Part shown: piece after piece, positions 1 through 64,000 of the stretch
Layout: each line of letters starts with the position of its first letter
How positions within the stretch are numbered: position 1 is the first letter of the stretch
Assembly: GCA_029202385.1 (NCBI GenBank)
Contig: CP119314.1
Location: 746,501-810,500 of the forward strand
Direction: 5' to 3'
From: Candidatus Sphingomonas phytovorans
GTDB lineage: Bacteria; Pseudomonadota; Alphaproteobacteria; Sphingomonadales; Sphingomonadaceae
Length of the DNA: 64,000 nucleotides
Notes under the pieces: generated by a model
Databases searched by the model: none
What the model was told of the DNA's origin: nothing
What the model saw: only the letters and a program-made list of their open reading frames with translations
Made by a program: the position numbers and the translations under genes

Positions 1-3000
1 ATGCCTTCTGGAACACCGGCAGGCCGATGCAGCAGTCAAGGTTCTGGGTGAGATAGCGCGAGCGCCAGTTATAGGCGAGGCGGATACCCACCGGGCCCTT
101 TTCGTACAGTCCAACGACGTTGAACGTGTGTTTCGAGATGCCGGCGAGCTGATGCGAGTCGATCACCGGACCTGAACCGCCGGCGGCGGGAATGCCGATG
201 CCGACCGCGCCGACATCACCGCCTGAAGTCGCGTTGATCAGGTTCGAATTGTTGATCCCCGACTGCTGCACGAAGGTGTAGTTCAGCTGGGTTCCCAGGC
301 CACTGAGCAGGCCGGGCAGGAAGGTGAAGAAGGTCTGGTACGAGGCTTCGAAGCCGTAAAGCTCGCCACCCTTGTCGACATTCTGCGGGCCGTTGACCTG
401 AACGAGCTGGGTCGAGCCGTTATTGGTGAAATTGCGGAACGACTGGCCGTAGGAGATGCTGTTGCTCAGCTTCTTGTAGAAGGCGTCGATCGCGAAGGAC
501 GAACTCGCGCCCATATAGCGTTCGAACGAGATATCGAACTGGTCGGCGATCATCGGCCGCAAGGCGGCGTTGCCGGCATTGGCCTGGAAGACGAAGTTAT
601 AGCCAGTGACATTGGCCGGAATGTGCGCCGCCGTCGGCGAATTATAGACGACATAGGGCGAGTCAGCCGTGGTGTTGTACGTCGGCGCGTTGATCGCGAC
701 ATAGTTGCGCAAGAAGCCGATATCTGGCCGGGAGAGTGCGCGCGAATAGGCGAAACGCACGAAGTTCTTGTCGTCGAGCCCGAAACGGACGTTGAAGCTC
801 GGCAGCCAGTTGGTGAAGGAGCTCTTATAGGTATTGGGTGCCCCGCCGCCATTGGTGAAGTTGCGGAGCGCCTGGGTGACGTAGCAGCTCGGATTGACTA
901 CGTTGTTGCCCGAGAGCGGCGTGTTGCACGGTACGAGCTGGTCAAAAAGGTTGCTTTGGGGAAAGCCCGCAGCGCCGTCGCTATGCTCGACCGTGCGGAT
1001 CACGCGGACGCCGATATTGCCGAGCACGCTGATTCCGCCGAAGATCGTCTTGTCGTTCCCGCCGAAGCGCAGCATCGCATAGGCCGCCTGCGTCTCCTCC
1101 CGAAGATGCATCACCTCTGAGGGCGTGAAGCAGTTGTCCACGGTAGCTTCGGGGCGATCGCAGATCGGGGTATAGCCGGTGCCGAGCGGCGAGTTGGTCG
1201 TCGCGCCGCTCAGGCCGTTCATCAGCGCCTGGTAGTTCGTCAGCATCGACTGGTTGACGAAGGCGAGCGACCCATTCGGGAAGACGTTGCCGTCGAACAG
1301 TCCGCCCATCGGATAGGGACCGAAGATGCCGGCGCCATAGCCCTTGAACGGGGCGTGCCCGGCGGCGCAGGCGGGATAAGCTCCGCCTGTCGTGTTGTCG
1401 GCGTTGAAGCCGGGGCCGTTGCAGTTCCAGTTCGCCGCGATTGGCGTCCAGTTGAACGTCGAATAGCGCACCGTCTGGCGACGATCGGCATAGCGCACGC
1501 CGACCTTGAGCGAGTCGAGCCAGCTGCCCTCGGCGAAATCATATTGTACGTCGCCACGGATCGCGAATTCGTCCGCGTCATTGTCCTCGACATGGCCCTG
1601 GATGAACGGGATCCAGTAATTGTGCGGGTTGGCGAGACCGCCGGCCGCATAGTTCACATTGGAGCCCGGCAGCAGCTTGACCTGCGGGGTGCCGTCCTTG
1701 TTCACGCTATAGTCGAAATTGGCGATCGAGCCGGTCGCGACGAGGATGTCGTTGTTGTAGGTCGACGCGGTGATGTGCTGGATGTCGAGATTGGCGTGGA
1801 GCCGGTCGCTGACATCCCACTGGATGTTGCCCGAAAAGTCCTTGGTGCCTTCACGATGATCGAAATCGCGCGATTCATTCTGCAGGTACAGGCCGTCGCG
1901 CAGCGTCGTGCAGTTCGATCCGGCGCCGCAATAGTTCACGAAAGGCATGCCGGGTACGGCCGAGCCTGTGTTGATCGCATCCTGGAGGCTTGAAAAGGAG
2001 CCGAGCCAGTCGCCGTGTGGCCGGGTAAGGACTCCGGATTGCAGCATGCCGTTGGGACCGAAGGACAGAGCCGGGGTGCCGTCCGCGGGGCCGAGAACGG
2101 ATGATGCGCGCGGATTGTAGGAAGAGGTGTTGAAATAACCTCCGTCGAAGATCGTGTGGCTAGCGCGTTCAAGCCAGGCGTTGCGATATTGCGAATCCGT
2201 ATATTGCGCCGATATGCGGAAATTGCCGGAATTGTTCTCGAACTGGCCAGCGACGACGAAGCCGTGGCGCTTGCGGTCATAATCGACCTGCGAAAAGCGG
2301 ACGCCGTCGGGCGCATAGGCCCAGCCGCTGCCACCGAACGAATTGGCGGTGCACTGCGCCACGCCGTTGGAGAGGATCGCCTTGTTGTTGGCATCGACCG
2401 CGCCGGCCGAGCAATAGGTGTCGATCTTGTCCATGATCACGCTCTCGGTGCGCGTGATGACGTGCGACCAGGCATAGTCGGCGAGGATGCCGAAACGGCC
2501 GATCCCGGTTTCGAACGTGTCGCTGATCAACCCGGAGAATTCGGGCGTCCATTTACCCGAACGGTCGCCATAATTCACCCGGGCGTTGGCCGCGACGACC
2601 AGTCCCTTCTGGTCGAACGGCATGCGGGTGCGCAGGTTGACGGTGCCGGCGATACCGCCCTCGATCATCTCGGCGGTCTGGTTCTTGTACGCATCGACGC
2701 CGGCCAGCAGCTCGGGCGAGATATCGTTGAAGTTCAGACCGCGGGCTGAGTCGGCCGAGAAGCTGTCGCGCCCATTGAATTCAGTGCGGACCTGAGTGAG
2801 GCCGCGGATCAGCACGCCGGTCGGCTCGCCCGACGGGTGGGTGCTGTCATCCGCTGACTGGAGCCGGTTGACCGTGATGCCGGGCACGCGCTGAAGCGCT
2901 TCCGCCGCGGATTTGTCGGGGAACGCGCCGATGTCGGTCGCCGTGATAGAGTCGACGAAGGTGTCCGCGTTCTTCTTGATGTTCTGCGAGGTGGCGAGCG

Positions 3001-3208
3001 CCTGCCTGACACCGACCACGACGATGTCGCTCGCCGGAGGGGCTTCTTCGCGATCTTCGAGCGCAGTGGTTGCGGATATCTGCTGCAGCCTGGCGGTATT
3101 GTCCGATGTCTGCGCGTGCGCCGGTGCGGCGAGCCCCATCACCGTCATTGCCAGCAGCGAGGCGCTGCCCTGCAGATAGCGCTGACGCGTCGATACGATG
3201 CGATTCAT
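1..3208 (-). CDS. TonB-dependent receptor, C-terminal end beyond window
   Basis: Outer-membrane receptor for energised uptake of a ligand, probably a glycan. The reading frame is open from the ATG at 3208 to base 1 (about 1069 residues), so the last beta strands lie outside the window. Visible are a signal peptide (about residues 1-32, ending AHAQ), a TonB-box-like DIVVVG near residue 61, a plug with EALQRVPGITV, and barrel strands rich in aromatic residues near the left end (GLYEKGPVGIRLAYNWRSRY). Length and plug wording fit the long alphaproteobacterial receptor family (TIGR01782 type) found with sugar genes. It lies downstream of an MFS sugar transporter on the same strand, but the 355-bp gap suggests its own promoter. 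A maltose, sucrose or similar substrate is inferred from the neighbours only. Confidence 0.9.
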   Translation of the reverse strand, partial: MNRIVSTRQRYLQGSASLLAMTVMGLAAPAHAQTSDNTARLQQISATTALEDREEAPPASDIVVVGVRQALATSQNIKKNADTFVDSITATDIGAFPDKSAAEALQRVPGITVNRLQSADDSTHPSGEPTGVLIRGLTQVRTEFNGRDSFSADSARGLNFNDISPELLAGVDAYKNQTAEMIEGGIAGTVNLRTRMPFDQKGLVVAANARVNYGDRSGKWTPEFSGLISDTFETGIGRFGILADYAWSHVITRTESVIMDKIDTYCSAGAVDANNKAILSNGVAQCTANSFGGSGWAYAPDGVRFSQVDYDRKRHGFVVAGQFENNSGNFRISAQYTDSQYRNAWLERASHTIFDGGYFNTSSYNPRASSVLGPADGTPALSFGPNGMLQSGVLTRPHGDWLGSFSSLQDAINTGSAVPGMPFVNYCGAGSNCTTLRDGLYLQNESRDFDHREGTKDFSGNIQWDVSDRLHANLDIQHITASTYNNDILVATGSIANFDYSVNKDGTPQVKLLPGSNVNYAAGGLANPHNYWIPFIQGHVEDNDADEFAIRGDVQYDFAEGSWLDSLKVGVRYADRRQTVRYSTFNWTPIAANWNCNGPGFNADNTTGGAYPACAAGHAPFKGYGAGIFGPYPMGGLFDGNVFPNGSLAFVNQSMLTNYQALMNGLSGATTNSPLGTGYTPICDRPEATVDNCFTPSEVMHLREETQAAYAMLRFGGNDKTIFGGISVLGNIGVRVIRTVEHSDGAAGFPQSNLFDQLVPCNTPLSGNNVVNPSCYVTQALRNFTNGGGAPNTYKSSFTNWLPSFNVRFGLDDKNFVRFAYSRALSRPDIGFLRNYVAINAPTYNTTADSPYVVYNSPTAAHIPANVTGYNFVFQANAGNAALRPMIADQFDISFERYMGASSSFAIDAFYKKLSNSISYGQSFRNFTNNGSTQLVQVNGPQNVDKGGELYGFEASYQTFFTFLPGLLSGLGTQLNYTFVQQSGINNSNLINATSGGDVGAVGIGIPAAGGSGPVIDSHQLAGISKHTFNVVGLYEKGPVGIRLAYNWRSRYLTQNLDCCIGLPVFQKA

Positions 3209-3284
3209 CCCTCTCCCCTCTCATGGTCGCCCTGTCACGGGCCGTTGGCGCGCGATGGACGAATCCTTCGCGGCTCAATTCTAT

Positions 3285-3466
3285 TTGCGTAAATTTGCGC
3301 AATTTTGCGCCATGCGCAAGTCGCTTCGTTGCGAAATATTTTAACCGTTGTTTATCAGTGTATTGCGCAAGAAATTGAGTAACATTCGGTCTGGATGTGC
3401 GGTAAAAATGCAACGTTGTTTCGCTTCAAGTTGAACCGAATTGCGCAGTTTGTGCAAAAGTTTGCA
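3285..3466. promoter_or_regulatory. Cluster of TTGCGCAA-like repeats upstream of receptor
   Basis: The 355-bp gap between the receptor start (3208) and the MFS stop (3564) has no credible gene. It carries repeated TTGCG words: three direct copies exactly 10 bp apart at 3285, 3295 and 3305, an inverted copy at 3314-3319, another at 3329, a perfect TTGCGCAA palindrome at 3295-3302 and at 3363-3370, and relatives at 3441 and 3449-3458. A palindrome with a central CG is typical of LacI-family operators, and a LacI gene lies at 5161. Assignment to that regulator is inference. Confidence 0.45.
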
Positions 3467-3563
3467 TAGATCAGGGACTCGCTATAGGGAGGGTGCGATG
3501 AAGCCGATCCATGTGTCCGGGATGAATTCGGGAAGGCGCCAGGTACAGGGCCGGCGCGGCCAA

Positions 3564-5108
3564 TCAGCCTTTGGAGCGCACCCGTCCCGCACGATCGGGG
3601 ATGGTCAGCGCCACGGTCGCGGCAAGCGCGATCGATGCGGCGGCAAGCACCAGCGCTCGCGCAGGTTCTCCCCCCAGCAGGCGATCCACCGTCCAGCCGA
3701 GCAATGCGGCCGCGACGAGTTGCGGCAGCACCAGGAAGACATTGTGGATGCCCATATAGACGCCCATCCGGCTTGGCGGGACGGCGCTGGAAACCATGGC
3801 GTAGGGCGCGGACAGGATCGAGGCCCAGGCGCAGCCGATGCCGAGCGCCGGAATCCACAGCCAGCGCGGATCAGTGATGAGCGCGAGGCCGAGCAGCCCC
3901 GACGCGCCAAGGAACAGGCAGGCGGCATGGGCTTCGCGCCGTCCGATGCGGGCGACAAGATAGGGAAGGGCGAATGCCCCGATCGCGGCCACGCCATTGT
4001 AGAAGGCGAACATCACGCCGACCCAGTCGGCGCTGGCATTATAGGCGGCACTGGTCGGATCGGTACCCGCCCCGCTGTCCGTGGCGATGGCCGGCACGGC
4101 GTAGATCCACATCGCGAACAACCCGAACCAGGTGAAGAATTGCACGATCGCCAGCCGTCGCAGCACGTCAGGCATGTGGATGATATCGTCGACGATCTCG
4201 AGCAGGCCGGTCGGCCGGATGCCGTGCCGTGCGCTCCACGCGGTCAGCCATTGGCCGATCCCCAGCAGTCCCACGATTCCTGCGATGAGGTAGAGTTCAC
4301 GGCGATACCCCTCGATCGCGGTGGCCAGCGCGATCGCGGCCGCGGCGATCACCCACAGGGCGCCGTTGCGGACAAGCGACGCCCCGCTTGTGCTCGCCCA
4401 TTCGGGCCGGGCCAGGGACGCGGCATCGGCGGCGATGTTTTCGGGTGGCTGTTCGCTGGTGGTCGCGACGGTCAGTCCGACACTGGCGAGCAGCCCGACC
4501 GCGCCGATATAGAAAGCGGTTCGAAGCGAGGGCGGCAGCACACCAGGCGGCGCTTCGCTGGCCAGTCCGAACCAGTTCGACAGGACCCAGGGCATGGCGG
4601 AGGCGAACACCGCGCCCGTGCCGATGAACACGACCTGCAGCGAGAATGCTGTGGTGCGCTGATCCTCGGGGACGACATCGGCGACCAGCGCGCGGAATGG
4701 CTCCATCGCCACGTTGATCGCACCGGTGAGCAGCCACAGCACGACGCTCGCCGCCCAGACGCTCTGGACATTGGGCATCAGGACGAGCGCCACCGCGCTG
4801 ACCAGCGCCCCGCCGAGCAGATAGGGGCGCCTGCGGCCAAGCGGTCCCCAGGTCCGGTCGCTCAGATGGCCGATGATCGGCTGGACCAGCAGCCCGGTGA
4901 TCGGGGCCGCGATCCACAGGATCGGCAGTTCATCGAGATTGGCGCCGAGCGTCTGGAAGATGCGGCTGGTATTGACGTTCTGAAGGCCCCAGACGATCTG
5001 CACGCCGAGCAGGCCGCAGCACATATTGGCCAGCGCGATCCGCGACAGCCGTGCCTTCGCGGCCAGGGAGGACCTGACCCTCTGCTTCGCCGCTGCCCCC
5101 GCTTGCAA
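3564..5108 (-). CDS. MFS sugar transporter (GPH/SLC45-like)
   Basis: Inner-membrane permease of 514 residues with about 12 hydrophobic segments. The loop after TM2-TM3 reads [18 protein letters not shown], the D-R-x-G-R-R-R-P signature seen in sucrose/maltose proton symporters of the GPH/SLC45 group. The start appears to be TTG at 5108, preceded at about 5 nt by GAAGGGG; no ATG occurs near the N terminus. It is divergent from a LacI regulator (52-bp gap) and precedes a TonB receptor on the same strand. This is the usual sphingomonad arrangement for disaccharide or oligosaccharide import: receptor across the outer membrane, permease across the inner. The substrate cannot be read from the sequence; an alpha-glucoside is the first guess. 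Confidence 0.85.
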
Positions 5109-5160
5109 AGCCGCCCCTTCGGTGTCCTAAGTCTTCCTATCCTCGTTCAACCTGAGCGCA

Positions 5161-6174
5161 ATGACCGATAACAGCAACAGCAAAACGACGCTCGAGGATC
5201 TGGCCCGACTCGCCGGCGTCTCCATCTCGACGGTGTCGCGGGCCCTCAACGATCAGCCGCTGATCAGCATGCGAACCAAGCAGCGCATCTGGGCGCTGGC
5301 GCGCGACCATAATTATCCGTTCCGCAGTTCGATGCCAACGGCACCGATCGGCGCCGAAGGATCGATCGCGATCGTGACGCCGCATATGCGGGGCAGGGCG
5401 TTGCCCTTGTCGCATCCCTTCTTCCTCGAACTGCTCGCCAGCATCGGCGAGGCGGCGCGCGCGCGCAGTTGCGACTTCACCGTGAGCCATGTCGCGCCGG
5501 CCAGCCTGGACGATCTCGTGCTGGCGACCACCACCAGCCGCGCCAGCGGGGTGATCTTCCTCGGCCAGAGCATGCTGCATGAGGAATTGAACCAGCTTGC
5601 CGGGACCAATGCCCGCTTCGTGGTGTGGGGCGCGCATATGCCGGGACAGAAATACCGCTCGATCGGGTCCGACAACCTGCTCGGCGGCCGCCGGGCGACG
5701 TCTCATCTGGCGCGGCTCGGTCGCAAGGCGATCCTGTTCATTGGCGGCAGTGATCCCGAGGCAGAGCAAAGGCGACTCGGCTATCTGGAGGCCCTCGCGG
5801 AAAATGGGATCGAGGCTGATCCGAAGCTCGTCGCGCAGGTCGAGTTCGAACTGGAATCCGCCGAAGCTGCAATCACCCGCCTGCTGCGTCGCGGGATCAG
5901 TTTCGACGGAATCGTCGCGGCCAGCGACCTTATCGCGCTCGGCGCGATCCGGGCGTTGCGCCGGGCGGGCCTGTCAGTTCCTTCCGACGTGTCGGTGGTC
6001 GGCTATGACGATATGCTGCTCAGCCGGCTCAGCACGCCCGCGCTGACCACGATCAGGCAGGACACGTTCCACGCGGGGCAATTACTGGTCGCCAGCATCC
6101 TCGAGCCAAGCCAGGACCGGTCGCCGGGTTATCTGCCAACTGAACTCATCGTTCGGGAATCCTGCGGGGGATGA
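5161..6174 (+). CDS. LacI-family transcriptional regulator
   Basis: A 337-residue DNA-binding regulator. Residues 9-55 form the LacI helix-turn-helix and hinge (LEDLARLAGVSISTVSRALN, then the RTKQRIWALARDHNY segment). The rest is a periplasmic-binding-protein-like sensor domain with the family phrases FDGIVAASDLIALGAIRAL and VSVVGYDDM. It is transcribed divergently from the MFS sugar transporter with only 52 bp between them, so it very likely controls that gene and perhaps the receptor further on, in response to the imported sugar or a derivative. Family assignment is firm; effector and target sites are inferred. Confidence 0.93.
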   Translation: MTDNSNSKTTLEDLARLAGVSISTVSRALNDQPLISMRTKQRIWALARDHNYPFRSSMPTAPIGAEGSIAIVTPHMRGRALPLSHPFFLELLASIGEAARARSCDFTVSHVAPASLDDLVLATTTSRASGVIFLGQSMLHEELNQLAGTNARFVVWGAHMPGQKYRSIGSDNLLGGRRATSHLARLGRKAILFIGGSDPEAEQRRLGYLEALAENGIEADPKLVAQVEFELESAEAAITRLLRRGISFDGIVAASDLIALGAIRALRRAGLSVPSDVSVVGYDDMLLSRLSTPALTTIRQDTFHAGQLLVASILEPSQDRSPGYLPTELIVRESCGG

Positions 6175-6270
6175 CGGGATCGGTGCCGGTTACGGTCACC
6201 GAATTCGGAATAAAACCTCGGTTCACCGGCGCTTTCGACCGTTTCGTCGTCGCTCTTGAATCATGACAAC

Positions 6271-6289
6271 AATGTTATGATGTATCATT
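6271..6289 (+). promoter_or_regulatory. Zur-box-like palindrome
   Basis: AATGTTATGATGTATCATT is an imperfect 19-bp palindrome with perfect outer arms AATG/CATT, 64 bp before the receptor start codon. It closely follows the Zur consensus core (AATGTTAT, centre, CATT), which points to zinc-dependent repression of the receptor and the MerC-like gene behind it. The rest of the 178-bp gap shows no gene. Confidence 0.55.
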
Positions 6290-6352
6290 CTGCCATTGAG
6301 TCTATCGGGCCGTCCGTCGGCAAGGCTGACCGAATGATGTGAAAGGATCGCG

Positions 6353-8512
6353 ATGAGAAGATCGGTGTTGCTCCTGGGCTGCAGCCTTGGGCTTTTGGCG
6401 GCGCCTTCGGCCTGGGCGACGGACGCGCCGACCGATCCGGCATCCGACTCGACCCCGAAGGATATCGTCGTCACCGCGCAGAAGCTGGACGCGGCGCGCG
6501 ACGCCATCCTGCCGTCGCTTGGCGCGAGCGACTATAGTCTCGACCGGACCCTGCTCGAAAAGCAGCCGGGCGGCGTCGATCGCAGTCTCTCCCAGGTGCT
6601 GTTGCAGGCGCCGGGCGTCACGCTCGACAGCTATGGCTCGATCCATGTGCGCAATGAGCACGCCAATCTGCAATATCGGCTGAACGGCGTGATCGTGCCG
6701 GAGAGCATTTCGGGCTTCGGATCGACCTTCGATCCCCGCATCGCCGATTCGATCGACCTGCTCACCGGCACCTTGCCCGCGCAATATGGCTATCGCACCT
6801 CGGGCGTCGTCAGCCTGAAGACTCGGTCGGGTGCGTTCGACGATGGTGGCGATGTCGGTTTCTATGGCGGCAGCCGGGGCACATTGTTGCCAAGCGCCTC
6901 GCTCCACGGAGCGAGCGGCAACCTGAACTATTTCGTTTCGGGCAGCTATCAGGAGAATGATCTCGGCGTCGAGAACCCGATCAACACGCGCGATGCCATC
7001 CACGATCACACCCGCCAGTATCGCGCCTTCGGCTATCTCTCCGACATCCTCTCGGATACGAGCAGGCTAACCGCGTTCGGCGGCACGTCGATCGGCTATT
7101 TCCAGATCCCGAACCGCCCGGGCCAGGGCGGCGCTGGCCCCAATGGCATGAACTGGAACCTCAACGGTATCTCGGACTTCGATTCGGCGAAGCTCGACCA
7201 GAACCAGCGCGAGATCACCCATTATGGCGTGCTCGCCTATCAATATGCCGGTGGCGCGCTCAACTTCCAGGTCGCGCCTTTCGTCCGCTATTCGCAGACG
7301 CTTTTCACGCCTGACCCGCAGGGAGGCGATCTCATTCTGGCCGGTGTCGCCGACAATTCGCGGCTTTCCAGCCTGACCGCCGGGGTGCAGGCGGACGGCA
7401 GCTACAAGCTGTCCGACAGCCATATGCTGCGGTTCGGCGTATTCTTCCAGAACGAGCGAACCCGGTCGACGGTGACCTCGCGCGTGTTCCCGGTCGATGG
7501 CGACGGCAACCAGACTTCCAACGTGCCGCTCACCATCACCGATAACGGCGGACGTAATGGGCAACTCTACGGCGTCTATCTTCAGGACGAATGGTCGCTG
7601 ACCCCGACCCTCACGCTCAACTATGGCGCCCGCTTCGATGCGGTCCGTGCCTATACGCGCGAGCAGCAGGTCAGCCCGCGCGTCAACATGGTCTGGAAGC
7701 CCAGCGAGGGAACCACCTTCCACCTCGGCTATGCGCGCAACTTCACGCCGCCGCCGCAGGAACTCATCGCCGCACCGACATTGGCCCTGTTCGCCGGGAC
7801 GACCAAGCAGACCGAGATCACGACCGCCGACCCGGTGCGCGCCGAACGCGAGCATTATTTCGACGGCGGCGTGCAGCAGACGATCATGCCGGGGTTCAAG
7901 GTTGGGCTCGACGCCTATTACAAGATCAAGCGGAACCTGCTCGACGAGGGGCAGTTCGGGCCCTCGCTGGTGCTGTCCCCGTTCAATTATGCGAAGGGCT
8001 ATGCCTGGGGCGTCGAGCTCAGCGCCAACTACACGCACGGTGCGGTCGATCTCTATGCGAACGTCGCGCGCGGCGAGGAGAAGGGCAAGGGCATCATCTC
8101 GAGCCAGTATTTCTTCGCGCCCGACGAACTTGCCTACATCGCGAACCACTACATCTTCACCGACCATTCGCAGAACTGGACTGCATCGGGCGGCGGCAGC
8201 GTCACCATCCATGACGGGATCGGCACGCTCGTGCCGACGGTCGATTTCCTCTACGGCGACGGCCTGCGCGCGGACGATCCGGCCGGCATCGTGCCCAATG
8301 GCGGCAAGCTGCCTTCCTATTTCACCGCCAATTTCGGGATCGCACAGAATCTGGATGGCCCCGGCGTGCTCAAGGGCCTTTCGGTCAGGCTCGATGTCAC
8401 GAACATCTTCGACAAGAGCTATCTGATCCGCGACGGCTCCGGCGTCGGTGTCGGGGCGCCGCAATATGGGGCGCGGCGCGGCGTCTTCGCCGGAATCCGC
8501 AAGAGCTTCTGA
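6353..8512 (+). CDS. TonB-dependent receptor, probable metal (zinc) uptake
   Basis: Outer-membrane receptor of 719 residues, much shorter than the glycan-type receptors in the window and typical of metal or siderophore receptors. It has a signal peptide (residues 1-22, ending AWA), a TonB-box DIVVTAQK near residue 37, a plug with LSQVLLQAPGVTLDSYGSIHVRN, and a C terminus GVFAGIRKSF with the expected terminal Phe. The ATG at 6353 follows AAAGGA. A Zur-box-like site lies upstream and a MerC-family membrane protein follows after 62 bp, so zinc is the favoured substrate by analogy with ZnuD-type receptors. The receptor class is certain; the substrate is inference. Confidence 0.9.
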   Translation: MRRSVLLLGCSLGLLAAPSAWATDAPTDPASDSTPKDIVVTAQKLDAARDAILPSLGASDYSLDRTLLEKQPGGVDRSLSQVLLQAPGVTLDSYGSIHVRNEHANLQYRLNGVIVPESISGFGSTFDPRIADSIDLLTGTLPAQYGYRTSGVVSLKTRSGAFDDGGDVGFYGGSRGTLLPSASLHGASGNLNYFVSGSYQENDLGVENPINTRDAIHDHTRQYRAFGYLSDILSDTSRLTAFGGTSIGYFQIPNRPGQGGAGPNGMNWNLNGISDFDSAKLDQNQREITHYGVLAYQYAGGALNFQVAPFVRYSQTLFTPDPQGGDLILAGVADNSRLSSLTAGVQADGSYKLSDSHMLRFGVFFQNERTRSTVTSRVFPVDGDGNQTSNVPLTITDNGGRNGQLYGVYLQDEWSLTPTLTLNYGARFDAVRAYTREQQVSPRVNMVWKPSEGTTFHLGYARNFTPPPQELIAAPTLALFAGTTKQTEITTADPVRAEREHYFDGGVQQTIMPGFKVGLDAYYKIKRNLLDEGQFGPSLVLSPFNYAKGYAWGVELSANYTHGAVDLYANVARGEEKGKGIISSQYFFAPDELAYIANHYIFTDHSQNWTASGGGSVTIHDGIGTLVPTVDFLYGDGLRADDPAGIVPNGGKLPSYFTANFGIAQNLDGPGVLKGLSVRLDVTNIFDKSYLIRDGSGVGVGAPQYGARRGVFAGIRKSF

Positions 8513-8574
8513 AAAGCGTGATATCAGCGGCGCCGATTGCGCCCGAACCACATTGACCTGGAACACGACACGCA

Positions 8575-8961
8575 ATGCACATCACTCGATCCGATCGTCT
8601 GTCGCGGCTTGACCGGCTTGGCCTCCTGCTCTCCGGCATCTGCCTGGTGCATTGCATCGGCCTGCCGATCCTCATCCTCCTGCTGCCGGCCATAGCCTTC
8701 GCCCTCCCGTCCGACGGGGTGGTGCATGCGGCGTTGATCGTCATGGTGCTGCCGGTCAGCGGCTTCGCCCTGTCGCGCGGCCTGTCAAAGCACGGAAACA
8801 GATGGGCCGCGCTTCTGGGAGTGAGCGGCCTTTTGTTTCTCGTCCTTGGGCTGGCCTTCTTCGAGTCGGAATCGGCCGAGACAATCTCGACCGTGACAGG
8901 CAGCCTGATGATCAGCCTCGCCCATATCCTCAACTGGCGGGGCCATCACCGCGCGGGGTGA
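8575..8961 (+). CDS. MerC-like inner-membrane protein
   Basis: A 128-residue membrane protein with four predicted hydrophobic segments (about 17-40, 46-62, 75-95 and 100-118). The first contains SGICLVHCIGLPIL, a Cys/His pair (C-L-V-H-C) placed as in MerC-domain proteins. MerC was named for mercuric ion transport, but short MerC-domain proteins without mer genes are common in sphingomonads and often lie next to metal receptors. No merA, merR or merT is present here, so mercury resistance is unlikely. With the Zur-box-like site and receptor upstream, a role in zinc passage or handling at the inner membrane is plausible. Confidence 0.75.
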   Translation: MHITRSDRLSRLDRLGLLLSGICLVHCIGLPILILLLPAIAFALPSDGVVHAALIVMVLPVSGFALSRGLSKHGNRWAALLGVSGLLFLVLGLAFFESESAETISTVTGSLMISLAHILNWRGHHRAG

Positions 8962-8968
8962 TCCTATT

Positions 8969-10186
8969 CTAGGCCGACGCTGCAGCCGGTCTGGGATCGG
9001 GCAGGAATACCGCAAGCAGGCCGATCGCCGGCAGGAAGGCGCAGATGGCGTAGACCATCTCGATGCCGGCCCGATCGGCGACCTCGCCCAGCACGGCCGC
9101 CCCGATCCCGCCCATGCCGAACGAGAAGCCGAAGAACAGGCCGGAGATCATGCCGATCTTCCCCGGCACCAGTTCCTGCGCGAAGACGACGATCGCGGGG
9201 AAGGCCGAGGCCAGGATGAGGCCGATGATCACGGTCAACGGGCCGGTCCAGAACAGGCTCACATGCGGCAGCATCAGCGTGAAGGGCAGGGCGCCAAGGA
9301 TCGAGAACCAGATCACATATTTCCGCCCGAACCGGTCACCCAGCGGGCCGCCGGCGATAGTGCCGACCGCCACTGCGCCGAGAAAGGCGAAGAGGTGCAG
9401 CTGTGCGACCTCGACCGACACGCCGAAGCGGTGGATCAGGTAGAAAGTGAAGTAGCTGGTGAGGCTCGCCAGATAGACATATTTCGAGAAGATGAGGGCG
9501 AGCAGCACCGCGATGCCGCCCAGCACCTTGCCCCGCGGCAAGGTCATCCCGGCCTGCCGGCCAGCGCCGCCGCGCGACAGGCGGGCAAGGCCGTGATGGC
9601 GATACCATTGGCCGACATTCCACAGGATCGCGCAGGAGAGCAGCGCCAGCAACGCGAAGAAGGCGAGGCTGGTTTGTCCCCAACGCATCACCACGACAGC
9701 CGCCGCGAGTGGCCCAAGCGCCGAGCCGGCATTGCCGCCGACCTGGAACATCGACTGGGCAAGGCCGTGCCTGCGTCCTGCCGCCATGCGCGCGACACGG
9801 GAGGATTCAGGGTGGAAGACCGACGATCCCATGCCAAGCAGGGCTGCGCCGACCAGCAGCAGCCAATAGCTGTGCGCGCTGGACAGGACGAGCAGGCCGG
9901 CGAGCGAGAACAGCGTCCCGCCGGGCAGGGCGAGCGGGGTCGGGCGCTTGTCGGCATAGAGGCCGACCAACGGCTGCAGGATCGACGCGGTCATCTGGTA
10001 GACGAGCGTGACAAGGCCGATCTGGCTGAACGAGAGATCAAGCTCGGTCTTCAGATTGGGATAGATGGCCGGCAACAGCGACTGCATCATGTCGTTGAGC
10101 AAATGGCAGAAGCTGATCGCCACGATGATGCCGAACACCGTCGTCTCGGTGGCGGGCAAGGGCGGGGCAGCTCTGGTGGCGTTCAT
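8969..10186 (-). CDS. MFS exporter, fosmidomycin-resistance (Fsr) type
   Basis: Inner-membrane drug/proton antiporter of about 405 residues with 12 hydrophobic segments. The sequence has Fsr-family features: SFCHLLNDMMQSLLPAIYP near the N terminus, the MFS loop ADKRPTPLALPGG, and GMGSSVFHPESSRVARMAAG in the first half. I chose the ATG at 10186 (MNATRAAPP); a TTG two codons earlier is possible. Divergent from an AraC regulator, with about 100 bp between starts, so local regulation is likely. Convergent with the MerC-like gene, 7 bp apart. The family is named for fosmidomycin efflux in E. coli; the natural substrate here is unknown. Confidence 0.88.
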   Translation of the reverse strand: MNATRAAPPLPATETTVFGIIVAISFCHLLNDMMQSLLPAIYPNLKTELDLSFSQIGLVTLVYQMTASILQPLVGLYADKRPTPLALPGGTLFSLAGLLVLSSAHSYWLLLVGAALLGMGSSVFHPESSRVARMAAGRRHGLAQSMFQVGGNAGSALGPLAAAVVVMRWGQTSLAFFALLALLSCAILWNVGQWYRHHGLARLSRGGAGRQAGMTLPRGKVLGGIAVLLALIFSKYVYLASLTSYFTFYLIHRFGVSVEVAQLHLFAFLGAVAVGTIAGGPLGDRFGRKYVIWFSILGALPFTLMLPHVSLFWTGPLTVIIGLILASAFPAIVVFAQELVPGKIGMISGLFFGFSFGMGGIGAAVLGEVADRAGIEMVYAICAFLPAIGLLAVFLPDPRPAAASA

Positions 10187-10286
10187 CGGCAAGGTCCGTC
10201 CATGAGGTCCGGGCGCTCCCTTAGACCCTCACACCATGACCCGCATTCCTGTATGGGTCTTTCGCTTTTGCGAGTGGGACAGTCTC

Positions 10287-11057
10287 ATGCCCTGGAATAA
10301 TCCTGCCCTGGTCGAGCATCTTCCCCGACCGATTGTCGCCATCGGCAATGAATATCCGCCCGCGTTCGAACTCGACTGGCACGAGCACCGGCGCGGTCAA
10401 TTGCTGTATGCCGCGCGTGGCGTGGTGGTGGTGAGCACCCGGTACGGTGCGTGGGTCGCGCCGCCGGAGCGCGCCATCTGGACGCCGGGCGGCTGCAGCC
10501 ATGCGGTGAGGATGGTAGGCCCGGTGAGCACGCGCAGCGTCCTGATCGAGCCGGACTCGCGTGGGTCGCTGGGGGACAGGAGCAAGGTGATCCAGGTCTC
10601 GCCGCTGCTCCGCAGTCTGTTGGAGGCGGCGTGCGACGTCGAGCCTGAATATGATGTCGACGGGCGCGATGGCATGGTGATGGCGCTTCTCCTGGAAGAA
10701 CTGGCGCGCGCGCCGACCGTCCCGCTGGCCGTGCCCTTTCCCAAGACGGCCGAAATCGTGCGCAAGTGCCAGTCATTTCTCGACCGGCCGACGGCGCATG
10801 ACACGATCGACCAGTGGAGCGCCGACCTGAACATGGGCCGGCGCGTCTTCACCCGCATGTTTCGACGGGAGACCGGGCTCAGCTTCGGCGCGTGGCGGCA
10901 ACAGGCCTGCCTGCTCATCGCGCTGCCCAGGCTGGCCGCCGGGGAGGCGGTGACGACGATCGCGCTCGACCTCGGTTATGAAAGCCCTGCCGCGTTCTCG
11001 ACGATGTTCAAGCGGTTGATCGGCGTCGCGCCCAGCCGCTATCGCATGAGCCTATGA
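10287..11057 (+). CDS. AraC-family transcriptional regulator
   Basis: About 256 residues. The N-terminal half is a cupin-like sensor (FELDWHEHRRGQLLYAARG, then WVAPPERAIWTPGG). The C-terminal half carries the two AraC helix-turn-helix motifs (WSADLNMGRRVFTRMFRRE and TTIALDLGYESPAAFSTMFK). I prefer the ATG at 10287 because the cupin domain begins right after it; an in-frame ATG at 10236 would add 17 residues and has no clear ribosome site. It is divergent from the Fsr-type exporter, which it probably controls. Exporter plus AraC-cupin regulator is a common pairing. Confidence 0.88.
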   Translation: MPWNNPALVEHLPRPIVAIGNEYPPAFELDWHEHRRGQLLYAARGVVVVSTRYGAWVAPPERAIWTPGGCSHAVRMVGPVSTRSVLIEPDSRGSLGDRSKVIQVSPLLRSLLEAACDVEPEYDVDGRDGMVMALLLEELARAPTVPLAVPFPKTAEIVRKCQSFLDRPTAHDTIDQWSADLNMGRRVFTRMFRRETGLSFGAWRQQACLLIALPRLAAGEAVTTIALDLGYESPAAFSTMFKRLIGVAPSRYRMSL

Positions 11058-11176
11058 CTCTGGCGCCCATCGCGATTTGGTCGCGCGAATCTTCGGCTTC
11101 GTCGCACGAAGGGGGCTGGTCTTCCGCGCCTGCCTCAAAAGGACGGTGGCTGGTGGATGGTAGACGAGGAAATCGA

Positions 11177-12550
11177 ATGTTGCTGCGCTCGCTTGCCATC
11201 GGCTTGACTGTGCTCGTCGTCGCGCCAGCGCATGCGGACCCCATCGACGAGATCGTCGAGCGCTACCGGACGGTCAGCCACATTCCCGGAGTCGCCGTCG
11301 CGGTCGTCGAGCGAGGAAAGGTCGAGAAGCTGCAGGCCTATGGTCTCGCCAATCTGGAATGGAGCGGGCCTGTCACGATCGACACCCCGTTTCAGACTGC
11401 CTCGGCCTCCAAGATATTCACCGGCGTGCTGATCATGCGGCTTGTCGAACAGGGGACCATCAGCCTTGATGATCCCCTGACGCGTTTCTTCCCCGATGCG
11501 CCGGAGACCTGGAGGGCGATCACCGTCCGCCATATGGCGAGTCATATGTCGGGCTTGCCGGAACAGCTCGGGCTATCGTCGTCGGCGACGCCGCAGGAAT
11601 TCGTCAAGGCCGCGATGGGGCGCCCGCTGGCGTATGAGCCGGGCAGCCAGAGTCGTTATGGGTTCACCGACTTCATCGTGTTCACCGCAGCGCTGGAGAA
11701 GGCGACGGGCCTGTCCTATCCGGATCTGTTGAAGCGGGAGATTGCGACACCGCTTGGCCTGACCGGCACCGGATTCGACTTCGCGACCGATGGCGCACCG
11801 GCGAAGGAGACCGAGCTTCGACGGCGGGCGACTACCTATTACTGGGATGGCAGCCGACAGTTCGAGGACCGCTTCCTCTATCCCATCCATGGTTACGCGG
11901 CGGGCGGGATCTTCAGTTCAGCGCGTGATCTCGCTGCTCTCTTCGCTGCGATCGATGACGGACAATTCCTGAAGCCAGAGAGCTTCAAGCTCCTGACAAC
12001 GCCAGCACCTCTGAAGGACGGTCGGCCGGGTGAGTTCGCCATCGGCTGGACCGCCAGCGTATATCGCGGCGAACCAGTGTACGGACACAGTGGAGGTCCG
12101 GCCCTCGCCGATATCATGTATGTGCCCCGTCGCGACATGACCATCGTCGCCCTTGGAAACCAACGGCGGTTCTTTCCTCTGCTGGCTCAATCTATTGCTG
12201 ATACCCGGCTGCCGGCGCCGCTGCCGCGACGGGCCATTCGCGACCGGAACCCCGCGCTGACACGCACAGTGCGATCAGTGCTGACGCAGGCGGGGGGAGG
12301 AGCGCCTGAGGCAGCGTCGTTCAACGCGGAAGGCGCCGGCGCCCGGGATTTCCTGAGCCATTTCGGTGGTGCCCTGTTGACCGCGGTCGGCCCCATCCAG
12401 TCCATCGAGGCCTTGTCCGAGGCAATCCTCGGCACTGACGTTCGGCGCAGCTACCGGATCCGCTTCGAGAGCCGCGACATGGTGTGGGTCGCGCGCACGG
12501 ATCGAGGGGGCCTGATCGCCGAACTGCGGCCGGGCGGAGATAACGAGTAG
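11177..12550 (+). CDS. Secreted serine hydrolase (class C beta-lactamase/CubicO fold)
   Basis: Predicted exported serine hydrolase of 457 residues. The start at 11177 is backed by GAGGA 6 nt upstream and an immediate signal peptide (MLLRSLAIG to ending AHA); the frame also extends upstream to 11054. The nucleophile motif is S-A-S-K in TASASKIFTG. The second motif keeps the Tyr but reads RYGFTDF, lacking the usual Asn of Y-x-N. The third motif is HSGG (VYGHSGGPAL). Members of this fold act as esterases, D-aminopeptidases or carboxypeptidases, so a beta-lactamase function should not be assumed. It follows the AraC gene without an obvious operon link. Confidence 0.85.
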   Translation: MLLRSLAIGLTVLVVAPAHADPIDEIVERYRTVSHIPGVAVAVVERGKVEKLQAYGLANLEWSGPVTIDTPFQTASASKIFTGVLIMRLVEQGTISLDDPLTRFFPDAPETWRAITVRHMASHMSGLPEQLGLSSSATPQEFVKAAMGRPLAYEPGSQSRYGFTDFIVFTAALEKATGLSYPDLLKREIATPLGLTGTGFDFATDGAPAKETELRRRATTYYWDGSRQFEDRFLYPIHGYAAGGIFSSARDLAALFAAIDDGQFLKPESFKLLTTPAPLKDGRPGEFAIGWTASVYRGEPVYGHSGGPALADIMYVPRRDMTIVALGNQRRFFPLLAQSIADTRLPAPLPRRAIRDRNPALTRTVRSVLTQAGGGAPEAASFNAEGAGARDFLSHFGGALLTAVGPIQSIEALSEAILGTDVRRSYRIRFESRDMVWVARTDRGGLIAELRPGGDNE

Positions 12551-13003
12551 AGCACGACTGCTGCCCTGCATGGGCGACACCGCGCGACAGGAAGTATCTT
12601 CCTGTACAAATATTCAAAATGTGGTATTTGGCGATCCGGTCCGGATTCTCGGCAATAGCCACGATCCATGCAGGGGGCGTGATTTCTCGTACGATGGACG
12701 ACGAATTCCGTTGGAAGGGAAGTATTGAATCCGATTTGCCCCTGGCGTCAGACTTTAGGCGTAGCTGGAACCGCGTTTCACACCGGCTCGACAATGATGG
12801 CGAGGGTGATCGGGCCGGGATAGAGTTTCGGTATATCCTGGATTGCCTGTGAGGCAGGGTCGAATTCCACGGGACAAAACGTTGCGACAGGCAAGCTATT
12901 TACCGCAAGGTACGTTATTGGCCTGGCTCTCTGGTCTGACAGGGCGGTTGGGTGCCAGGGCTCGCAACGTGGGCGGGCGTGCCGGGTGCTTTGCTGGAAG
13001 GGG
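12551..13003. other. Intergenic gap with a short perfect hairpin
   Basis: This 453-bp gap holds no gene I can support. Its start has a perfect inverted repeat (12587-12605), listed separately. The short open frames inside have no family likeness, weak ribosome sites and no consistent codon bias. The last 100 bp before the TetR-type gene contain GTACGTTATT at 12910-12919; a similar sequence, AATAACGGTAC, occurs in the opposite sense at 14280-14290 just after that gene. This is a possible but unproven operator pair. Confidence 0.4.
12587..12605 (+). terminator. Hairpin after serine hydrolase
   Basis: ACAGGAAG-TAT-CTTCCTGT is a perfect 8-bp stem with a 3-nt loop, 37 nt after the stop at 12550. 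It is followed by an A/T-rich but not T-rich stretch (ACAAATATTC). It is probably a transcription terminator; a protein-binding palindrome is the alternative. Confidence 0.4.
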
Positions 13004-14284
13004 ATGAGTGTAATCGTGGCATCGACCAAGCCTGCTGTCCCTCAGCAGTCGCACCAGAACGAACAGGCCAGGCAGGGAAGCCGGTCGGCACGGACCAAGG
13101 CAAGAATCGCGGATGCCGTTATTACGGTACTTGCCGAGGCGGGGTCGAGCAGGTTGACTCATCGCCTCGTCGCGGCTGCCGCGGGCGTGCCGCTTGCTGC
13201 AACGACATATCACTACGCAACCAAGCGCGACATGATTGCCGACGCATCCAGCCGCCTGCTCGATGGCTATGTCCGGTCGTTTCGGCGTGCGGCGGAGCGG
13301 CAGCGGCGCGGGGACGGCGTCGCGACCGATCTTGCCGGTTTCGCGACCAGGCTTCTCTCCAACGCCACCGGCCGCCACCGCAAATCAGCTTTGGCCTGGT
13401 GCGAGATCATCCTCGATGCCGCGCGGAGCACCGAGGGGCATGTGCTGGCGGACGCCTGGTTTCGCGAGCTGCTTACGGTGTGGAACGATCTCGCCGACGC
13501 GATGGGTGGGGAGCGTAACGACCACGCCGTCGAGTCGGCGATCGACACCGTCATCGGCTTGTTGTTCATCACGCTGCCGCTCGACCTGACCTCCGCGCAG
13601 TTGGGGGCGGTGCTTACCGGCGGGGCCGATCCGGCCTTGGAATGGGCGCCACTGAGCGCGCCTCAGGTCAGTGACGTGCCTTCGCCCACGCGGCGGACCA
13701 ACAAGGCGCGCGAAACGCGGGAGCGGATCCTGGACGGCGCGATCGAGGTGCTCATCGCGCAGGGCGCGGGCGCCATCACCTATAATGCGGTCGCGGCGCA
13801 GAGCGCCCTGACCACGGCCGCGCCGGCCTATCATTTCGGCTCGATCGAAGGGTTGCTCAAAGCGGCCGAGGGCGAGCTCTTCGCGCGTTCCAAGGGCCGG
13901 TATCGGGACATGGTGACGTCGGCCCAGGTTGTTGGGCCGCCACTTGATGTCCTGGCCGACATGACAGCCGCCGTCTTCGTTCGCGAAGTCACCCAGCATG
14001 GCCGGGCAGCGATCGCGATCTATTCGATCGGCCTCGAATCGTCGCGGCGACTCGAGCTTCGGCCCGCCGTCTGGGATGTCGTCATGGACCAGACAAAGGC
14101 GTGGAAGCGCCGGCTGGAGCTGCTGGGCCCCACGGCCAGCCCGTTCGACGCGATGCGGATGCAGGCAGTCTTCATCGGCAAGCAAATCCGGGCACTTTCA
14201 ACAGGTTCCCCGCTTGCGCGCCTGGCCCTCGCCCGGGGTGAGTTCAAGAGCGAGATCGTCGCGATTATCGACAATACCAAATAA
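13004..14284 (+). CDS. Tandem-fused TetR-family regulator
   Basis: A 426-residue protein with two complete TetR units in one chain. The first helix-turn-helix is near residues 20-65 (ARIADAVITVLAEAG, then LVAAAAGVPLAATTYHYATK). The second is near residues 235-280 (TRERILDGAIEVLIAQGAG, then AVAAQSALTTAAPAYHFGS). Each is followed by its own all-helical ligand domain. Ordinary TetR proteins are near 200 residues and dimerise, so this chain could act as a built-in heterodimer. A GTG start at 12986 would add six residues. It lies 163 bp upstream of, and on the same strand as, the phenolic-glycoside operon, which it may control. Confidence 0.82.
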   Translation: MSVIVASTKPAVPQQSHQNEQARQGSRSARTKARIADAVITVLAEAGSSRLTHRLVAAAAGVPLAATTYHYATKRDMIADASSRLLDGYVRSFRRAAERQRRGDGVATDLAGFATRLLSNATGRHRKSALAWCEIILDAARSTEGHVLADAWFRELLTVWNDLADAMGGERNDHAVESAIDTVIGLLFITLPLDLTSAQLGAVLTGGADPALEWAPLSAPQVSDVPSPTRRTNKARETRERILDGAIEVLIAQGAGAITYNAVAAQSALTTAAPAYHFGSIEGLLKAAEGELFARSKGRYRDMVTSAQVVGPPLDVLADMTAAVFVREVTQHGRAAIAIYSIGLESSRRLELRPAVWDVVMDQTKAWKRRLELLGPTASPFDAMRMQAVFIGKQIRALSTGSPLARLALARGEFKSEIVAIIDNTK

Positions 14285-14447
14285 CGGTACATTCTTTTAA
14301 AAATATTGACGGGGGCTTTCTGTGCCCCTACTGCCCCTCCTGCAAGCCGCCGCGACGAGCGGGCTGCGTCCGGAGAAGCGAAGGCGTTGGCCTCGCTAGG
14401 TCTCCGGGCGAACAGGCGTCCGCCAGTGGCGCATCGGGGAGGATGAA

Positions 14448-17171
14448 ATGACGGGCGATTTTTCAGCACTTGGTGTTTTGGGGTTGCGGTCGTTGCGCCT
14501 GGGCGTTTCGGTCGCCGCGCTGACGAGCGGGCTTGTCTGCGGAGGCCTAGCTCACGCCCAGACCAACCAGTCGTCCGCTCCGGCTGCTTCGCAGTCGCGG
14601 GTCGATCCGGTCTCGGGGCGGCAGCTCGATCCCGAAGGCGAGGTCGATGTGGCATCGCAGGAAGCCGATATCGTGGTCACCGGCACGCTGCTGCGCGGTG
14701 TCGCGCCGACCGGCACCAACGTGATCGCGGTGACTCGTGACGATGTCCTCGCCACAGGCGCCGCGTCGTCGAACGACCTGCTGTCCTCGATACCGCAGGT
14801 CGGCAGCTTCGGAACGGTGCCCTCCGGAACGGCGAGCTTCGCCAGCCCCGTGGTGCGCCCCAATATCCGCAACCTGGGCGCGTCGGGTGGCGTGACGACC
14901 CTGGTCCTGGTCAACGGCCATCGCATGGTCGGCGCCGGCGTGCTCCAGACCACGTTCGATCCTTCGGCGATTCCGCCCGACATCATCGAGCGTGTCGAAG
15001 TCGTGCCCGATGGCGGCTCGGCGATTTACGGCTCGGATGCGATCGGCGGCGTGATCAACTTCATCACCCGCAAGCGCTTCAACGGCGTCGGGGCAAACGC
15101 CCGCTACAGCTTCGCCGACGATTATCGCGGCGTGGACGGCAATCTGACCGTCGGCCGCGACTGGGGCAGCGGGTCGCTCTTCGTGTCCTATGCCTATGCC
15201 TGGCACGACAATATCCTCGGCATCGATCGCGACTATGTCCATGCCGACAACAGGGCGAAGGGCGGCACCGATTTCCGGACCACCACCTGCGCGCCGGGCA
15301 CCATCACCGCCGGCGGGATCAGCTATGCGCTGCCCGGGCTCGTGCCGAACACGAGCAACCTGTGCGACAGCAACGCCTATGCCGACATCTATCCGCGCGA
15401 GCAGCGTCATTCGGTCTATGCGGGGCTGACCCAGAAGCTGAACGACAATGTCGATTTCCAGGCGACTGCCTATTGGTCGCGGCGCGACACGACCACGCTC
15501 AGTTCGCAATCGGGCTTCACCGGCTCGATCCTGTTCACCAATCCCTATTTCCGTCCGATCGGCCTTTCGCCGATCCAGGGGGTCGCGCTGTCGTTTGCCG
15601 ATGTGTTCGGCAAGAGCGCGACCAGCAAAGCGCGGTTCGACTCCTATGGCGTGACGCCAAGCTTCACGGTCGGGCTTGGCGGCAACTGGCAGCTTCGCGC
15701 GCAGGCGAACTTCGGCGAGAGCTACAATGTGGTGCGCGAGCAGACCATCAACTCGGCCGCCGCGACGGTTGCGCTGGCGGGAACGACGACTGCCACTGCG
15801 CTCAACCCGTACAATCTTGCGGCGACCAACCCGGCGGTGCTGGCGACGATCGCCGATTTCGAGAATTTCGGCGATGCCACCCAGGCCCTTGCCGAAGGTC
15901 GGCTCGTTCTGGACGGCTCATTGGCTACATTGCCCGGTGGTGACATCCGGCTTGCGGTCGGCGCTGAATATCATTTCGAGCAGCTCGATTCCCGCATCTC
16001 GCAGGACCGGCGCAACGTCTTCACCAACGCGATCAATTCGTCGTCCAATCGCGACGTGAAGTCGGTCTTCGCCGAACTGCTCGTGCCCGTTTTCGGGGCG
16101 GGTAATGGTGGGCCGGGCATGCGCAGCCTGCAGATTTCGGGCTCGATTCGTCATGACGACTATAGCGATGTCGGGGGCACGACGAACCCGAAGGTCGGCA
16201 TCAGCTACAAGCCGTTCGACGACTTCACGCTGCGCGGCAATTACGGCACCTCCTTCCACGCCCCGAGCCTTGCCGATACGACGAGCACTGCCGACTCGCG
16301 GGTGCAGGTCTTCCTGTTCAGCCCCTATCGCGCGGCCAACAGCTCGCCGCTCGACATCCTGCGTCCGATGATCGTCATCGCCGGCGGCAATCCGGACCTG
16401 AGGCCGGAGAAGGCCAAGACCTGGTCGGTCGGTTTCGACTGGGTGCCGAAGGCAGTGCCGGGCCTCGTCGCGAGCGCGACCTATTGGAACGTCCGCTTCA
16501 CCGATGGGATCACGGTACCGCCGATCACCTCCCCGGTGCTTTATTCCGACCCGAATTATGCCAGCTTTTATATCCTGAGCCCGACCCTGGCCCAGGCCCA
16601 GGCAGCGGCGGGCAACCTGATCGTCACCGGCGCGCCGAATCTCGCCAGCCTCTATCTCGGCGGCACGACACCCTATGTGCTGTTCAACGCGCGGCGCACC
16701 AACCTTGCGTCGATCCATACCGACGGCATCGACTTCAATGTCGGCTATACACGTGAGACGGGTTTCGGCTCGATCAACGCGAACGTCTCGGGCACCTATA
16801 CGTTGAACCGCGAATCGTCCGCGGTGGCGGGTGGACCATTCAGCGACGAGCTGAAGAACGGTGTCGGGCGTACCACGCTTGTCGCGGCCGTTGGTGCCCG
16901 TGTCGGTGACCTGACCGGGCGGGCGACGCTAAACTATCGCGGCGGCTATCCTATCCTCGGCCTTCTCACTCAAAACCATGTCTCGTCGTTCAAGACAGTC
17001 GATCTGTTCCTCAGCTACGATCTCGGCAAGCTGCTCAAGAACACGTTGCTGACCCTCAACGTCGACAATATCTTCGATCAGGACCCGCCCTATCTCAACA
17101 GTGCCAGTGGTTATACCAATGGCAGCACGCTCGGGCGGCTGGTCTCGCTCGGCATCCGTACCAAATTCTAG
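14448..17171 (+). CDS. TonB-dependent receptor of the rhamnosidase operon
   Basis: Outer-membrane receptor of 907 residues. Signal peptide to about residue 38 (ending AHAQ), TonB-box-like ADIVVTGTLLRG near residue 73, plug with SSNDLLSSIPQVG and VLVNGHRMVG, then GSDAIGGVINFITRKRF and a long barrel ending GIRTKF. The ATG at 14448 follows GGGGAGGATGAA. The 163-bp gap upstream holds a possible -35 (TTGACG, 14306) and a GGGGC/GCCCC stem. It heads an operon of glycosidases and esterases, so its ligand is probably a glycosylated, acylated plant compound rather than a metal chelate. The receptor class is certain; the ligand is inferred. Confidence 0.92.
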   Translation: MTGDFSALGVLGLRSLRLGVSVAALTSGLVCGGLAHAQTNQSSAPAASQSRVDPVSGRQLDPEGEVDVASQEADIVVTGTLLRGVAPTGTNVIAVTRDDVLATGAASSNDLLSSIPQVGSFGTVPSGTASFASPVVRPNIRNLGASGGVTTLVLVNGHRMVGAGVLQTTFDPSAIPPDIIERVEVVPDGGSAIYGSDAIGGVINFITRKRFNGVGANARYSFADDYRGVDGNLTVGRDWGSGSLFVSYAYAWHDNILGIDRDYVHADNRAKGGTDFRTTTCAPGTITAGGISYALPGLVPNTSNLCDSNAYADIYPREQRHSVYAGLTQKLNDNVDFQATAYWSRRDTTTLSSQSGFTGSILFTNPYFRPIGLSPIQGVALSFADVFGKSATSKARFDSYGVTPSFTVGLGGNWQLRAQANFGESYNVVREQTINSAAATVALAGTTTATALNPYNLAATNPAVLATIADFENFGDATQALAEGRLVLDGSLATLPGGDIRLAVGAEYHFEQLDSRISQDRRNVFTNAINSSSNRDVKSVFAELLVPVFGAGNGGPGMRSLQISGSIRHDDYSDVGGTTNPKVGISYKPFDDFTLRGNYGTSFHAPSLADTTSTADSRVQVFLFSPYRAANSSPLDILRPMIVIAGGNPDLRPEKAKTWSVGFDWVPKAVPGLVASATYWNVRFTDGITVPPITSPVLYSDPNYASFYILSPTLAQAQAAAGNLIVTGAPNLASLYLGGTTPYVLFNARRTNLASIHTDGIDFNVGYTRETGFGSINANVSGTYTLNRESSAVAGGPFSDELKNGVGRTTLVAAVGARVGDLTGRATLNYRGGYPILGLLTQNHVSSFKTVDLFLSYDLGKLLKNTLLTLNVDNIFDQDPPYLNSASGYTNGSTLGRLVSLGIRTKF

Positions 17172-17181
17172 GAACAAGCCT

Positions 17182-20100
17182 TTGCTGGTGTCGAGGACCT
17201 GGACGGAACGGACGGAAAGCGGCTCGCAGGTGGGCCGCTTTCCACTCCTTTTGCTGGCGACATTCTCGCTTGTCTGGCTGATTCAGCCGGCACTTGGGGA
17301 ACCGGACACCACACCTTCCACACTGAAGGTCGAATATACCGACGCCCCGCTCGGGCTGGACGAGCCGGCGCCTCGCCTGGCGTGGCGTTCTCCTGTAGCG
17401 CGGCAGACCGCCTATCGGATTCGCGTCGCTACATCTCCGCAGGCGCTGGAAAAGGGCGATCTCGCCTGGGACAGCGGCAAGGTCGCGTCTGGGGAGAGCA
17501 CGCAGATTGCTTATGCCGGCCTCCCGCCAAAGGCTCGCCAGCGTTATTGGTGGCAGGTGCAGGTCTGGGATGGCGACGATCGCGCGAGCGGCTGGAGCAC
17601 GCCCGGCTGGTGGGAGATGGGCCTGCTTGCACCGGCCGACTGGAGCGCGCGGTGGATATCCGGTCCCGAGCGCCGGGATCATGACTGGAGCGACGTCACC
17701 CTCGACGTCGATCTCACGCTCACCGGCAATGCCGTCGATCTCCTGTTTCGTGCGCTGCCCCACGGCAAGAGCTATGGCGACGCCTATGTCTGGACGTTGA
17801 GCGACGGCAAGGATGGACCCGTCCTGACCGAGGCGGTGCGCACCTATCCCGGGGGCACCAGTTCCGCCGTCAAGACGGAGGTGCTCAAGCGCGTGCCGCT
17901 GACGGTGCCGCTAAAGGGGCAGCGGCATCGACTCACCGTGCGCACAAAGGGCACCCAGATTGTCACCAGCCTTGACGGCCGGACGATCGATACCCTCGAA
18001 GATCGTACGCACGGGCACGGCACGATCGGTTTCAGCGCTCGGGAAGAGCGCGCGGCGGTGATCCACGCCGTCGCTGTTTCCGGAAGCGGCAGCCCACCGG
18101 CTCGTGCTGATTTCGCGCGCAACGACAACCCGTTCACTGGCGGCAGCGTTTCGGCCGAAGGGCTGGTCGTGGCCAGTGGCGTGAAGAATGTAGACCTGGT
18201 CTTGCCGATCGAGGCACCGGCGCCGCTTGTCCGGCGTGCCTTCGGCGTTTCGGCCAAACCCGTCCTTCGCGCGCGGCTCTATCTGGCCGGCGCCGGCATG
18301 CCGCGCATGATGTTGAACGGGACGATGGTTGGCTCGCCGCTGGGCGCCGGCTTCACCGCCTATGACAAGCGCGTGCTCTCCTACACGCACGACGTGACCG
18401 CGCTGTTGCGGCCCGGGCAGAACGTGCTGGGCGCCGAGCTCGGCCGTGGCTGGTACGGGCTGACCGATCCGAACGAATGGTATTTCCATGTCGCGCCCTG
18501 GCATGCCGAGCCTGCGCTGAAGGCACAGCTGGAAATCACCTACACCGACGGCACGACCCAGACGGTCGCGACGGGAGCCGACTGGCAGACGATATCGGGC
18601 CCGACCGTCAGTGATTCAGTCCATCGCGGCGAACGCTATGATGCAAGGCTGCTGCCTGCCGATTGGGATAAGCCGGGCTTTCGATCGAACCGCTGGAGTG
18701 CCGCGCGGATCGTCACGGGGCCGACCGGTGTCCTGGTGGCCGCCAATTCAGAACCGATCGAACCGGTGCAGTCCATCGCGGCGGCAACGATCAAGCAGGC
18801 GGCGCCCGGCGTCTGGGTCTATGATTTTGGCCGGATCGTCGCTGGTCGGCCCGTGCTGGACGCGGAGGGACCGCGTGGCGCGACTGTATCGATGGTCGCG
18901 GGCGAACAGATCGGTCCCGATGGACTGGTCATCCCGGCATCCGGGCTGATCGATGCGCAGCTCCAAACGGACCGCTACACGCTTGCCGGCACGGGCCGCG
19001 AGCATTGGGAACCGAGCTTCGGCTATCGCGGCTTCCGTTACATCCAGCTCGATGGATTCCCCGGTACGCCGACCGCAGCGACGCTGAGTGCGCGTGTGGT
19101 GCATTCGGCGGTCGCGAAGACCGGCAGCTTCGCCAGCGCCGACCCGCTGCTGAAGCGCATCGATGCAGCCGGCACCGCGACGATCCTCAACAACATGCAC
19201 GGCTTCCAGACCGATACGCCGACTTATGAGAAGAATGGCTGGACCGGCGATGCCCAGGCCTCGGCAGGTGCGGCGGTGCGCAGCCTGGATGTCGCGCGGG
19301 TCTGGACCAAATGGCTCGGCGACTTCCGTGACTCGCAGTCGCCCAAGGGAGAGATACCCGAGATCGTGCCGGCCACGCCTTATTACGGCTATGAGGACAC
19401 GCCAGGCTGGAATCTCATCTGGGGCCCCACGACGCCCTGGGACGTGGCGGCGATGATCCTGCCCTGGGAACTCTACACGACCTATGGCGACACGCGCATT
19501 CTCGCGCGCAATCACGACATGCAGCGCCGTCTGGTCGATTACACGGCGACCGTCATCAAGGCGCCCGATTATTACCGCGCGAAAGGCCTGAGCGAATGGT
19601 CGCCGCCGGGGAGCATGGACTTTTTCAACGCGCGCGGCGGCGGCATCGATGCGGTGACCACGGCTTATTTCTTCCACGAGGCGGATGTGTTGGCGACGTC
19701 ATCCGGGATCATTGGCGAGGCGCAGGATGCAGCCCGCTACCGGGCCCTCGCGGACGCGATCCGCAAAGCCTATAATGCGCGCTACTGGGACGACGCGAAC
19801 GGCTGGTACCGGACGATCGACGCAAAGGGCGTGGCGGGCGTGCCGCTGCAGATCCAGAATGTGCTGGCGCTGGCTTTCGGCATGGCGCCGAAGGGCCGGG
19901 AGCAGGGCGTCGCCGATACGATCGCCCGCGACGTGGAGAAGCAGGGGCTGCGCACGGGCGTATATGGCACGCGCTACGTGCTTGAGGTGCTCAGCGACCA
20001 TGGCCATGCCGATCTCGCCTATCGCGTGGCGACCCGCACCGACGAACCGAGCTGGGGCTGGTGGATCGCCAACGGCAATTCGACGATGTTCGAAAGCTGG

Positions 20101-20484
20101 GGCCTCGGCAGCCGTTCCCGCGACCATCATTATTTCGCATCGATCGGTGACTGGATGCGCCAGCGGCTGGCTGGCCTGAGGCCGGGCGCGCCGGGGTACA
20201 AGGTCGTGCTGGTCAAGCCGGCGATCCCGGACGGGCTCGCCAGCGCCGAGGCAGCGATGGAAACCGCTTATGGGCGCGCCGCGACGCAGTGGCGGGTCGA
20301 GCAGGGCAGGCTTGTTCTGCGGGCCGAGGTGCCGCCAAACGCAGGCGGGGAGATCTGGGTGCCGACTCGTTTCGGCGCCATCGCTGCCCCGGCCGGTGCG
20401 ACGCTGGCCCGACAAGAGACGGGATATTCGGTCTATCGGACCGGCCCCGGAATTCACGAATTCCATGGAGGAGACGCGCGATGA
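17182..20484 (+). CDS. Alpha-L-rhamnosidase, GH78
   Basis: Exported glycosidase of about 1100 residues that releases terminal alpha-L-rhamnose. It has the family order: N-terminal beta domains (from the [19 protein letters not shown] segment), the rhamnosidase N domain around [14 protein letters not shown], then the (alpha/alpha)6 catalytic barrel. Catalytic-site residues are recognisable: D678, E683 and D690 in [14 protein letters not shown] (the D-x-x-x-x-E...G-W-x-G-D signature), and the putative base E971 in NSTMFESWG. The start is uncertain: TTG at 17182 has AGGAA 8 nt upstream and overlaps nothing; GTG at 17230 lies directly before the hydrophobic signal segment. It begins 10 bp after the receptor and its stop overlaps the next start (ATGA). 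Confidence 0.92.
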
Positions 20485-21968
20485 TCCGTCCACTGATCGG
20501 GCTTGCTCTTCTGGCGGCGGCGTCGTCGGCAGTGGCGCAGGAGGTCCGCACCGACTCCGGGCCGGTCCGCGGTGTTGGGGTCGAAAAGGTGGTGGCCTTC
20601 AAAGGCATCCCCTACGCGGCGGCTCCCACGGGGGACCTGCGCTGGCGGGCGCCCGCCGCGCCGGCACCCTGGAGCCAAAGCCGGGACGGATCGAGTTTCG
20701 GGGCGGATTGCCCACAAAATGCGCTTGCCGGTGTCACCGGCAGCGGTCAGCCGAGTAGCGAGGATTGCCTGTTCCTCAATGTCTGGACGCCCAGGCCGGT
20801 GGCGGGCGGCAAGCTTCCGGTGATGGTATGGATCCATGGCGGGGGCTTCGTCAGCGGATCGAGCGCGCTGGCCGAGACTGATGGTGCTAGGCTGGCCGGG
20901 CAGGGCGTGGTGCTGGTCAGCTTCAACTATCGGCTGGGCCGGCTCGGCTTCTTCGCGCATCCGGCGCTCACTGCCGAGGCTGCGGGGAAGCCCACCGGAA
21001 ACTGGGGCCTGATGGACCAGATCGCGGCGTTGCAATGGGTGCGAAGGAATATCGCTGCCTTTGGCGGCGATCCGGCGAACGTCACGATCTTCGGCGAATC
21101 CGCGGGGGGTGAATCGGTCTCCAGGCTGATGGCATCGCCTGTCGCGGCGGGCCTGTTCGCCAAGGCGATTTCGGCCTCGGGCGGCGGCCGCGACAAATGG
21201 CCGGTGCTTGCGGCTGCGGAGGCGAAGGGAAGCCTTTTCGCTCCAGGCGCGACTGTAGCGGCGTTGCGTGCCCTGCCGGTTGCGACCGTGCTCGGTGGCA
21301 TCAACATGCTGAGCAAGGAGGAGGATCGCTATTCGGGTCCGATGACCGATGGGGCGATCGTGACCGGCGACGTCGATCGCCTGTTCGCTGAGGGCAAGCA
21401 GGCACATATCCCGTATATCGTCGGCAACAATGACGACGAACTCGGTTTCGTGCCGGCGGCCTTCCTCCCGATGGTGAACGCGCCGGCGCTGGCCGGATTG
21501 GGGGCAGGGGCCGCCGCGGTGACGGGGGCCTATGGTTCGCCGGAAAAGGCCCAGCGCCATGTCGCCGCCGATATCATGTTCAGCGAGCCGGCCCTGGCCC
21601 TCGCGCTCCGCCATGCAAAGGCGGGATCGCCGACCTGGCTTTATCGCTTCGGCTATGTCGCGGAAGCGAAACGGAAAGACGGTATCGGCGCTGGCCATGC
21701 GACCGACGTGATTTTCCAGTTCGGCAATCTGGCGAAGGGCGATGTCGCGCCCAGCGCCGCCGACCAGGCCGCGGCTGGCCTGTTCGCGAGTTACTGGACC
21801 AATTTTGCCAGGACCGGCGATCCGAACGGGAAAGGGATTCCCGCCTGGGGACGGGTCGATGCCAGGACGCCGAGCATGATCGAGATCGGGATCGGCGGCA
21901 CCCGGATGGTGCCGGCATCAAGCCCGGTGCTCAGCGCCATCGCTACCGCTCGCGATTCCGCCAAGTGA
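20481..21968 (+). CDS. Type-B carboxylesterase
   Basis: Exported esterase of 495 residues. Signal peptide [20 protein letters not shown], oxyanion-hole motif WIHGGGF near residue 120, nucleophile S207 in FGESAGG, and a His in [10 protein letters not shown] as candidate catalytic His. The early EDCLFLNVW phrase is a second family signature. The ATG at 20481 has GGAGGAG about 7 nt upstream and overlaps the GH78 stop by 4 bp, so translation is probably coupled. The family cleaves carboxylic esters of varied size. In this operon it is one of three hydrolases that could remove acyl groups from a glycoside. Exact substrate unknown. Confidence 0.9.
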
Positions 21969-21979
21969 AGGTATTCGAT

Positions 21980-22834
21980 ATGCGCCGCCTGCTTGTCCTG
22001 TTCGCCCTGCTTTCGGTGACCGCTTCGGGGGACGCCCAGGACGTCGTCCGCCTTCGGGCGGGCACCCCTGCGACGCCCCAGGCGGAGGTGACGGAGACCC
22101 GCTTTCCGTTCGGCAAGATCGTCCGCAATGTCTCCGATGCGACGCTCACCGCCTATCTCCCCGATCCGGCGATCGCGACCGGCACGGCGGTGATCGTCGC
22201 GCCGGGCGGCGGCTTTCACATGCTGTCGATCGAGAGTGAGGGCGCTGCGGTGGCGCGCTGGCTGAACAGCATGGGCGTCGCTGCCTTCGTGCTGAAATAT
22301 CACCTGGTGCAGACCGATGACGGATTTGTGCCGCGCTTCTTTCAGCTTCTGACTCATCTTCCGGAGCTGGCCGCGGTGGTCAAGCCGGTGCGCCCGGCAG
22401 CGACCGCCGATGGCGAGGCCGCGGTCCGCTATGTGCGCGCGAACGCCGCACGCTATGGCGTGAAACCCAACCGCATCGGCATGCTTGGCTTCTCCGCGGG
22501 CGGGGCGGTGACGGTATGGACGATGCTGGCCAATCATCCCGCCAGCCGACCGGACTTTGCCGCGACCATCTATCCCGGTCTGTTGCCTGATCCGATCGCC
22601 GCGCCGAAAAAGGCGCCGCCCCTGTTCGTGCTGGTCGCCGATGACGACGCGATCGCGCGGGGGGACAGCGGCCGGCTCGAGGCTGCGTGGCGCGCCAGCG
22701 GGGCAAGTACCGAATTCGTGACGTACCCCAAGGGCGGCCATGGCTTCGGCATGGAGACCAAGGGCAAGCCGACCGACGAATGGACGGCGCGGATGCGCGC
22801 CTGGATGCAATCTCAGGGAGTGTTGACCAAATGA
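21980..22834 (+). CDS. Exported alpha/beta hydrolase (BD-FAE/acetyl-xylan-esterase-like)
   Basis: Alpha/beta hydrolase of about 284 residues with a signal peptide (MRRLLVLFALLSVTASGDAQ). The oxyanion loop is VIVAPGGGFHML; the nucleophile motif is G-F-S-A-G in IGMLGFSAGGAVT; the acid is probably in VADDDAIAR and the His in PKGGHGFGM. This pattern matches small deacetylases and feruloyl-esterase-like hydrolases of the esterase/lipase superfamily. I chose the ATG at 21980 because GAAGG lies 8 nt upstream; a GTG at 21965 would overlap the previous stop (GTGA). The downstream gene overlaps by 4 bp. Likely role: deacylation of the imported glycoside. Confidence 0.85.
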   Translation: MRRLLVLFALLSVTASGDAQDVVRLRAGTPATPQAEVTETRFPFGKIVRNVSDATLTAYLPDPAIATGTAVIVAPGGGFHMLSIESEGAAVARWLNSMGVAAFVLKYHLVQTDDGFVPRFFQLLTHLPELAAVVKPVRPAATADGEAAVRYVRANAARYGVKPNRIGMLGFSAGGAVTVWTMLANHPASRPDFAATIYPGLLPDPIAAPKKAPPLFVLVADDDAIARGDSGRLEAAWRASGASTEFVTYPKGGHGFGMETKGKPTDEWTARMRAWMQSQGVLTK

Positions 22835-24432
22835 GCGATCTTGTCCGGTACGGCTCGCTTGGAGCCTTCGCGCTGCTGGCCGGTTGCGCCGCGCGCGACA
22901 ATGCCCCGCCCGCGATCGCGGTGCAGAAGGTGGCGACGTGTGAGGCGCTTGTCGGCCTGCCGCTCGGCAATGTGCGGATCGACACGGCGGTGCCGGTCGC
23001 CAAGGGAGCTACGGTTTCCACTGACGCGGGCAAGCCCGGTTTGCCGGCGGCGGGTGCCTTTTGCCGGGTCCAGGCGACGCTGACCCCGGTGAAGGGATCG
23101 TCGATCAAGGTCGAGGTCTGGCTTCCCGAGCGCGCCGCGTGGAACGGTAAGCTGCTCGGTGCCGGCAATGGCGGGTTCGGGAGCAACCTGACCGTGCCCT
23201 CGCTGCTGATGCGGGGCGGGGTCGAGAAGGGCTATGCCTCGGTCGGCACTGACATGGGGCATTTCGGCGAGAGCGACGTCGACGGGAAATGGGCGCTGAA
23301 TGCGCCGGAAAAGATCAAGGATTTCGGCTGGCGGGCCAATCATCTGGCGGCCGAGACGGCAAAGAAGGTAGTCGCTGCCTATTACGCGACGCCGCTTGCC
23401 GCGAGCTATTTCCATGGCTGTTCGGACGGCGGCCGCGAAGCGCTGATGGAGGCGCAGCGTTATCCGGACGACTATGACGCGATCCTCGCCGGTGCCCCGG
23501 CCATCCCCTGGACCCGGATGGCCAGCGCCTTTGCGATGGATCACCTGGCAGTATTCGGCCGTGCCGAATCCAGCATTCCGAACCCCAAGCTCAAGCTGCT
23601 GCAGGCCGCCTCGCTGGCGAAATGCGACAAGCTCGATGGCGTGGCAGACGGGGTGATCGATGATCCGCGTCAGTGCCGGTTCGATCCGGTGGTGCTTCAG
23701 TGCAAGGCCGGCGATGGGCCCGATTGCCTGACGGCGCCCCAGGTGGAGGCGGTGCGCGCGCTGTATCGCGGCCCGGTCGGTACGGACGGCAAACCCTTCT
23801 ATTTCGGGACCCAGCCCGGCGCCGAGGCATTTGCCGGGACCTGGGATTTGTGGCTGACCGGTCCTGCGGCGCAGCACGGCAAGTTCTCGACCGAGTTCAT
23901 GCGCTATATGGTTCATTCGAATCCGGACTGGCAGGTCTCCAGTTTCGATCTGGCGCGCGACTATCCGCTGGCGAAGCGGTTGCAGAGCGAGAATCTCGAT
24001 GCCGACAATCCCGATCTGCGGGGTTTCTTCCGCCACGGCGGCAAGCTGATCCTCTATCATGGCTGGCAGGATGCGGCGATCCCGCCGGAGAACACGATCG
24101 ACTATTATCGCCGTGTGCAGCGGGCCAATCCCGCTGATGCCGCCAAGTCGACGCGACTGTTCATGGTGCCGGGGATGTCGCATTGCCTGACAGGCCCTGG
24201 CCCCAATGTGTTCGACGCGCTCGGTACCCTCGATGCCTGGCGGCAGGGTGGGGCAGCGCCGGAGCGGATGACCGCCACCAAGTTCGACAATGATCTGTTC
24301 GCGTATCTCGGTCTGCCGGCCAAGCCGATCCGGACCCGGCCGCTCTGCGCCTTTCCCAAGGTGGCGCGCTGGAACGGCACGGGCTCGACCGACGATGCGG
24401 CGAACTTCAGCTGTTCGGCGCCGAGCAGCTGA
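22831..24432 (+). CDS. Tannase/feruloyl esterase family lipoprotein
   Basis: A 533-residue member of the tannase/feruloyl esterase family, which hydrolyses esters of phenolic acids (gallate, ferulate, caffeate, coumarate). The N terminus ends in the lipobox LAGC, so it is probably a lipoprotein. Catalytic triad: S198 in HGCSDGG, D414 in [10 protein letters not shown] and H451 in PGMSHC. The Cys next to the Ser (C197) and the Cys after the His (C452) are the family's conserved disulphide pair bridging nucleophile and His. The start overlaps the previous gene by 4 bp (ATGA). It gives the operon its strongest pointer to an aromatic-acid ester substrate. Confidence 0.9.
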
Positions 24433-24434
24433 TC

Positions 24435-26162
24435 ATGGCACCGTTGAATATCAGCCATGTCCGGGGACCGGCGGAGCCGCCGCTGCTCGATATGACGATC
24501 GGCGCGGCGCTGGTCCGCGCCGCGGATCTCTGGGGGGACCGCGAGGCGCTGGTCTCGGTCGAGCAGGGTGTGCGCTGGAGCTTTGCGGAGCTGCTGGCCC
24601 GGGCTGACTCGCTGGCGGCCGGCCTGATCTCGCTTGGGCTCGAGCCGGGGGAGCGAATCGGAATCTGGTCTCCCAACTGCGCCGAATGGACGCTGCTCCA
24701 GTTCGCCGCGGCGCGGGCCGGGCTGATCCTCGTCACGATCAACCCGGCCTATCGCCTGTCCGAGGTCGAATTCACGATCAATCACGTCGAACTGAGCGCG
24801 CTGGTCGTCGCCGAGCGATTCAAGACGAGCAACTATGTCGAGATGATCGAAGCGCTCGCCCCGGAACTGGCGGGCAGCGTGCCGGGTGGCTTGCGTGCCG
24901 AACGATTGCCGTCACTGCGCTGCGCAATCCAGATCGACGGGGACTCGCGGCCGGGATGGTTGCGACTGGGCGACATCGCGGCGGTATGCCCGGGCGTACG
25001 CGAACAGCTCGACCGGATCGGGGAAGGGCTCGACCCTGACGATGCGATCAACATCCAGTTCACCAGCGGCACTACCGGCCTGCCCAAGGGAGCAACGCTT
25101 TCCCACCGCAACATCCTCAACAACGGCTATTTCGTCGGACGCGGCATGGCGCTCGGGCCGGATGACCGAATCTGCATCCCAGTGCCGCTCTATCATTGCT
25201 TCGGCATGGTGCTCGGCAACCTCGCCAGCCTCACCCATGGCGCGGCGATGGTCTATCCCTCTCCCGGCTTCGATGCGGGGGCGGTGCTGAACGCCGTGGC
25301 GGCTGAGCGCTGCACCGCATTGTACGGCGTGCCGACGATGCTCATCGCGGTGCTGGCTCATCCCGACTTCGCCTCGTTCGATCTCTCCTCGCTTCGCACC
25401 GGCTGCATGGCTGGCGCGATCTGCCCCGAGCCGCTGATGCGCGACGTGATCGGCCGACTGAACATGCGCGACGTGACCATCGGCTACGGCATGACCGAGA
25501 CAAGCCCGGTCAGTTTCCAGACCGGGCTCGATGATCCGATCGAGCAGCGGGTAGGGTCGATCGGCCGGGTCCTGCCCCATCTCGAATGCAAGGTGGTCGA
25601 TGCCGATGGCGAGGCCGTGCCGGTCGGCCAGCCGGGCGAGCTCTGCACGCGCGGCTATTCGGTGATGCTCGGCTACTGGAACGACCCCGAGCGCACGGCT
25701 GAGTCGATCGATGCGGACGGCTGGATGCACAGCGGCGACCTCGCGACCATCGACGCGCAAGGCTATGGCAACATCGTCGGCCGGCTCAAGGACATGGTCA
25801 TCCGCGGCGGCGAGAACATCTATCCGCGCGAGGTCGAGGATTTCCTTTATCGCCACGCCGGGGTCGAGGACGTTGCGGTGGTGGGGGTTCCCGACCCGAA
25901 GATGGGCGAGGAGCTCTGCGCCTGGGTGCGGCTCAGGCCGGGCGCCGAGGCCGATCCGGAGACGCTGCGGTCGTTCTGCCGCGGCCAGATCGCCCACTAC
26001 AAGGTCCCGCGCTATATCCGGGTGGTCGACGCCTTTCCCACCACGGTCACGGGCAAGATCCAGAAATACTTGATCCGCGATGCAATGATCGCTGAACTCG
26101 GGCTCGACGAAAGAGCCTCGGGCCCGTCGTTCGAACCCCATCACAAGCAAGAGGTGAAATAA
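24435..26162 (+). CDS. AMP-forming acyl-CoA ligase
   Basis: A 575-residue ATP-dependent acid:CoA ligase of the ANL superfamily. The P-loop-like motif [16 protein letters not shown] lies near residues 209-224, [10 protein letters not shown] near 353, [18 protein letters not shown] near 435, and the C-terminal catalytic Lys in TVTGKIQK near 540. Overall likeness is to medium-chain/aryl acyl-CoA synthetases (ACSF2 group). It starts 2 bp after the phenolic-ester hydrolase, and no other enzyme in the operon acts in the cytoplasm, so a hydroxycinnamate or other aromatic acid freed by the esterases is the likely substrate. A fatty acid remains possible. The next gene overlaps by one base (TAATG). 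Confidence 0.9.
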
Positions 26163-26500
26163 TGAAGCTGTTCCTGACTGGCGCTGCCCTCGCGGCTTTC
26201 GCCACCGTTTCCGCGGCGAGCGCGCAAACCGCATCCACGCCGCCCGCGGCCCCGTCGGCAACGCCAGCACCTGCATCGACTGCCGGCGGGAAGTTCTCGC
26301 TCGATACGCCGATCCAGGACATCGTGGCGGACGAGCGCGGCAAGGCAGTGATGGACAAGAATTTCCCGGGCATGACCGCCTTGCAGGAATATGACATGTT
26401 CAAGGCGCTGAGCCTGCGCCAGGTCCAGCCCTATTCGAACGGCAAGCTCACCGACGAAATCCTCGCCAAGGCCGAGACCGATCTGGCGGCGATCAAATGA
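26162..26500 (+). CDS. Small exported protein of unknown function
   Basis: A 112-residue protein with a clear signal peptide (about residues 1-21, ending ASAQ), an Ala/Pro/Ser/Thr-rich linker (22-44) and a compact C-terminal region (45-112) beginning FSLDTPIQDIVADERGKAVM and continuing KNFPGMTAL. I do not recognise a named family with certainty, though similar helical tails occur beside or fused to glycosidases and hydrolases in sphingomonads. AGAGGTG precedes the ATG, which overlaps the ligase stop by one base, and its own stop overlaps the GH3 start. Its firm place in the operon suggests a periplasmic accessory role. No function is claimed. Confidence 0.8.
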   Translation: MKLFLTGAALAAFATVSAASAQTASTPPAAPSATPAPASTAGGKFSLDTPIQDIVADERGKAVMDKNFPGMTALQEYDMFKALSLRQVQPYSNGKLTDEILAKAETDLAAIK

Positions 26501-29052
26501 AGCAGCTTGGCCGGCATCTGGGCAATGGCGTCGCACTTCTCGCGCTGATCGGCGGCGTCGTGCCGTCCGGGGTCGCCATGGCGGCGGCTTCGCAGGAAGT
26601 GCCGGCCTATAAGGACCGCGGCGCGTCTCTGGAGAAGCGCGTCGCGGATCTGATGGGTCGATTGACGCTCGACGAGAAGATCCTCCTCCTTGCCGGGGAG
26701 ACGTCGATGACGCTCAACCCGATCCCGCGGCTGGGCATCCCCTCGCTCAAGATGACCGACGGGCCTACCGGAGTCCGGTCGCCGGACGGCAAGCCGGCAA
26801 CCGTCTTTCCCGTCGGCGTGGCACTGGCGGCCACCTGGAATCCCGAACTGGTCGGGAAAGTGGGCACGGCCATCGGCCTGGAGAGCCGCGCCCATGGCGC
26901 CGACGTCCTGCTGGCGCCGACCGTCAATATCGTGAGAACGCCGCGCTGGGGGCGTAATTTCGAAACCTATTCCGAAGACCCCTGGCTCACCGGCCAGATC
27001 GCGCTCGGCTATGTGCGCGGGGTGCAGGGCACCGGTGTCGGGGTATCGATCAAGCATTTCGCGGCGAACAACCAGGAGACCAACCGGTTCGTCGTCGACT
27101 CGGTCGTCGATGACCGGACGATGCGCGAAATCTATCTGCCGGCGTTCGAAACCGTGGTGAAACAGGCTGAACCATGGTCGGTCATGGCGTCCTACAACAG
27201 GCTGAACGGTACGTTCGCGACCGACAATCGCTGGCTGTTGACCGACCTCCTCAAGAAGGAGTGGGGTTTCAAGGGTTTTGTCGTGTCCGACTGGGGCGCC
27301 ACGCATTCCACCGCGCCTGCCGCCAATGCCGGCATGGACCTGGAGATGCCCGGTCCGCCTTCCAATTTCGGCGCGAAGCTGAAGGCTGCGGTCGATGCCG
27401 GCAAGGTGAGCGCGGCGCAGATCGATGACAATGCCAGCCGGATAGTGCGCTTCATCGTGCGAAGCGGCGCGCTGGACCGCGCGCCGGTGACCGAGGCGAC
27501 ACCGGGCGCGCTGCATCATGCCGCCGTCGCGCGAAAGGCCGCCGAGGAAGCGATCGTGCTCCTCAAGAATACGGGCGTGCTGCCACTCGATCCGTCGATC
27601 CGTTCGCTCGCCGTGATCGGTCCCAATGCCGATGTCTCCCGCATCCAGGGCGGGGGCAGTTCGGCGGTGGAACCGTTCGATGCGATAACGACGCCGCTCC
27701 AGGCGTTGCGCGCGGCATTGCCGGGCGTGCAGGTCACCTACGCGAAGGGCGTCGATAACGAAGAGACGCCGCCTGCGGCATTGCCGGCCATGTTCAGCCC
27801 GGGACAGGATCGCGCCGAAACCGGCATGGCCGCCACCTATTACGCCACTGCTGACGCCTCGGGAACGCCGGTGCGGAGCGAGCGGGCGACCAGCTTTCTC
27901 AAGCGGATCAGCGGCAATGTCGCGGGGCCACAGGTGACCGGCTATAGCGCGCTTCGGTGGGAGGGTCTTTTCTGGCCCAAGACCTCCGGGCCTCACGAAT
28001 TCAGCGTTCGCGGCACTGGAAACGCCACGATCACGTTCGACGGCAAGACCATCCTCGACAAGGCCACCGCCTCGACCCCGGATATCCGCGACGTGCTCGG
28101 TTTCCCGATCCCGCGGCGGACCGTGGTGGTGGATCTGGTCGCGGGGCGCGGTTATCCGATCCGCCTCGACTACAAGACCGGGCAGACACCGTACGAATAT
28201 CTCAGCTTCGGCGTTCGCGAACCGCGACCCTCGCTCGATGCCGCCGTCGCAGCGGCGCGAGCGGCCGACGCGGCGATCGTGCTGGTCGGATCGTCCTCGA
28301 CGACTGAGGGCGAGGGATATGACCGCACGTCGCTCGACCTGCCGGGAGACCAGAACGGCCTGGTCGAGGCAATCGCGGCGGCGAATCCGCGCACCGCGGT
28401 CGTCGTGAACGCAGGGGCTGCGATGACGATGCCCTGGCGGGATAAGGTACCGGCGATCCTCGACATGTGGTTGCCGGGCGAAGGCGGGTCGGCCGCGCTG
28501 GCGGATGTGTTGTTCGGGCGGGTGAACCCCTCGGGCAAGCTGCCCGTTTCGTTCCTCGCGCGGACTGAGGACGATGTGGTGAATCTGAGGAATCCGAAGA
28601 GCAGCTACTCGGAAGGGTTGCTGGTCGGTTATCGCGGCTATGAAGCGCGAAGCGTGAAGCCGCTGTTCCCGTTCGGCCACGGACTTTCCTACACCAGTTT
28701 CACCTATTCCGGTCTCCAGGCGCCTGCGAAGACAGGCGGAAACGCGTCGGTGAAGGTACGGTTGACCGTCCAGAACAGTGGGTCGCGTAGCGGGCAGGAA
28801 GTCGTCCAGCTCTATGTGGCGCCTGCGGTTCCCCTGGCCAATGAAGCGGCAAAGCAGCTTCGTTCCTTCGCGAAGGTCGAGATACCGGCGGGCGGGAAGC
28901 GCCGTGTCGAGCTCACGCTCGATCCACGATCCTTCTCCTACTATGATGTTGCTGCCAAGCGCTGGCAGGTCAGGCCAGGCGAGTACAAGCTGATGGTCGG
29001 GGCGTCGTCGGAGGACCTGAGGCTGGTTCGCTCGATCCTCGTGTCCAAGTGA
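26497..29052 (+). CDS. GH3 beta-glucosidase with PA14 insert
   Basis: Exported beta-glycosidase of 851 residues. Signal peptide about 1-29. The GH3 barrel carries the MTDGPTGVRSP and KHFAANNQE segments and the nucleophile D265 in GFVVSDWGATH. The second domain starts near residue 340 and is interrupted by a PA14-like insert (about 444-560), as in many plant-glycoside GH3 enzymes. A C-terminal fibronectin-III-like domain begins near FGHGLSYTSF. Length suits the PA14-containing GH3 subgroup. ATGA overlap upstream and GTGA overlap downstream. Likely removes the glucose uncovered after rhamnose is released. Confidence 0.93.
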   Translation: MKQLGRHLGNGVALLALIGGVVPSGVAMAAASQEVPAYKDRGASLEKRVADLMGRLTLDEKILLLAGETSMTLNPIPRLGIPSLKMTDGPTGVRSPDGKPATVFPVGVALAATWNPELVGKVGTAIGLESRAHGADVLLAPTVNIVRTPRWGRNFETYSEDPWLTGQIALGYVRGVQGTGVGVSIKHFAANNQETNRFVVDSVVDDRTMREIYLPAFETVVKQAEPWSVMASYNRLNGTFATDNRWLLTDLLKKEWGFKGFVVSDWGATHSTAPAANAGMDLEMPGPPSNFGAKLKAAVDAGKVSAAQIDDNASRIVRFIVRSGALDRAPVTEATPGALHHAAVARKAAEEAIVLLKNTGVLPLDPSIRSLAVIGPNADVSRIQGGGSSAVEPFDAITTPLQALRAALPGVQVTYAKGVDNEETPPAALPAMFSPGQDRAETGMAATYYATADASGTPVRSERATSFLKRISGNVAGPQVTGYSALRWEGLFWPKTSGPHEFSVRGTGNATITFDGKTILDKATASTPDIRDVLGFPIPRRTVVVDLVAGRGYPIRLDYKTGQTPYEYLSFGVREPRPSLDAAVAAARAADAAIVLVGSSSTTEGEGYDRTSLDLPGDQNGLVEAIAAANPRTAVVVNAGAAMTMPWRDKVPAILDMWLPGEGGSAALADVLFGRVNPSGKLPVSFLARTEDDVVNLRNPKSSYSEGLLVGYRGYEARSVKPLFPFGHGLSYTSFTYSGLQAPAKTGGNASVKVRLTVQNSGSRSGQEVVQLYVAPAVPLANEAAKQLRSFAKVEIPAGGKRRVELTLDPRSFSYYDVAAKRWQVRPGEYKLMVGASSEDLRLVRSILVSK

Positions 29053-29708
29053 CGGTCGCTGACGACAGGGCCGATCGCATGGCGGCCTCGAAGACGCTGC
29101 AACGCGGCCTCGATTTGATCGAGGCCGTGGCGCGCGGGGAGGGGCATCCGGTCAACCTGGCTGATGCTACGGGGCTCACCTATAGTACGACGCATCGCAT
29201 TGCGGGCGTGCTCGTCGAACGAGGCTATCTGGTTCCGATCAGGCGCGGTGGCTACCGGCTTGGTCCGACCGCGGCGCATATCGGGTTCGAGGCACAGCGC
29301 CAGCTCGACCTGATCCAGGTTGCGCGCCCGCATCTAGAGGCGGTTGCTGCCGCGACGCGCGATACCGCGAGTCTTGCGGTCCTGCGGGAAGACGGGGTCC
29401 TCCATCTCGATGTGGTCCTGGGCACACGGCCCACGATCGTCGCGCGGCGTCTCGGAGAACGCCAGCCATTCGACTCCGCGATCGGCAAGGTCCTTCGCGG
29501 CGCCGACTTCGCGGCGGGCGAGGAGGAGGGGGGTCAGATCTATTGCGCCGCCGCCCCCGTACGTGGTTTCGCGCGGAACGTCGTCGCCGCGCTCGCGCTG
29601 TCGAGCCCGGCGCGCGATAGCGACGAAGCCCGTGCGGAAGCGCTGGCGCGTGCTGTCACGGAGGCAGCCGAAGCCCTGTCGCACGACCTTGGGTCGGTTG
29701 CCCGGTAG
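29049..29708 (+). CDS. IclR-family transcriptional regulator
   Basis: A 219-residue regulator, short for the family (usually about 250). Residues 13-65 form the winged helix-turn-helix (KTLQRGLDLIEAVARGEGHP, then LADATGLTYSTTHRIAGVL). The sensor domain follows (LEAVAAATRDTASLAVLRED) but its central part is condensed. The GTG start at 29049 overlaps the GH3 stop by 4 bp, so it is the last gene of the operon. IclR proteins often sense aromatic acids or sugar-acid intermediates, which suits an operon that frees phenolic acids. It may be the autoregulator, alongside or instead of the tandem TetR protein upstream. Confidence 0.88.
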   Translation: MTVADDRADRMAASKTLQRGLDLIEAVARGEGHPVNLADATGLTYSTTHRIAGVLVERGYLVPIRRGGYRLGPTAAHIGFEAQRQLDLIQVARPHLEAVAAATRDTASLAVLREDGVLHLDVVLGTRPTIVARRLGERQPFDSAIGKVLRGADFAAGEEEGGQIYCAAAPVRGFARNVVAALALSSPARDSDEARAEALARAVTEAAEALSHDLGSVAR

Positions 29709-29754
29709 ATCGCGACGTCCCCGTGATCTGGCGACGCCTGATGCCGGCTATCTG

Positions 29755-30195
29755 CTATTGCGAGGGCGACTGCTGGACTCGAACCAGCCGAAGCTCGATG
29801 GTCTGGCCGGCCGGCGGCAGATCCATATGGGTATCGGTGATCCACAGCAGCTTGCCATCGGCGGCGAGAATGCGGGCTGACACCGAATAGCGATTGCGCG
29901 CGATGATCCGGGCAGGATCATAATCGAGCGAGAATGCCAGCGGCACCTGCCGACCCTTTGTCGGGATCGTGACCTGGGCGATCGTCACCGACGGGGCATC
30001 CATGAGACTGACGTCGCTGATGGTCACGACAAGCTGCGCGTCGGTTGGGAGCGCAATTCGTTCACGATAGAGTGCTGTTCCCGACAGCGTGACGGTTTGT
30101 TTCGAGGACGGCAGGCCAGGCCCCTTCTCGACAGTGGCCGGATGGCACGCGCTGAGGCCGATGAGCAACGGCAGGAAAAGGTGGAAGCTTCTCAT
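29755..30195 (-). CDS. YbaY-like lipoprotein
   Basis: A 146-residue predicted lipoprotein: signal peptide with lipobox LSAC at about residues 14-17, then a single beta-rich domain containing VTLSGTALYRERIALPTDAQ shortened to its core, then DAPSVTIAQVTIP and PLAFSLDYDP. These phrases match the YbaY/YscW family of outer-membrane-anchored small lipoproteins, whose function is poorly defined. Convergent with the IclR gene (46 bp between stops), so not part of that operon. Confidence 0.8.
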   Translation of the reverse strand: MRSFHLFLPLLIGLSACHPATVEKGPGLPSSKQTVTLSGTALYRERIALPTDAQLVVTISDVSLMDAPSVTIAQVTIPTKGRQVPLAFSLDYDPARIIARNRYSVSARILAADGKLLWITDTHMDLPPAGQTIELRLVRVQQSPSQ

Positions 30196-30488
30196 CGGGA
30201 TTTCCTCTCATCAACGGAATGAAAGCTGTTCGTTCGCTTCGGTCGACGGCTGGTCAATCGCAGGCGGCATTCTCCAGTTCGGCGCTCTCACCGGCGCGTG
30301 CCGGGCATATCCGGCGACGCTATTCCCCGACCTGTATGGCCGCACGCGGCTGAACGGTGCCCTTATCGCAAACCTTTGGGCCGATAGATAGTAGTCATGC
30401 CGCTGAGAGGATGTCCCGCATGCGGGCAACTTTCGCATGCACGGAGAGGCGTAGGCGGGGATGCCTTTTGCCCGGCACTTGCCAGGCC
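30196..30488. other. Intergenic gap, no gene seen
   Basis: The 293 bp between the YbaY-like start and the stop of the VanX fusion contain no supported gene, no tRNA fold and no strong hairpin that I could recognise. Presumably the YbaY-like promoter lies here. Confidence 0.5.
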
Positions 30489-32852
30489 TCATTGACGTGG
30501 TGAGGCGATATCCTGGAACGACCGGTTGCCGATCGGATAGTCCTGCCAGCCGACCAGATCGAAATGCCACCATTCCTGGGAATAGACGGTGAAACCGTTA
30601 CGCTCCATCGCGGTACGCAACACTTCGCGCAGCCATCTTTGCTCGTCGCTGCCGCCGACATAGTTGGAATAGGAACGGCTGGAGAATTCGTCATAGCGCC
30701 CCGTCGTCACGATCGGCGCACCCGTGGCGAGATCGACCATGGTGAGATCGACCGCAGCGCCGCGATTGTGACGGGACCCCTGGCTTGGATCGGCAACGAA
30801 GATCCGGTTGGAGGGCGGCGTCGCGTCCCAGAACATCTTGGTGACGTACCAGGGACGATAGGCGTCGTGGATCATCAGGCCAAAGCCCTGCGATGCCAGG
30901 GAACGATGAACCCGCCCGATCGCTTCAGCCGCCGGGCGCTGCATGAATGCGCCGGCGCGTTCATAGATCTTCTGACCCATGAAATTGTTGGTGGTGGCGT
31001 ATCGAATATCGAGGCGAATGCCGGGATCGATGGCGGTCAGCGCCACAAGATCCGGCATTTTGACCGGACTGGCCTCGGCTGGCGGGCTGGCGGCCCGTGC
31101 GGCGGTACGCAGCGCGTCGATGCCCGTATTCATGACCGAATGGACGGCGGCTTCCGCTTCGGCACCAAAGTCTCGCCTCGGGAACCGGATCGCGCCGAGC
31201 AACGCTGCCGTCACCTTGCCAGAGGCATCCCGTTCGAACCGCAAGGATTCCAGCGGATACAGCCCGAGACGTTCGGGAAGGGCGTAATGGTCGGCTTCCA
31301 GTCGCCGCAATGGCGACCAGCCCGTCCACTCGATCCGGGCATAGGGCCTGCCGTCGCGCTGATAGACGCGAAGGATATTATGGTCCCAGCCATATTCGCC
31401 GATCAGGCCGGCCAGTTCGGTGTCAGGCACTGAGGGGCGTTGCCAGTCCGTGCGCGTATAGCGCCTGCCTGCCAGTTCGACCGAATTCGCATCCGGGGCG
31501 AAGGAAAACGCGTCGCTGAAATATTGGGCATCATCCAGATAATAACGGTCGCCGTTCTGTCGAACTTCCGCGGCCACTTCCGGCCCGTCGAGCACGAGAC
31601 CGCCGTCGAAAACGCGAACGTTGACGCTGTCGTCGCCGTCGACGAATCGGCCCGATTTCCGCACGGCGTCGGCACCCGATACCCTCCGGGTCTGCAACCA
31701 TTGCGGTAGTGCCGCCCCATCCCGCGCGGCGAGCAGGCTGCGTAGCGCGAAGGAGCCGATACGGTCCGCTGTCGGTCCGGCATCGACGGTGCTGAAAACG
31801 ACCACGCCGATACCGGCATCGGGCATCATGCGCACATCGGCCACATGGCCATAGACGGCGCCCGAATGTCCCACGGTACGCTGGCCGTCGAGCATCCCCA
31901 GTATGAAGCCGAGTCCGAAACGGCGTGCGCCGGGCGGCACCTCAAATTGGGGCCGCCACATCTCCGCCAGGCTTGCGCTCCGCAGAAGCGCGCCATTGCC
32001 TCCGGGCAGCGCGCCGGCGTTGAGCATCGAGGTGGCGAACAGGCCAAGATCGTCGACATTGGTGTAGAGATTACCCGCAGCGGACGTCCCCAGATCGAAG
32101 GCAGGGGCCTGCCAACGGCCACCGTCGAATGACGCCATTTGCGCATAGGCGATGGGAGTCTTGAGCTCGGTGCGCGCGAAGCTGCTGGCATTCATGCCAA
32201 GCGGGGTGAGTACCAGCGTGCGGACGGCATTTTCGAACGGCATGCCGGCAATGCGTGCGACCACCTCACCCACGACAGCGAGACCGGCATTGGAGTATTT
32301 CGTTGTCGTGCCGGGCCTTGCTACCAAGGTCGTGTCGTTGAGACTGGCAACCGTATCCGCCTGCCCCTTTGGGGTGGCATCGAAATAATTCCCGCGGGGT
32401 GGTTCGCGGACCAGGCCGCTGCGGTGAGTCATCAACTGCCGCAGGGTGATCGCCGTCCCAAAGGGATTATGTGGCGAGAATTCGGGTAGATAGCGTGTGA
32501 CGGGTGCATCGAGATCGATCTTGCCCTGCTCGACCAGCCTCATCACCGCGACGTCGGTAAACAATTTGCTGACCGACCCAGCCCGATAGAGGGTGGCCGG
32601 GCTTGCCGGTCGGGTGCCTGCCGCGTCGGCGTTACCCCAGGCCGCGGACCATATTACGCCCGACCTGTCGACCAGTGCCACCGCGATCGAGGGGATCGCC
32701 TTGTCCTTGAGTTCAGCGCGCGCGGCGGATTCGATATTGCGCGCGGCAGTCGCAACGACGGGCGCGGGTGTCGCCGGGTGACTGGATTGGGCTGCGGCCG
32801 GACTGATGGCCGCAGCGACCGCCACAGATAGGATGAGCAGGGGCCGGATCAT
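30489..32852 (-). CDS. CubicO serine hydrolase fused to VanX-type D-Ala-D-Ala dipeptidase
   Basis: A 787-residue two-enzyme fusion with a signal peptide (MIRPLLILSVAVAAAISPAAAQ). The N-terminal part is a class C beta-lactamase/CubicO domain: S93-x-x-K96 in RAGSVSKLFTD, Y-S-N in TKYSNAGLAVV, and HSGAVYGH. The last 200 residues are a zinc D,D-dipeptidase of the VanX/DdpX family: LDIRYATTNNFMG, then metal ligands in GSRHNRGAAVDL (S-x-H-x-x-G-x-x-x-D), and catalytic Glu plus His in QEWWHFDL. Both halves handle D-amino-acid substrates in known relatives. The ATG at 32852 lies 4 bp after the upstream stop, so it is cotranscribed with the class A-like gene. A start at 32882 would overlap that gene. 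Confidence 0.9.
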   Translation of the reverse strand: MIRPLLILSVAVAAAISPAAAQSSHPATPAPVVATAARNIESAARAELKDKAIPSIAVALVDRSGVIWSAAWGNADAAGTRPASPATLYRAGSVSKLFTDVAVMRLVEQGKIDLDAPVTRYLPEFSPHNPFGTAITLRQLMTHRSGLVREPPRGNYFDATPKGQADTVASLNDTTLVARPGTTTKYSNAGLAVVGEVVARIAGMPFENAVRTLVLTPLGMNASSFARTELKTPIAYAQMASFDGGRWQAPAFDLGTSAAGNLYTNVDDLGLFATSMLNAGALPGGNGALLRSASLAEMWRPQFEVPPGARRFGLGFILGMLDGQRTVGHSGAVYGHVADVRMMPDAGIGVVVFSTVDAGPTADRIGSFALRSLLAARDGAALPQWLQTRRVSGADAVRKSGRFVDGDDSVNVRVFDGGLVLDGPEVAAEVRQNGDRYYLDDAQYFSDAFSFAPDANSVELAGRRYTRTDWQRPSVPDTELAGLIGEYGWDHNILRVYQRDGRPYARIEWTGWSPLRRLEADHYALPERLGLYPLESLRFERDASGKVTAALLGAIRFPRRDFGAEAEAAVHSVMNTGIDALRTAARAASPPAEASPVKMPDLVALTAIDPGIRLDIRYATTNNFMGQKIYERAGAFMQRPAAEAIGRVHRSLASQGFGLMIHDAYRPWYVTKMFWDATPPSNRIFVADPSQGSRHNRGAAVDLTMVDLATGAPIVTTGRYDEFSSRSYSNYVGGSDEQRWLREVLRTAMERNGFTVYSQEWWHFDLVGWQDYPIGNRSFQDIASPRQ

Positions 32853-32856
32853 TACT

Positions 32857-33882
32857 TCAGCCGACCAGCAGGAAATAATCATAGGCCGCGCGGGCGATAT
32901 CGGCGATCACGCGTTCCTGCACCTCGGTACCCTTGGTGTCTCCCTTGACATAGACGGCGATGGCGAACTTGCTTCCATCGGGCAACGTGACGAGGCCAAC
33001 GTCGTTGGCGATGCTCATCAGGGTACCGGTCTTGTGCGCGACAACGGTGCCGACCGGCAGCAACCCCTTGAGGCGCTTGTCGCCGGTGTGGCAGCGCTCC
33101 ATGATTCCGAGGAGCGCCTTGGTGCTGGCAGCGCTGACCGCCTTGCCCGACTGGATCTTCAGCAACAGGTCAAGCATCGCTTCCGGCGTCGTGCTGTCTC
33201 GGGGATCGTCATTGAAGGACTTGTTCGGTTTCCCGCTGGCGTCCTGATCGCGCTTCGATGGATCGGCGGCAAAGGCTGCCTTGATCCGCTCCGCAAAGGT
33301 TCCGGGCCCGGGCGGGATATCAAAGGCGCGGTAGATGATATGGGCGGTATCGCCATCGATCTGCTGGCCGGTCACGCCGAGCTTCCGAAGCCAGGCGGTG
33401 ACGGCGGCCGGTCCTCCCGCCTGTGCGGTGAGAACGTCCGTCGCCGTGTTGTCGCTACGGGTCAGCATCAATTCAAGCAGGTTGTAGAGCGACAGCGAAA
33501 CGCCGGGATGCGGCGTCTGCTCGGCGATCCCGTCGGAGTCCACGACCATCGCCGGATCAACCGCGATCATCTGGTCGAGCTTCAACTCGCCCTTGTCAAT
33601 CCGGGAAAAGATGGTTCCGGCCACGGCGATCTTGAACGTGCTGGCGAGCGGAAATGTCGTGCCCGCATTCAATACTGTCCGGCTATTCCCGTCAACGCGC
33701 TGCACGGCGACGCCCACCGTGCCGTCGGTCTGCTTCGCCAGCCGCGCGAATTCGTTGGCTAATCGCGTTCTCGCATCCATTGCCCCCGGGTCCGGCGCAG
33801 CGGCTGCGCCATGCGCGAACAGAGGCGAACCCGCCAGAAGCGCCACGGCGCTTATCGCAGACAGAAGAGGCATTTTTTTCAT
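32857..33882 (-). CDS. Class A beta-lactamase-like protein without the omega-loop Glu
   Basis: A 341-residue exported serine hydrolase. I chose the ATG at 33882 (MKKMPLLSA) because AAGGG lies 5-6 nt upstream and a signal peptide starts there. Class A motifs are clear: S81-T-F-K84, S143-D-N145 and K284-T-G286, plus DPRDSTTPEAM. The omega-loop segment between about 176 and 228 is lengthened and lacks the E166-x-x-L-N signature that deacylates beta-lactams. It may therefore be a poor beta-lactamase, or rather a DD-peptidase-like or peptide-hydrolysing relative. First gene of a two-gene operon with the VanX fusion, divergent from the XRE-cupin regulator. Confidence 0.85.
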   Translation of the reverse strand: MKKMPLLSAISAVALLAGSPLFAHGAAAAPDPGAMDARTRLANEFARLAKQTDGTVGVAVQRVDGNSRTVLNAGTTFPLASTFKIAVAGTIFSRIDKGELKLDQMIAVDPAMVVDSDGIAEQTPHPGVSLSLYNLLELMLTRSDNTATDVLTAQAGGPAAVTAWLRKLGVTGQQIDGDTAHIIYRAFDIPPGPGTFAERIKAAFAADPSKRDQDASGKPNKSFNDDPRDSTTPEAMLDLLLKIQSGKAVSAASTKALLGIMERCHTGDKRLKGLLPVGTVVAHKTGTLMSIANDVGLVTLPDGSKFAIAVYVKGDTKGTEVQERVIADIARAAYDYFLLVG

Positions 33883-33967
33883 GGAGACCCTTTTCAATCT
33901 GATCGAGGGGAGGGGAGCCACGGACTCTCGCCTCTCATCTGAGGAGTTCATCGATTTTTTTCGGTTT

Positions 33968-34097
33968 TGTCAACTAATGTCCCGGTTGGGCAATTTTGAG
34001 CGGTGGGAGCAATGGTTGAGCCGAAGTTCGATCTGAAAATGGACGCTTTTTCGGGTTTTTAGCTCGTGATGACAGTGATATCGGTATGTGCTAAATA
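33968..34097. promoter_or_regulatory. Divergent promoter region of bla-like and XRE genes
   Basis: The 239-bp gap between the two divergent starts is A/T-rich. On the minus strand TTGACA lies at 33973-33968. On the plus strand ATGACA (34069-34074) and TAAATA (34092-34097) are separated by 17 bp, about 25 bp before the XRE start. A degenerate copy of the island motif sits at 33975-33993 (TAATGTC-N4-TTGGGCAA). Confidence 0.4.
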
Positions 34098-34121
34098 AGA
34101 AAATCGAGTGAAAGGAAGAGA

Positions 34122-34802
34122 ATGCGGCCTGCCAGTCTTCGCGAATCTCCGGCCAGTGACCGACAGGCGTTCGCGGAGGACAATCCTGGAGCGGTCCTGC
34201 GCGAGATACGCAGAGCCAATGGCTGGACACTTGCCGATGTCAGTCAGCGCACTGGTATGCCAGTCTCCACGCTTTCCAAGGCCGAAACCGGCAAAATGTC
34301 GCTCAGCTATGAAAAATTGCTGCGTATCAGCCGCGGTCTCGAGATCGATATAACCAGACTCTTTTCGACCGCGGCGCCGGCCCCCGTCAGTCGAAGCGCT
34401 GTTACGGGGCGTCGCAGCATTACGCCGTCAGGCGAGGGGCCTTCGATCCGCACCGCAACGTATAATTATGTTTATCCGTCGGCGGATCTGCTTCACAAGA
34501 CGCTGAATCCAATGATCATCGATATCCAGGTGCGATCAATCGAGGATTTTGGTGATCTGATGCGCCATCCGGGCGAGGAATATGCCCTGGTTCTTGAAGG
34601 GCAATGTGAATTCTATTGCGACCTGTATGCGCCGTCTCTTCTCAAGACTGGGGATTCCATTTATTTCGATGGGACGATGGGGCACGGATATGTGGCGGTC
34701 GGTGAGGGGCCTTGCCGTATTCTGTCCATATGCTCGGCGACCGATGCGGATTTGAAATCGGCCCTGACGCCGATCGATGGTCGGGGCGTTTCCAAGCTCT
34801 GA
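34122..34802 (+). CDS. XRE-cupin transcriptional regulator
   Basis: A 226-residue regulator. The N-terminal XRE/Cro helix-turn-helix spans about residues 24-80 (AVLREIRRANGWTLADVSQ, then TGMPVSTLSKAETGKMSL). The C-terminal cupin sensor spans about 125-215 (HPGEEYALVLEGQCEFY, then GDSIYFDGTMGHGYV). XRE-cupin proteins commonly govern amino-acid or small-acid catabolism. It lies between the bla-like operon (divergent) and the D-serine dehydratase-like gene (20 bp downstream, same strand), so it is the best candidate controller of the D-amino-acid island. Direct target sites are inferred. Confidence 0.9.
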   Translation: MRPASLRESPASDRQAFAEDNPGAVLREIRRANGWTLADVSQRTGMPVSTLSKAETGKMSLSYEKLLRISRGLEIDITRLFSTAAPAPVSRSAVTGRRSITPSGEGPSIRTATYNYVYPSADLLHKTLNPMIIDIQVRSIEDFGDLMRHPGEEYALVLEGQCEFYCDLYAPSLLKTGDSIYFDGTMGHGYVAVGEGPCRILSICSATDADLKSALTPIDGRGVSKL

Positions 34803-34822
34803 AAATTTTCTAATATTGAAAA

Positions 34823-36160
34823 ATGAATCCTGTCGTGCCAATCATCGCCGATGGCACGGGGGTGATGATGGGCATATCGAAGGAAAACGCCGCCAAGGCG
34901 CCGCTCGACTGGTGCTTCAAGGCGTGGCCGGCCAATGTGCCTGCCTATATGCCGGACACGCTGGCTGATCTCGGCTGGTCCATCCTGAACGAGGATGTCA
35001 TGCTGCCCGTCGCGGTGCTGAGCGAGAGCGCCATGCGACACAATAGCGCCTGGATGCGGCGTTTCACCGAGCTGGCGGACGTCAAGCTCGCGCCGCATGG
35101 CAAGACGACCATGAGTCCCGAACTGTTCGACCTTCAGTTCGCGGATGGCGCATGGGGCATGACGGCGGCAACGGCGGCGCAGGTTCGTATCTATCGCGCG
35201 CATGGGATCAACCGCATCATCCTGGCCAATCAGCTCGTGGGGCGCCAGCCGACTGACTATGTGCTGGGCGAACTGCGCGGCGATCCGGATTTCGATTTCT
35301 ACTGCCTGGTGGATTCGGTGGCGGCAATCGAGCAGCTCGAGCGGCGGATGTCCGCCTATCCGCTGGCCCCCAAAGTCCAGGTGCTGCTTGAGCTGGGGCT
35401 TGATGGCGGGCGGGGCGGCGTCAGGGACGATGATGAAGCGATGGCGGTCGCCTTGCGCGCGTCGGTGTCTCACCATCTGTCATTGCGGGGCATTGAGGCG
35501 TTCGAGGGCATCCTTCAGGGTGGAGGTTCGGAGGGGGAGGCCAGGATGTGCGGCCTCCTGCAGCGCATGGTCGATATCGCCGAGCGCTGCAGAAGGAACG
35601 GGCTGTTCTCGGGGCGGCCGATATTGTCGGCAGGGGGCTCCTCTTTCTTCGATGTGGCGGCGGCTGTTCTGCATCAGGCAGGCGAGCGCGGGGCTTATGA
35701 GGTCATCCTGCGCAGCGGATGCTATCTGGTCCATGACAGCAGCTTCTATGCTGAACTCGTGGAGCGACTGATCGCGCGATCTCCCAGCGCGGCAAGCCTG
35801 GGGGAGGGTTTGAGGCCGGCGCTTGAGGTCTGGGCATATGTACAGTCCCGTCCTGAACCGACCCGTGCGATCATCGGTCTCGGCAAGCGGGACACCTCGG
35901 CCGATGTGCGCGATCCGACTCCGGTGCGTTGGGCCCGGCCGGGCGAAGGAAAGCCTCTCCTGCTTGATGCCGGGCACAGGACCGTGCGGCTCGACGACCA
36001 CCACGCCTATGTCGACGTTCCGGCAGATTCTCCTTTGCAGGTGGGAGATATGGTCGCCTTCGGTGTGTCACATCCCTGCACGACCTTCGATCGCTGGCCT
36101 GCCTTGTTTGTGGTCGACGATGCTTTGACCATCACTGGAGCCGTAAGGACATTTTTCTAA
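34823..36160 (+). CDS. D-serine dehydratase-like fold-III PLP enzyme
   Basis: A 445-residue enzyme of the alanine-racemase-fold D-amino-acid deaminase/aldolase group. PLP Lys K94 lies in VKLAPHGKTTMSP. The C-terminal metal site is H417-P-C419 in VSHPCTTFDRW, with DDHHAYVDV before it. A His-x-Cys pair is the zinc site of eukaryotic-type D-serine dehydratases, whereas D-threonine aldolases usually have His-x-Asp, so D-serine (or D-threonine, D-threo-hydroxyaspartate) deamination is favoured. It probably forms a transcription unit with the XRE-cupin gene. Cytoplasmic: no signal peptide. Start could be a few codons later (Met15 or Met16). Confidence 0.88.
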   Translation: MNPVVPIIADGTGVMMGISKENAAKAPLDWCFKAWPANVPAYMPDTLADLGWSILNEDVMLPVAVLSESAMRHNSAWMRRFTELADVKLAPHGKTTMSPELFDLQFADGAWGMTAATAAQVRIYRAHGINRIILANQLVGRQPTDYVLGELRGDPDFDFYCLVDSVAAIEQLERRMSAYPLAPKVQVLLELGLDGGRGGVRDDDEAMAVALRASVSHHLSLRGIEAFEGILQGGGSEGEARMCGLLQRMVDIAERCRRNGLFSGRPILSAGGSSFFDVAAAVLHQAGERGAYEVILRSGCYLVHDSSFYAELVERLIARSPSAASLGEGLRPALEVWAYVQSRPEPTRAIIGLGKRDTSADVRDPTPVRWARPGEGKPLLLDAGHRTVRLDDHHAYVDVPADSPLQVGDMVAFGVSHPCTTFDRWPALFVVDDALTITGAVRTFF

Positions 36161-36241
36161 GGCAGGTTTCTGCGGGGAGGGGCGTCGTTGATTTGAGAGG
36201 GACGCATGGAACCGCCAGCTCCAGGGTGCTCGCCATTTAGA

Positions 36242-36302
36242 TTGACAAATCCCCGAATGGGATGATTATATCTAAAATAGATAATAATTTCGATATACGA
36301 AA
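36242..36302 (+). promoter_or_regulatory. Promoter with two palindromes before CubicO-TM gene
   Basis: TTGACA (36242-36247) and GATTAT (36264-36269) are spaced by 16 bp. Two inverted repeats follow or overlap: TATCTA-AAA-TAGATA (36269-36283) and TTTCG-ATATA-CGAAA (36288-36302). On the minus strand this stretch also weakly fits the island motif (ATTATC-N4-TTAGATA). Confidence 0.45.
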
Positions 36303-36363
36303 AACTTTCACACGTGCTCGGCCCCACTGGCCTGCGCGTCGAGCCGGCAGGGATGGGGATGGC

Positions 36364-38343
36364 ATGAGGTCTTTACATTCGTTCAAGCTGATTGCCGCTG
36401 GCATACTTGCGATGCTCGCCGTGCCGGCCACGGCGCAGCAGGCCAGGCCGCAGGCGGCTTCGTCGCCCCGGCCGGTTGCGGATGCGCGGGCTGCGGTTCC
36501 TGGAGCGCAACTGACCAAGGCCGATGTGGATGCATGGCTGGACGGTTATATGCCCTATGCGCTCAAGCGAGGCGATGCTGCCGGCGCGGTCGTGGTCGTG
36601 GTCAAGGACGGCGCAATATTGACCCAGCGCGGTTTCGGTTATGCCGATATCGACGCGCGCAAGCCGATCGATCCGGAAACGACGCTCTTTCGGCAGGCGT
36701 CCGTGTCCAAGCTCTTCACCTGGACTGCGGTCATGCAGATGGTCGAGCAGGGGAAGATCGATCTCGACCGGGACGTGAACGCCTATCTCGATTTCAAGAT
36801 TCCGCTCCGTGATGGAAAACCGATCACGATGCGCAATCTGATGACACACACCTCTGGTTTCGATGAAGTCCAGCGCGGCATTTACAGTGACGATTCCAGA
36901 AATATTCCGCCGCTCGGCGCCTTTTTGAAACAGTCGCTGCCGCGCCGGATCTTTGCGCCGGGTACCACGCCGGCTTACTCCAATTATGCGACGGCCCTGG
37001 CCGGCTATATCGTGGAGCGTGTCTCGGGCGTGCCTTATGACGACTATATCGAACGGCATATCTTCGCCCCGGCCGGCATGAAGTGGTCGACCTTCCGCCA
37101 GCCTCTGCCACCGCGACTCCAGGCGCTGATGGCGAAAGGATATACCCTCGGGTCAGGCAAGCCGAACAAGTTCGAAATGAACTATCTTGTCCCGGCGGCC
37201 GGCCTGACATCCTCGGGCGCCGACATGGGGCGTTTCATGATTGCCCATCTCGATAATGGCGGGGGTCTGCTCAAGCCCGCGACTGCGCTGCAGATGCATA
37301 CGAGCATGCTGACCGTCATACCGCCGCTCAACCGCATGGCGCTGGGTTTCTACGAACAGAACGTCAACGGCCGCGAAGTACTGTCTCACGCTGGCGATAC
37401 CGTGGTCTTCCACAGCCAGCTCTGGCTTTTTCCGAATGAAAAAGTCGGCATCTACATGTCGATGAACGCTGCCGGCACGCAGGGCGTGTCGGGGGTCATT
37501 CGCAGTCAACTGCTCGACTCATTCGCCGATCGTTATTTCCCGGCCGAACAGCATGATGCGAAGGTCGATGCAGCGAGCGCCCGGGAGCATGCGCGCCTGA
37601 TGGCCGGCACTTATGTCAAATCCCGGCGACTGGAATCGAGTTTCCTGAAGGTCATGGAGCTTGCCGGCGGACAGGTGAAGGTCGGGGTCGACGGCAAGGG
37701 CGCGCTTCGTCCGCAGGCTTTCCCTGGCCTGGGTGGGCAGGCCCGCAAATGGGTCGAGATCGCGCCGTTCGTATGGCGAGATCAGGATAGCAAGATGCGT
37801 CTCGCCGCCAAGGTGGAGAACGGCAAGGTCACGCGTTTCAGCCTGGACGCGACTCCTTTCATGCTGTTCGAACCCGTGGCCTGGTATCTGTCCAGTGCCT
37901 GGCTGACTCCTGCCCTATTGTTCAGTCTGGGGGTGCTGTTGCTCACGGCCCTCTCCTGGCCGGTCTCCGCGCTTGTCCGTCGCCACTATGGGGCCAAGCT
38001 GGCGCTCACGAGAACCGAACTGAAAAGCTATCGTCTGACACGCGGTTTCGCTGCTCTCGCGGTTGCGGTCATGCTGGCGTGGCCTGTGTTCATCACCATC
38101 CTGCTGTCCGATTTCTCGTTCCTGGGCGGGCAGCTCGATTGGGCATTGATCCTGCTCCAGCTTCTTACGCCGATCGCCTTTTTTGGCCTGGCTTTCCTGA
38201 CAGCCTGGAATCTCTGGCTGGTCTGGAAGGGCAAGCGCGGACGGTTCTCGAAGGTCTGGAGCGTGGTTCTGCTGCTCTCGTCAATCATCCTCCTGTGGGT
38301 TGCCGTCGGGTTCCACCTCATCGGTTTCGGTACCAGTTTCTGA
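36364..38343 (+). CDS. CubicO-type serine hydrolase with C-terminal membrane domain
   Basis: A 659-residue protein: signal peptide (MRSLHSFKLIAAGILAMLAVPATAQQ), an extracytoplasmic class C beta-lactamase/CubicO domain, a linker domain (about 400-520) and four C-terminal membrane segments (starting WYLSSAWLTPALLFSLG, GFAALAVAVMLAWPVF, LLTPIAFFGLAFLTAW, VVLLLSSIILLWVAV). Motifs: SVSK (QASVSKLFTW), YSN (AYSNYATAL) and HAGDT as third element. The ATG at 36364 is chosen because the signal peptide begins there; the frame extends 34 codons upstream. It is a close paralogue of the gene at 49600. Likely a membrane-anchored periplasmic D-peptidase or esterase; true substrate unknown. Confidence 0.87.
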   Translation: MRSLHSFKLIAAGILAMLAVPATAQQARPQAASSPRPVADARAAVPGAQLTKADVDAWLDGYMPYALKRGDAAGAVVVVVKDGAILTQRGFGYADIDARKPIDPETTLFRQASVSKLFTWTAVMQMVEQGKIDLDRDVNAYLDFKIPLRDGKPITMRNLMTHTSGFDEVQRGIYSDDSRNIPPLGAFLKQSLPRRIFAPGTTPAYSNYATALAGYIVERVSGVPYDDYIERHIFAPAGMKWSTFRQPLPPRLQALMAKGYTLGSGKPNKFEMNYLVPAAGLTSSGADMGRFMIAHLDNGGGLLKPATALQMHTSMLTVIPPLNRMALGFYEQNVNGREVLSHAGDTVVFHSQLWLFPNEKVGIYMSMNAAGTQGVSGVIRSQLLDSFADRYFPAEQHDAKVDAASAREHARLMAGTYVKSRRLESSFLKVMELAGGQVKVGVDGKGALRPQAFPGLGGQARKWVEIAPFVWRDQDSKMRLAAKVENGKVTRFSLDATPFMLFEPVAWYLSSAWLTPALLFSLGVLLLTALSWPVSALVRRHYGAKLALTRTELKSYRLTRGFAALAVAVMLAWPVFITILLSDFSFLGGQLDWALILLQLLTPIAFFGLAFLTAWNLWLVWKGKRGRFSKVWSVVLLLSSIILLWVAVGFHLIGFGTSF

Positions 38344-38810
38344 TCGTCGGAAGAGCTGGAGCCCGATGCGCAGTTCGGGCGCCGCTCTTCTTCGTGACGA
38401 TGGCGAAAGCCTCAGCGCGGCAAGGCGGGCAGGGTTCGGTGAGTTTTGCACCGCTGCATGAGGATCGTTGGATGAGAAAATTTCGATTCTATTTGCAATT
38501 ATCCTAATTGGAAAATACGATCCTGATCGGGATAGGGGTGCTGGAGCGGGGAGGGGCAATGCGATTATTTCCACGAACCTTCCGCCGTCACATGATTGAC
38601 CGTCCAGCGGCGGTTGAATCCACCACTTATTCGACAGGCAGGGGCGCGCCTCGCCACAGCGTCGGGCAGGGTCCTGTTTTTCTCGCACGTGTCGGACGAT
38701 CCTCCGATCACGATTCAGCAATCGACTGGCCCGATTCCATCGGGCGGCCCGGGCTCGGCCATGTGCCGCGGGCGGACCGTCGATCTTCTCTTTTGATTTG
38801 CAAGGTATGA
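38344..38810. other. Intergenic gap with island motif
   Basis: This 467-bp gap has no supported gene. A short A/T-rich stretch at about 38480-38520 contains the island motif, listed separately. Small open frames on both strands lack family likeness and good ribosome sites. Confidence 0.5.
38497..38515 (+). promoter_or_regulatory. Island motif AATTATC-N4-TTGGAAAA, copy 1
   Basis: AATTATC, four bases (CTAA), then TTGGAAAA. All 15 fixed positions agree with the copy at 57338-57356 upstream of the receptor at the other end of the island. It is about 300 bp before the DUF1611 gene, inside an A/T-rich patch. Probably a binding site for a common regulator. Confidence 0.5.
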
Positions 38811-39860
38811 ATGGTGGGTACCAACACATCCTTTGATGCGGGCACGATTAGTCTGAGCCTGCCCCAGCCCTATCTGTTGTTCCTCGGGGACACGACCCAG
38901 GCCGGATTCGCCAAGACCGCCTATGGTCTGCGGGACTGGGCGCCCGACAAATGCACGGGCGAATATGCATTGCCCACCGCAACCGTCAGCACCGGGTTGC
39001 CGGTGTTGACCCCTGCGGAAGCCCATGCCCGGGGTGCGCGATCGATGCTGATCGGTGTCGCCAACAGCGGCGGCGTCATCCCCGCGAGCTGGATTCCGGC
39101 TCTGGTCGAGGCGCTTGAGGCTGGCCTGGACATCGTCAGCGGCATGCACGTCCGCCTGGCGAGCCTGCCTGAACTGGCTGTTCTGGCCGAACGGCTTGGA
39201 CGGCAGCTCATCGACGTCAGGCATCCGCCGCTTGGCCTGACCGTGGGCACCGGGCGGAAACGAACGGGCAAGCGGCTGCTGACCGTCGGAACCGATTGTG
39301 CGCTGGGCAAGAAATATACCGCGCTCGCTGTGTCGCGGGCCTTTGCTGGCCGTGGGCTCGACGTGCATTTCCGCGCCAGCGGGCAGACGGGGATCATGAT
39401 CGCGGGCGGCGGGCTTCCCATGGACGCTGTCGTTTCCGATTTCGAGGCCGGCGCTGCCGAGATGCTCAGCCCGGATGCTGCGCCCGAGCATTGGGACGTG
39501 ATCGAAGGGCAGGGATCGCTCTTCCATCCGGCCTATGCGGCGGTGTCGCTCGGCCTTCTCCACGGAAGCCAGCCCGATGTCCTCATCGTCTGTCATGAGC
39601 CGGGCCGGACTCAGATGCTGGGTACTCCAGGCTATGCGTTGCCAAGCCTCGAGGAGACGATCGATATCAACCTCCGTCTCGGGGCCCGAACCAATCCGGC
39701 GATCCGGTGCGCGGGCATTTCGTTCAACACAGCGCATCTCGGCCAGGAAGAGGCGATCGCGGTAATGGCCGAGGAGAGCCAGAAGCTGGGTCTTCCGGTT
39801 GCCGATCCCATTCGCGGCGGCGACCAGTTCGCCCGCCTGGTCGACAACTGCCTCGCATGA
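38811..39860 (+). CDS. dgcN: DUF1611 protein, DgcN-like D-glutamate N-acetyltransferase
   Basis: A 349-residue cytoplasmic protein of the DUF1611 family. It has an N-terminal Rossmann-like half (PYLLFLGDTTQAGFAKTA, TGLPVLTPAEAHARGA) and a P-loop-like half with T161-D-C-A-L-G-K-K-Y-T170, then EGQGSLFHPAYAAVSLGLLH and HEPGRTQMLG. Family members called DgcN were shown to N-acetylate D-glutamate before epimerisation by DgcA. Here two DgcA-like epimerases lie 7 and 12 kb downstream in the same island, which supports that role. AAGG precedes the ATG by 5 nt. The next gene overlaps by 4 bp. Other D-amino acids as substrate are possible. Confidence 0.82.
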   Translation: MVGTNTSFDAGTISLSLPQPYLLFLGDTTQAGFAKTAYGLRDWAPDKCTGEYALPTATVSTGLPVLTPAEAHARGARSMLIGVANSGGVIPASWIPALVEALEAGLDIVSGMHVRLASLPELAVLAERLGRQLIDVRHPPLGLTVGTGRKRTGKRLLTVGTDCALGKKYTALAVSRAFAGRGLDVHFRASGQTGIMIAGGGLPMDAVVSDFEAGAAEMLSPDAAPEHWDVIEGQGSLFHPAYAAVSLGLLHGSQPDVLIVCHEPGRTQMLGTPGYALPSLEETIDINLRLGARTNPAIRCAGISFNTAHLGQEEAIAVMAEESQKLGLPVADPIRGGDQFARLVDNCLA

Positions 39861-41026
39861 CCGATGTGGCCGCCATGACGGGAAAAGGTGGATCCACCTG
39901 GTTCCAGCGTTTCCTGCTGCCAGGCTTCGCCTTCAAGGCGGTGGTGATCGGCGGCGGCTATGCCACCGGACGGGAGCTTGCCGAATTCTTCCTGCCGAGC
40001 GGCCCTTGGGGTGGCCTGGCCGCCATGCTGCTGGCGATGGTGTTGTGGAGTGTCATCTGCGCGGTGACCTTCGCATTCGCCCATGCAGTGGGGGCTTTCG
40101 ATTATCGCAGCTTCTTCGAGGAGTTGCTTGGGCCTGGCTGGATCGCGTTCGAGATCGGCTACATCCTCTTCGTTACCCTCATCCTGGCCGTATTCGGCGC
40201 GGCCGCGGGCGCGATCGGAAGCGCGATGTTCGGTTGGCCACCGCTTGCCGGCACCTTGTGCCTGGCGGCGGCGATCGCGCTGTTCGCCACCTATGGCAAC
40301 AGTTCGGTGGAGCGGCTTTTCAAATATGTCTCGTTCCTGCTGTACGGCGTCTACGCCTTGTTTCTGGTGTTGGCGCTGAGTGATTTCGGCGACCTGATCG
40401 CGGCGAATTTCAGCATTCCGGCGCCGAGCGACGGCTGGGCTTTGGGCGGGCTGACCTATGCCAGCTACAACGTCGTCGGGGCGGTGGCGATCCTGCCGGT
40501 GGTGCGCCACATGACCAGCCGGCGCGACGCGGTGGTGTCGGGGATGATCGCGGGGCCTCTCGCCATGGCGCCGGCACTTCTCTTCTTCGTCTGCATGATC
40601 GCCTTCTATCCCGGCATCGTCCACGAGACATTGCCTTCCGACTTCATGCTGCAGCGCCTCCAGCTGCCGTTCTTCCATGTGCTCTTCCAGTTCATGATCT
40701 TCGCCGCACTACTGGAAAGCGGGACCGGCTCGGTGCATGCCATCAACGAGCGCATCGACGCGGCACTGCGCGCGCGCTGGAACAGGTCGCTCAGTAACCG
40801 GGCGCGGGGCATCATTGCCGGCACGCTGCTGATCGGGTGCATGTTCCTCGCTGATCGCTTCGGCCTCGTGGCCCTGATCGCCAGTGGCTACCGCGCGCTG
40901 GCCTATGTCTTCCTCGCGATCTTCGTCTTGCCGGTGCTCACCATCGGTGTCCTTCGACTGATGTCGCGCAACCCAGGCCGAAAGAAACAGGCGTCCGAAA
41001 GCGTCGCCAAGGGGATATCATCATGA
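39857..41026 (+). CDS. YkvI-like membrane transporter
   Basis: A 389-residue inner-membrane protein with about ten hydrophobic segments. The first reads AFKAVVIGGGYATGRELAEFF, with the unwound Gly-rich signature of the YkvI family, distant LeuT-fold relatives of amino-acid transporters. The start at 39857 overlaps the DUF1611 stop (ATGA) and its own stop overlaps the next gene likewise. Tight coupling with a DgcN-like enzyme makes import of a D-amino acid such as D-glutamate the natural hypothesis. The family has no well-established substrate, so this is inference. Confidence 0.82.
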   Translation: MTDVAAMTGKGGSTWFQRFLLPGFAFKAVVIGGGYATGRELAEFFLPSGPWGGLAAMLLAMVLWSVICAVTFAFAHAVGAFDYRSFFEELLGPGWIAFEIGYILFVTLILAVFGAAAGAIGSAMFGWPPLAGTLCLAAAIALFATYGNSSVERLFKYVSFLLYGVYALFLVLALSDFGDLIAANFSIPAPSDGWALGGLTYASYNVVGAVAILPVVRHMTSRRDAVVSGMIAGPLAMAPALLFFVCMIAFYPGIVHETLPSDFMLQRLQLPFFHVLFQFMIFAALLESGTGSVHAINERIDAALRARWNRSLSNRARGIIAGTLLIGCMFLADRFGLVALIASGYRALAYVFLAIFVLPVLTIGVLRLMSRNPGRKKQASESVAKGISS

Positions 41027-42618
41027 CATCGACCAGATCGTTCCGCCGCGCCGCGTTGTTCATGGCATCGGCGATGTTCGTCGTCGCGCCCGTCATGGCG
41101 GCGGCGCCCGAAGGGTTCAACGCGCGGGTAGAGTCCCTGCGCAAGCAGGCCGGTGTGCCGGGCATGTCAGTGGCCATCGTCGAACAGGGCAAGGTCACGC
41201 TTGCCGAAGGCTTTGGCGTTCGCAAGCTTGGCGGCAGCGACAAGGTGGACGCGGATACCATCTTCCCCACCGGCTCGACCGGCAAGGCGTTTACGGTCGC
41301 CGCGCTGGCCGTGCTGGTCGATCAGGGCAAGATCAAATGGGACGACAAGGTGACGGATCACCTGCCCGGCTTCCAGATGTACGACCCCTGGGTAACACGC
41401 GAGATGACCATCCGCGACCTGCTGGTCCACCGCAGTGGACTCGGATTGGGGGCGGGCGACCTGCTGTTCGTGCCGCGCTCCAATCTCAGCCGGGCCGAGA
41501 GCGTGAAGCGGTTGCGCTACATCAAGCCGGCAACCAGTTTCCGAAGCGGCTACGCCTATGACAATGTGCTGTACATGGTCGCGGGCCAGCTCATCGAGGC
41601 CGTCAGCGGCCAGACATGGGAGGCATTTACCCACGAGCATGTCCTGAAGGCCGCTGGCATGAAGGAATCGACCAGCGATGGCGAAGCGCGCTTCGCGACC
41701 GCCAATCGCGCTTTCCCCCATGCGCGGATGAACGGTGGACTGCGGGGCGCAGGCGACCAGGAACAGCTCGACGAGCATGACGAACTCGGCCGTAATGCCG
41801 CGCCCGCCGGCGGGATGGCGATCAGCGCGAGCGACATGGCACGGTGGCTGCAGATCCAGCTTGCCCATGGCAAGCTGCCGGAGGGCAATGGCCGCCTGTT
41901 CAGCGAGGCGTCCTCGCGTGAGATGTGGAATCCGGTGGTGGTGATGCCGATCCGCCAGCTCCCCGAGCCGCTCAAGGCAGCGCAGTCGCAGTTCGAAACC
42001 TACGCGCTGGGCTGGAACGTTCGCGACTATCAGGGAACGAAGCTCGTCATGCATGGCGGCGCGGTGTTCGGTTTCCTCACCATGGTGGTGCTGATTCCGG
42101 AAAAGCAGGTGGGTTTTTCCATCGTCATCAACTCCGAGGACCGCGAACTGGTCAACGGCCTCGCCTATGAGCTCGTCGATCACTATCTGGGCAGACCGAA
42201 CGCGCACTGGCCTGAAAAATGGTCGGCCTTCAACAAGCAGCAGGTCTCCGACGCGCAGAAGGCACTGAAGGCGGTCCAGGCGACGCCGGCGAAGATCGGC
42301 CCCTCCCTTCCGCTGGAGCGATACGCCGGGACCTATGCTGACGCCTGGTACGGCAACATTGCCGTGGGCGGGGGCAAGGACAAGCTGACGATCGATTTTA
42401 CATCGACCCCGCGCATGACGGGCACGCTTGAACATTGGCAATATGACACCTTCGTCACCCGCTTCGACGACAAGGCGATCGAGCCGGCCTATGTGACCTT
42501 CGGTCTCGACGCCGATGGCAAGGTGGATCGCGTGACGATGCGTCCGGTCTCTCCAATCGCCGATTTCAGCTATGATTATCAGGACCTTCTGTTCACGCCT
42601 GCAAGGAAAGAGAAATGA
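41023..42618 (+). CDS. Exported CubicO-type serine hydrolase with C-terminal DUF3471-like domain
   Basis: A 531-residue protein with a signal peptide (MTSTRSFRRAALFMASAMFV to ending VMAAA). The nucleophile motif is S-T-G-K (PTGSTGKAFTV), the second motif Y-D-N (YAYDNVLYM) and the third HGGAVFGF. After residue about 425 comes a beta-barrel-like C-terminal domain (YAGTYADAWYGNIAV), as in DUF3471-tailed relatives annotated as D-aminopeptidase-like or esterase. It overlaps both neighbours by 4 bp, so it belongs to the DgcN operon. Likely frees or trims D-amino-acid-containing peptides in the periplasm; substrate not shown. Confidence 0.87.
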   Translation: MTSTRSFRRAALFMASAMFVVAPVMAAAPEGFNARVESLRKQAGVPGMSVAIVEQGKVTLAEGFGVRKLGGSDKVDADTIFPTGSTGKAFTVAALAVLVDQGKIKWDDKVTDHLPGFQMYDPWVTREMTIRDLLVHRSGLGLGAGDLLFVPRSNLSRAESVKRLRYIKPATSFRSGYAYDNVLYMVAGQLIEAVSGQTWEAFTHEHVLKAAGMKESTSDGEARFATANRAFPHARMNGGLRGAGDQEQLDEHDELGRNAAPAGGMAISASDMARWLQIQLAHGKLPEGNGRLFSEASSREMWNPVVVMPIRQLPEPLKAAQSQFETYALGWNVRDYQGTKLVMHGGAVFGFLTMVVLIPEKQVGFSIVINSEDRELVNGLAYELVDHYLGRPNAHWPEKWSAFNKQQVSDAQKALKAVQATPAKIGPSLPLERYAGTYADAWYGNIAVGGGKDKLTIDFTSTPRMTGTLEHWQYDTFVTRFDDKAIEPAYVTFGLDADGKVDRVTMRPVSPIADFSYDYQDLLFTPARKEK

Positions 42619-43670
42619 GCAAGGGCTCCTGGTGGCCGCGCACGAGGCGCTGGCTGAAACGTATCGTGCTGGGCCTTCTCGCCCTGTTGCTGCTCGTGAT
42701 CGTCGTTGGCGTGGTCTACGAAATTCTGGGCCGGTGGAATGCGGAGAAGGCATATCCGCCGCGCGGGCAGATGGTCGATATCGGCGGACGGCGCATCCAC
42801 ATCGATTGTCGCGGAACGGGATCGCCGACCGTTATTCTCGAGGCCGGGCTTGGCACGGGCGGGACGATCGACTGGAGCCTGGTCCATGACAAGATTGCCC
42901 AGTTCACGCGCACCTGCGCCTATGACCGGGCCGGTATCATGTGGAGCGATCCCAAGGACACGCCACAGGACGCGGCCGCGGTGGTCGAGGATCTCCACGC
43001 CACGCTGAAGGGCGCCGGGATAACTGATCCGCTGGTGCTAGTCGGGCATTCGATCGGTGGCCCGTACACGACGACCTATGTCGGCAAATATGGCGATCAG
43101 GTTGCCGGGCTCGTCATGGTCGACCCCTCCCATCCCGATCAGGTCGAGCGGCTTGGGAAAGTGGTGAAGACCAGCGTCGATCCGATGCAATCCCTGGGAA
43201 TGATGAAGACCATTTCGGCCTTGTCCTGGACGGGGGCTGTGCGGTTCGGGTTCAGCATGGCCAACACCAAGGTGACGAAGGTCCCGAGCAAGGAGATGGC
43301 CAAGGCGTCCGCTTATGCCAGCACATCAGTCAATGGGGCGATTTCCGAACTCGAGGGGTTCAATCGTACGATGGCCCAGGCACGCACTGTCCATAGTTTC
43401 GGGAACCGCCCGGTGATCGTGCTGACCGCCATGGCACCTCTGACCCCCGACCAGCTGAAGAGCCTGGGTGTACCCCCGCAGCAAGGCGCGCTCTTCAAGC
43501 AGACATGGCGGGCTCTCCATCAGGAACAGGCGCGAATGTCGACGCGAGGGCGCGAACAGAGCGTGTTCGACGCCACCCATTACATCCAGGTCGATCGGCC
43601 CGATGTCGTGATCGCGGCGGTCAAGGAAGTGGTCGATACTGTCCGCGCGGACGGCAAGACCAGCAAGTAG
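42615..43670 (+). CDS. Membrane-anchored alpha/beta hydrolase
   Basis: A 351-residue alpha/beta hydrolase with an N-terminal membrane anchor (about residues 15-37, after a basic RRWLKR). Features: DCRGTGSPTVILEAGLG oxyanion loop, nucleophile S in LVGHSIGGPY near residue 144, VDPSHPDQ after it, and a C-terminal DATHYIQVDRPDVV His/Asp region. The pattern is that of the alpha/beta hydrolase 1 fold with proline-iminopeptidase-like members. ATGA overlap with the serine hydrolase makes it the last gene of the DgcN operon, followed by a GC-rich hairpin. Peptidase or esterase activity is possible. Confidence 0.85.
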   Translation: MSKGSWWPRTRRWLKRIVLGLLALLLLVIVVGVVYEILGRWNAEKAYPPRGQMVDIGGRRIHIDCRGTGSPTVILEAGLGTGGTIDWSLVHDKIAQFTRTCAYDRAGIMWSDPKDTPQDAAAVVEDLHATLKGAGITDPLVLVGHSIGGPYTTTYVGKYGDQVAGLVMVDPSHPDQVERLGKVVKTSVDPMQSLGMMKTISALSWTGAVRFGFSMANTKVTKVPSKEMAKASAYASTSVNGAISELEGFNRTMAQARTVHSFGNRPVIVLTAMAPLTPDQLKSLGVPPQQGALFKQTWRALHQEQARMSTRGREQSVFDATHYIQVDRPDVVIAAVKEVVDTVRADGKTSK

Positions 43671-43687
43671 CAGGCATATCGCGCGCG

Positions 43688-43709
43688 CCGCGGGCTCCCA
43701 GGCCCGCGG
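43688..43709 (+). terminator. GC-rich hairpin after DgcN operon
   Basis: CCGCGGGC-TCCCAG-GCCCGCGG forms a perfect 8-bp stem with a 6-nt loop, 18 nt after the stop at 43670. No T run follows. Probably a terminator or attenuator between the DgcN operon and the deacylase. Confidence 0.45.
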
Positions 43710-43751
43710 CCGATGCGCGGAGCATTCGAACCCCGACAGGGAGAGGGAATA

Positions 43752-45368
43752 ATGAAGCACATTTTTCTTGGCTGCGCCGCATCGATGCTGCTCGTCGCGA
43801 ACGCGCCCGCACCGGAATATGACATCGTCATTCGCGGCGGCCGCGTCCTCGATGGGGCGGGCAATCCGTGGGTCGGTGCCGACGTCGCCGTCAAGGATGG
43901 CCGCGTGGTCCGCATCGGCAAGGTTGCCGGACGGGGCAAGAAGGAAATCGATGCCAAGGGACGTTACGTCTCGCCCGGGTTCATCGACATGATGGACCAG
44001 TCAGGCAGCATCCTGCTCAAGAACGGTGCGGCCGAGAACAAGCTGCGCATGGGCGTAACGACCGTCATCGCGGGCGAGGGCGGAACGCCGGTGGATGCGG
44101 CCGCGATTCCCACGTATTTCCAGACGCTTGAACGCCAGGGCATCTCGGTCAATTTCGGGACCTATTATGCTTCCACCCAGGCGCGTGTGAAAGTGATGGG
44201 CGATGGCGCGGGTTCCCCCACCGCCGCCCAGCTCGACGCCATGGGGCGCGAGGTGATGACGGCAATGCGGGCCGGCGCGTTCGGCATCACCAGCGCGCTG
44301 ATCTATTCCCCGAGCAGCTTCCAGACCACGGCGGATCTGGTGTCGCTGGCGAAGGTCGCGGGCCGGTGCAACGGTTTCTACGCGACCCATATGCGCGACG
44401 AGAGCGCCGACCTTGTCCCGGCGATCAAGGAAGCGATCGAGATCGGCGAGAAGGGTGGGGTGAAGGTCGAGATATTCCACCTGAAGGCTGCCTTCGCCCC
44501 CGAATGGGGCAAGCTGATGCCGCAGGCGCTCTCGACCATCAATGCGGCGCGCGCGCGTGGCGTTGACGTCGCAGCCGATCTCTATCCCTATACCGCCGGC
44601 GGCACCGGTCTCGAGATCACCGCCCCGAGCTGGGTGTGGGCCGACGGCGTCGAAAAGGGCATCGAAAGGCTCCGCGATCCCCAGGTTCGCGAGCGCATGA
44701 AGAAAGAACTCGCGGCCGGGTCGATGCCCGGCTGGTCGAATCTCGTCTTTGCTTCCGGCGGCTGGGGCAATGTGGTGCTCGCCAACGGCTTCAGTGCGAA
44801 ATACGCCCCCTATCATGGGCAGAGCCTCGAAAAGATCGGCGCGGCCCTGAAGCGCGACCCGGCTGACGTGGCATGGGACATCCTGCTGGAGGGGCTGCCG
44901 AACCGGTCTGTCGCGCTGTATTTCATGATCAGCGAGAAGGACATCGAGGCAGCGCTGCATCAGCCCTGGGTCAGCATCGGCAGCGATGCAGCGGCATCGG
45001 CGAAGCTGGGTGAGATAGACGCGCTCGGCCTTCCACATCCCCGCGCCTACGGCACCTTTCCGCGCATCATTGCCGAATATGTGAAGCGTCGCCCTGTCCT
45101 GTCGCTTGAGGATGCCGTGCGGAAAATGACCAGCTGGCCCGCGCAGCGAATGGGGCTGACCGACCGTGGTCTGATCCGCGACGGGATGCGCGCCGACATC
45201 GTCGTTTTCGACCTCGACACGCTGGATGACGTGGCAAGCTGGGAAAAGCCTACGGCGCTTCCCGCCGGGATCGAGACGGTGATCGTCAACGGCGTCGTCA
45301 CGATCGAGGGCGGCAAGCACAATGGCGCGAAGGCAGGCAAGGTCCTTCGTCATAGCTGCGACGCCTAG
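43752..45368 (+). CDS. N-acyl-D-amino-acid deacylase homologue (amidohydrolase family 3)
   Basis: A 538-residue amidohydrolase with a short signal peptide. D-aminoacylases free D-amino acids from their N-acyl forms. Family phrases: VIRGGRVLDGAGNPW, HMRDE (near residue 213), EIFHLKA (near 242) and SIGSDAA (near 410), the last three supplying metal-binding His, His and catalytic Asp. The usual H-x-H after PGFID is absent (PGFIDMMDQSG), and the Cys expected in the next strand reads Glu (VIAGEGGT). The metal site is therefore altered. The ATG at 43752 follows GAGAGGGA. It sits between the DgcN operon and another serine hydrolase. Confidence 0.85.
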   Translation: MKHIFLGCAASMLLVANAPAPEYDIVIRGGRVLDGAGNPWVGADVAVKDGRVVRIGKVAGRGKKEIDAKGRYVSPGFIDMMDQSGSILLKNGAAENKLRMGVTTVIAGEGGTPVDAAAIPTYFQTLERQGISVNFGTYYASTQARVKVMGDGAGSPTAAQLDAMGREVMTAMRAGAFGITSALIYSPSSFQTTADLVSLAKVAGRCNGFYATHMRDESADLVPAIKEAIEIGEKGGVKVEIFHLKAAFAPEWGKLMPQALSTINAARARGVDVAADLYPYTAGGTGLEITAPSWVWADGVEKGIERLRDPQVRERMKKELAAGSMPGWSNLVFASGGWGNVVLANGFSAKYAPYHGQSLEKIGAALKRDPADVAWDILLEGLPNRSVALYFMISEKDIEAALHQPWVSIGSDAAASAKLGEIDALGLPHPRAYGTFPRIIAEYVKRRPVLSLEDAVRKMTSWPAQRMGLTDRGLIRDGMRADIVVFDLDTLDDVASWEKPTALPAGIETVIVNGVVTIEGGKHNGAKAGKVLRHSCDA

Positions 45369-45468
45369 GCCGGGTAGCGTCCATGCCCATGCGCCGTCAC
45401 ATCCCGAACCCTCGTTTCTGGGCACCGGCGGTCCGGGCGGGGCGACACGATCTCCAGGGGAATTGCGC

Positions 45469-46893
45469 ATGATCCGACATGTCTCCAGAGCAAGCCTTGC
45501 CGGCCTGGCGCTGGTCGCGTCGACCGCGGCCCTGGCTGGCGAGAAGATTTCCGCCCCGGCCGATCTCGGCACTGCGGTGTCCGCGCAGATCGCCTGCGCC
45601 GGGATCTTCGTAACCGGGCGGGCCGAGGCCGATGTCCTGCGAGACGATATCCACGCGCTTGCGCCGTTCACCAGGGCCGTGACGCTTTCGGTCGATCGCA
45701 AGGCGAACACGGTCGCGGCGTCGGCACCCGGGGCGGCGACACGCACGGCGTTGTATCGTCAGGCCGTCGGCTGCACGTTGCTGACGGGCAACGTCGCCCG
45801 CGACGTGCTGGAACGTCAGGCGGCGAAGCTGAAACCCCTGAAGACACAATCGGCAAAGCCCTGGCCGATGGGGGATGCGCAGCCGGCTGGCGCGGCGGTG
45901 AAGGTGGATCAGGCCGCGCTCGACAAGGCGGTGGGAGATGCCTTCGAGGAGCAGAACAAGGACGGATATCCCGATACCCGGGCGATTGTCGTCGTTCAGG
46001 GCGGGAAGATCGTCGCCGAGCGCTACGCGCCGGGCTTCGACCAGAACAGCCGACTGCTCGGCTGGTCGGCAAGCAAGAGTATCGGCGGAACGCTGATCGG
46101 CCTTCTGGTCGACGATGGTGTGCTCAAGCTCGATGCGCCCGCGCCAGTTCCCGAATGGCAGGGGGCGGGAGATCCGCGTGGGAAGATCACGCTGCGCCAG
46201 TTGCTGACGATGTCGAGTGGCCTTCGCTTCGTGGAGCGTTACGATCCCGGGACCGATTCCATCGCGATGCTGTTCGCCGCATCGGACATGGGCGGGCTGG
46301 CGGCGTCGCTGCCGCTGGACAAGGCGCCGGGTACTGTCTGGAGCTACTCGTCGGGTACGAGCAATATCTTGTCCGGGATCGTGTTCCGCGCGACCGGCGG
46401 GTCGCTCGACGCCGTCACGCAATTCGCGCGCAAGCGATTGTTCGAACCTGCCGGGATGACGAGCACGATCATCGAACCCGACGAAGCGGGTGCGCAGATC
46501 GGCAGTTCCTATGCCTATGGCACTGCGCGGGACTGGGCCCGGTTCGGCCTGCTCTATCTCAATGGCGGGGTGGCCGGGGGCAAGCGCCTGCTCTCTAGGG
46601 ATTGGGTCGATTTCATCCGGACGCCGACCGAAGCAGCGCCGCGCCCCTTCTATGGGGGACAATTCTGGCTCAATCTTGGTGATGATGCGGGGGATCGCCG
46701 GCGGATCTTCAAGGATCTGCCGCGTGATACCTTCATGGCGATGGGCCATAACCAGCAGATGGTCGCGGTCATTCCTTCAAGGGACACCGTGATCGTCCGG
46801 CTTGGCTGGACCCCCGAAGGGCAAACCTTCGACTTCAACAAATACTTCTCCCGGATCGTGGCCGCGCTGGCGCCCGGTGCGGTCGCCCCGTGA
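45469..46893 (+). CDS. Exported CubicO-type serine hydrolase
   Basis: A 474-residue protein with a signal peptide (MIRHVSRASLAGLALVASTAALA). The ATG at 45469 follows AGGGGA by about 8 nt. An N-terminal region of about 150 residues precedes the catalytic domain. The nucleophile motif is S-A-S-K (GWSASKSIGG), the second element Y-S-S (WSYSSGTSNIL), and the C-terminal motif is less standard (GHNQQMVAV), as in the 6-aminohexanoate-dimer-hydrolase-like branch of this fold. It lies 56 bp before the first dipeptide epimerase. Amide or ester hydrolysis of a D-amino-acid compound would fit. Confidence 0.85.
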   Translation: MIRHVSRASLAGLALVASTAALAGEKISAPADLGTAVSAQIACAGIFVTGRAEADVLRDDIHALAPFTRAVTLSVDRKANTVAASAPGAATRTALYRQAVGCTLLTGNVARDVLERQAAKLKPLKTQSAKPWPMGDAQPAGAAVKVDQAALDKAVGDAFEEQNKDGYPDTRAIVVVQGGKIVAERYAPGFDQNSRLLGWSASKSIGGTLIGLLVDDGVLKLDAPAPVPEWQGAGDPRGKITLRQLLTMSSGLRFVERYDPGTDSIAMLFAASDMGGLAASLPLDKAPGTVWSYSSGTSNILSGIVFRATGGSLDAVTQFARKRLFEPAGMTSTIIEPDEAGAQIGSSYAYGTARDWARFGLLYLNGGVAGGKRLLSRDWVDFIRTPTEAAPRPFYGGQFWLNLGDDAGDRRRIFKDLPRDTFMAMGHNQQMVAVIPSRDTVIVRLGWTPEGQTFDFNKYFSRIVAALAPGAVAP

Positions 46894-46949
46894 TGTGAAA
46901 GACGAGACCGGTTTCGGCACGGCCGGCCGGTCGACAGGAAGGATTGATC

Positions 46950-47960
46950 ATGAATATGCGTACCGGGCTTTCGCTCGACTATACGGTTGAATCGCTGCCG
47001 CTTGCCAAGCCGTTCCGCATTGCGGGCCATGTCTTCACTGAAGCATCCGTGGTGGTGGTCACGATTTCGGATGGCACGCATTTCGGACGCGGCGAGGCGT
47101 CGGGCGTCTATTATCTTGGCGACGACGTTCCCGCGATGCGCGCCGCCATCGACGGGGTGCGCCACGCAGTTGAGGCAGGGGTAACGCGCGCCGAGTTGCA
47201 ACAGCTTCTGCCGGCAGGCGGGGCGCGCAATGCGATCGATTGTGCGCTGTGGGAACTGGAAGCACGGCGCAGCGGCAAGGCGGTATGGGAAAGCGCGGGG
47301 GTATCTGAGCCGAGCCCGCTTCTCACCACTTTTACCCTCGGCGCCGATGATCCGGATGCGATGGCGGCGGGCGCGCGTGCCTATGCCCAGGCGCGTGCCC
47401 TGAAGCTCAAGCTGACCGGGGAGCTTGCCCTGGATATCGCACGCGTAAAGGCGGTGCGCGCGGCACGGCCCGAATGCTGGATCGGTGTGGACGCCAACCA
47501 GGGCTTCGCGATCGGCGATCTCGATACGCTTGTCGCGGCGCTGGTCGCAGCGGATGTGAAACTGCTCGAGCAGCCATTGGCGCGGGGCAGCGAGGCTGAT
47601 CTCGATGGCTATGAATGTCCGATCCCGATCGCCGCGGATGAAAGCGCGCTGACGCTTGGCGACGTCGAAGGGCTCGTCGGAAGGTTCGACGTGGTCAATA
47701 TCAAGCTGGATAAATGCGGTGGCCTTACCGAGGGGCTGGCCATCGCAGAGCGCGCCCGCGCGCTGGGACTCAGCGTGATGGTGGGCAATATGGTCGGCTC
47801 CAGCCTTGCCATGGCGCCTGCCTTCGTTCTCGGGCAGTTGTGCGACATTGTCGACCTTGACGGGCCGATCTTCCTCGCCGCCGATCGTATCCCGTCGATC
47901 CAGTATGAAAACGGCAATGCGTGGTGCGCCGAGGCTATCTGGGGTCGCGAAGCGATCTGA
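46950..47960 (+). CDS. dgcA: Dipeptide epimerase / N-acyl-D-Glu racemase (DgcA-like), copy 1
   Basis: A 336-residue enolase-superfamily enzyme. Catalytic Lys pair K152-L-K154, Mg ligands D181 (VDANQGF), E207 (LEQPLA) and D230 (AADESAL), and the opposing Lys K252 (NIKLDKCGG) are all present, as in L-Ala-D/L-Glu epimerases. Family members called DgcA interconvert N-acetyl-D- and N-acetyl-L-glutamate made by DgcN. The ATG at 46950 follows AGGAAGGA by 6 nt. It is a close paralogue of the gene at 51585. Cytoplasmic. Whether it acts on dipeptides from peptidoglycan or on N-acetyl-D-Glu cannot be told from sequence alone. Confidence 0.87.
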   Translation: MNMRTGLSLDYTVESLPLAKPFRIAGHVFTEASVVVVTISDGTHFGRGEASGVYYLGDDVPAMRAAIDGVRHAVEAGVTRAELQQLLPAGGARNAIDCALWELEARRSGKAVWESAGVSEPSPLLTTFTLGADDPDAMAAGARAYAQARALKLKLTGELALDIARVKAVRAARPECWIGVDANQGFAIGDLDTLVAALVAADVKLLEQPLARGSEADLDGYECPIPIAADESALTLGDVEGLVGRFDVVNIKLDKCGGLTEGLAIAERARALGLSVMVGNMVGSSLAMAPAFVLGQLCDIVDLDGPIFLAADRIPSIQYENGNAWCAEAIWGREAI

Positions 47961-48000
47961 TCGCGTCGAGCGCACCGAGACTGAAAACGGAGAGGGATAT

Positions 48001-49296
48001 ATGAAGAAAACGATCGTCGCCGCGCTGATATCCGCTGCCTTTGTCCAGCCGCTCATGGCGCAGGAGCAGGTAGGAACGCCCAGGACCTATATCCACGCAG
48101 GGCGACTGCTTGCCGATCCGGCGACCGGCCGTGTCGAAACCAACAAGACCATCGTCGTCGAGGGCAACCGTGTCGCCGACATTCGCGATGGCTTCGTCGG
48201 CGAAGGCAAGGTGATCGACCTGCGCGACGAACTGGTCATGCCCGGCTTCATCGACAGCCATGTTCATCTCACTTTCCAGTCTGGTCCAACCAGTCAGTTG
48301 GATGCGGTGACCAAATCGACAACGGACCAGGCCTTTGACGGCGTCGTCTATGCCAAGCGGACCGTGCGCGCCGGATTCACCACTGTCGTCGATCTGGGCG
48401 CCGATCCGGAAGCGATCAACGCGCTGCGCGATGCCATAGCGTCCGACAAGGTGATGGGGCCGCGGATCATCGCGGCCGGAGGCGTCGCGGCGAATGGTGG
48501 CCATGGCGATATCCATGGCTATCGCACCGAAATCCTCGATCTCTTCCGGTCGCCGACCTTGTGCACCGGCGCGGACGATTGCGCCCGCGCCGTACGGCTT
48601 GCGGTGCAGCATGGGGCGGACATCATCAAGACGGCGTCGACCGGTGGCGTGATGTCCAATACGGCGGCCGGGCTCGGCCAGCAGATGAGCGACGCTGAAC
48701 TGACGTCGATCGTGGAGACCGCACATCGCCTTGGACGCAAGGTCGCCGCACATGCGCATGGCACCGACGGCGTGAATGCGGCACTTCGGGCAGGCGTCGA
48801 TTCGGTCGAGCACGGCACGTATCTCGATGCTGAGTCGATCCGCATGTTCAAGGCGAAAGGGACCTATCTCGTCCCGACTTTGCTGGCGGGCGATACGGTG
48901 GCGCGCCAGGCGGAAAGCGCTGAATGGATGCCCGCTGCGGTCCGCGCCAAGGCGAGGACGGTGGGCCCGGTGATGATCGCAGCACTGCGTCGTGCGCATG
49001 AAGGCGGCGTCCTGATTGCCTTCGGCACGGATTCCGCGGTGTCGCCGCACGGCGAGAACGCCCAGGAATTTGCCCTCATGGTGAAGGCGGGCCTCACGCC
49101 GCTCGATGCGATCCGTTCCGCCACTGTCTGGGGAGCGACGCATATCGGACTTCAGGACGAAATCGGGACGCTCGCCAAAGGCAAGGCGGCGGATATCGTC
49201 GCGGTGAAGGGCGACCCGCTGGCCAACATCCGGGTGCTTGAGAAGATGGCCTTTGTCATGAAGGGCGGTGTGGTAGCGCGCGCGGTAGGGGAATAA
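48001..49296 (+). CDS. Exported metal-dependent amidohydrolase (Xaa-Pro/arginine carboxypeptidase-like)
   Basis: A 431-residue amidohydrolase with a signal peptide (MKKTIVAALISAAFVQPLMA). All binuclear-site elements are visible: H87-x-H89 (DSHVHL), carbamylated-Lys candidate K210 (IIKTAS), H251 (AAHAHG), H271 (VEHGTY) and D344 (GTDSA). This is the subgroup often called imidazolonepropionase-like; characterised members cleave C-terminal amino acids from N-acyl amino acids or dipeptides. It lies 40 bp after the epimerase, and a strong hairpin follows. Likely a periplasmic carboxypeptidase for (N-acyl) dipeptides. Confidence 0.87.
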   Translation: MKKTIVAALISAAFVQPLMAQEQVGTPRTYIHAGRLLADPATGRVETNKTIVVEGNRVADIRDGFVGEGKVIDLRDELVMPGFIDSHVHLTFQSGPTSQLDAVTKSTTDQAFDGVVYAKRTVRAGFTTVVDLGADPEAINALRDAIASDKVMGPRIIAAGGVAANGGHGDIHGYRTEILDLFRSPTLCTGADDCARAVRLAVQHGADIIKTASTGGVMSNTAAGLGQQMSDAELTSIVETAHRLGRKVAAHAHGTDGVNAALRAGVDSVEHGTYLDAESIRMFKAKGTYLVPTLLAGDTVARQAESAEWMPAAVRAKARTVGPVMIAALRRAHEGGVLIAFGTDSAVSPHGENAQEFALMVKAGLTPLDAIRSATVWGATHIGLQDEIGTLAKGKAADIVAVKGDPLANIRVLEKMAFVMKGGVVARAVGE

Positions 49297-49323
49297 GGGC
49301 CGGGCGCCCCACAACCCGGCAGC

Positions 49324-49358
49324 TTTGCCCCGCTTCATGCGAATGGACGCGGGGCAAA
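49324..49358 (+). terminator. Hairpin terminator after amidohydrolase
   Basis: TTTGCCCCGC and GCGGGGCAAA form a perfect 10-bp stem around a 15-nt loop, 28 nt after the stop at 49296. The loop is long for a classical terminator, but the place and stem strength suggest transcription ends here. Confidence 0.5.
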
Positions 49359-49483
49359 TCGCCGGGCAGTGATTCCCAACACGATCGCAAAATACCGCCC
49401 TTCTTGGTGCCCGGCTTCCCAAGGGCACGATTCGTGACGTCAGCTATGGGGCGCCGTGGTGCGCCAGTTCGGTCCAGACTGTA

Positions 49484-49536
49484 TTGACAGTTTTCCGATT
49501 TGGACCATTATGTTCGAAATCGGAAATTTTTTCCAA
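49484..49536 (+). promoter_or_regulatory. Promoter with overlapping inverted repeat
   Basis: TTGACA (49484-49489) and CATTAT (49506-49511) are spaced by 16 bp. A perfect 10-bp inverted repeat, TTTCCGATTT (49492-49501) and AAATCGGAAA (49517-49526), brackets the -10 region and would let a dimer block transcription. TTTTCCAA at 49529-49536 is half of the island motif in reverse. The start codon of the next gene lies about 90 bp downstream. The rest of this 303-bp gap shows only the hairpin at its left end. Confidence 0.55.
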
Positions 49537-49599
49537 ATTAGTATTTGCTCACGGCCCGACGATTCTGGCGAGGGGCAAAAATGGGAGGGGACGTAGGAC

Positions 49600-51585
49600 A
49601 TGCGCTCGATCAAGTTGTTGGCGCCATTGGCATTGATGCTGATGGGTGGTGGCGCGATAGCACAGCAATCAGCCCGGATCGTCTCATCCCCGGTGGCATC
49701 CGCGACTCCCGAGAAGCCTACCGTCCCGTTGCCTGCGTCGGCTGCCGTGCCCGGCGAGCGAGCAATGACCAAGCAGGATGTGGATACATGGCTTGACGGC
49801 TTCATGCCCTTCTCTCTCAAAAAGGCGGATGTTGCGGGGGCCGTGGTCGTCGTCGTCAAGGACGGACAGGTCCTGACGCAGCGCGGATTCGGTTATGCCG
49901 ACATCGCGAAGCATGTGCCGGTCAATCCCGATACCACGCTGTTCCGCCCGGGTTCGGTCTCCAAGCTCTTCACCTGGACGGCGGTTATGCAGCAGGTCGA
50001 GGCCGGGAAGATCGACCTCGATGCCGATGTGAACAACTATATCGATTTCAAGATCCCGCTGAAGGACGGCAAGCCCGTCACGATGCGCCAGATCATGACT
50101 CACACTGCCGGTTTCGAAGAGCATGGCAAGGAAACCATCTTCGACGATCCCCAATATCTCACCTCGCTGGGCGACTATGTGAAGCGCTCGATTCCCAAGC
50201 GCATTTACGCGGGCGGATCGACCCCTTCCTATTCCAACTACGCCACGGCGCTGGCGGCCTATGTCGTCGAACGGGTCACGAAGATGTCCTTCGACGACTA
50301 TATCGAGCAGCGCATTTTCAAGCCTCTCGGTATGACTCGGTCGAGCTTCCGCCAGCCGCTGCAGAAGACGCTCATGCCGCTGATGGCGACTGGCTATAGC
50401 CAGGCGTCGGCCGAGCCGTCGAAATATGAATTCATCGGCCCGGCCCCGGCGGGCAGCCTGGCGTCGCCGGGCGCCGATATGGCCAAGTTCATGATCGCCC
50501 ATCTCAATCAGGGCCAGGGCCTGCTGAAGCCCGAGACGGCACGCGTGATGCACGATACGCCGCTCACGCTGCTTCCGCCGCTCAACCGGATGGAACTGGG
50601 TTTCTTCGAGACCAACATCAATGGCCGGCAGGTGATCGGCCATCTCGGCGACACGCAGCTTTTCCACACCGCGCTCCACCTTTTCATGAACGAAAAGGTT
50701 GGTCTCTACATGTCGTTCAACAGCACGGGTGAGCAGGCCGGGGTGGGGCCGTTGCGTCGTGCCCTGTTCGAGGATTTTGCCGATCGCTATTTCACCGATC
50801 TCAGCAAGCTTGACGGACGGGTCGATGACAAAACCGCGGCCGAGCATGCGAAAATGCTGGTTGGGCAATGGCTCAACAGCCGCCGGGCGGAATCGAACTT
50901 CTACGCAATCGGCAATCTGCTGCGTCAGGCATCGGTCAGCGTCGATGCCAAGGGCAAGCTCGTCGTTTCAGCCGGGCGCACCGCCAATGGCAAGCTGATG
51001 AAATGGGTCGAGATCGCGCCCTTCGTCTGGCGGAACATCGACGGGCATGAGCGGCTTGCGGCCAAGGTGGTCGACGGCAAGATCGTGCGCTGGAGCATCG
51101 ATGGCATATCGCCGTTCATGGTCTTCGACCGCGCACCGGCCTCGCAATCCTCGACCTGGATTCTCCCCTTGCTCTACGCGAGCGTCGGAATCCTGTTGCT
51201 TACCTTCCTCCACTGGCCAGTCTCCGCATTGATCCGCCGTAGCTACAAGGCGCCACTCGCGCTCCAGGGCCGCTCGCTCCTCGCCTATCGCAGCGTCCGG
51301 CTTGGTGCCGGGTTGACGGTCGCGTTGCTCACGGCATGGTTCGTCACCGTGTCGACGCTGAAGGCGACGCCCGCGTTCGACGCAAGGCTGTGGTCTCTCC
51401 AGATCGGCGGATTGATCGTCTTCGTTGGTGGCGTCCTGCTCGCGGGATGGAACCTCTGGATCGCCACGCGGGAGGCGCGCGGCTGGTTCGGAAAGCTCTG
51501 GGCGGTACTCATCCTGCTTGCGACGCTCATGGTGCTCTACACCGCCTGGACCTTCGGCCTGCTCTCCATGACGGTGAATTATTGA
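49600..51585 (+). CDS. CubicO-type serine hydrolase with C-terminal membrane domain, paralogue
   Basis: A 661-residue paralogue of the gene at 36364, with the same layout: signal peptide (MRSIKLLAPLALMLMGGGAIAQQ), class C/CubicO domain with S-V-S-K (PGSVSKLFTW), Y-S-N (SYSNYATAL) and HLGDT, a linker domain, then four membrane segments (ILPLLYASVGILLLTF, AGLTVALLTAWFVTV, IGGLIVFVGGVLLAGW, WAVLILLATLMVLY). Shared wording such as VVVVVKDG and LTQRGFGYADI shows a fairly recent duplication. Its stop overlaps the next start by one base (TGATG), linking it to the second epimerase and the peptide transporter. Confidence 0.88.
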   Translation: MRSIKLLAPLALMLMGGGAIAQQSARIVSSPVASATPEKPTVPLPASAAVPGERAMTKQDVDTWLDGFMPFSLKKADVAGAVVVVVKDGQVLTQRGFGYADIAKHVPVNPDTTLFRPGSVSKLFTWTAVMQQVEAGKIDLDADVNNYIDFKIPLKDGKPVTMRQIMTHTAGFEEHGKETIFDDPQYLTSLGDYVKRSIPKRIYAGGSTPSYSNYATALAAYVVERVTKMSFDDYIEQRIFKPLGMTRSSFRQPLQKTLMPLMATGYSQASAEPSKYEFIGPAPAGSLASPGADMAKFMIAHLNQGQGLLKPETARVMHDTPLTLLPPLNRMELGFFETNINGRQVIGHLGDTQLFHTALHLFMNEKVGLYMSFNSTGEQAGVGPLRRALFEDFADRYFTDLSKLDGRVDDKTAAEHAKMLVGQWLNSRRAESNFYAIGNLLRQASVSVDAKGKLVVSAGRTANGKLMKWVEIAPFVWRNIDGHERLAAKVVDGKIVRWSIDGISPFMVFDRAPASQSSTWILPLLYASVGILLLTFLHWPVSALIRRSYKAPLALQGRSLLAYRSVRLGAGLTVALLTAWFVTVSTLKATPAFDARLWSLQIGGLIVFVGGVLLAGWNLWIATREARGWFGKLWAVLILLATLMVLYTAWTFGLLSMTVNY

Positions 51586-52589
51586 TGTCGAAGCTGAAAC
51601 TTGGGGTGGCGGTCGAAACGCTACGGCTCGCCGCCCCGTTTCGTATCTCGGGCCATGTGTTTGATGGCCGGGATGCGATTATCGTCAGGCTTGACGACGG
51701 TGAGCATGTGGGACGCGGAGAAGCCTCGGGCGTCTATTATGTGGGCGATGATCTGGGCCATATGCTGGCCGCGCTGGACAATGCCCGGGACGCGATCGAA
51801 GCTGGTCCGTCCCGTGAAGAACTGCGCTCCATCCTGCCGGCGGGCGGTGCGCGCAACGCGGTTGACGCGGCGCTGTGGGAGCTTGAATCCAAACGGCTCG
51901 GCAAGCCGGTATGGGCGCTGGCCGGGCTCGAACGGCCCCGGCCATTGCTCACCACCTTTACGATTGGCGCCGACGAGCCGGCGAGGATGGTCGAGACGGC
52001 AAGGGCCTATGGCGATGCCCGCTCGATCAAGATCAAGCTGACCGGCGAACTCGATCTCGATATCGCGCGCGTAAAGGCGATCCGGGCGGCACGACCCGAT
52101 GTATGGATCGGCGTCGACGCCAATCGGGGTTTCTCCATCGGCGATCTCGATGCGCTGGTCGATGCGATGCTCGCGGCCGGGGTCTCGCTGATCGAGCAGC
52201 CGCTCGCGCGCGGACGCGAAGCTGATCTCGACGGCTATGGCTCGCCCATTCCCCTCGCGGCGGATGAGAGCGCGCTTACGTTGGAGGATGTCGCTGGCCT
52301 GAAAGGCAGGTTCGACGTCTTCAACATCAAGCTCGACAAGTGTGGCGGCCTGACCGAGGGGCTGATGATCGCCGCCGCGGCGCGCGACGCCGGGATGGGC
52401 GTGATGGTGGGTTGCATGGTGTGCAGCAGCCTGGGCATCGCGCCGGGCTTTGTGCTGGGCCAGTTCTGCGATCTCAGCGATCTCGACGGACCGATCTTCC
52501 TGAAAAAGGATCGGTCACCCGCCACGGTCTATCGCGACGGCACGGTTTGGTGCGACGACGCCATCTGGGGTGTCGGGGCGATCGCGTGA
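51585..52589 (+). CDS. Dipeptide epimerase (DgcA-like), copy 2
   Basis: A 334-residue enolase-superfamily paralogue of the gene at 46950. Catalytic pair K149-I-K151, ligands in VDANRGF, IEQPLA and AADESAL, and the opposing Lys in NIKLDKCGG are kept. The loop after it differs: MVGCMVCSSLGIAPG here, MVGNMVGSSLAMAPA in copy 1. Since this loop borders the substrate pocket in the family, the two may prefer different N-acyl or dipeptide partners. Start overlaps the serine hydrolase stop by one base; stop overlaps the transporter start (GTGA). Confidence 0.87.
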   Translation: MSKLKLGVAVETLRLAAPFRISGHVFDGRDAIIVRLDDGEHVGRGEASGVYYVGDDLGHMLAALDNARDAIEAGPSREELRSILPAGGARNAVDAALWELESKRLGKPVWALAGLERPRPLLTTFTIGADEPARMVETARAYGDARSIKIKLTGELDLDIARVKAIRAARPDVWIGVDANRGFSIGDLDALVDAMLAAGVSLIEQPLARGREADLDGYGSPIPLAADESALTLEDVAGLKGRFDVFNIKLDKCGGLTEGLMIAAAARDAGMGVMVGCMVCSSLGIAPGFVLGQFCDLSDLDGPIFLKKDRSPATVYRDGTVWCDDAIWGVGAIA

Positions 52590-53875
52590 GGATCACAGAG
52601 GAACGTTCGTCTACCTGGTTCGGTCAGCCGCGCGGGCTGACCGTGCTGTTCCTGACGAACATGTGGGAGCAGTTCTCCTACTACGGCATGCGCACCCTGC
52701 TGGTCTATTACATGACCAAGCAATTGCTGATGAGCCAGCAACAATCCTCGCTGGTGTACGGCGCCTATACGGCGTGCGCCTATTTCACGCCGATCGTGGG
52801 CGGGGTCATTGCCGATCGTCTGCTCGGCAAGCGCCGTGCGGTCGTGCTGGGCGCGAGCATCATGGCCGCGGGGCATTTCATGATGGCGTTCGAATCGTTC
52901 TTCTATGTCGCGCTTCTCACCATCGCGCTCGGAAACGGGCTGTTTCTTCCCAGCCTGCCGAGCCAGATCAACGACCTGTACAAGGCGGGCGATCCCAGGC
53001 GCGGCTGGGCGTATAATGTTTATTATGTCGGCATCAATATCGGCGGCTTCATCGCGCCGCTGATATGCGGCACGCTCGGGGAATTCTACGGCTGGCACTA
53101 TGGCTTCGGTGCGGCCGGCATCGGCATGTTCGCCGGGCTGCTCATTTATCTCTGGGGGCAGCGTTACCTGCCGCCTGAGCCGCCCCGGGTGCCGACCGTC
53201 GATATGCCGGCGGCACGATGGGCGGACCACAAGCGCACCTTCATGGTGCTGGCCGGGATCGCGCTGTCCGTGACGGTATTTCGTGGCGCTTATGAACAGG
53301 TCGGCAACACGGTGGCTCTCTGGGCGGACAGCGGCCTGGATCGAAGCGCTGGCGGCTTTGTCATTCCGATGACCTGGTTCCAGTCGCTGAATCCACTGCT
53401 CGTCATGCTGGTGACGCCGCCGCTTCTCAACTATTGGCGGCGCCGTGCCGATGCGGGCCAGGATAGTTCCCCGGCCAGGCGCATGGCGCTTGGCGCTGTG
53501 ATCGTCGCCTGCGCCTATTTGCTGCTCGCGATGGTCGAATGGAGCGGGGGTGGCGCAAAGGCCACATGGCTGTGGTTCGTGATGTTCTTCGCGATCTTCA
53601 CGCTGGGTGAGCTCTTCGTCCTGCCGACGGGCCTCGGGCTGTTCGCCAGGCTTGCGCCGCCACGGCTCGGCGCGACGACGGTCGCGGCATGGTATCTGGC
53701 GATCTTCACTGGCAGCCTGTCGGCCGGAATGGTTGGCATGTTGTGGAGCCGGACAAGCCACGGGGCCTTTTTCGCGTTGCTTGGCCTGATCGCGCTCGCG
53801 TCCGCGCTGCTCTTGCGCTCGCTCGACGGGCAGGTGCGCAAGGTCGATCCAACCTGGAAGCCCGACATCGATTGA
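52586..53875 (+). CDS. POT/PTR2-family peptide transporter
   Basis: A proton-coupled di/tripeptide importer of 429 residues with about 12 membrane segments. POT signatures: EQFSYYGMRTLLVYYM in TM1 (the E-x-x-E/F-Y-Y-G-x-R region) and FTPIVGGVIADRLLGKRRAV after TM2. The second POT signature region reads YNVYYVGINIGGFIAPL. The start is GTG at 52586, overlapping the epimerase stop by 4 bp; the open frame extends further upstream but overlaps the epimerase. Placement right after a dipeptide epimerase suggests imported dipeptides such as L-Ala-D-Glu are epimerised inside the cell. Confidence 0.9.
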   Translation: MRITEERSSTWFGQPRGLTVLFLTNMWEQFSYYGMRTLLVYYMTKQLLMSQQQSSLVYGAYTACAYFTPIVGGVIADRLLGKRRAVVLGASIMAAGHFMMAFESFFYVALLTIALGNGLFLPSLPSQINDLYKAGDPRRGWAYNVYYVGINIGGFIAPLICGTLGEFYGWHYGFGAAGIGMFAGLLIYLWGQRYLPPEPPRVPTVDMPAARWADHKRTFMVLAGIALSVTVFRGAYEQVGNTVALWADSGLDRSAGGFVIPMTWFQSLNPLLVMLVTPPLLNYWRRRADAGQDSSPARRMALGAVIVACAYLLLAMVEWSGGGAKATWLWFVMFFAIFTLGELFVLPTGLGLFARLAPPRLGATTVAAWYLAIFTGSLSAGMVGMLWSRTSHGAFFALLGLIALASALLLRSLDGQVRKVDPTWKPDID

Positions 53876-54507
53876 TAACCTCCCGAAGGGGGGCGACGTG
53901 GCTGTATCCACGCGCGTCGACCATTGGCCAGCCCCGCGATCTGGATATCATCGCAGGGCTGTGTCTTGCCTCAAAAGCAGGGCTGGCGAGATCGCTGGCG
54001 CGGATTTGGCCGCAACAGTTCAGCAGCCTCGCGCCACAGCATTCTCGAATTCGGTTTGTCCGGCGCGCTGCGCACCCCGGTTCTTGTCGAAACCTGTCAT
54101 CGCATATCGGGATTGGCGATTGGTCTGTGATGTGATGGCCTGACCGCCGGGTGTCTGCCTTGGCGATCGAAGGGGCTGTTCTTTCCTCCCTGGAGGGGCA
54201 GGCACTTCGACACGGGGGAGGGCTGAACGCGAAGGGGATGCCCAGCAGCGCCCTGTTTCAGGCGGGAGGGCGCTTCCGCGAGACGGATCGCTCACTGGTC
54301 TTTTGCGGCGACCAGGAGGAGCCTGGAAGAGGGAAGGCCGCGGAGCGAGCATTTCACCCTGCAGGCCATTTACGGCGCCCGGATGAGCGGGGCGACTGAT
54401 CACAGTTCCCGGAAATGCTTCGGGGCAGCGGTGGATCTCACCGCTGCCCCGATGGCCGCGCTTGGGAGCGGCCGGATGGTGCCCCGTGCTGGGGGCGGTC
54501 GTGACGA
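53876..54507. other. Intergenic gap between convergent units
   Basis: This 632-bp gap separates the peptide transporter from the convergent receptor. Short open frames occur but none has family likeness, a signal peptide or a convincing ribosome site. Its right end has a strong hairpin, listed separately. It may be a gene remnant, but I see no recognisable homology. Confidence 0.45.
54421..54451 (-). terminator. Strong hairpin after receptor
   Basis: CGGGGCAGCGGTG and CACCGCTGCCCCG form a perfect 13-bp stem with a GATCT loop, 56 bp downstream of the receptor stop. Little T follows on either strand. Likely the terminator of the receptor transcript, perhaps also for the convergent transporter operon. 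Confidence 0.55.
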
Positions 54508-57183
54508 TCAGAACTTCACTTTGACGCCAGCCGAGAAATAGCGACCGATCACGTCGTAGTTCGCGTTGGTGTACGGAACATAGGGCGGGGCGACATCGAA
54601 CATGTTGTTGACGTTGCCGAACAGGGTGAAGTCTCCCACCTTGAAGCGCAGGCCGAGGTCGACATAGGTCCGGCTGCTGATCTGGTTGTTCAGGATCGCC
54701 TGAGTCTTGCTGTAGATACCACCACCGACATAGCGTGCGCGCAGATCGGCGCCGAAACCTGCATTCTCATAGGTCACGGTGCCGGTCAGCCGCCATTTCG
54801 GTGTCGAGAAGGCAGTGTCCCCGCCAACGACGCCTGCGACATCCGTCGAGCTGTTGGCATTGGCAATCATCAGATCGAAGATATGATTGGCGAGCACGCG
54901 GAACCCGAGTTTGCCATTGCCCAGCGACGTCCGGTACGATGCTTCAATATCGAGCCCACGGGTGCTGTACGAAACGAGGTTCCGATACGTAGCCGCAATT
55001 GACTCCATTGCACCGTTCGCGCCGCGGCTGATCACGCCGCCGCAGGTGGGATCATTGGGGTTCGTACGGAAACACTGTGCGAGCGTGTCCGTCACGGTGA
55101 CCACCGTGATCACATTGTCGATCTTGATGTCGTAATAATCGACCGAGACGCTGAATCCCCGCACGTAATGCGGCGAATAGGAACCGCCGACCGTCAGGGT
55201 GTGCGAAATCTCGGGCGTCAGGTTGGGATTGCCGCCGGTATAGATTCTCACGCCGGCCTGGGTTGCTTGCCGGAAAGGATCGTAGAGGTCGGCGATATTG
55301 GTCGAGCGAGTGGAGAAATATTCGGGGACGCTCGGGGAGCGAATGTCACGCGAATAGACGGAACGCAGCAGCAGGTCGTTGACGAGGCGCAGCGTGCCGC
55401 CGGTTTTCCAGGACCAGATGCCACCGCTGGTGCTGTAGTCCGAATAGCGTGCCGCGCCGTTGATCTCGAAATGCACTGCATCCTTGAGATCGATCAGCGG
55501 CAGGTTGACCTCGCCGAATACTTCCTTGACGCTGAAGCGGCCGTTGGTCGGAGCTGAGTTGAGCGTCGCAAAGGCATTCGCCTTGGACATCGGGTCGATA
55601 TAGTTGGTTACGAGAGCTTCCCACCGGAAATCCGTACCAACGGCGATGTCCACCGGCCCGGCCCAGGTCGAGAAGGGATGGCCGTGCAGGCTGGCGCCCG
55701 CCGCGTCGAGCTTGATCGTGCTGATGGACCGGGTTCCGCCAAAGGCGTAGGCGACGCCGGCCGCGGAGATATTGCCGTTGCCGAGCAGGTTGATCGGCGT
55801 GCAATTCGGATCGGTAACGGTGACGGCATTGACGCGGCATACCGGCGTGCCGTTCACCAGCACTGCGTCGATGGCGCGATCGAAATTCGCCTTGATCCGC
55901 TGGTTGTAGAGCGACTGGTCGCTCCTGGCCTCGCCGTGATCGTAATAGGCATCATAACCCCAGCCGTCGCCGAAGCTTCCCTTGAGGCCGACCGAGCCTT
56001 CGAGGTTGCGACGGGAGAACTTGAAGTTCAGCATGCGATTGGGACCGACATCGTCAAGGATCCGGCCCAGCAGGAAGGGCCCGGTGACGCCGGCGGCGCT
56101 GAGCTGACTGCGCGCAGCCGGCGTCAGGAACGCATTGTCCGGCATGATCGCCACGATCGGCGTTTCCGGGAAGAAGCTGTAGTTGCCCCACATGCGGCTA
56201 TAGCTGCCATCGGCCCAGAGCTTCAGGGAATCCGTGATATCGAAGGTGGCGCGCGCGTAGACATTGTTGCGCTGATAAGGCGAACTTACGGCGACATAGT
56301 CGTAGATGTTCTGGCCGTTGCCGCCGACGGTGAATTGACCCGCCGTCTGGCTGCCGAGCGGTAGCGGACCGACGCTGCCGTCGGGGTTGAAGATCAGGTT
56401 GTACGGTGTGCCATTGGTGCGCAGGAGCGATCCGCCGCGATTGAGGACGGTGTAGTTGACGTCGTTGGCGAGGATCAGCTTGCCATCGGGGCGCTGGAAG
56501 ACGGACGATTCGAGATTGGGACGGTCCTTGCGGCCGAAGGCACCCTTTTCCTGAAGATAGTCGGCGGAAATCATGAAGTGGCCGCGATCGCCCGCGAAGC
56601 TCGTTCCCCAGGCCATATCGACGCCGTAGCGGCCCATGTCGCCGCGCGAGGAGACGCCCGTCTGTGCACCCATGCGCAAGCCCTTGAGTTCGTCGTCAAG
56701 GATGATGTTGACGACGCCGGCGACCGCGCCCGAACCCCAGGCGGCGGAGGCGCCGCCGGTGACGACGTCAACGCGCTTGATGAGGTTCTGCGGCACGATG
56801 TTGAGATCGTTGCTGCCCGTGAAGCGGTGTCCGTTGAGCAGGGTCAGCGTCCGCACGGCACCCAGCCCACGCAGATCGGCGGTCGAGACGCCGCTGGTCG
56901 TGTTGCCCACCGTCGTCGCCGGAGTCGACGTGCCGCGGAACTGCGGCATGTCGTTCAGGACCTGGGCAATGCTCGGGCGATTGCCCTGGCGCAGCTCGGC
57001 TTCGCCGACGACCGTGGTCGGCGTCGGCGCGTCGAAACCGGAACGCTGGATTCGCGATCCAGTGACCACGATCTCATCCGCCGCCTCGGCGTCGGTATCG
57101 GCCGTTTGCGCCGAAGCCGGCGCCAGGCTCAAGGCCATCGAGAGCGCGGTGCTGGTGTACCAGAACAGGCGAATGGACTTCAT
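54508..57183 (-). CDS. TonB-dependent receptor of the D-amino-acid island
   Basis: Outer-membrane receptor of 891 residues. The ATG at 57183 (MKSIRLFWYTSTALSM) is backed by AGGGGG about 7 nt upstream and a signal peptide ending PASAQ. TonB-box-like DEIVVTGSRIQRSGF, plug with SIAQVLNDMPQFRG and LLNGHRFTG, then GSGAVAGVVNIILDDEL, and a barrel ending SAGVKVKF. It is preceded by an island-motif copy (57338-57356), tying it to the D-amino-acid genes. Its ligand would then be a peptide or N-acyl amino-acid compound too large for porins. Receptor class certain, ligand inferred. Confidence 0.91.
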   Translation of the reverse strand: MKSIRLFWYTSTALSMALSLAPASAQTADTDAEAADEIVVTGSRIQRSGFDAPTPTTVVGEAELRQGNRPSIAQVLNDMPQFRGTSTPATTVGNTTSGVSTADLRGLGAVRTLTLLNGHRFTGSNDLNIVPQNLIKRVDVVTGGASAAWGSGAVAGVVNIILDDELKGLRMGAQTGVSSRGDMGRYGVDMAWGTSFAGDRGHFMISADYLQEKGAFGRKDRPNLESSVFQRPDGKLILANDVNYTVLNRGGSLLRTNGTPYNLIFNPDGSVGPLPLGSQTAGQFTVGGNGQNIYDYVAVSSPYQRNNVYARATFDITDSLKLWADGSYSRMWGNYSFFPETPIVAIMPDNAFLTPAARSQLSAAGVTGPFLLGRILDDVGPNRMLNFKFSRRNLEGSVGLKGSFGDGWGYDAYYDHGEARSDQSLYNQRIKANFDRAIDAVLVNGTPVCRVNAVTVTDPNCTPINLLGNGNISAAGVAYAFGGTRSISTIKLDAAGASLHGHPFSTWAGPVDIAVGTDFRWEALVTNYIDPMSKANAFATLNSAPTNGRFSVKEVFGEVNLPLIDLKDAVHFEINGAARYSDYSTSGGIWSWKTGGTLRLVNDLLLRSVYSRDIRSPSVPEYFSTRSTNIADLYDPFRQATQAGVRIYTGGNPNLTPEISHTLTVGGSYSPHYVRGFSVSVDYYDIKIDNVITVVTVTDTLAQCFRTNPNDPTCGGVISRGANGAMESIAATYRNLVSYSTRGLDIEASYRTSLGNGKLGFRVLANHIFDLMIANANSSTDVAGVVGGDTAFSTPKWRLTGTVTYENAGFGADLRARYVGGGIYSKTQAILNNQISSRTYVDLGLRFKVGDFTLFGNVNNMFDVAPPYVPYTNANYDVIGRYFSAGVKVKF

Positions 57184-57700
57184 GCATACCCCCCTTTGTT
57201 TATAGATACGGAAAATCGGTTGCCATGCGCCCGGCTCCATTCTCGTTTTTTCAAACCGGAAGCCGTCAACGATCTCAACATTTACCGATTGCGATAAGAT
57301 CAGGTAGTTTCCGAAAATGCAATCCCAATTTGGATATAATTATCTTTTTTGGAAAATTTTCATTCGAAGAAACCCGTTCAGGTCGCTGCCGTAAGGGTGG
57401 TGCGCCCGGTGGCGATTTAGGCCGCGCCGCCACTCTGGAGGGCCAAATGGATCATGCGGATCAGTATAAATGATTGTAATATAAGTGAAATTATTGGAGC
57501 GGTTGGCGTGCGTCACACCGCGGCAAGGGTCGGTCAGGGTCGAGCCGGGAGATTATGAGCGCCCCTATTCGGTTCGCCGCGGAAAATCCCGGTGATCGAC
57601 GCTCGCGCCTTTGCTGAAGGCGGACACAATCATTCTGGCGGAATCGGCAGCCGGATGTCGGAGCCGGAATTAGCGTGCGATACCGGTTGCGTCGAAGGTA
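57184..57700. other. Intergenic gap, A/T-rich promoter region of receptor
   Basis: These 517 bp between the receptor start and the stop of the carboxylase alpha gene have no supported gene. The receptor-proximal part is unusually A/T-rich for this genome and carries CCAATTTGG (57325-57333) and the island motif. The rest is unremarkable. Confidence 0.5.
57338..57356 (+). promoter_or_regulatory. Island motif AATTATC-N4-TTGGAAAA, copy 2
   Basis: AATTATC, TTTT, TTGGAAAA; identical at all 15 fixed positions to the copy at 38497-38515. It lies about 155 bp upstream of the receptor start, which is read on the other strand. A GAAAATTTTC palindrome (reading GGAAAATTTTC) overlaps its right end. Confidence 0.5.
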
Positions 57701-59623
57701 TCAGGCGGATTTTACGGAATCCGCCCGTTCGATCCGCGCGAGCACTGCGCCTTCGCTGACCTGTCCGCCGGCCTCCGCATTGAATTCAGCCACGAGGCCG
57801 TCGAACGGGGCGACAAGGCTGTGCTCCATCTTCATCGCTTCCAGGGTGAGCAGCTTCTGGCCCTTGGTGACGGCGTCACCCGCCACGACTTCGACCGCGA
57901 TGATGCGGCCGGGCATGGGGGACAGGATCGCGCCATCGGCGGCAGCGCCAGCGGCGCCTGCGCCCTCGACGCGACAGGGCCGCGTCTCGAACGCTGCACC
58001 GCCTTCGAACAGGGTGGTGGACTGGCCGGCCTGCACAGCGCCCGGATTTTCGTCGGAACGGGAGTCTAGGATATAGTCGACCTCGGTCGCGCGACCATCG
58101 ACAGCCAGGCGAACCCGCCGATTGGCCGGTGCGTTCAGCCTGAACCCGAGCAGTCCGCGCAGTCGGTCGAAGTCCGGATCGCCGGCGTGGCCGGCAACGA
58201 AGTCGCGATGGAAGATCGCCCGATCGGCTGCTGCCTGAAGCAGGGCTGCCCCGGGCTCCGGAGCACGTGCCAATCGGTCGGCGTGATCGGCTATGAAGCC
58301 GGTGGTAACGTCACCCGCGCGAAAGCAGGGTTCCTTCAGGAGCCGGGCGAGGAACCAGGCATTGGTCTTCACCGGTTCGCACATCACCTGCGCGCAGCCA
58401 TCGGCCAGGGTGCCCAGCGCGTCGTCGCGGGTTGCCGAACGGGTGACCAGCTTTGCGATCATCGGGTCGTAGAAGGGCGATATCGTATCGCCCTCTTCGA
58501 CACCGGTTTCGATCCGCAGGCCTTGCGGCAGCTGGAGACAATCGAGCCGGCCTGTCGAGGGGAGGAAGCCCGTTGCCGGGTTCTCGGCATAGAGCCGCGC
58601 TTCGACTGCCCATCCGTTGATGGAAAGCTCGTCCTGCCGCTTGGGCAGCGTCTCGCCGCTGGCGACGCGCAACTGCCACTCGACCAGGTCCTGCCCGGTG
58701 ATCTCCTCGGTGACGGGATGCTCGACCTGAAGGCGAGTGTTCATCTCCATGAACCAGATGCGGTCGGCGCGAAGGCCATCGCTTGCATCGGCGATGAACT
58801 CGATCGTGCCGGCGCCGACATAGTCGACCGCCTTCGCTGCCTTGACGGCGGCGGCGCAGATCGCTTCCCGCGTGGTCTCGTCCATGCCGGGGGCAGGGGC
58901 TTCCTCGATCACCTTCTGGTGGCGGCGCTGGAGCGAGCAGTCGCGCTCGAACAGATGCACGACATTGCCGTGCGTGTCGCCGAACACCTGCACCTCGATA
59001 TGCCGGGGTGAGAGGATGTACTTCTCGATCAGCACCTGGGTGTTGCCGAAGGAGGAGGCCGCCTCGCGCTGGCAGGAGAGCAGGGCGTCGGCGAAGTCGT
59101 CAGGTGCGTCGACCCGGCGCATGCCCTTGCCACCGCCGCCCGCGACCGCCTTGATCAGCACCGGATAGCCGACCTTGGCGGCTTCAGCTGCGAGACGTTC
59201 GGGCGACTGGTCGTCGCCGAGATAGCCCGGCGTCACGGGCACGCCGGCTGCGATCATCCGCTGCTTGGCGGCATCCTTCAGGCCCATCGCGCGGATGCTG
59301 TCGGGCTTCGGCCCGACCCAGACGATGCCGGCATCAATCACGGCTTGCGCGAAATCGTCATTCTCGGAGAGAAAACCGTAACCGGGATGGATCGCCTCGG
59401 CGCCGGTCGCCTTGGCGGCGGCGATGATCTTCTCGCCCACCAGATAGCTTTCGCGGGCAGGCGAGGGGCCGATATGCACCGCCTCATCGGCCTGGCGCAC
59501 GTGCAGCGCTTTGGCATCGGCATCCGAATAGACCGCGACCGTGCGCACGCCCATCGCCCGCGCGGTGCGGATGATCCGGCAGGCGATCTCGCCTCGATTG
59601 GCAATGAGAAGGGACTTGATCAT
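57701..59623 (-). CDS. liuD: Methylcrotonyl-CoA carboxylase, biotin-carboxylase/carrier (alpha) subunit
   Basis: A 640-residue biotin-dependent carboxylase subunit. Biotin carboxylase part: LIANRGEIACRIIRTARAMG at the N terminus, the ATP-grasp Gly-rich loop GGGGKGMRRV near residue 165, and HIEVQVFGD. Biotin carrier part at the C terminus with LEAMKMEHS; the biotinylated Lys is near residue 597. It carboxylates the 3-methylcrotonyl-CoA of leucine breakdown, judged by the beta subunit and isovaleryl-CoA dehydrogenase beside it. ATG at 59623; a GTG at 59632 would overlap the previous stop by 4 bp (GTGA). A propionyl- or geranyl-CoA carboxylase is less likely in this setting. Confidence 0.9.
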   Translation of the reverse strand: MIKSLLIANRGEIACRIIRTARAMGVRTVAVYSDADAKALHVRQADEAVHIGPSPARESYLVGEKIIAAAKATGAEAIHPGYGFLSENDDFAQAVIDAGIVWVGPKPDSIRAMGLKDAAKQRMIAAGVPVTPGYLGDDQSPERLAAEAAKVGYPVLIKAVAGGGGKGMRRVDAPDDFADALLSCQREAASSFGNTQVLIEKYILSPRHIEVQVFGDTHGNVVHLFERDCSLQRRHQKVIEEAPAPGMDETTREAICAAAVKAAKAVDYVGAGTIEFIADASDGLRADRIWFMEMNTRLQVEHPVTEEITGQDLVEWQLRVASGETLPKRQDELSINGWAVEARLYAENPATGFLPSTGRLDCLQLPQGLRIETGVEEGDTISPFYDPMIAKLVTRSATRDDALGTLADGCAQVMCEPVKTNAWFLARLLKEPCFRAGDVTTGFIADHADRLARAPEPGAALLQAAADRAIFHRDFVAGHAGDPDFDRLRGLLGFRLNAPANRRVRLAVDGRATEVDYILDSRSDENPGAVQAGQSTTLFEGGAAFETRPCRVEGAGAAGAAADGAILSPMPGRIIAVEVVAGDAVTKGQKLLTLEAMKMEHSLVAPFDGLVAEFNAEAGGQVSEGAVLARIERADSVKSA

Positions 59624-59628
59624 GGCGG

Positions 59629-61230
59629 TCACATCCGGAACACGCCGAACTGCGCCCGTTCAGGCACAGGGGCGTTAAGGGTAGCGGCAAAAGCGAGGCC
59701 GAGCACATCGCGGGTCTGGGCGGGGTCGATGATGCCGTCGTCCCAGAGGCGGGCGGTGGCGTGCCAGGGATTGCCCTCGTCCTCGTATTTCTGGCGGATC
59801 GGGGCTTTGAACGCCTCGGCCTGTTCCTCGGTCCAGCTTTCCGCGTCGCGGTGGACCGTGGCGAGTACCGAGGCGGCCTGCTCGCCGCCCATCACGCTGA
59901 TCCGGCTGTTGGGCCAGGAGAACAGGAAGCGTGGGGAATAGGCCCGGCCGCACATGCCGTAATTGCCCGCACCGAAGCTGCCGCCGATCAGGATAGTGAT
60001 CTTGGGCACGCTTGCGGTGGCGACCGCGGTGACGAGCTTGGCACCGTGCTTGGCGATGCCCTCCGCCTCGTAACGCCCGCCGACCATGAAGCCCGAGATG
60101 TTCTGCAGGAACAGCAGCGGAATGCGCCGCTGGCAGGCGAGCTCGATGAAGTGGGCGCCCTTCACCGCGCTTTCGGAAAACAGCACGCCGTTATTGGCGA
60201 GGATCGCCACCGGCATGCCCCAGATATGCGCAAAGCCGCAGACGAGGGAGCTGCCGTACAGCGCCTTGAACTCGTGAAACTCGGACCCGTCGACCAGTCG
60301 GGCGATCACTTCGTGCACGTCATAGGGCGCACGGACGTCGCTTGGAATGATGCCGTACAACTCTTCCGCATCGAACTTCGGTGGACGTGGCTCCTTCAGG
60401 GCGATGTCGGGCTTGCGGTTCTCGGCCAGCGTAGAGACGATGTCGCGCACGATGGTCAGCGCATGCTCGTCATTCTCGGCGACATGGTCGACCACGCCCG
60501 ACTTGCGGCCATGAGTCTCGGCACCGCCAAGCTCCTCGGCCGAGATCACCTCGCCGGTCGCTGCCTTCACCAGCGGTGGTCCGGCGAGGAAGATCGTGCC
60601 CTGGTTGCGCACGATCACCGTCTCGTCCGACATCGCCGGCACATAGGCGCCGCCTGCGGTGCAACTGCCCATCACGCAGGCGATCTGCGGGATGCCCTTG
60701 GCCGACATATTGGCCTGGTTGAAGAAGATCCGCCCGAAATGATCGCGGTCGGGGAACACCTCGGCCTGGTGCGGCAGGTTGGCACCGCCCGAATCGACCA
60801 GATAGATGCAGGGCAGGTGGTTCGCCTCGGCGATCTCCTGCGCGCGCAGATGCTTCTTCACGGTCAGCGGATAATAGGTCCCGCCCTTCACCGTCGCATC
60901 GTTGCACACGATCATCACCTGCCGGCCAGACACCCGGCCGATGCCGGCGATCATGCCGGCCCCCGGCACCTCGTCGTCGTACAGGCCGTTCGCGACAAGC
61001 TGGCCGATCTCGAGGAAGGGCGATCCCGGATCGAGCAGCCGCTCCACCCGCTCGCGCGGCAGCAGCTTGCCCCGCGAAACATGCCGCTCCCGGCTCTTCT
61101 CCGATCCCCCCAGCGCCGTCAGCGCCACGTCCGACCGAAGCCGCTCCGCCAGCCCGCGATTGTGCACCGCATTCGCCCGAAAGGCCTCGCTCTCGGGGGA
61201 CAGCTTGCTCTCCAACGCTGGCGCGCTCAT
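59629..61230 (-). CDS. liuB: Methylcrotonyl-CoA carboxylase, carboxyltransferase (beta) subunit
   Basis: A 533-residue carboxyltransferase that moves the carboxyl group from biotin to 3-methylcrotonyl-CoA. Acyl-CoA carboxyltransferase features: the [19 protein letters not shown] segment, [39 protein letters not shown] and [17 protein letters not shown]. The GGTYYP wording and 535-residue length match MCC beta rather than propionyl-CoA carboxylase. Its start overlaps the isovaleryl-CoA dehydrogenase stop by 4 bp (ATGA) and the alpha subunit follows directly. Confidence 0.92.
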
Positions 61231-62369
61231 GCCCCGATGAGTTCCCGGCCGATGAGCATGCGGCGTATTTCGTTGGTGCCTGCGCCGATATCGAGCAGCT
61301 TTGCATCGCGCAGGAAGCGTTCGACCGGCCAGTCCCTGGTGTAGCCGGCGCCGCCAAGCGCCTGGACTGCCTCGCCCGCGACGCGGAAGGCGTTCTCGCT
61401 GGCGAGCAGGATGGCGCCTGCAGCATCGAAGCGGGTGGTCTTGCCGGCGTCGCAGGCCCGGGCGACGGCATAGACATAGGCGCGGGCCGAGTTGAGCGCG
61501 ACATACATGTCGGCGACCTTGGCCTGCATCAGCTGGAAGGCGCCGATCGGTTTGCCGAACTGCTTGCGCTCGCGCAAATACGGCAGCACCACGTCGAGGC
61601 AGGCCTGCATGATGCCGAGCTGGATGCCGGCAAGCACGGTGCGCTCATAGTCGAGGCCCGACATCAGCACGCCGACGCCGCCATTGACCGGTCCCATGAC
61701 ATTCTCGTGCGGCACCTCGCAATCGGTGAATACCAGCTCGGCGGTGGGGCTGCCGCGCATGCCCATCTTGTCGATCTTCTGGCCGATCGAGAAGCCGGGC
61801 ATGTCCTTCTCGATCAGGAAGGTGGTGATGCCGCGACTGCCCTCGCCGGTCTTGGCATAGACGACCAGCGTGTCGGCATAGGCGGCGTTGGTGATCCAGA
61901 ACTTGGTGCCGTTGAGCACATAGCCGGCATCGGTCTCCTGCGCGCGCAGCTTCATCGAGACGACGTCGGAGCCGGCGCCTGCCTCCGACATGGCAAGGCT
62001 TCCGACATGCTCGCCCGAAACGAGCTTCGGCAGGTACTTCGCCTTCTGCTCGGGGTTCGCCCAGCGGCGGATCTGGTTGACGCACAGGTTGGAATGCGCG
62101 CCGTAGCTCAGGCCGATCGAGGCCGAGGCGCGGCTGACTTCCTCGCAGGCGATGACATGCTCGAGATAGCCGAGGCCAAGCCCGCCAAACTCCTCCTCCA
62201 CCGTAATGCCGTGAAGGCCGAGCTCGCCCATCGCGGGCCATAGCTCCTTCGGAAACCAGTCCTCAGCATCGATCCGTGCCGCCAGCGGCGCGATCTGCTC
62301 GCTCGCAAAACGCTGCGTCACATCGCGGATCATGTCCGCATTCTCGCCAAGCGCGAAATCAAGGGTCAT
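61227..62369 (-). CDS. liuA: Isovaleryl-CoA dehydrogenase
   Basis: A 380-residue FAD acyl-CoA dehydrogenase that oxidises isovaleryl-CoA to 3-methylcrotonyl-CoA. Acyl-CoA dehydrogenase signatures: [15 protein letters not shown] and the C-terminal [22 protein letters not shown]. The catalytic base is at the isovaleryl-specific place: E242 in DYERTVLAG, while the usual C-terminal Glu position reads G-Y-T. The ATG at 62369 (MTLDFALGE) is chosen by family alignment; the frame extends 19 codons further. First gene of the leucine operon; LysR gene divergent. Confidence 0.92.
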
Positions 62370-62439
62370 GTCCAACGCTGCTCTCCATTCAATCTTTCCA
62401 CGCTGATAGCACGTGGCAGGAATCAAGAAAAATTGAACA

Positions 62440-62457
62440 TATAGTGCCTATGCTATA
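62440..62457. promoter_or_regulatory. LysR-type operator candidate
   Basis: TATAG-TGCCTATG-CTATA is an inverted repeat with 5-bp arms and 8-bp spacer in the 98-bp gap between the divergent liuA and LysR genes. Place and symmetry suit the LysR protein's own binding site. Confidence 0.5.
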
Positions 62458-62467
62458 GATGGTATCT

Positions 62468-63352
62468 ATGATTGATCGTTATCTGCTGCGGTATTTCCTG
62501 GCCGTTATCGACCATGGGAATTTCTCTCGTGCTGCCGGGGCCTGCAGCGTGTCGCAGCCGACGCTGTCGGTTGGTATCGCCAAGCTCGAGCGCGAACTCG
62601 GCCAGATGCTATTCCACCGCACCAACCGGCGGATCGAATTGACCGAGGCTGGCGCGCGCTTTGCTGCATCAGCCCGGCGGATCGAGGCGGAGTTCCTTAT
62701 TGCCGAGCGCGCCGTGCAGGAAACGCCGGCGCGTGAGACGTTTCGCCTTGGCGTGCTGGCGACGATTCCGACGCCGTTGATCGAGGATTTCCTGATCGAG
62801 CTGCGCCGCGAAGGCTCGGCAATGCGGCTTGAGATCGTCGAGGCCGGCGAGCGCGACCTCAATGAGCGCCTCGGGCGTGGGCGAATAGACGCCGCCGTGA
62901 CGCTTTTGCGCGGCGATCGTGACAGGCAGTCCGGTATCGCGCTCTTCTCGGAAGGTTATTCGCTGGCAATGGCCGGGGATCATCCGCTCGCTCATCTACC
63001 GGTGATCGAGCCACATCAACTGGCCGACAATGTGATGATCGTACGCCGTCACTGCGAGTTGCTGTCCGAGACGAGCCGCTATTTCACCAGCCATGGCGTC
63101 CGCCCTTTCTTTGCGGCACGCACCACCAGTGAGGATCGTACCCTGGCGCTTGTTCGTCGCGGCCTCGGTGTGACGGTGATGCCCGACGGTTTCCGTCACC
63201 CTGGTGTGGTGCGCCCGGCGCTGGCTGATTTCGCCTTTACCCGCACGATCGGGCTAATGCCGGCGACGCATGCCGACCCTGAAACGATCGAGCGGAGCGC
63301 CATCGTCCAGGCGCTTCGTCGCACGCTGACCGTGCCGGCGACGGATAGCTGA
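62468..63352 (+). CDS. LysR-family transcriptional regulator
   Basis: A 294-residue regulator. Winged helix-turn-helix at residues 1-60 (YLLRYFLAVIDHGNFSRAAG, then SQPTLSVGIAKLERELG), then a periplasmic-binding-protein-like effector domain (TFRLGVLATIPTPLIEDFL, LVRRGLGVTVMPDGF). An ATG three codons earlier (62459) is possible; the present one aligns better with the family start. Divergent from liuA, so it probably controls the leucine/isovalerate operon. Other proteobacteria use a MerR-type LiuR there. Confidence 0.9.
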   Translation: MIDRYLLRYFLAVIDHGNFSRAAGACSVSQPTLSVGIAKLERELGQMLFHRTNRRIELTEAGARFAASARRIEAEFLIAERAVQETPARETFRLGVLATIPTPLIEDFLIELRREGSAMRLEIVEAGERDLNERLGRGRIDAAVTLLRGDRDRQSGIALFSEGYSLAMAGDHPLAHLPVIEPHQLADNVMIVRRHCELLSETSRYFTSHGVRPFFAARTTSEDRTLALVRRGLGVTVMPDGFRHPGVVRPALADFAFTRTIGLMPATHADPETIERSAIVQALRRTLTVPATDS

Positions 63353-63432
63353 AGATGCACGGCCTAATCTCGGCCTGAAAACCAGCCCGGGCGGTGACGC
63401 AACAGGCTGGCTCTATTCTGGATGAGTGAGGA

Positions 63433-64000
63433 TCACCCGTCAGTGAAGAGGAGGACGGGGGTTTCGAGATATTTCTTGAGGGCCTGGACGTAGCTTGCGG
63501 CGTCCCATCCATCGACGACACGGTGGTCGCAGCTGATCGAGAGGTTCATCAGCCTGGCGCGGACGATGTCGTCGCCACGGAAGACGGGGCGCTCGACGAT
63601 CTTGTTCGGGCCGATAATCGCGACCTCGGGCCGGTTGATGACGGGCGTGGTGGCGATGCCGCCGAGCGGCCCGAGCGAGGTGATGGTGAGCGTCGAGCCG
63701 CTGAGCTCCTCCGACTTCGCCTTGCCGGTGCGGGCTGCCTCGGCGAGGCGGGCGATCTCGCTGGCGAGCTGCCAGACGTTCAGGTCCTGCGCGTCGCGGA
63801 TCACCGGGACCATCAGGCCAGCCGGGGTCTGCGTCGCCATGCCGAGATGGATCGAACCGTGGCGCGTCACCACGCCCGCCTCGTCGTCATAGCGCGCGTT
63901 GATCATCGGGAAGTCGGGGATCGACTTGCAGATCGCGACGATCATCAGCGGCAGCATGGTCAGCTTGGGCCGGTTGCCGCGGTGTGCGTTGAGATCGGCA
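63433..64000 (-). CDS. 2-oxoacid dehydrogenase E2 acyltransferase, C-terminal part
   Basis: The last 189 residues of a dihydrolipoamide acyltransferase; the N-terminal lipoyl and E1/E3-binding domains lie beyond the right edge. The frame is open to base 64000, with LNAHRGNRPKLTMLPLMI at the visible start. The catalytic motif DHRVVDGWDAA supplies the His of the acyltransferase site, and GTPVINRPEVAIIG-like wording (TTPVINRPEVAIIGPNKI) is conserved. Its position beside isovaleryl-CoA dehydrogenase and MCC suggests the branched-chain ketoacid dehydrogenase (BkdB) that makes isovaleryl-CoA from leucine. Pyruvate or 2-oxoglutarate E2 cannot be fully excluded. Confidence 0.88.
   Translation of the reverse strand, partial: ADLNAHRGNRPKLTMLPLMIVAICKSIPDFPMINARYDDEAGVVTRHGSIHLGMATQTPAGLMVPVIRDAQDLNVWQLASEIARLAEAARTGKAKSEELSGSTLTITSLGPLGGIATTPVINRPEVAIIGPNKIVERPVFRGDDIVRARLMNLSISCDHRVVDGWDAASYVQALKKYLETPVLLFTDG

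Follow-up and report, generated by a model that had tools for sequence, protein, structure and literature searches.

A probable D-peptide utilization locus within a proposed modular regulon of Candidatus Sphingomonas phytovorans

D-amino acids make up a large pool of organic nitrogen that is used slowly, and little is known of how bacteria open peptides that contain D-residues. The window analysed here, a stretch of 64,000 nucleotides from Candidatus Sphingomonas phytovorans, holds a run of genes for D-amino-acid enzymes, exported hydrolases and transporters. This raises the question of whether these genes belong to one system and, if so, which D-residues that system would serve.

Gene content and layout of the island

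All of the families named in an earlier note on this DNA were found, including four CubicO hydrolases besides the CubicO-M15 fusion. The genes are as follows:

30489..32882, minus strand: CubM15, exported fusion of a CubicO (S12) domain (PF00144, 222.9 bits) and a VanX/DdpX-type M15 D,D-dipeptidase domain (PF01427, 108.4 bits)
32857..33951, minus strand: BlaA, exported serine hydrolase of the class A fold, lacking the E166/N170 omega-loop motif (PF13354, 165.8 bits)
34122..34802, plus strand: XRE-cupin transcription regulator (HTH_3 and Cupin_2), the island's candidate regulator
34823..36160, plus strand: DSD, accessory D-serine dehydratase/D-threonine aldolase-like PLP enzyme (PF14031; best PDB match 3gwq, 'D-serine deaminase', 364 bits)
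36262..38343, probable start near 36364, plus strand: Cub1, exported CubicO hydrolase with C-terminal, TM-like membrane segments (PF00144, 206 bits; SxxK/YSN)
38811..39860, plus strand: DgcN-like (DUF1611) N-acyltransferase of the island clade (NF041892, 446.7 bits; cut-off 480)
39857..41026, plus strand: YkvI-like permease, assigned to the LeuT/APC fold
41023..42618, plus strand: Cub2, exported CubicO protein with DUF3471 (PF00144, PF11954)
42615..43670, plus strand: Abh, accessory membrane-anchored alpha/beta hydrolase (PF12697; in 16 of 80 related loci)
43713..45368, plus strand: exported D-aminoacylase-superfamily amidohydrolase with an altered metal site, HxH to MDQS (PF07969; closest PDB entry 3gip, N-acyl-D-Glu deacylase)
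45469..46893, plus strand: Cub3, exported CubicO hydrolase (PF00144, 123 bits; motifs SASK and YSSGTSN)
46944..47960, plus strand: DgcA1, enolase-superfamily protein like N-acyl-amino-acid racemases/dipeptide epimerases, with G28/F31/Y57 (NF042940, 380.4 bits; cut-off 400)
48001..49296, plus strand: AmHyd, exported amidohydrolase related to arginine carboxypeptidase Cc2672 and LlADH (NF051886, 364 bits, cut-off 500; PDB 9kov and 9l6p (LlADH), 3mtw)
49600..51585, plus strand: Cub4, exported CubicO hydrolase with C-terminal membrane segments (PF00144, 190 bits)
51585..52589, plus strand: DgcA2, second DgcA-like racemase (NF042940, 341.7 bits; cut-off 400)
52586..53875, plus strand: POT-family di/tripeptide:H+ symporter (TIGR00924, 282.3 bits, above the cut-off of 130.2)
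54508..57240, minus strand: TonB-dependent receptor (PF00593, PF07715)

The TonB receptor is present as previously described, but its frame ends at 57240 and not at 57183. Two genes had been missing from the earlier list, namely: the XRE-cupin regulator and the alpha/beta hydrolase. From 36262 to 53875 every gene lies on the plus strand and, with the starts chosen, neighbouring genes overlap by 1-4 bp at five junctions (DgcN/YkvI, YkvI/Cub2, Cub2/Abh, Cub4/DgcA2 and DgcA2/POT). Export-like N-termini are found on the hydrolases, and no clear one on DgcN, DgcA, DSD or the regulator. GC content is 0.61-0.67 across the region, with no sharp foreign segment in base composition. Five of the genome's 32 PF00144 matches fall within 19 kb where 0.11 would be expected (Poisson 1.3e-7, or about 4e-5 over all such windows).

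The flanking genes, a beta-glucosidase about 10 kb and a carboxylase unit about 18 kb from dgcN, lie mostly outside the 10-kb flanks used for the neighbour counts given below, and the borders of the island are therefore less certain. In QA11 the carboxylase unit comes after the receptor, as it does in the window, and in Sphingopyxis witflariensis a search of the 14.8 kb past POT did not find it.

Among the exported enzymes, CubM15 retains its SxxK and YSN motifs. The motifs of VanX/DdpX-type M15 enzymes, SxHxxGxAxD and ExxH, are intact and read SRHNRGAAVD and EWWH. Both domains are present in all 120 homologues listed, of 3753 found, and the protein scores below the NCBIfam equivalog cut-offs (138.5 against 176 bits for NF007557; 86.4 against 320 bits for NF033115). 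A BlaA-CubM15 fusion, suggested by PF13354 matches in some long homologues, was discarded, as P0094 and P0112 seem instead to carry M15 together with two CubicO domains. A CubicO-M15-CubicO fusion does exist (P0101).

BlaA keeps SxxK, SDN and KTG in 11 of 11 aligned rows (10 distinct), and ExxLN occurs neither in the window protein nor in the omega-loop stretch of these rows. The protein passes the NCBIfam class A beta-lactamase model NF033103 (223.9 against 200 bits), and the CubicO proteins match class C models below those models' cut-offs, as would be expected if the class A- and class C-fold hydrolases, together with the D-amino-acid enzymes, served in beta-lactam breakdown or defence. We regard such a role as extremely unlikely, given that the E166/N170 motif is absent in all 11 rows, that BlaA accompanies few of the related loci, and that the conserved partners are dipeptidases, a permease, racemases and a TonB receptor.

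The D-aminoacylase-like protein had been described as an N-acyl-D-amino-acid deacylase homologue. The family assignment stands, whereas a settled deacylase function does not: the protein belongs to a subfamily without the HxH metal motif, which is of the MDQS type in 32 of 32 rows above 50% identity (window included). The later His, His and Asp positions are retained in the window protein, and its score of 209.6 bits does not reach the NF006560 cut-off of 340.

The YkvI-like permease has no Pfam or NCBIfam match, and its name is kept from the earlier reading. Its fold is close to that of amino-acid transporters, with YcsG and Nramp-type proteins among the best structural matches; no PDB chain was matched by its profile at the sequence level.

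Conservation of the core across related loci

The earlier note had proposed a search of sphingomonad genomes for conserved co-occurrence with synteny. We examined 80 related loci, which are the best matches to the island's own DgcN and are not mutually independent, alongside 20 control regions; a gene was scored as present if it gave a blastp match above 70 bits and over 300 bp within the locus, flanks of 10 kb included. CubicO genes were found near DgcN in 78 of the 80 loci, DgcA in 70, the XRE-cupin regulator in 67 and the YkvI-like permease in 64, each of them in none of the 20 controls. TonB receptors occur in 59/80 related loci versus 4/20 controls. The co-occurrence is thus borne out. 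The cluster is genuine and conserved, and the island goes beyond chance since PF00144 genes are clustered in it and its combination recurs in relatives and is absent from the 20 control regions.

DSD (2/80) and the class A-like BlaA (7/80) are accessories and not part of the core, and POT (16) and AmHyd (20) are also among the rarer members. In Sphingopyxis witflariensis, the TonB receptor, BlaA, CubM15 and DSD were not found with the cluster (14.8 kb past POT and 10 kb before DgcN). This core also occurs on plasmid pKN1 as an eight-gene block, and stand-alone modules elsewhere correspond to parts of the island.

For further counts, 97 island-type loci were used, i.e. the 80 related loci plus 17 of another 20 regions; L031 and L032 (own paralogues) and L033 (canonical) were left out. 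It should be noted that L046 equals L070, L050 equals L122 and L040/L041 overlap, which leaves 95 unique loci, and that duplicates are still counted in the canonical-locus partner comparison, the PWM site counts and the XRE-cupin association test.

Genes of the S9, S15, M19, POT and abhydrolase families also occur in the related loci, and elsewhere these families act on L-peptides or other substrates as well. They would fit a locus that scavenges peptides in general, with the D-specific enzymes playing an incidental part. This we consider very unlikely, because DgcA is among the steadiest partners of DgcN (70/80 related loci, and 13/20 in a second locus set) and the permease tracks dgcN: in the reverse test, of 46 YkvI-like genes from 249 genomes, 40 have a dgcN no more than 3 kb away (115 of 124 DgcN rows used, nine fragments or weak rows being dropped, and at most eight permease candidates scored per genome).

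One particular D-residue natural product, e.g. a lipopeptide or cyclic peptide, could also be the target, as microcystin is for the mlr cluster of sphingomonads. That cluster likewise combines a CubicO-type hydrolase with a POT transporter; we know of no DgcN, DgcA or TonB receptor in it. In Sphingosinicella microcystinivorans, a PF07364 gene lies near a cluster of POT (43% identical), CubicO, M19 and deacylase-like genes, and where a genome has several distinct modules, each of them could serve a single compound. However, PF07364 (the MlrC family) has no match in this genome, QA11, ERG5 or S. witflariensis, and the core occurs across Sphingomonadales as well as in three or more families of gammaproteobacteria, which a common substrate class fits better. 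A single natural product is quite improbable as the target. Microcystin catabolism itself was set aside, PF07364 matches numbering 0 in this genome and 14 control genomes versus 4 in S. microcystinivorans.

The DgcN-like and DgcA-like enzymes and their predicted substrates

The DgcN-DgcA route is known from D-glutamate catabolism (Yu et al. 2023, ISME J 17:537, as cited in PMC12363236 and PMC10845958). The island resembles it in having a DUF1611 acyltransferase and an enolase-superfamily racemase in one locus; it differs in its DgcN clade, in scores below cut-off, in the loss of three basic DgcA residues and in having partner genes that canonical loci seldom or never carry. NF041892, whose cut-off DgcN does not reach, is its sole NCBIfam match, and DgcN falls outside the canonical clade, i.e. 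the clade to which 29 of the 30 top-scoring genome matches belong. The thirtieth is this genome's copy at 157 kb, which is also outside. The cut-offs do not cleanly split the clades, as the 157-kb DgcN scores 494 bits, above 480, and is yet non-canonical. NF042940 is the best NCBIfam match of both DgcA1 and DgcA2, and none of the genome's 6 matches to it reaches 400 bits.

Residue positions were taken from alignments. At DgcN position 270, PDB 7xrj and all 21 of 21 canonical sequences have R; none of 98 island-clade rows has R or K there. The parallel loss of R38 and R223 in DgcN was dropped as evidence on the substrate, both being absent from 7xrj too. In DgcA, positions 28, 31 and 57 are basic in 20 of 20 canonical rows, in 4gfi and in the E. 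coli Ala-Glu epimerase 1jpd; of 85 island-type rows (84 distinct), 83 have uncharged residues in place of all three. The loops that carry them presumably contact the substrate side chain. The enolase-superfamily catalytic pattern KxK, D, E, D, K is kept, as LKLKL, VDAN, EQP, ADES and IKLDK in DgcA1 and nearly all homologues. Partner genes at 20 canonical loci were XRE-cupin 0, YkvI 0, POT 0, M19 1, CubicO 9, deacylase-like 15 and TonB receptor 11.

These results bear on peptidoglycan stem-peptide scavenging, in which cell-wall D-Glu (and D-Ala) would enter metabolism through the known D-glutamate route. The family matches of the acyltransferase and racemases agree with it, as do the D-Ala-D-Ala carboxypeptidases among the CubicO relatives and the fusion of an S12 domain to a VanX/DdpX-type M15 domain whose motifs are intact. 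The previous D-glutamate reading is nevertheless not supported, given the NCBIfam scores of DgcN and the DgcAs, the position of DgcN outside the canonical clade and the missing basic residues of D-Glu-handling relatives, and we hold stem-peptide scavenging to be unlikely. The D-residues handled by the island are instead predicted to be uncharged. According to PMC12363236, the known route covers acidic D-amino acids and their amides; part of the uncharged range may thus be D-Gln and D-Asn.

Shared promoter-operator motif and the proposed system

A motif common to island-type genes, TTGACA-ATTTTCCGATCAGGA-YNATTAT, lies upstream of them. Using a PWM trained on other genomes (L051 and L052 left out as near copies), the following sites were found in the window:

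36242..36269, plus strand: promoter-operator site upstream of Cub1, TTGACAAATCCCCGAATGGGATGATTAT (24.1 bits)
38492..38522, both strands: doubtful promoter-operator-like sites upstream of DgcN (13.3 bits, minus strand, 38495; 10.1 bits, plus strand, 38492)
49484..49511, plus strand: promoter-operator site upstream of the Cub4-DgcA2-POT unit, TTGACAGTTTTCCGATTTGGACCATTAT (40.7 bits, the window's best)
57336..57363, minus strand: promoter-operator site upstream of the TonB receptor (27.9 bits)

Only the top three, upstream of Cub4, the TonB receptor and Cub1, exceed the best control-locus site (16.5 bits); the doubtful DgcN sites fall below it, and they exceed six shuffled windows (at most 9.1 bits). 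The receptor, hydrolase and catabolic units are thus each preceded by a site, as in a coordinately controlled locus, and the common promoter-operator predicts that these units are co-induced. In a scan of the 5.45-Mb genome allowing up to 3 mismatches to a consensus from other genomes' sites, there were two matches only: one upstream of the Cub4 unit and the other upstream of a distant M19-dipeptidase/YkvI/S9 locus at 4.859 Mb. The 95 unique island-type loci contain 49 motif matches (in 34 loci); 20 canonical-DgcN loci contain none, nor do 20 controls. With the PWM, duplicates and training loci included but L051 and L052 left out, 79 of 95 loci have a site of at least 8 bits, as do 3 of 20 controls. 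The motif is associated with XRE-cupin genes (Fisher P 1.3e-5, duplicates included). In the absence of a bound inducer, the XRE-cupin protein probably acts as repressor of the units, its operator lying in the spacer of their sigma-70 type promoters; both the regulator's target and the direction of regulation are inferred.

A first motif, TGTCC-N6-GGACA, was rejected as weak: it has 10 exact copies in the 97 island loci and 0 in the 20 controls, but 5 control copies with at most 1 mismatch. It overlaps the better promoter-operator motif.

Taken together, the families, synteny, enrichment, clade split, residue changes and common promoter motif are direct observations, from which we infer every substrate and every reaction of what is fairly probably a composite D-peptide utilization locus in a modular regulon. 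The TonB receptor would let in oligopeptides with D-residues, which the envelope enzymes (five CubicO-domain proteins, one with M15, the class A-fold hydrolase and two amidohydrolases) would cut to small peptides and D-amino acids. POT would import di- and tripeptides, and the YkvI-type permease free, probably uncharged, D-amino acids. In the cytosol, the DgcN-clade enzyme may N-acylate the D-amino acid and the two DgcA-clade racemases may convert N-acyl-D to N-acyl-L forms, while the PLP enzyme would act directly on D-Ser/D-Thr-like residues. The 4.859-Mb locus, with its M19 dipeptidase, YkvI-like permease and S9 peptidase, would be a second member of the regulon.

The earlier view of a D-peptide/D-amino-acid catabolic island with an outer-membrane receptor, exported peptidases and permeases is supported by its conserved synteny in sphingomonads relative to controls and by the common promoter-operator. 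Its full chain to the L-amino acid is not: no cytosolic N-acyl-L-amino-acid deacylase was seen in the island for the last step, which would be performed by one encoded outside it.

Polysaccharide utilization loci, which comprise a TonB receptor, exported hydrolases, cytosolic enzymes and a regulator, are likewise modular, with several per genome; the island differs from them in its predicted substrates, D-residue peptides, and in its XRE-cupin regulator and sigma-70 type promoter. For the gammaproteobacterium NOR5-3, uptake of N-acyl-D-amino-acid compounds through a TonB transporter adjoining a D-aminoacylase has similarly been predicted from genome context (PMC3400609); that case concerns a receptor and one neighbouring gene, whereas the present locus is a whole set that also has peptidases, permeases and racemases, under a promoter motif common to its units. 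Among the papers listed in the literature searches, with most subscription papers outside their scope, there was no description of such a locus.

In a wider reading, to which we give about equal chances of being right or wrong, a widespread class of modular loci for D-peptide utilization, moving horizontally, would exist in Sphingomonadales and in several families of gammaproteobacteria. DgcN-DgcA would have been re-tooled from D-Glu to uncharged D-amino acids, with their own YkvI-like permease family and a signature promoter-operator, and 'N-acylate, racemise, deacylate' would be a general route for D-residues and not a special feature of D-Glu. If so, the gene system and promoter signature would serve to pick out D-peptide users in genomes and metagenomes. 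The range of substrates taken by the DgcN-DgcA route would then be directly testable, and both a permease family that lacks a Pfam match and a DUF1611 subclade would gain a function. In public annotation, this island subclade appears as 'DUF1611 domain-containing protein'.

Gene content and conservation of the island

The families that the earlier note had named are present at window positions 30489-57240, together with an XRE-cupin regulator and an alpha/beta hydrolase that it had not listed. From 36262 to 53875 every gene is on the + strand, and five gene junctions within this run overlap by 1-4 bp with the starts as chosen. Matches to PF00144 are concentrated here: 5 of the 32 in the genome fall inside 19 kb of the island, where 0.11 would be expected (Poisson 1.3e-7; about 4e-5 across all such windows). 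Localisation was judged from N-terminal hydrophobicity in a simple scan, not with a trained predictor. Export-like N-termini are found in the five CubicO-domain proteins, the class A-fold serine hydrolase (BlaA), the deacylase homologue and the amidohydrolase, and the alpha/beta hydrolase looks membrane-anchored. By the same scan, DgcN (DUF1611 N-acyltransferase-like), both racemase-like DgcA proteins, the D-serine dehydratase-like enzyme (DSD) and the regulator have no clear export signal.

Conservation was analyzed in the best 80 of 574 confirmed matches to the island DgcN (genome contigs, flanks of up to 10 kb) and in 20 regions around DgcN copies, namely 2 from this genome and 18 from five others. 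The controls were 20 regions at arbitrary positions in four of the six genomes behind the second set.

Partner families in the best 80 of 574 relatives, the 20 DgcN regions and the 20 controls, in that order
CubicO: 78/80; 16/20; 0/20
DgcA: 70/80; 13/20; 0/20
XRE-cupin: 67/80; 9/20; 0/20
YkvI-like permease: 64/80; 7/20; 0/20
TonB receptor: 59/80; 16/20; 4/20
M19 dipeptidase: 52/80; 10/20; 0/20
Deacylase-like: 40/80; 12/20; 0/20
Amidohydrolase: 20/80; 2/20; 0/20
POT peptide symporter: 16/80; 8/20; 0/20
BlaA: 7/80; 3/20; 0/20
DSD: 2/80; 1/20; 0/20

Co-occurrence in related genomes had been set beforehand as one of two points on which the proposal could fail. The partner families do recur in relatives, mostly with 0/20 in controls, and the main idea of a D-peptide/D-amino-acid catabolic island is upheld. 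M19 dipeptidases, none of which is found in the window, and a second type of TonB receptor emerged as conserved unlabelled genes of the related loci. Among 249 genomes of the family, 67 have a DgcN match and 155 a DgcA match. In the reverse direction, 40 of 46 close YkvI-like homologues in these genomes have a dgcN no more than 3 kb away; the others have one at 8 kb, 20 kb or 1.7 Mb (one each) or none on the contig (three).

Sphingomonas sp. QA11, whose DgcN is 99% identical, has the entire island with order kept, followed by the same carboxylase unit. Sphingopyxis witflariensis keeps the regulator-to-POT stretch in order without DSD; BlaA, the CubicO-M15 fusion and the TonB receptor were not found within 10 kb before DgcN or 14.8 kb beyond POT. 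In Sphingomonas sp. ERG5, DSD and the exported CubicO hydrolases Cub1 and Cub2 were not seen at the corresponding place. The carboxylase unit lies beside the island:
57701-63352: acyl-CoA carboxylase, carboxyltransferase, acyl-CoA dehydrogenase and LysR genes
It follows the receptor in QA11 too; in S. witflariensis it was not seen in the 14.8 kb beyond POT.

A shared promoter-operator

TTGACA, then TTTTCY-N5-GGA, then a -10-like AT-rich stretch is common to two upstream regions of plasmid pKN1 and the region of Cub4 (a further exported CubicO hydrolase) in the window. The pattern derived from these regions has 50 matches in 97 island-type loci (49 in the 95 unique loci, spread over 34 of them), and none in 20 loci of the canonical, high-scoring DgcN clade (0.40 Mb) or in 20 controls (0.40 Mb). 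A 28-bp weight matrix was built from 29 distinct sites, all of other genomes, and the window was scanned on both strands. The best scores lie upstream of Cub4 (40.7), the TonB receptor (27.9) and Cub1 (24.1), with lower scores ahead of DgcN (13.3 and 10.1) and in the interval from the regulator to DSD (11.1). The maximum in six shuffled windows is 9.1; above 8 bits are one of 20 canonical loci (9.0) and 3 of 20 control loci. Since control loci score up to 16.5, only the top three window sites are safe.

In the 95 loci there are 125 sites of at least 15 bits: 112 close to a labelled gene start (most often Cub1, M19, TonB receptor or Cub4), 12 with no labelled gene after them and 1 within a gene. 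Sites are associated with the XRE-cupin regulator (67 loci with both, 9 with a site alone, 7 with the regulator alone, 12 with neither; Fisher P 1.3e-5). Genome-wide, a consensus derived from sites in other genomes gives two matches when up to 3 mismatches are allowed, one before Cub4 and the other before an M19-YkvI-S9 locus (4.859 Mb). A looser pattern, made to fit the sites at Cub1, Cub4 and 4.859 Mb, recovers only those three at up to 2 mismatches; both patterns read backward give no match. The D-peptide utilization locus is real and conserved, and is probably co-regulated. The receptor not found in S. witflariensis weighs slightly against this reading, and the borders of the island are tentative.

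The second genomic locus is as follows:
contig 1, 4859019-4863633 (L191:9019-13633): M19 dipeptidase, YkvI-like permease, S9 peptidase
It carries the same promoter-operator (29.6 bits) with no DgcN near, and may supply the dipeptidase missing from the island. In three other DgcN/DgcA loci of the strain (L031, L032, L153) no site exceeds 6.7 bits; these loci therefore seem to be under other control. Contig 1 holds four more DgcA-like genes, at 164 kb, 991 kb, 3.13 Mb and 4.49 Mb. Two of them have a DgcN of their own within 8 kb; for the other two, a CubicO gene lies no more than about 2 kb away. No operator copy was found at three of these places; the 4.49-Mb place was scanned by the genome-wide patterns only.

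Enzyme assignments and the proposed pathway

BlaA scores above the cut-off of the NCBIfam class A model (223.9 vs 200), but the E166/N170 omega-loop motif is absent in 11/11 rows (10 distinct), so it is not called a beta-lactamase. BlaA (32857-33951) and its homologues have the class A beta-lactamase fold, keep SxxK, SDN and KTG, and adjoin D-peptide genes. The deacylase homologue (43713-45368) keeps His, His and Asp; in its D-aminoacylase-like subfamily, the HxH metal motif is replaced by an MDQS-type motif in 32/32 rows above 50% identity, the window included. The amidohydrolase is closest to LlADH-type amide hydrolases and arginine carboxypeptidase Cc2672. No cytosolic deacylase for N-acyl-L-amino acids was seen among the island genes; the chain is therefore incomplete within the island, and the full route to L-amino acid proposed earlier is not borne out.

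Two papers describe dgcN as the key gene in a pathway that racemizes acidic D-amino acids and the corresponding amides (PMC12363236), and DgcN-DgcA as a route from D-Glu to L-Glu (PMC10845958). The D-glutamate reading does not hold for the island. Its enzyme families are known, and one route is probably re-tooled. The literature search found no description of such a locus and no name for its organisation; the nearest published statement that it found (PMC3400609) places a TonB transporter beside a D-aminoacylase gene in a single gammaproteobacterium and proposes N-acyl-D-amino acids as its substrate.

Modules and possible mobility

The island can be read as a joining of clusters that occur separately in other places, each there with a DgcN of its own:
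L037: CubicO-M15 fusion, DSD, BlaA, XRE-cupin, DgcN, deacylase
L039: XRE-cupin, Cub1, DgcA1, amidohydrolase, DgcN, YkvI
L129 (Sphingomonas sp. ERG5, on a contig other than that of L052) and L049: XRE-cupin, Cub4, DgcA2, POT, DgcN, YkvI, Cub2
In genome G201, DgcN occurs at seven places, of which one is canonical. A minimal core (L195) is found in Sphingobium yanoikuyae on its 648-kb plasmid pKN1:
pKN1: XRE / serine hydrolase, dipeptide epimerase, TonB receptor, DUF1611, hypothetical protein, serine hydrolase, dipeptidase
The plasmid also carries, some kilobases from this core, an IS5 transposase and a gene for conjugal transfer.

The CubicO-M15 fusion is common, with both domains in 120/120 of the matches listed (best 120 of 3753 homologues). 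A single 1110-aa open frame at L125:6619-9948 joins an M19 dipeptidase to a TonB-dependent receptor, whereas L095, L102 and L106 have them as separate frames. Finally, in Sphingosinicella microcystinivorans (L188) a POT gene, 43% identical, has a PF07364 gene about 1.3 kb away, and CubicO, M19 and deacylase-like genes come next; this is possibly the mlr region, with partner families in common with the D-peptide loci.
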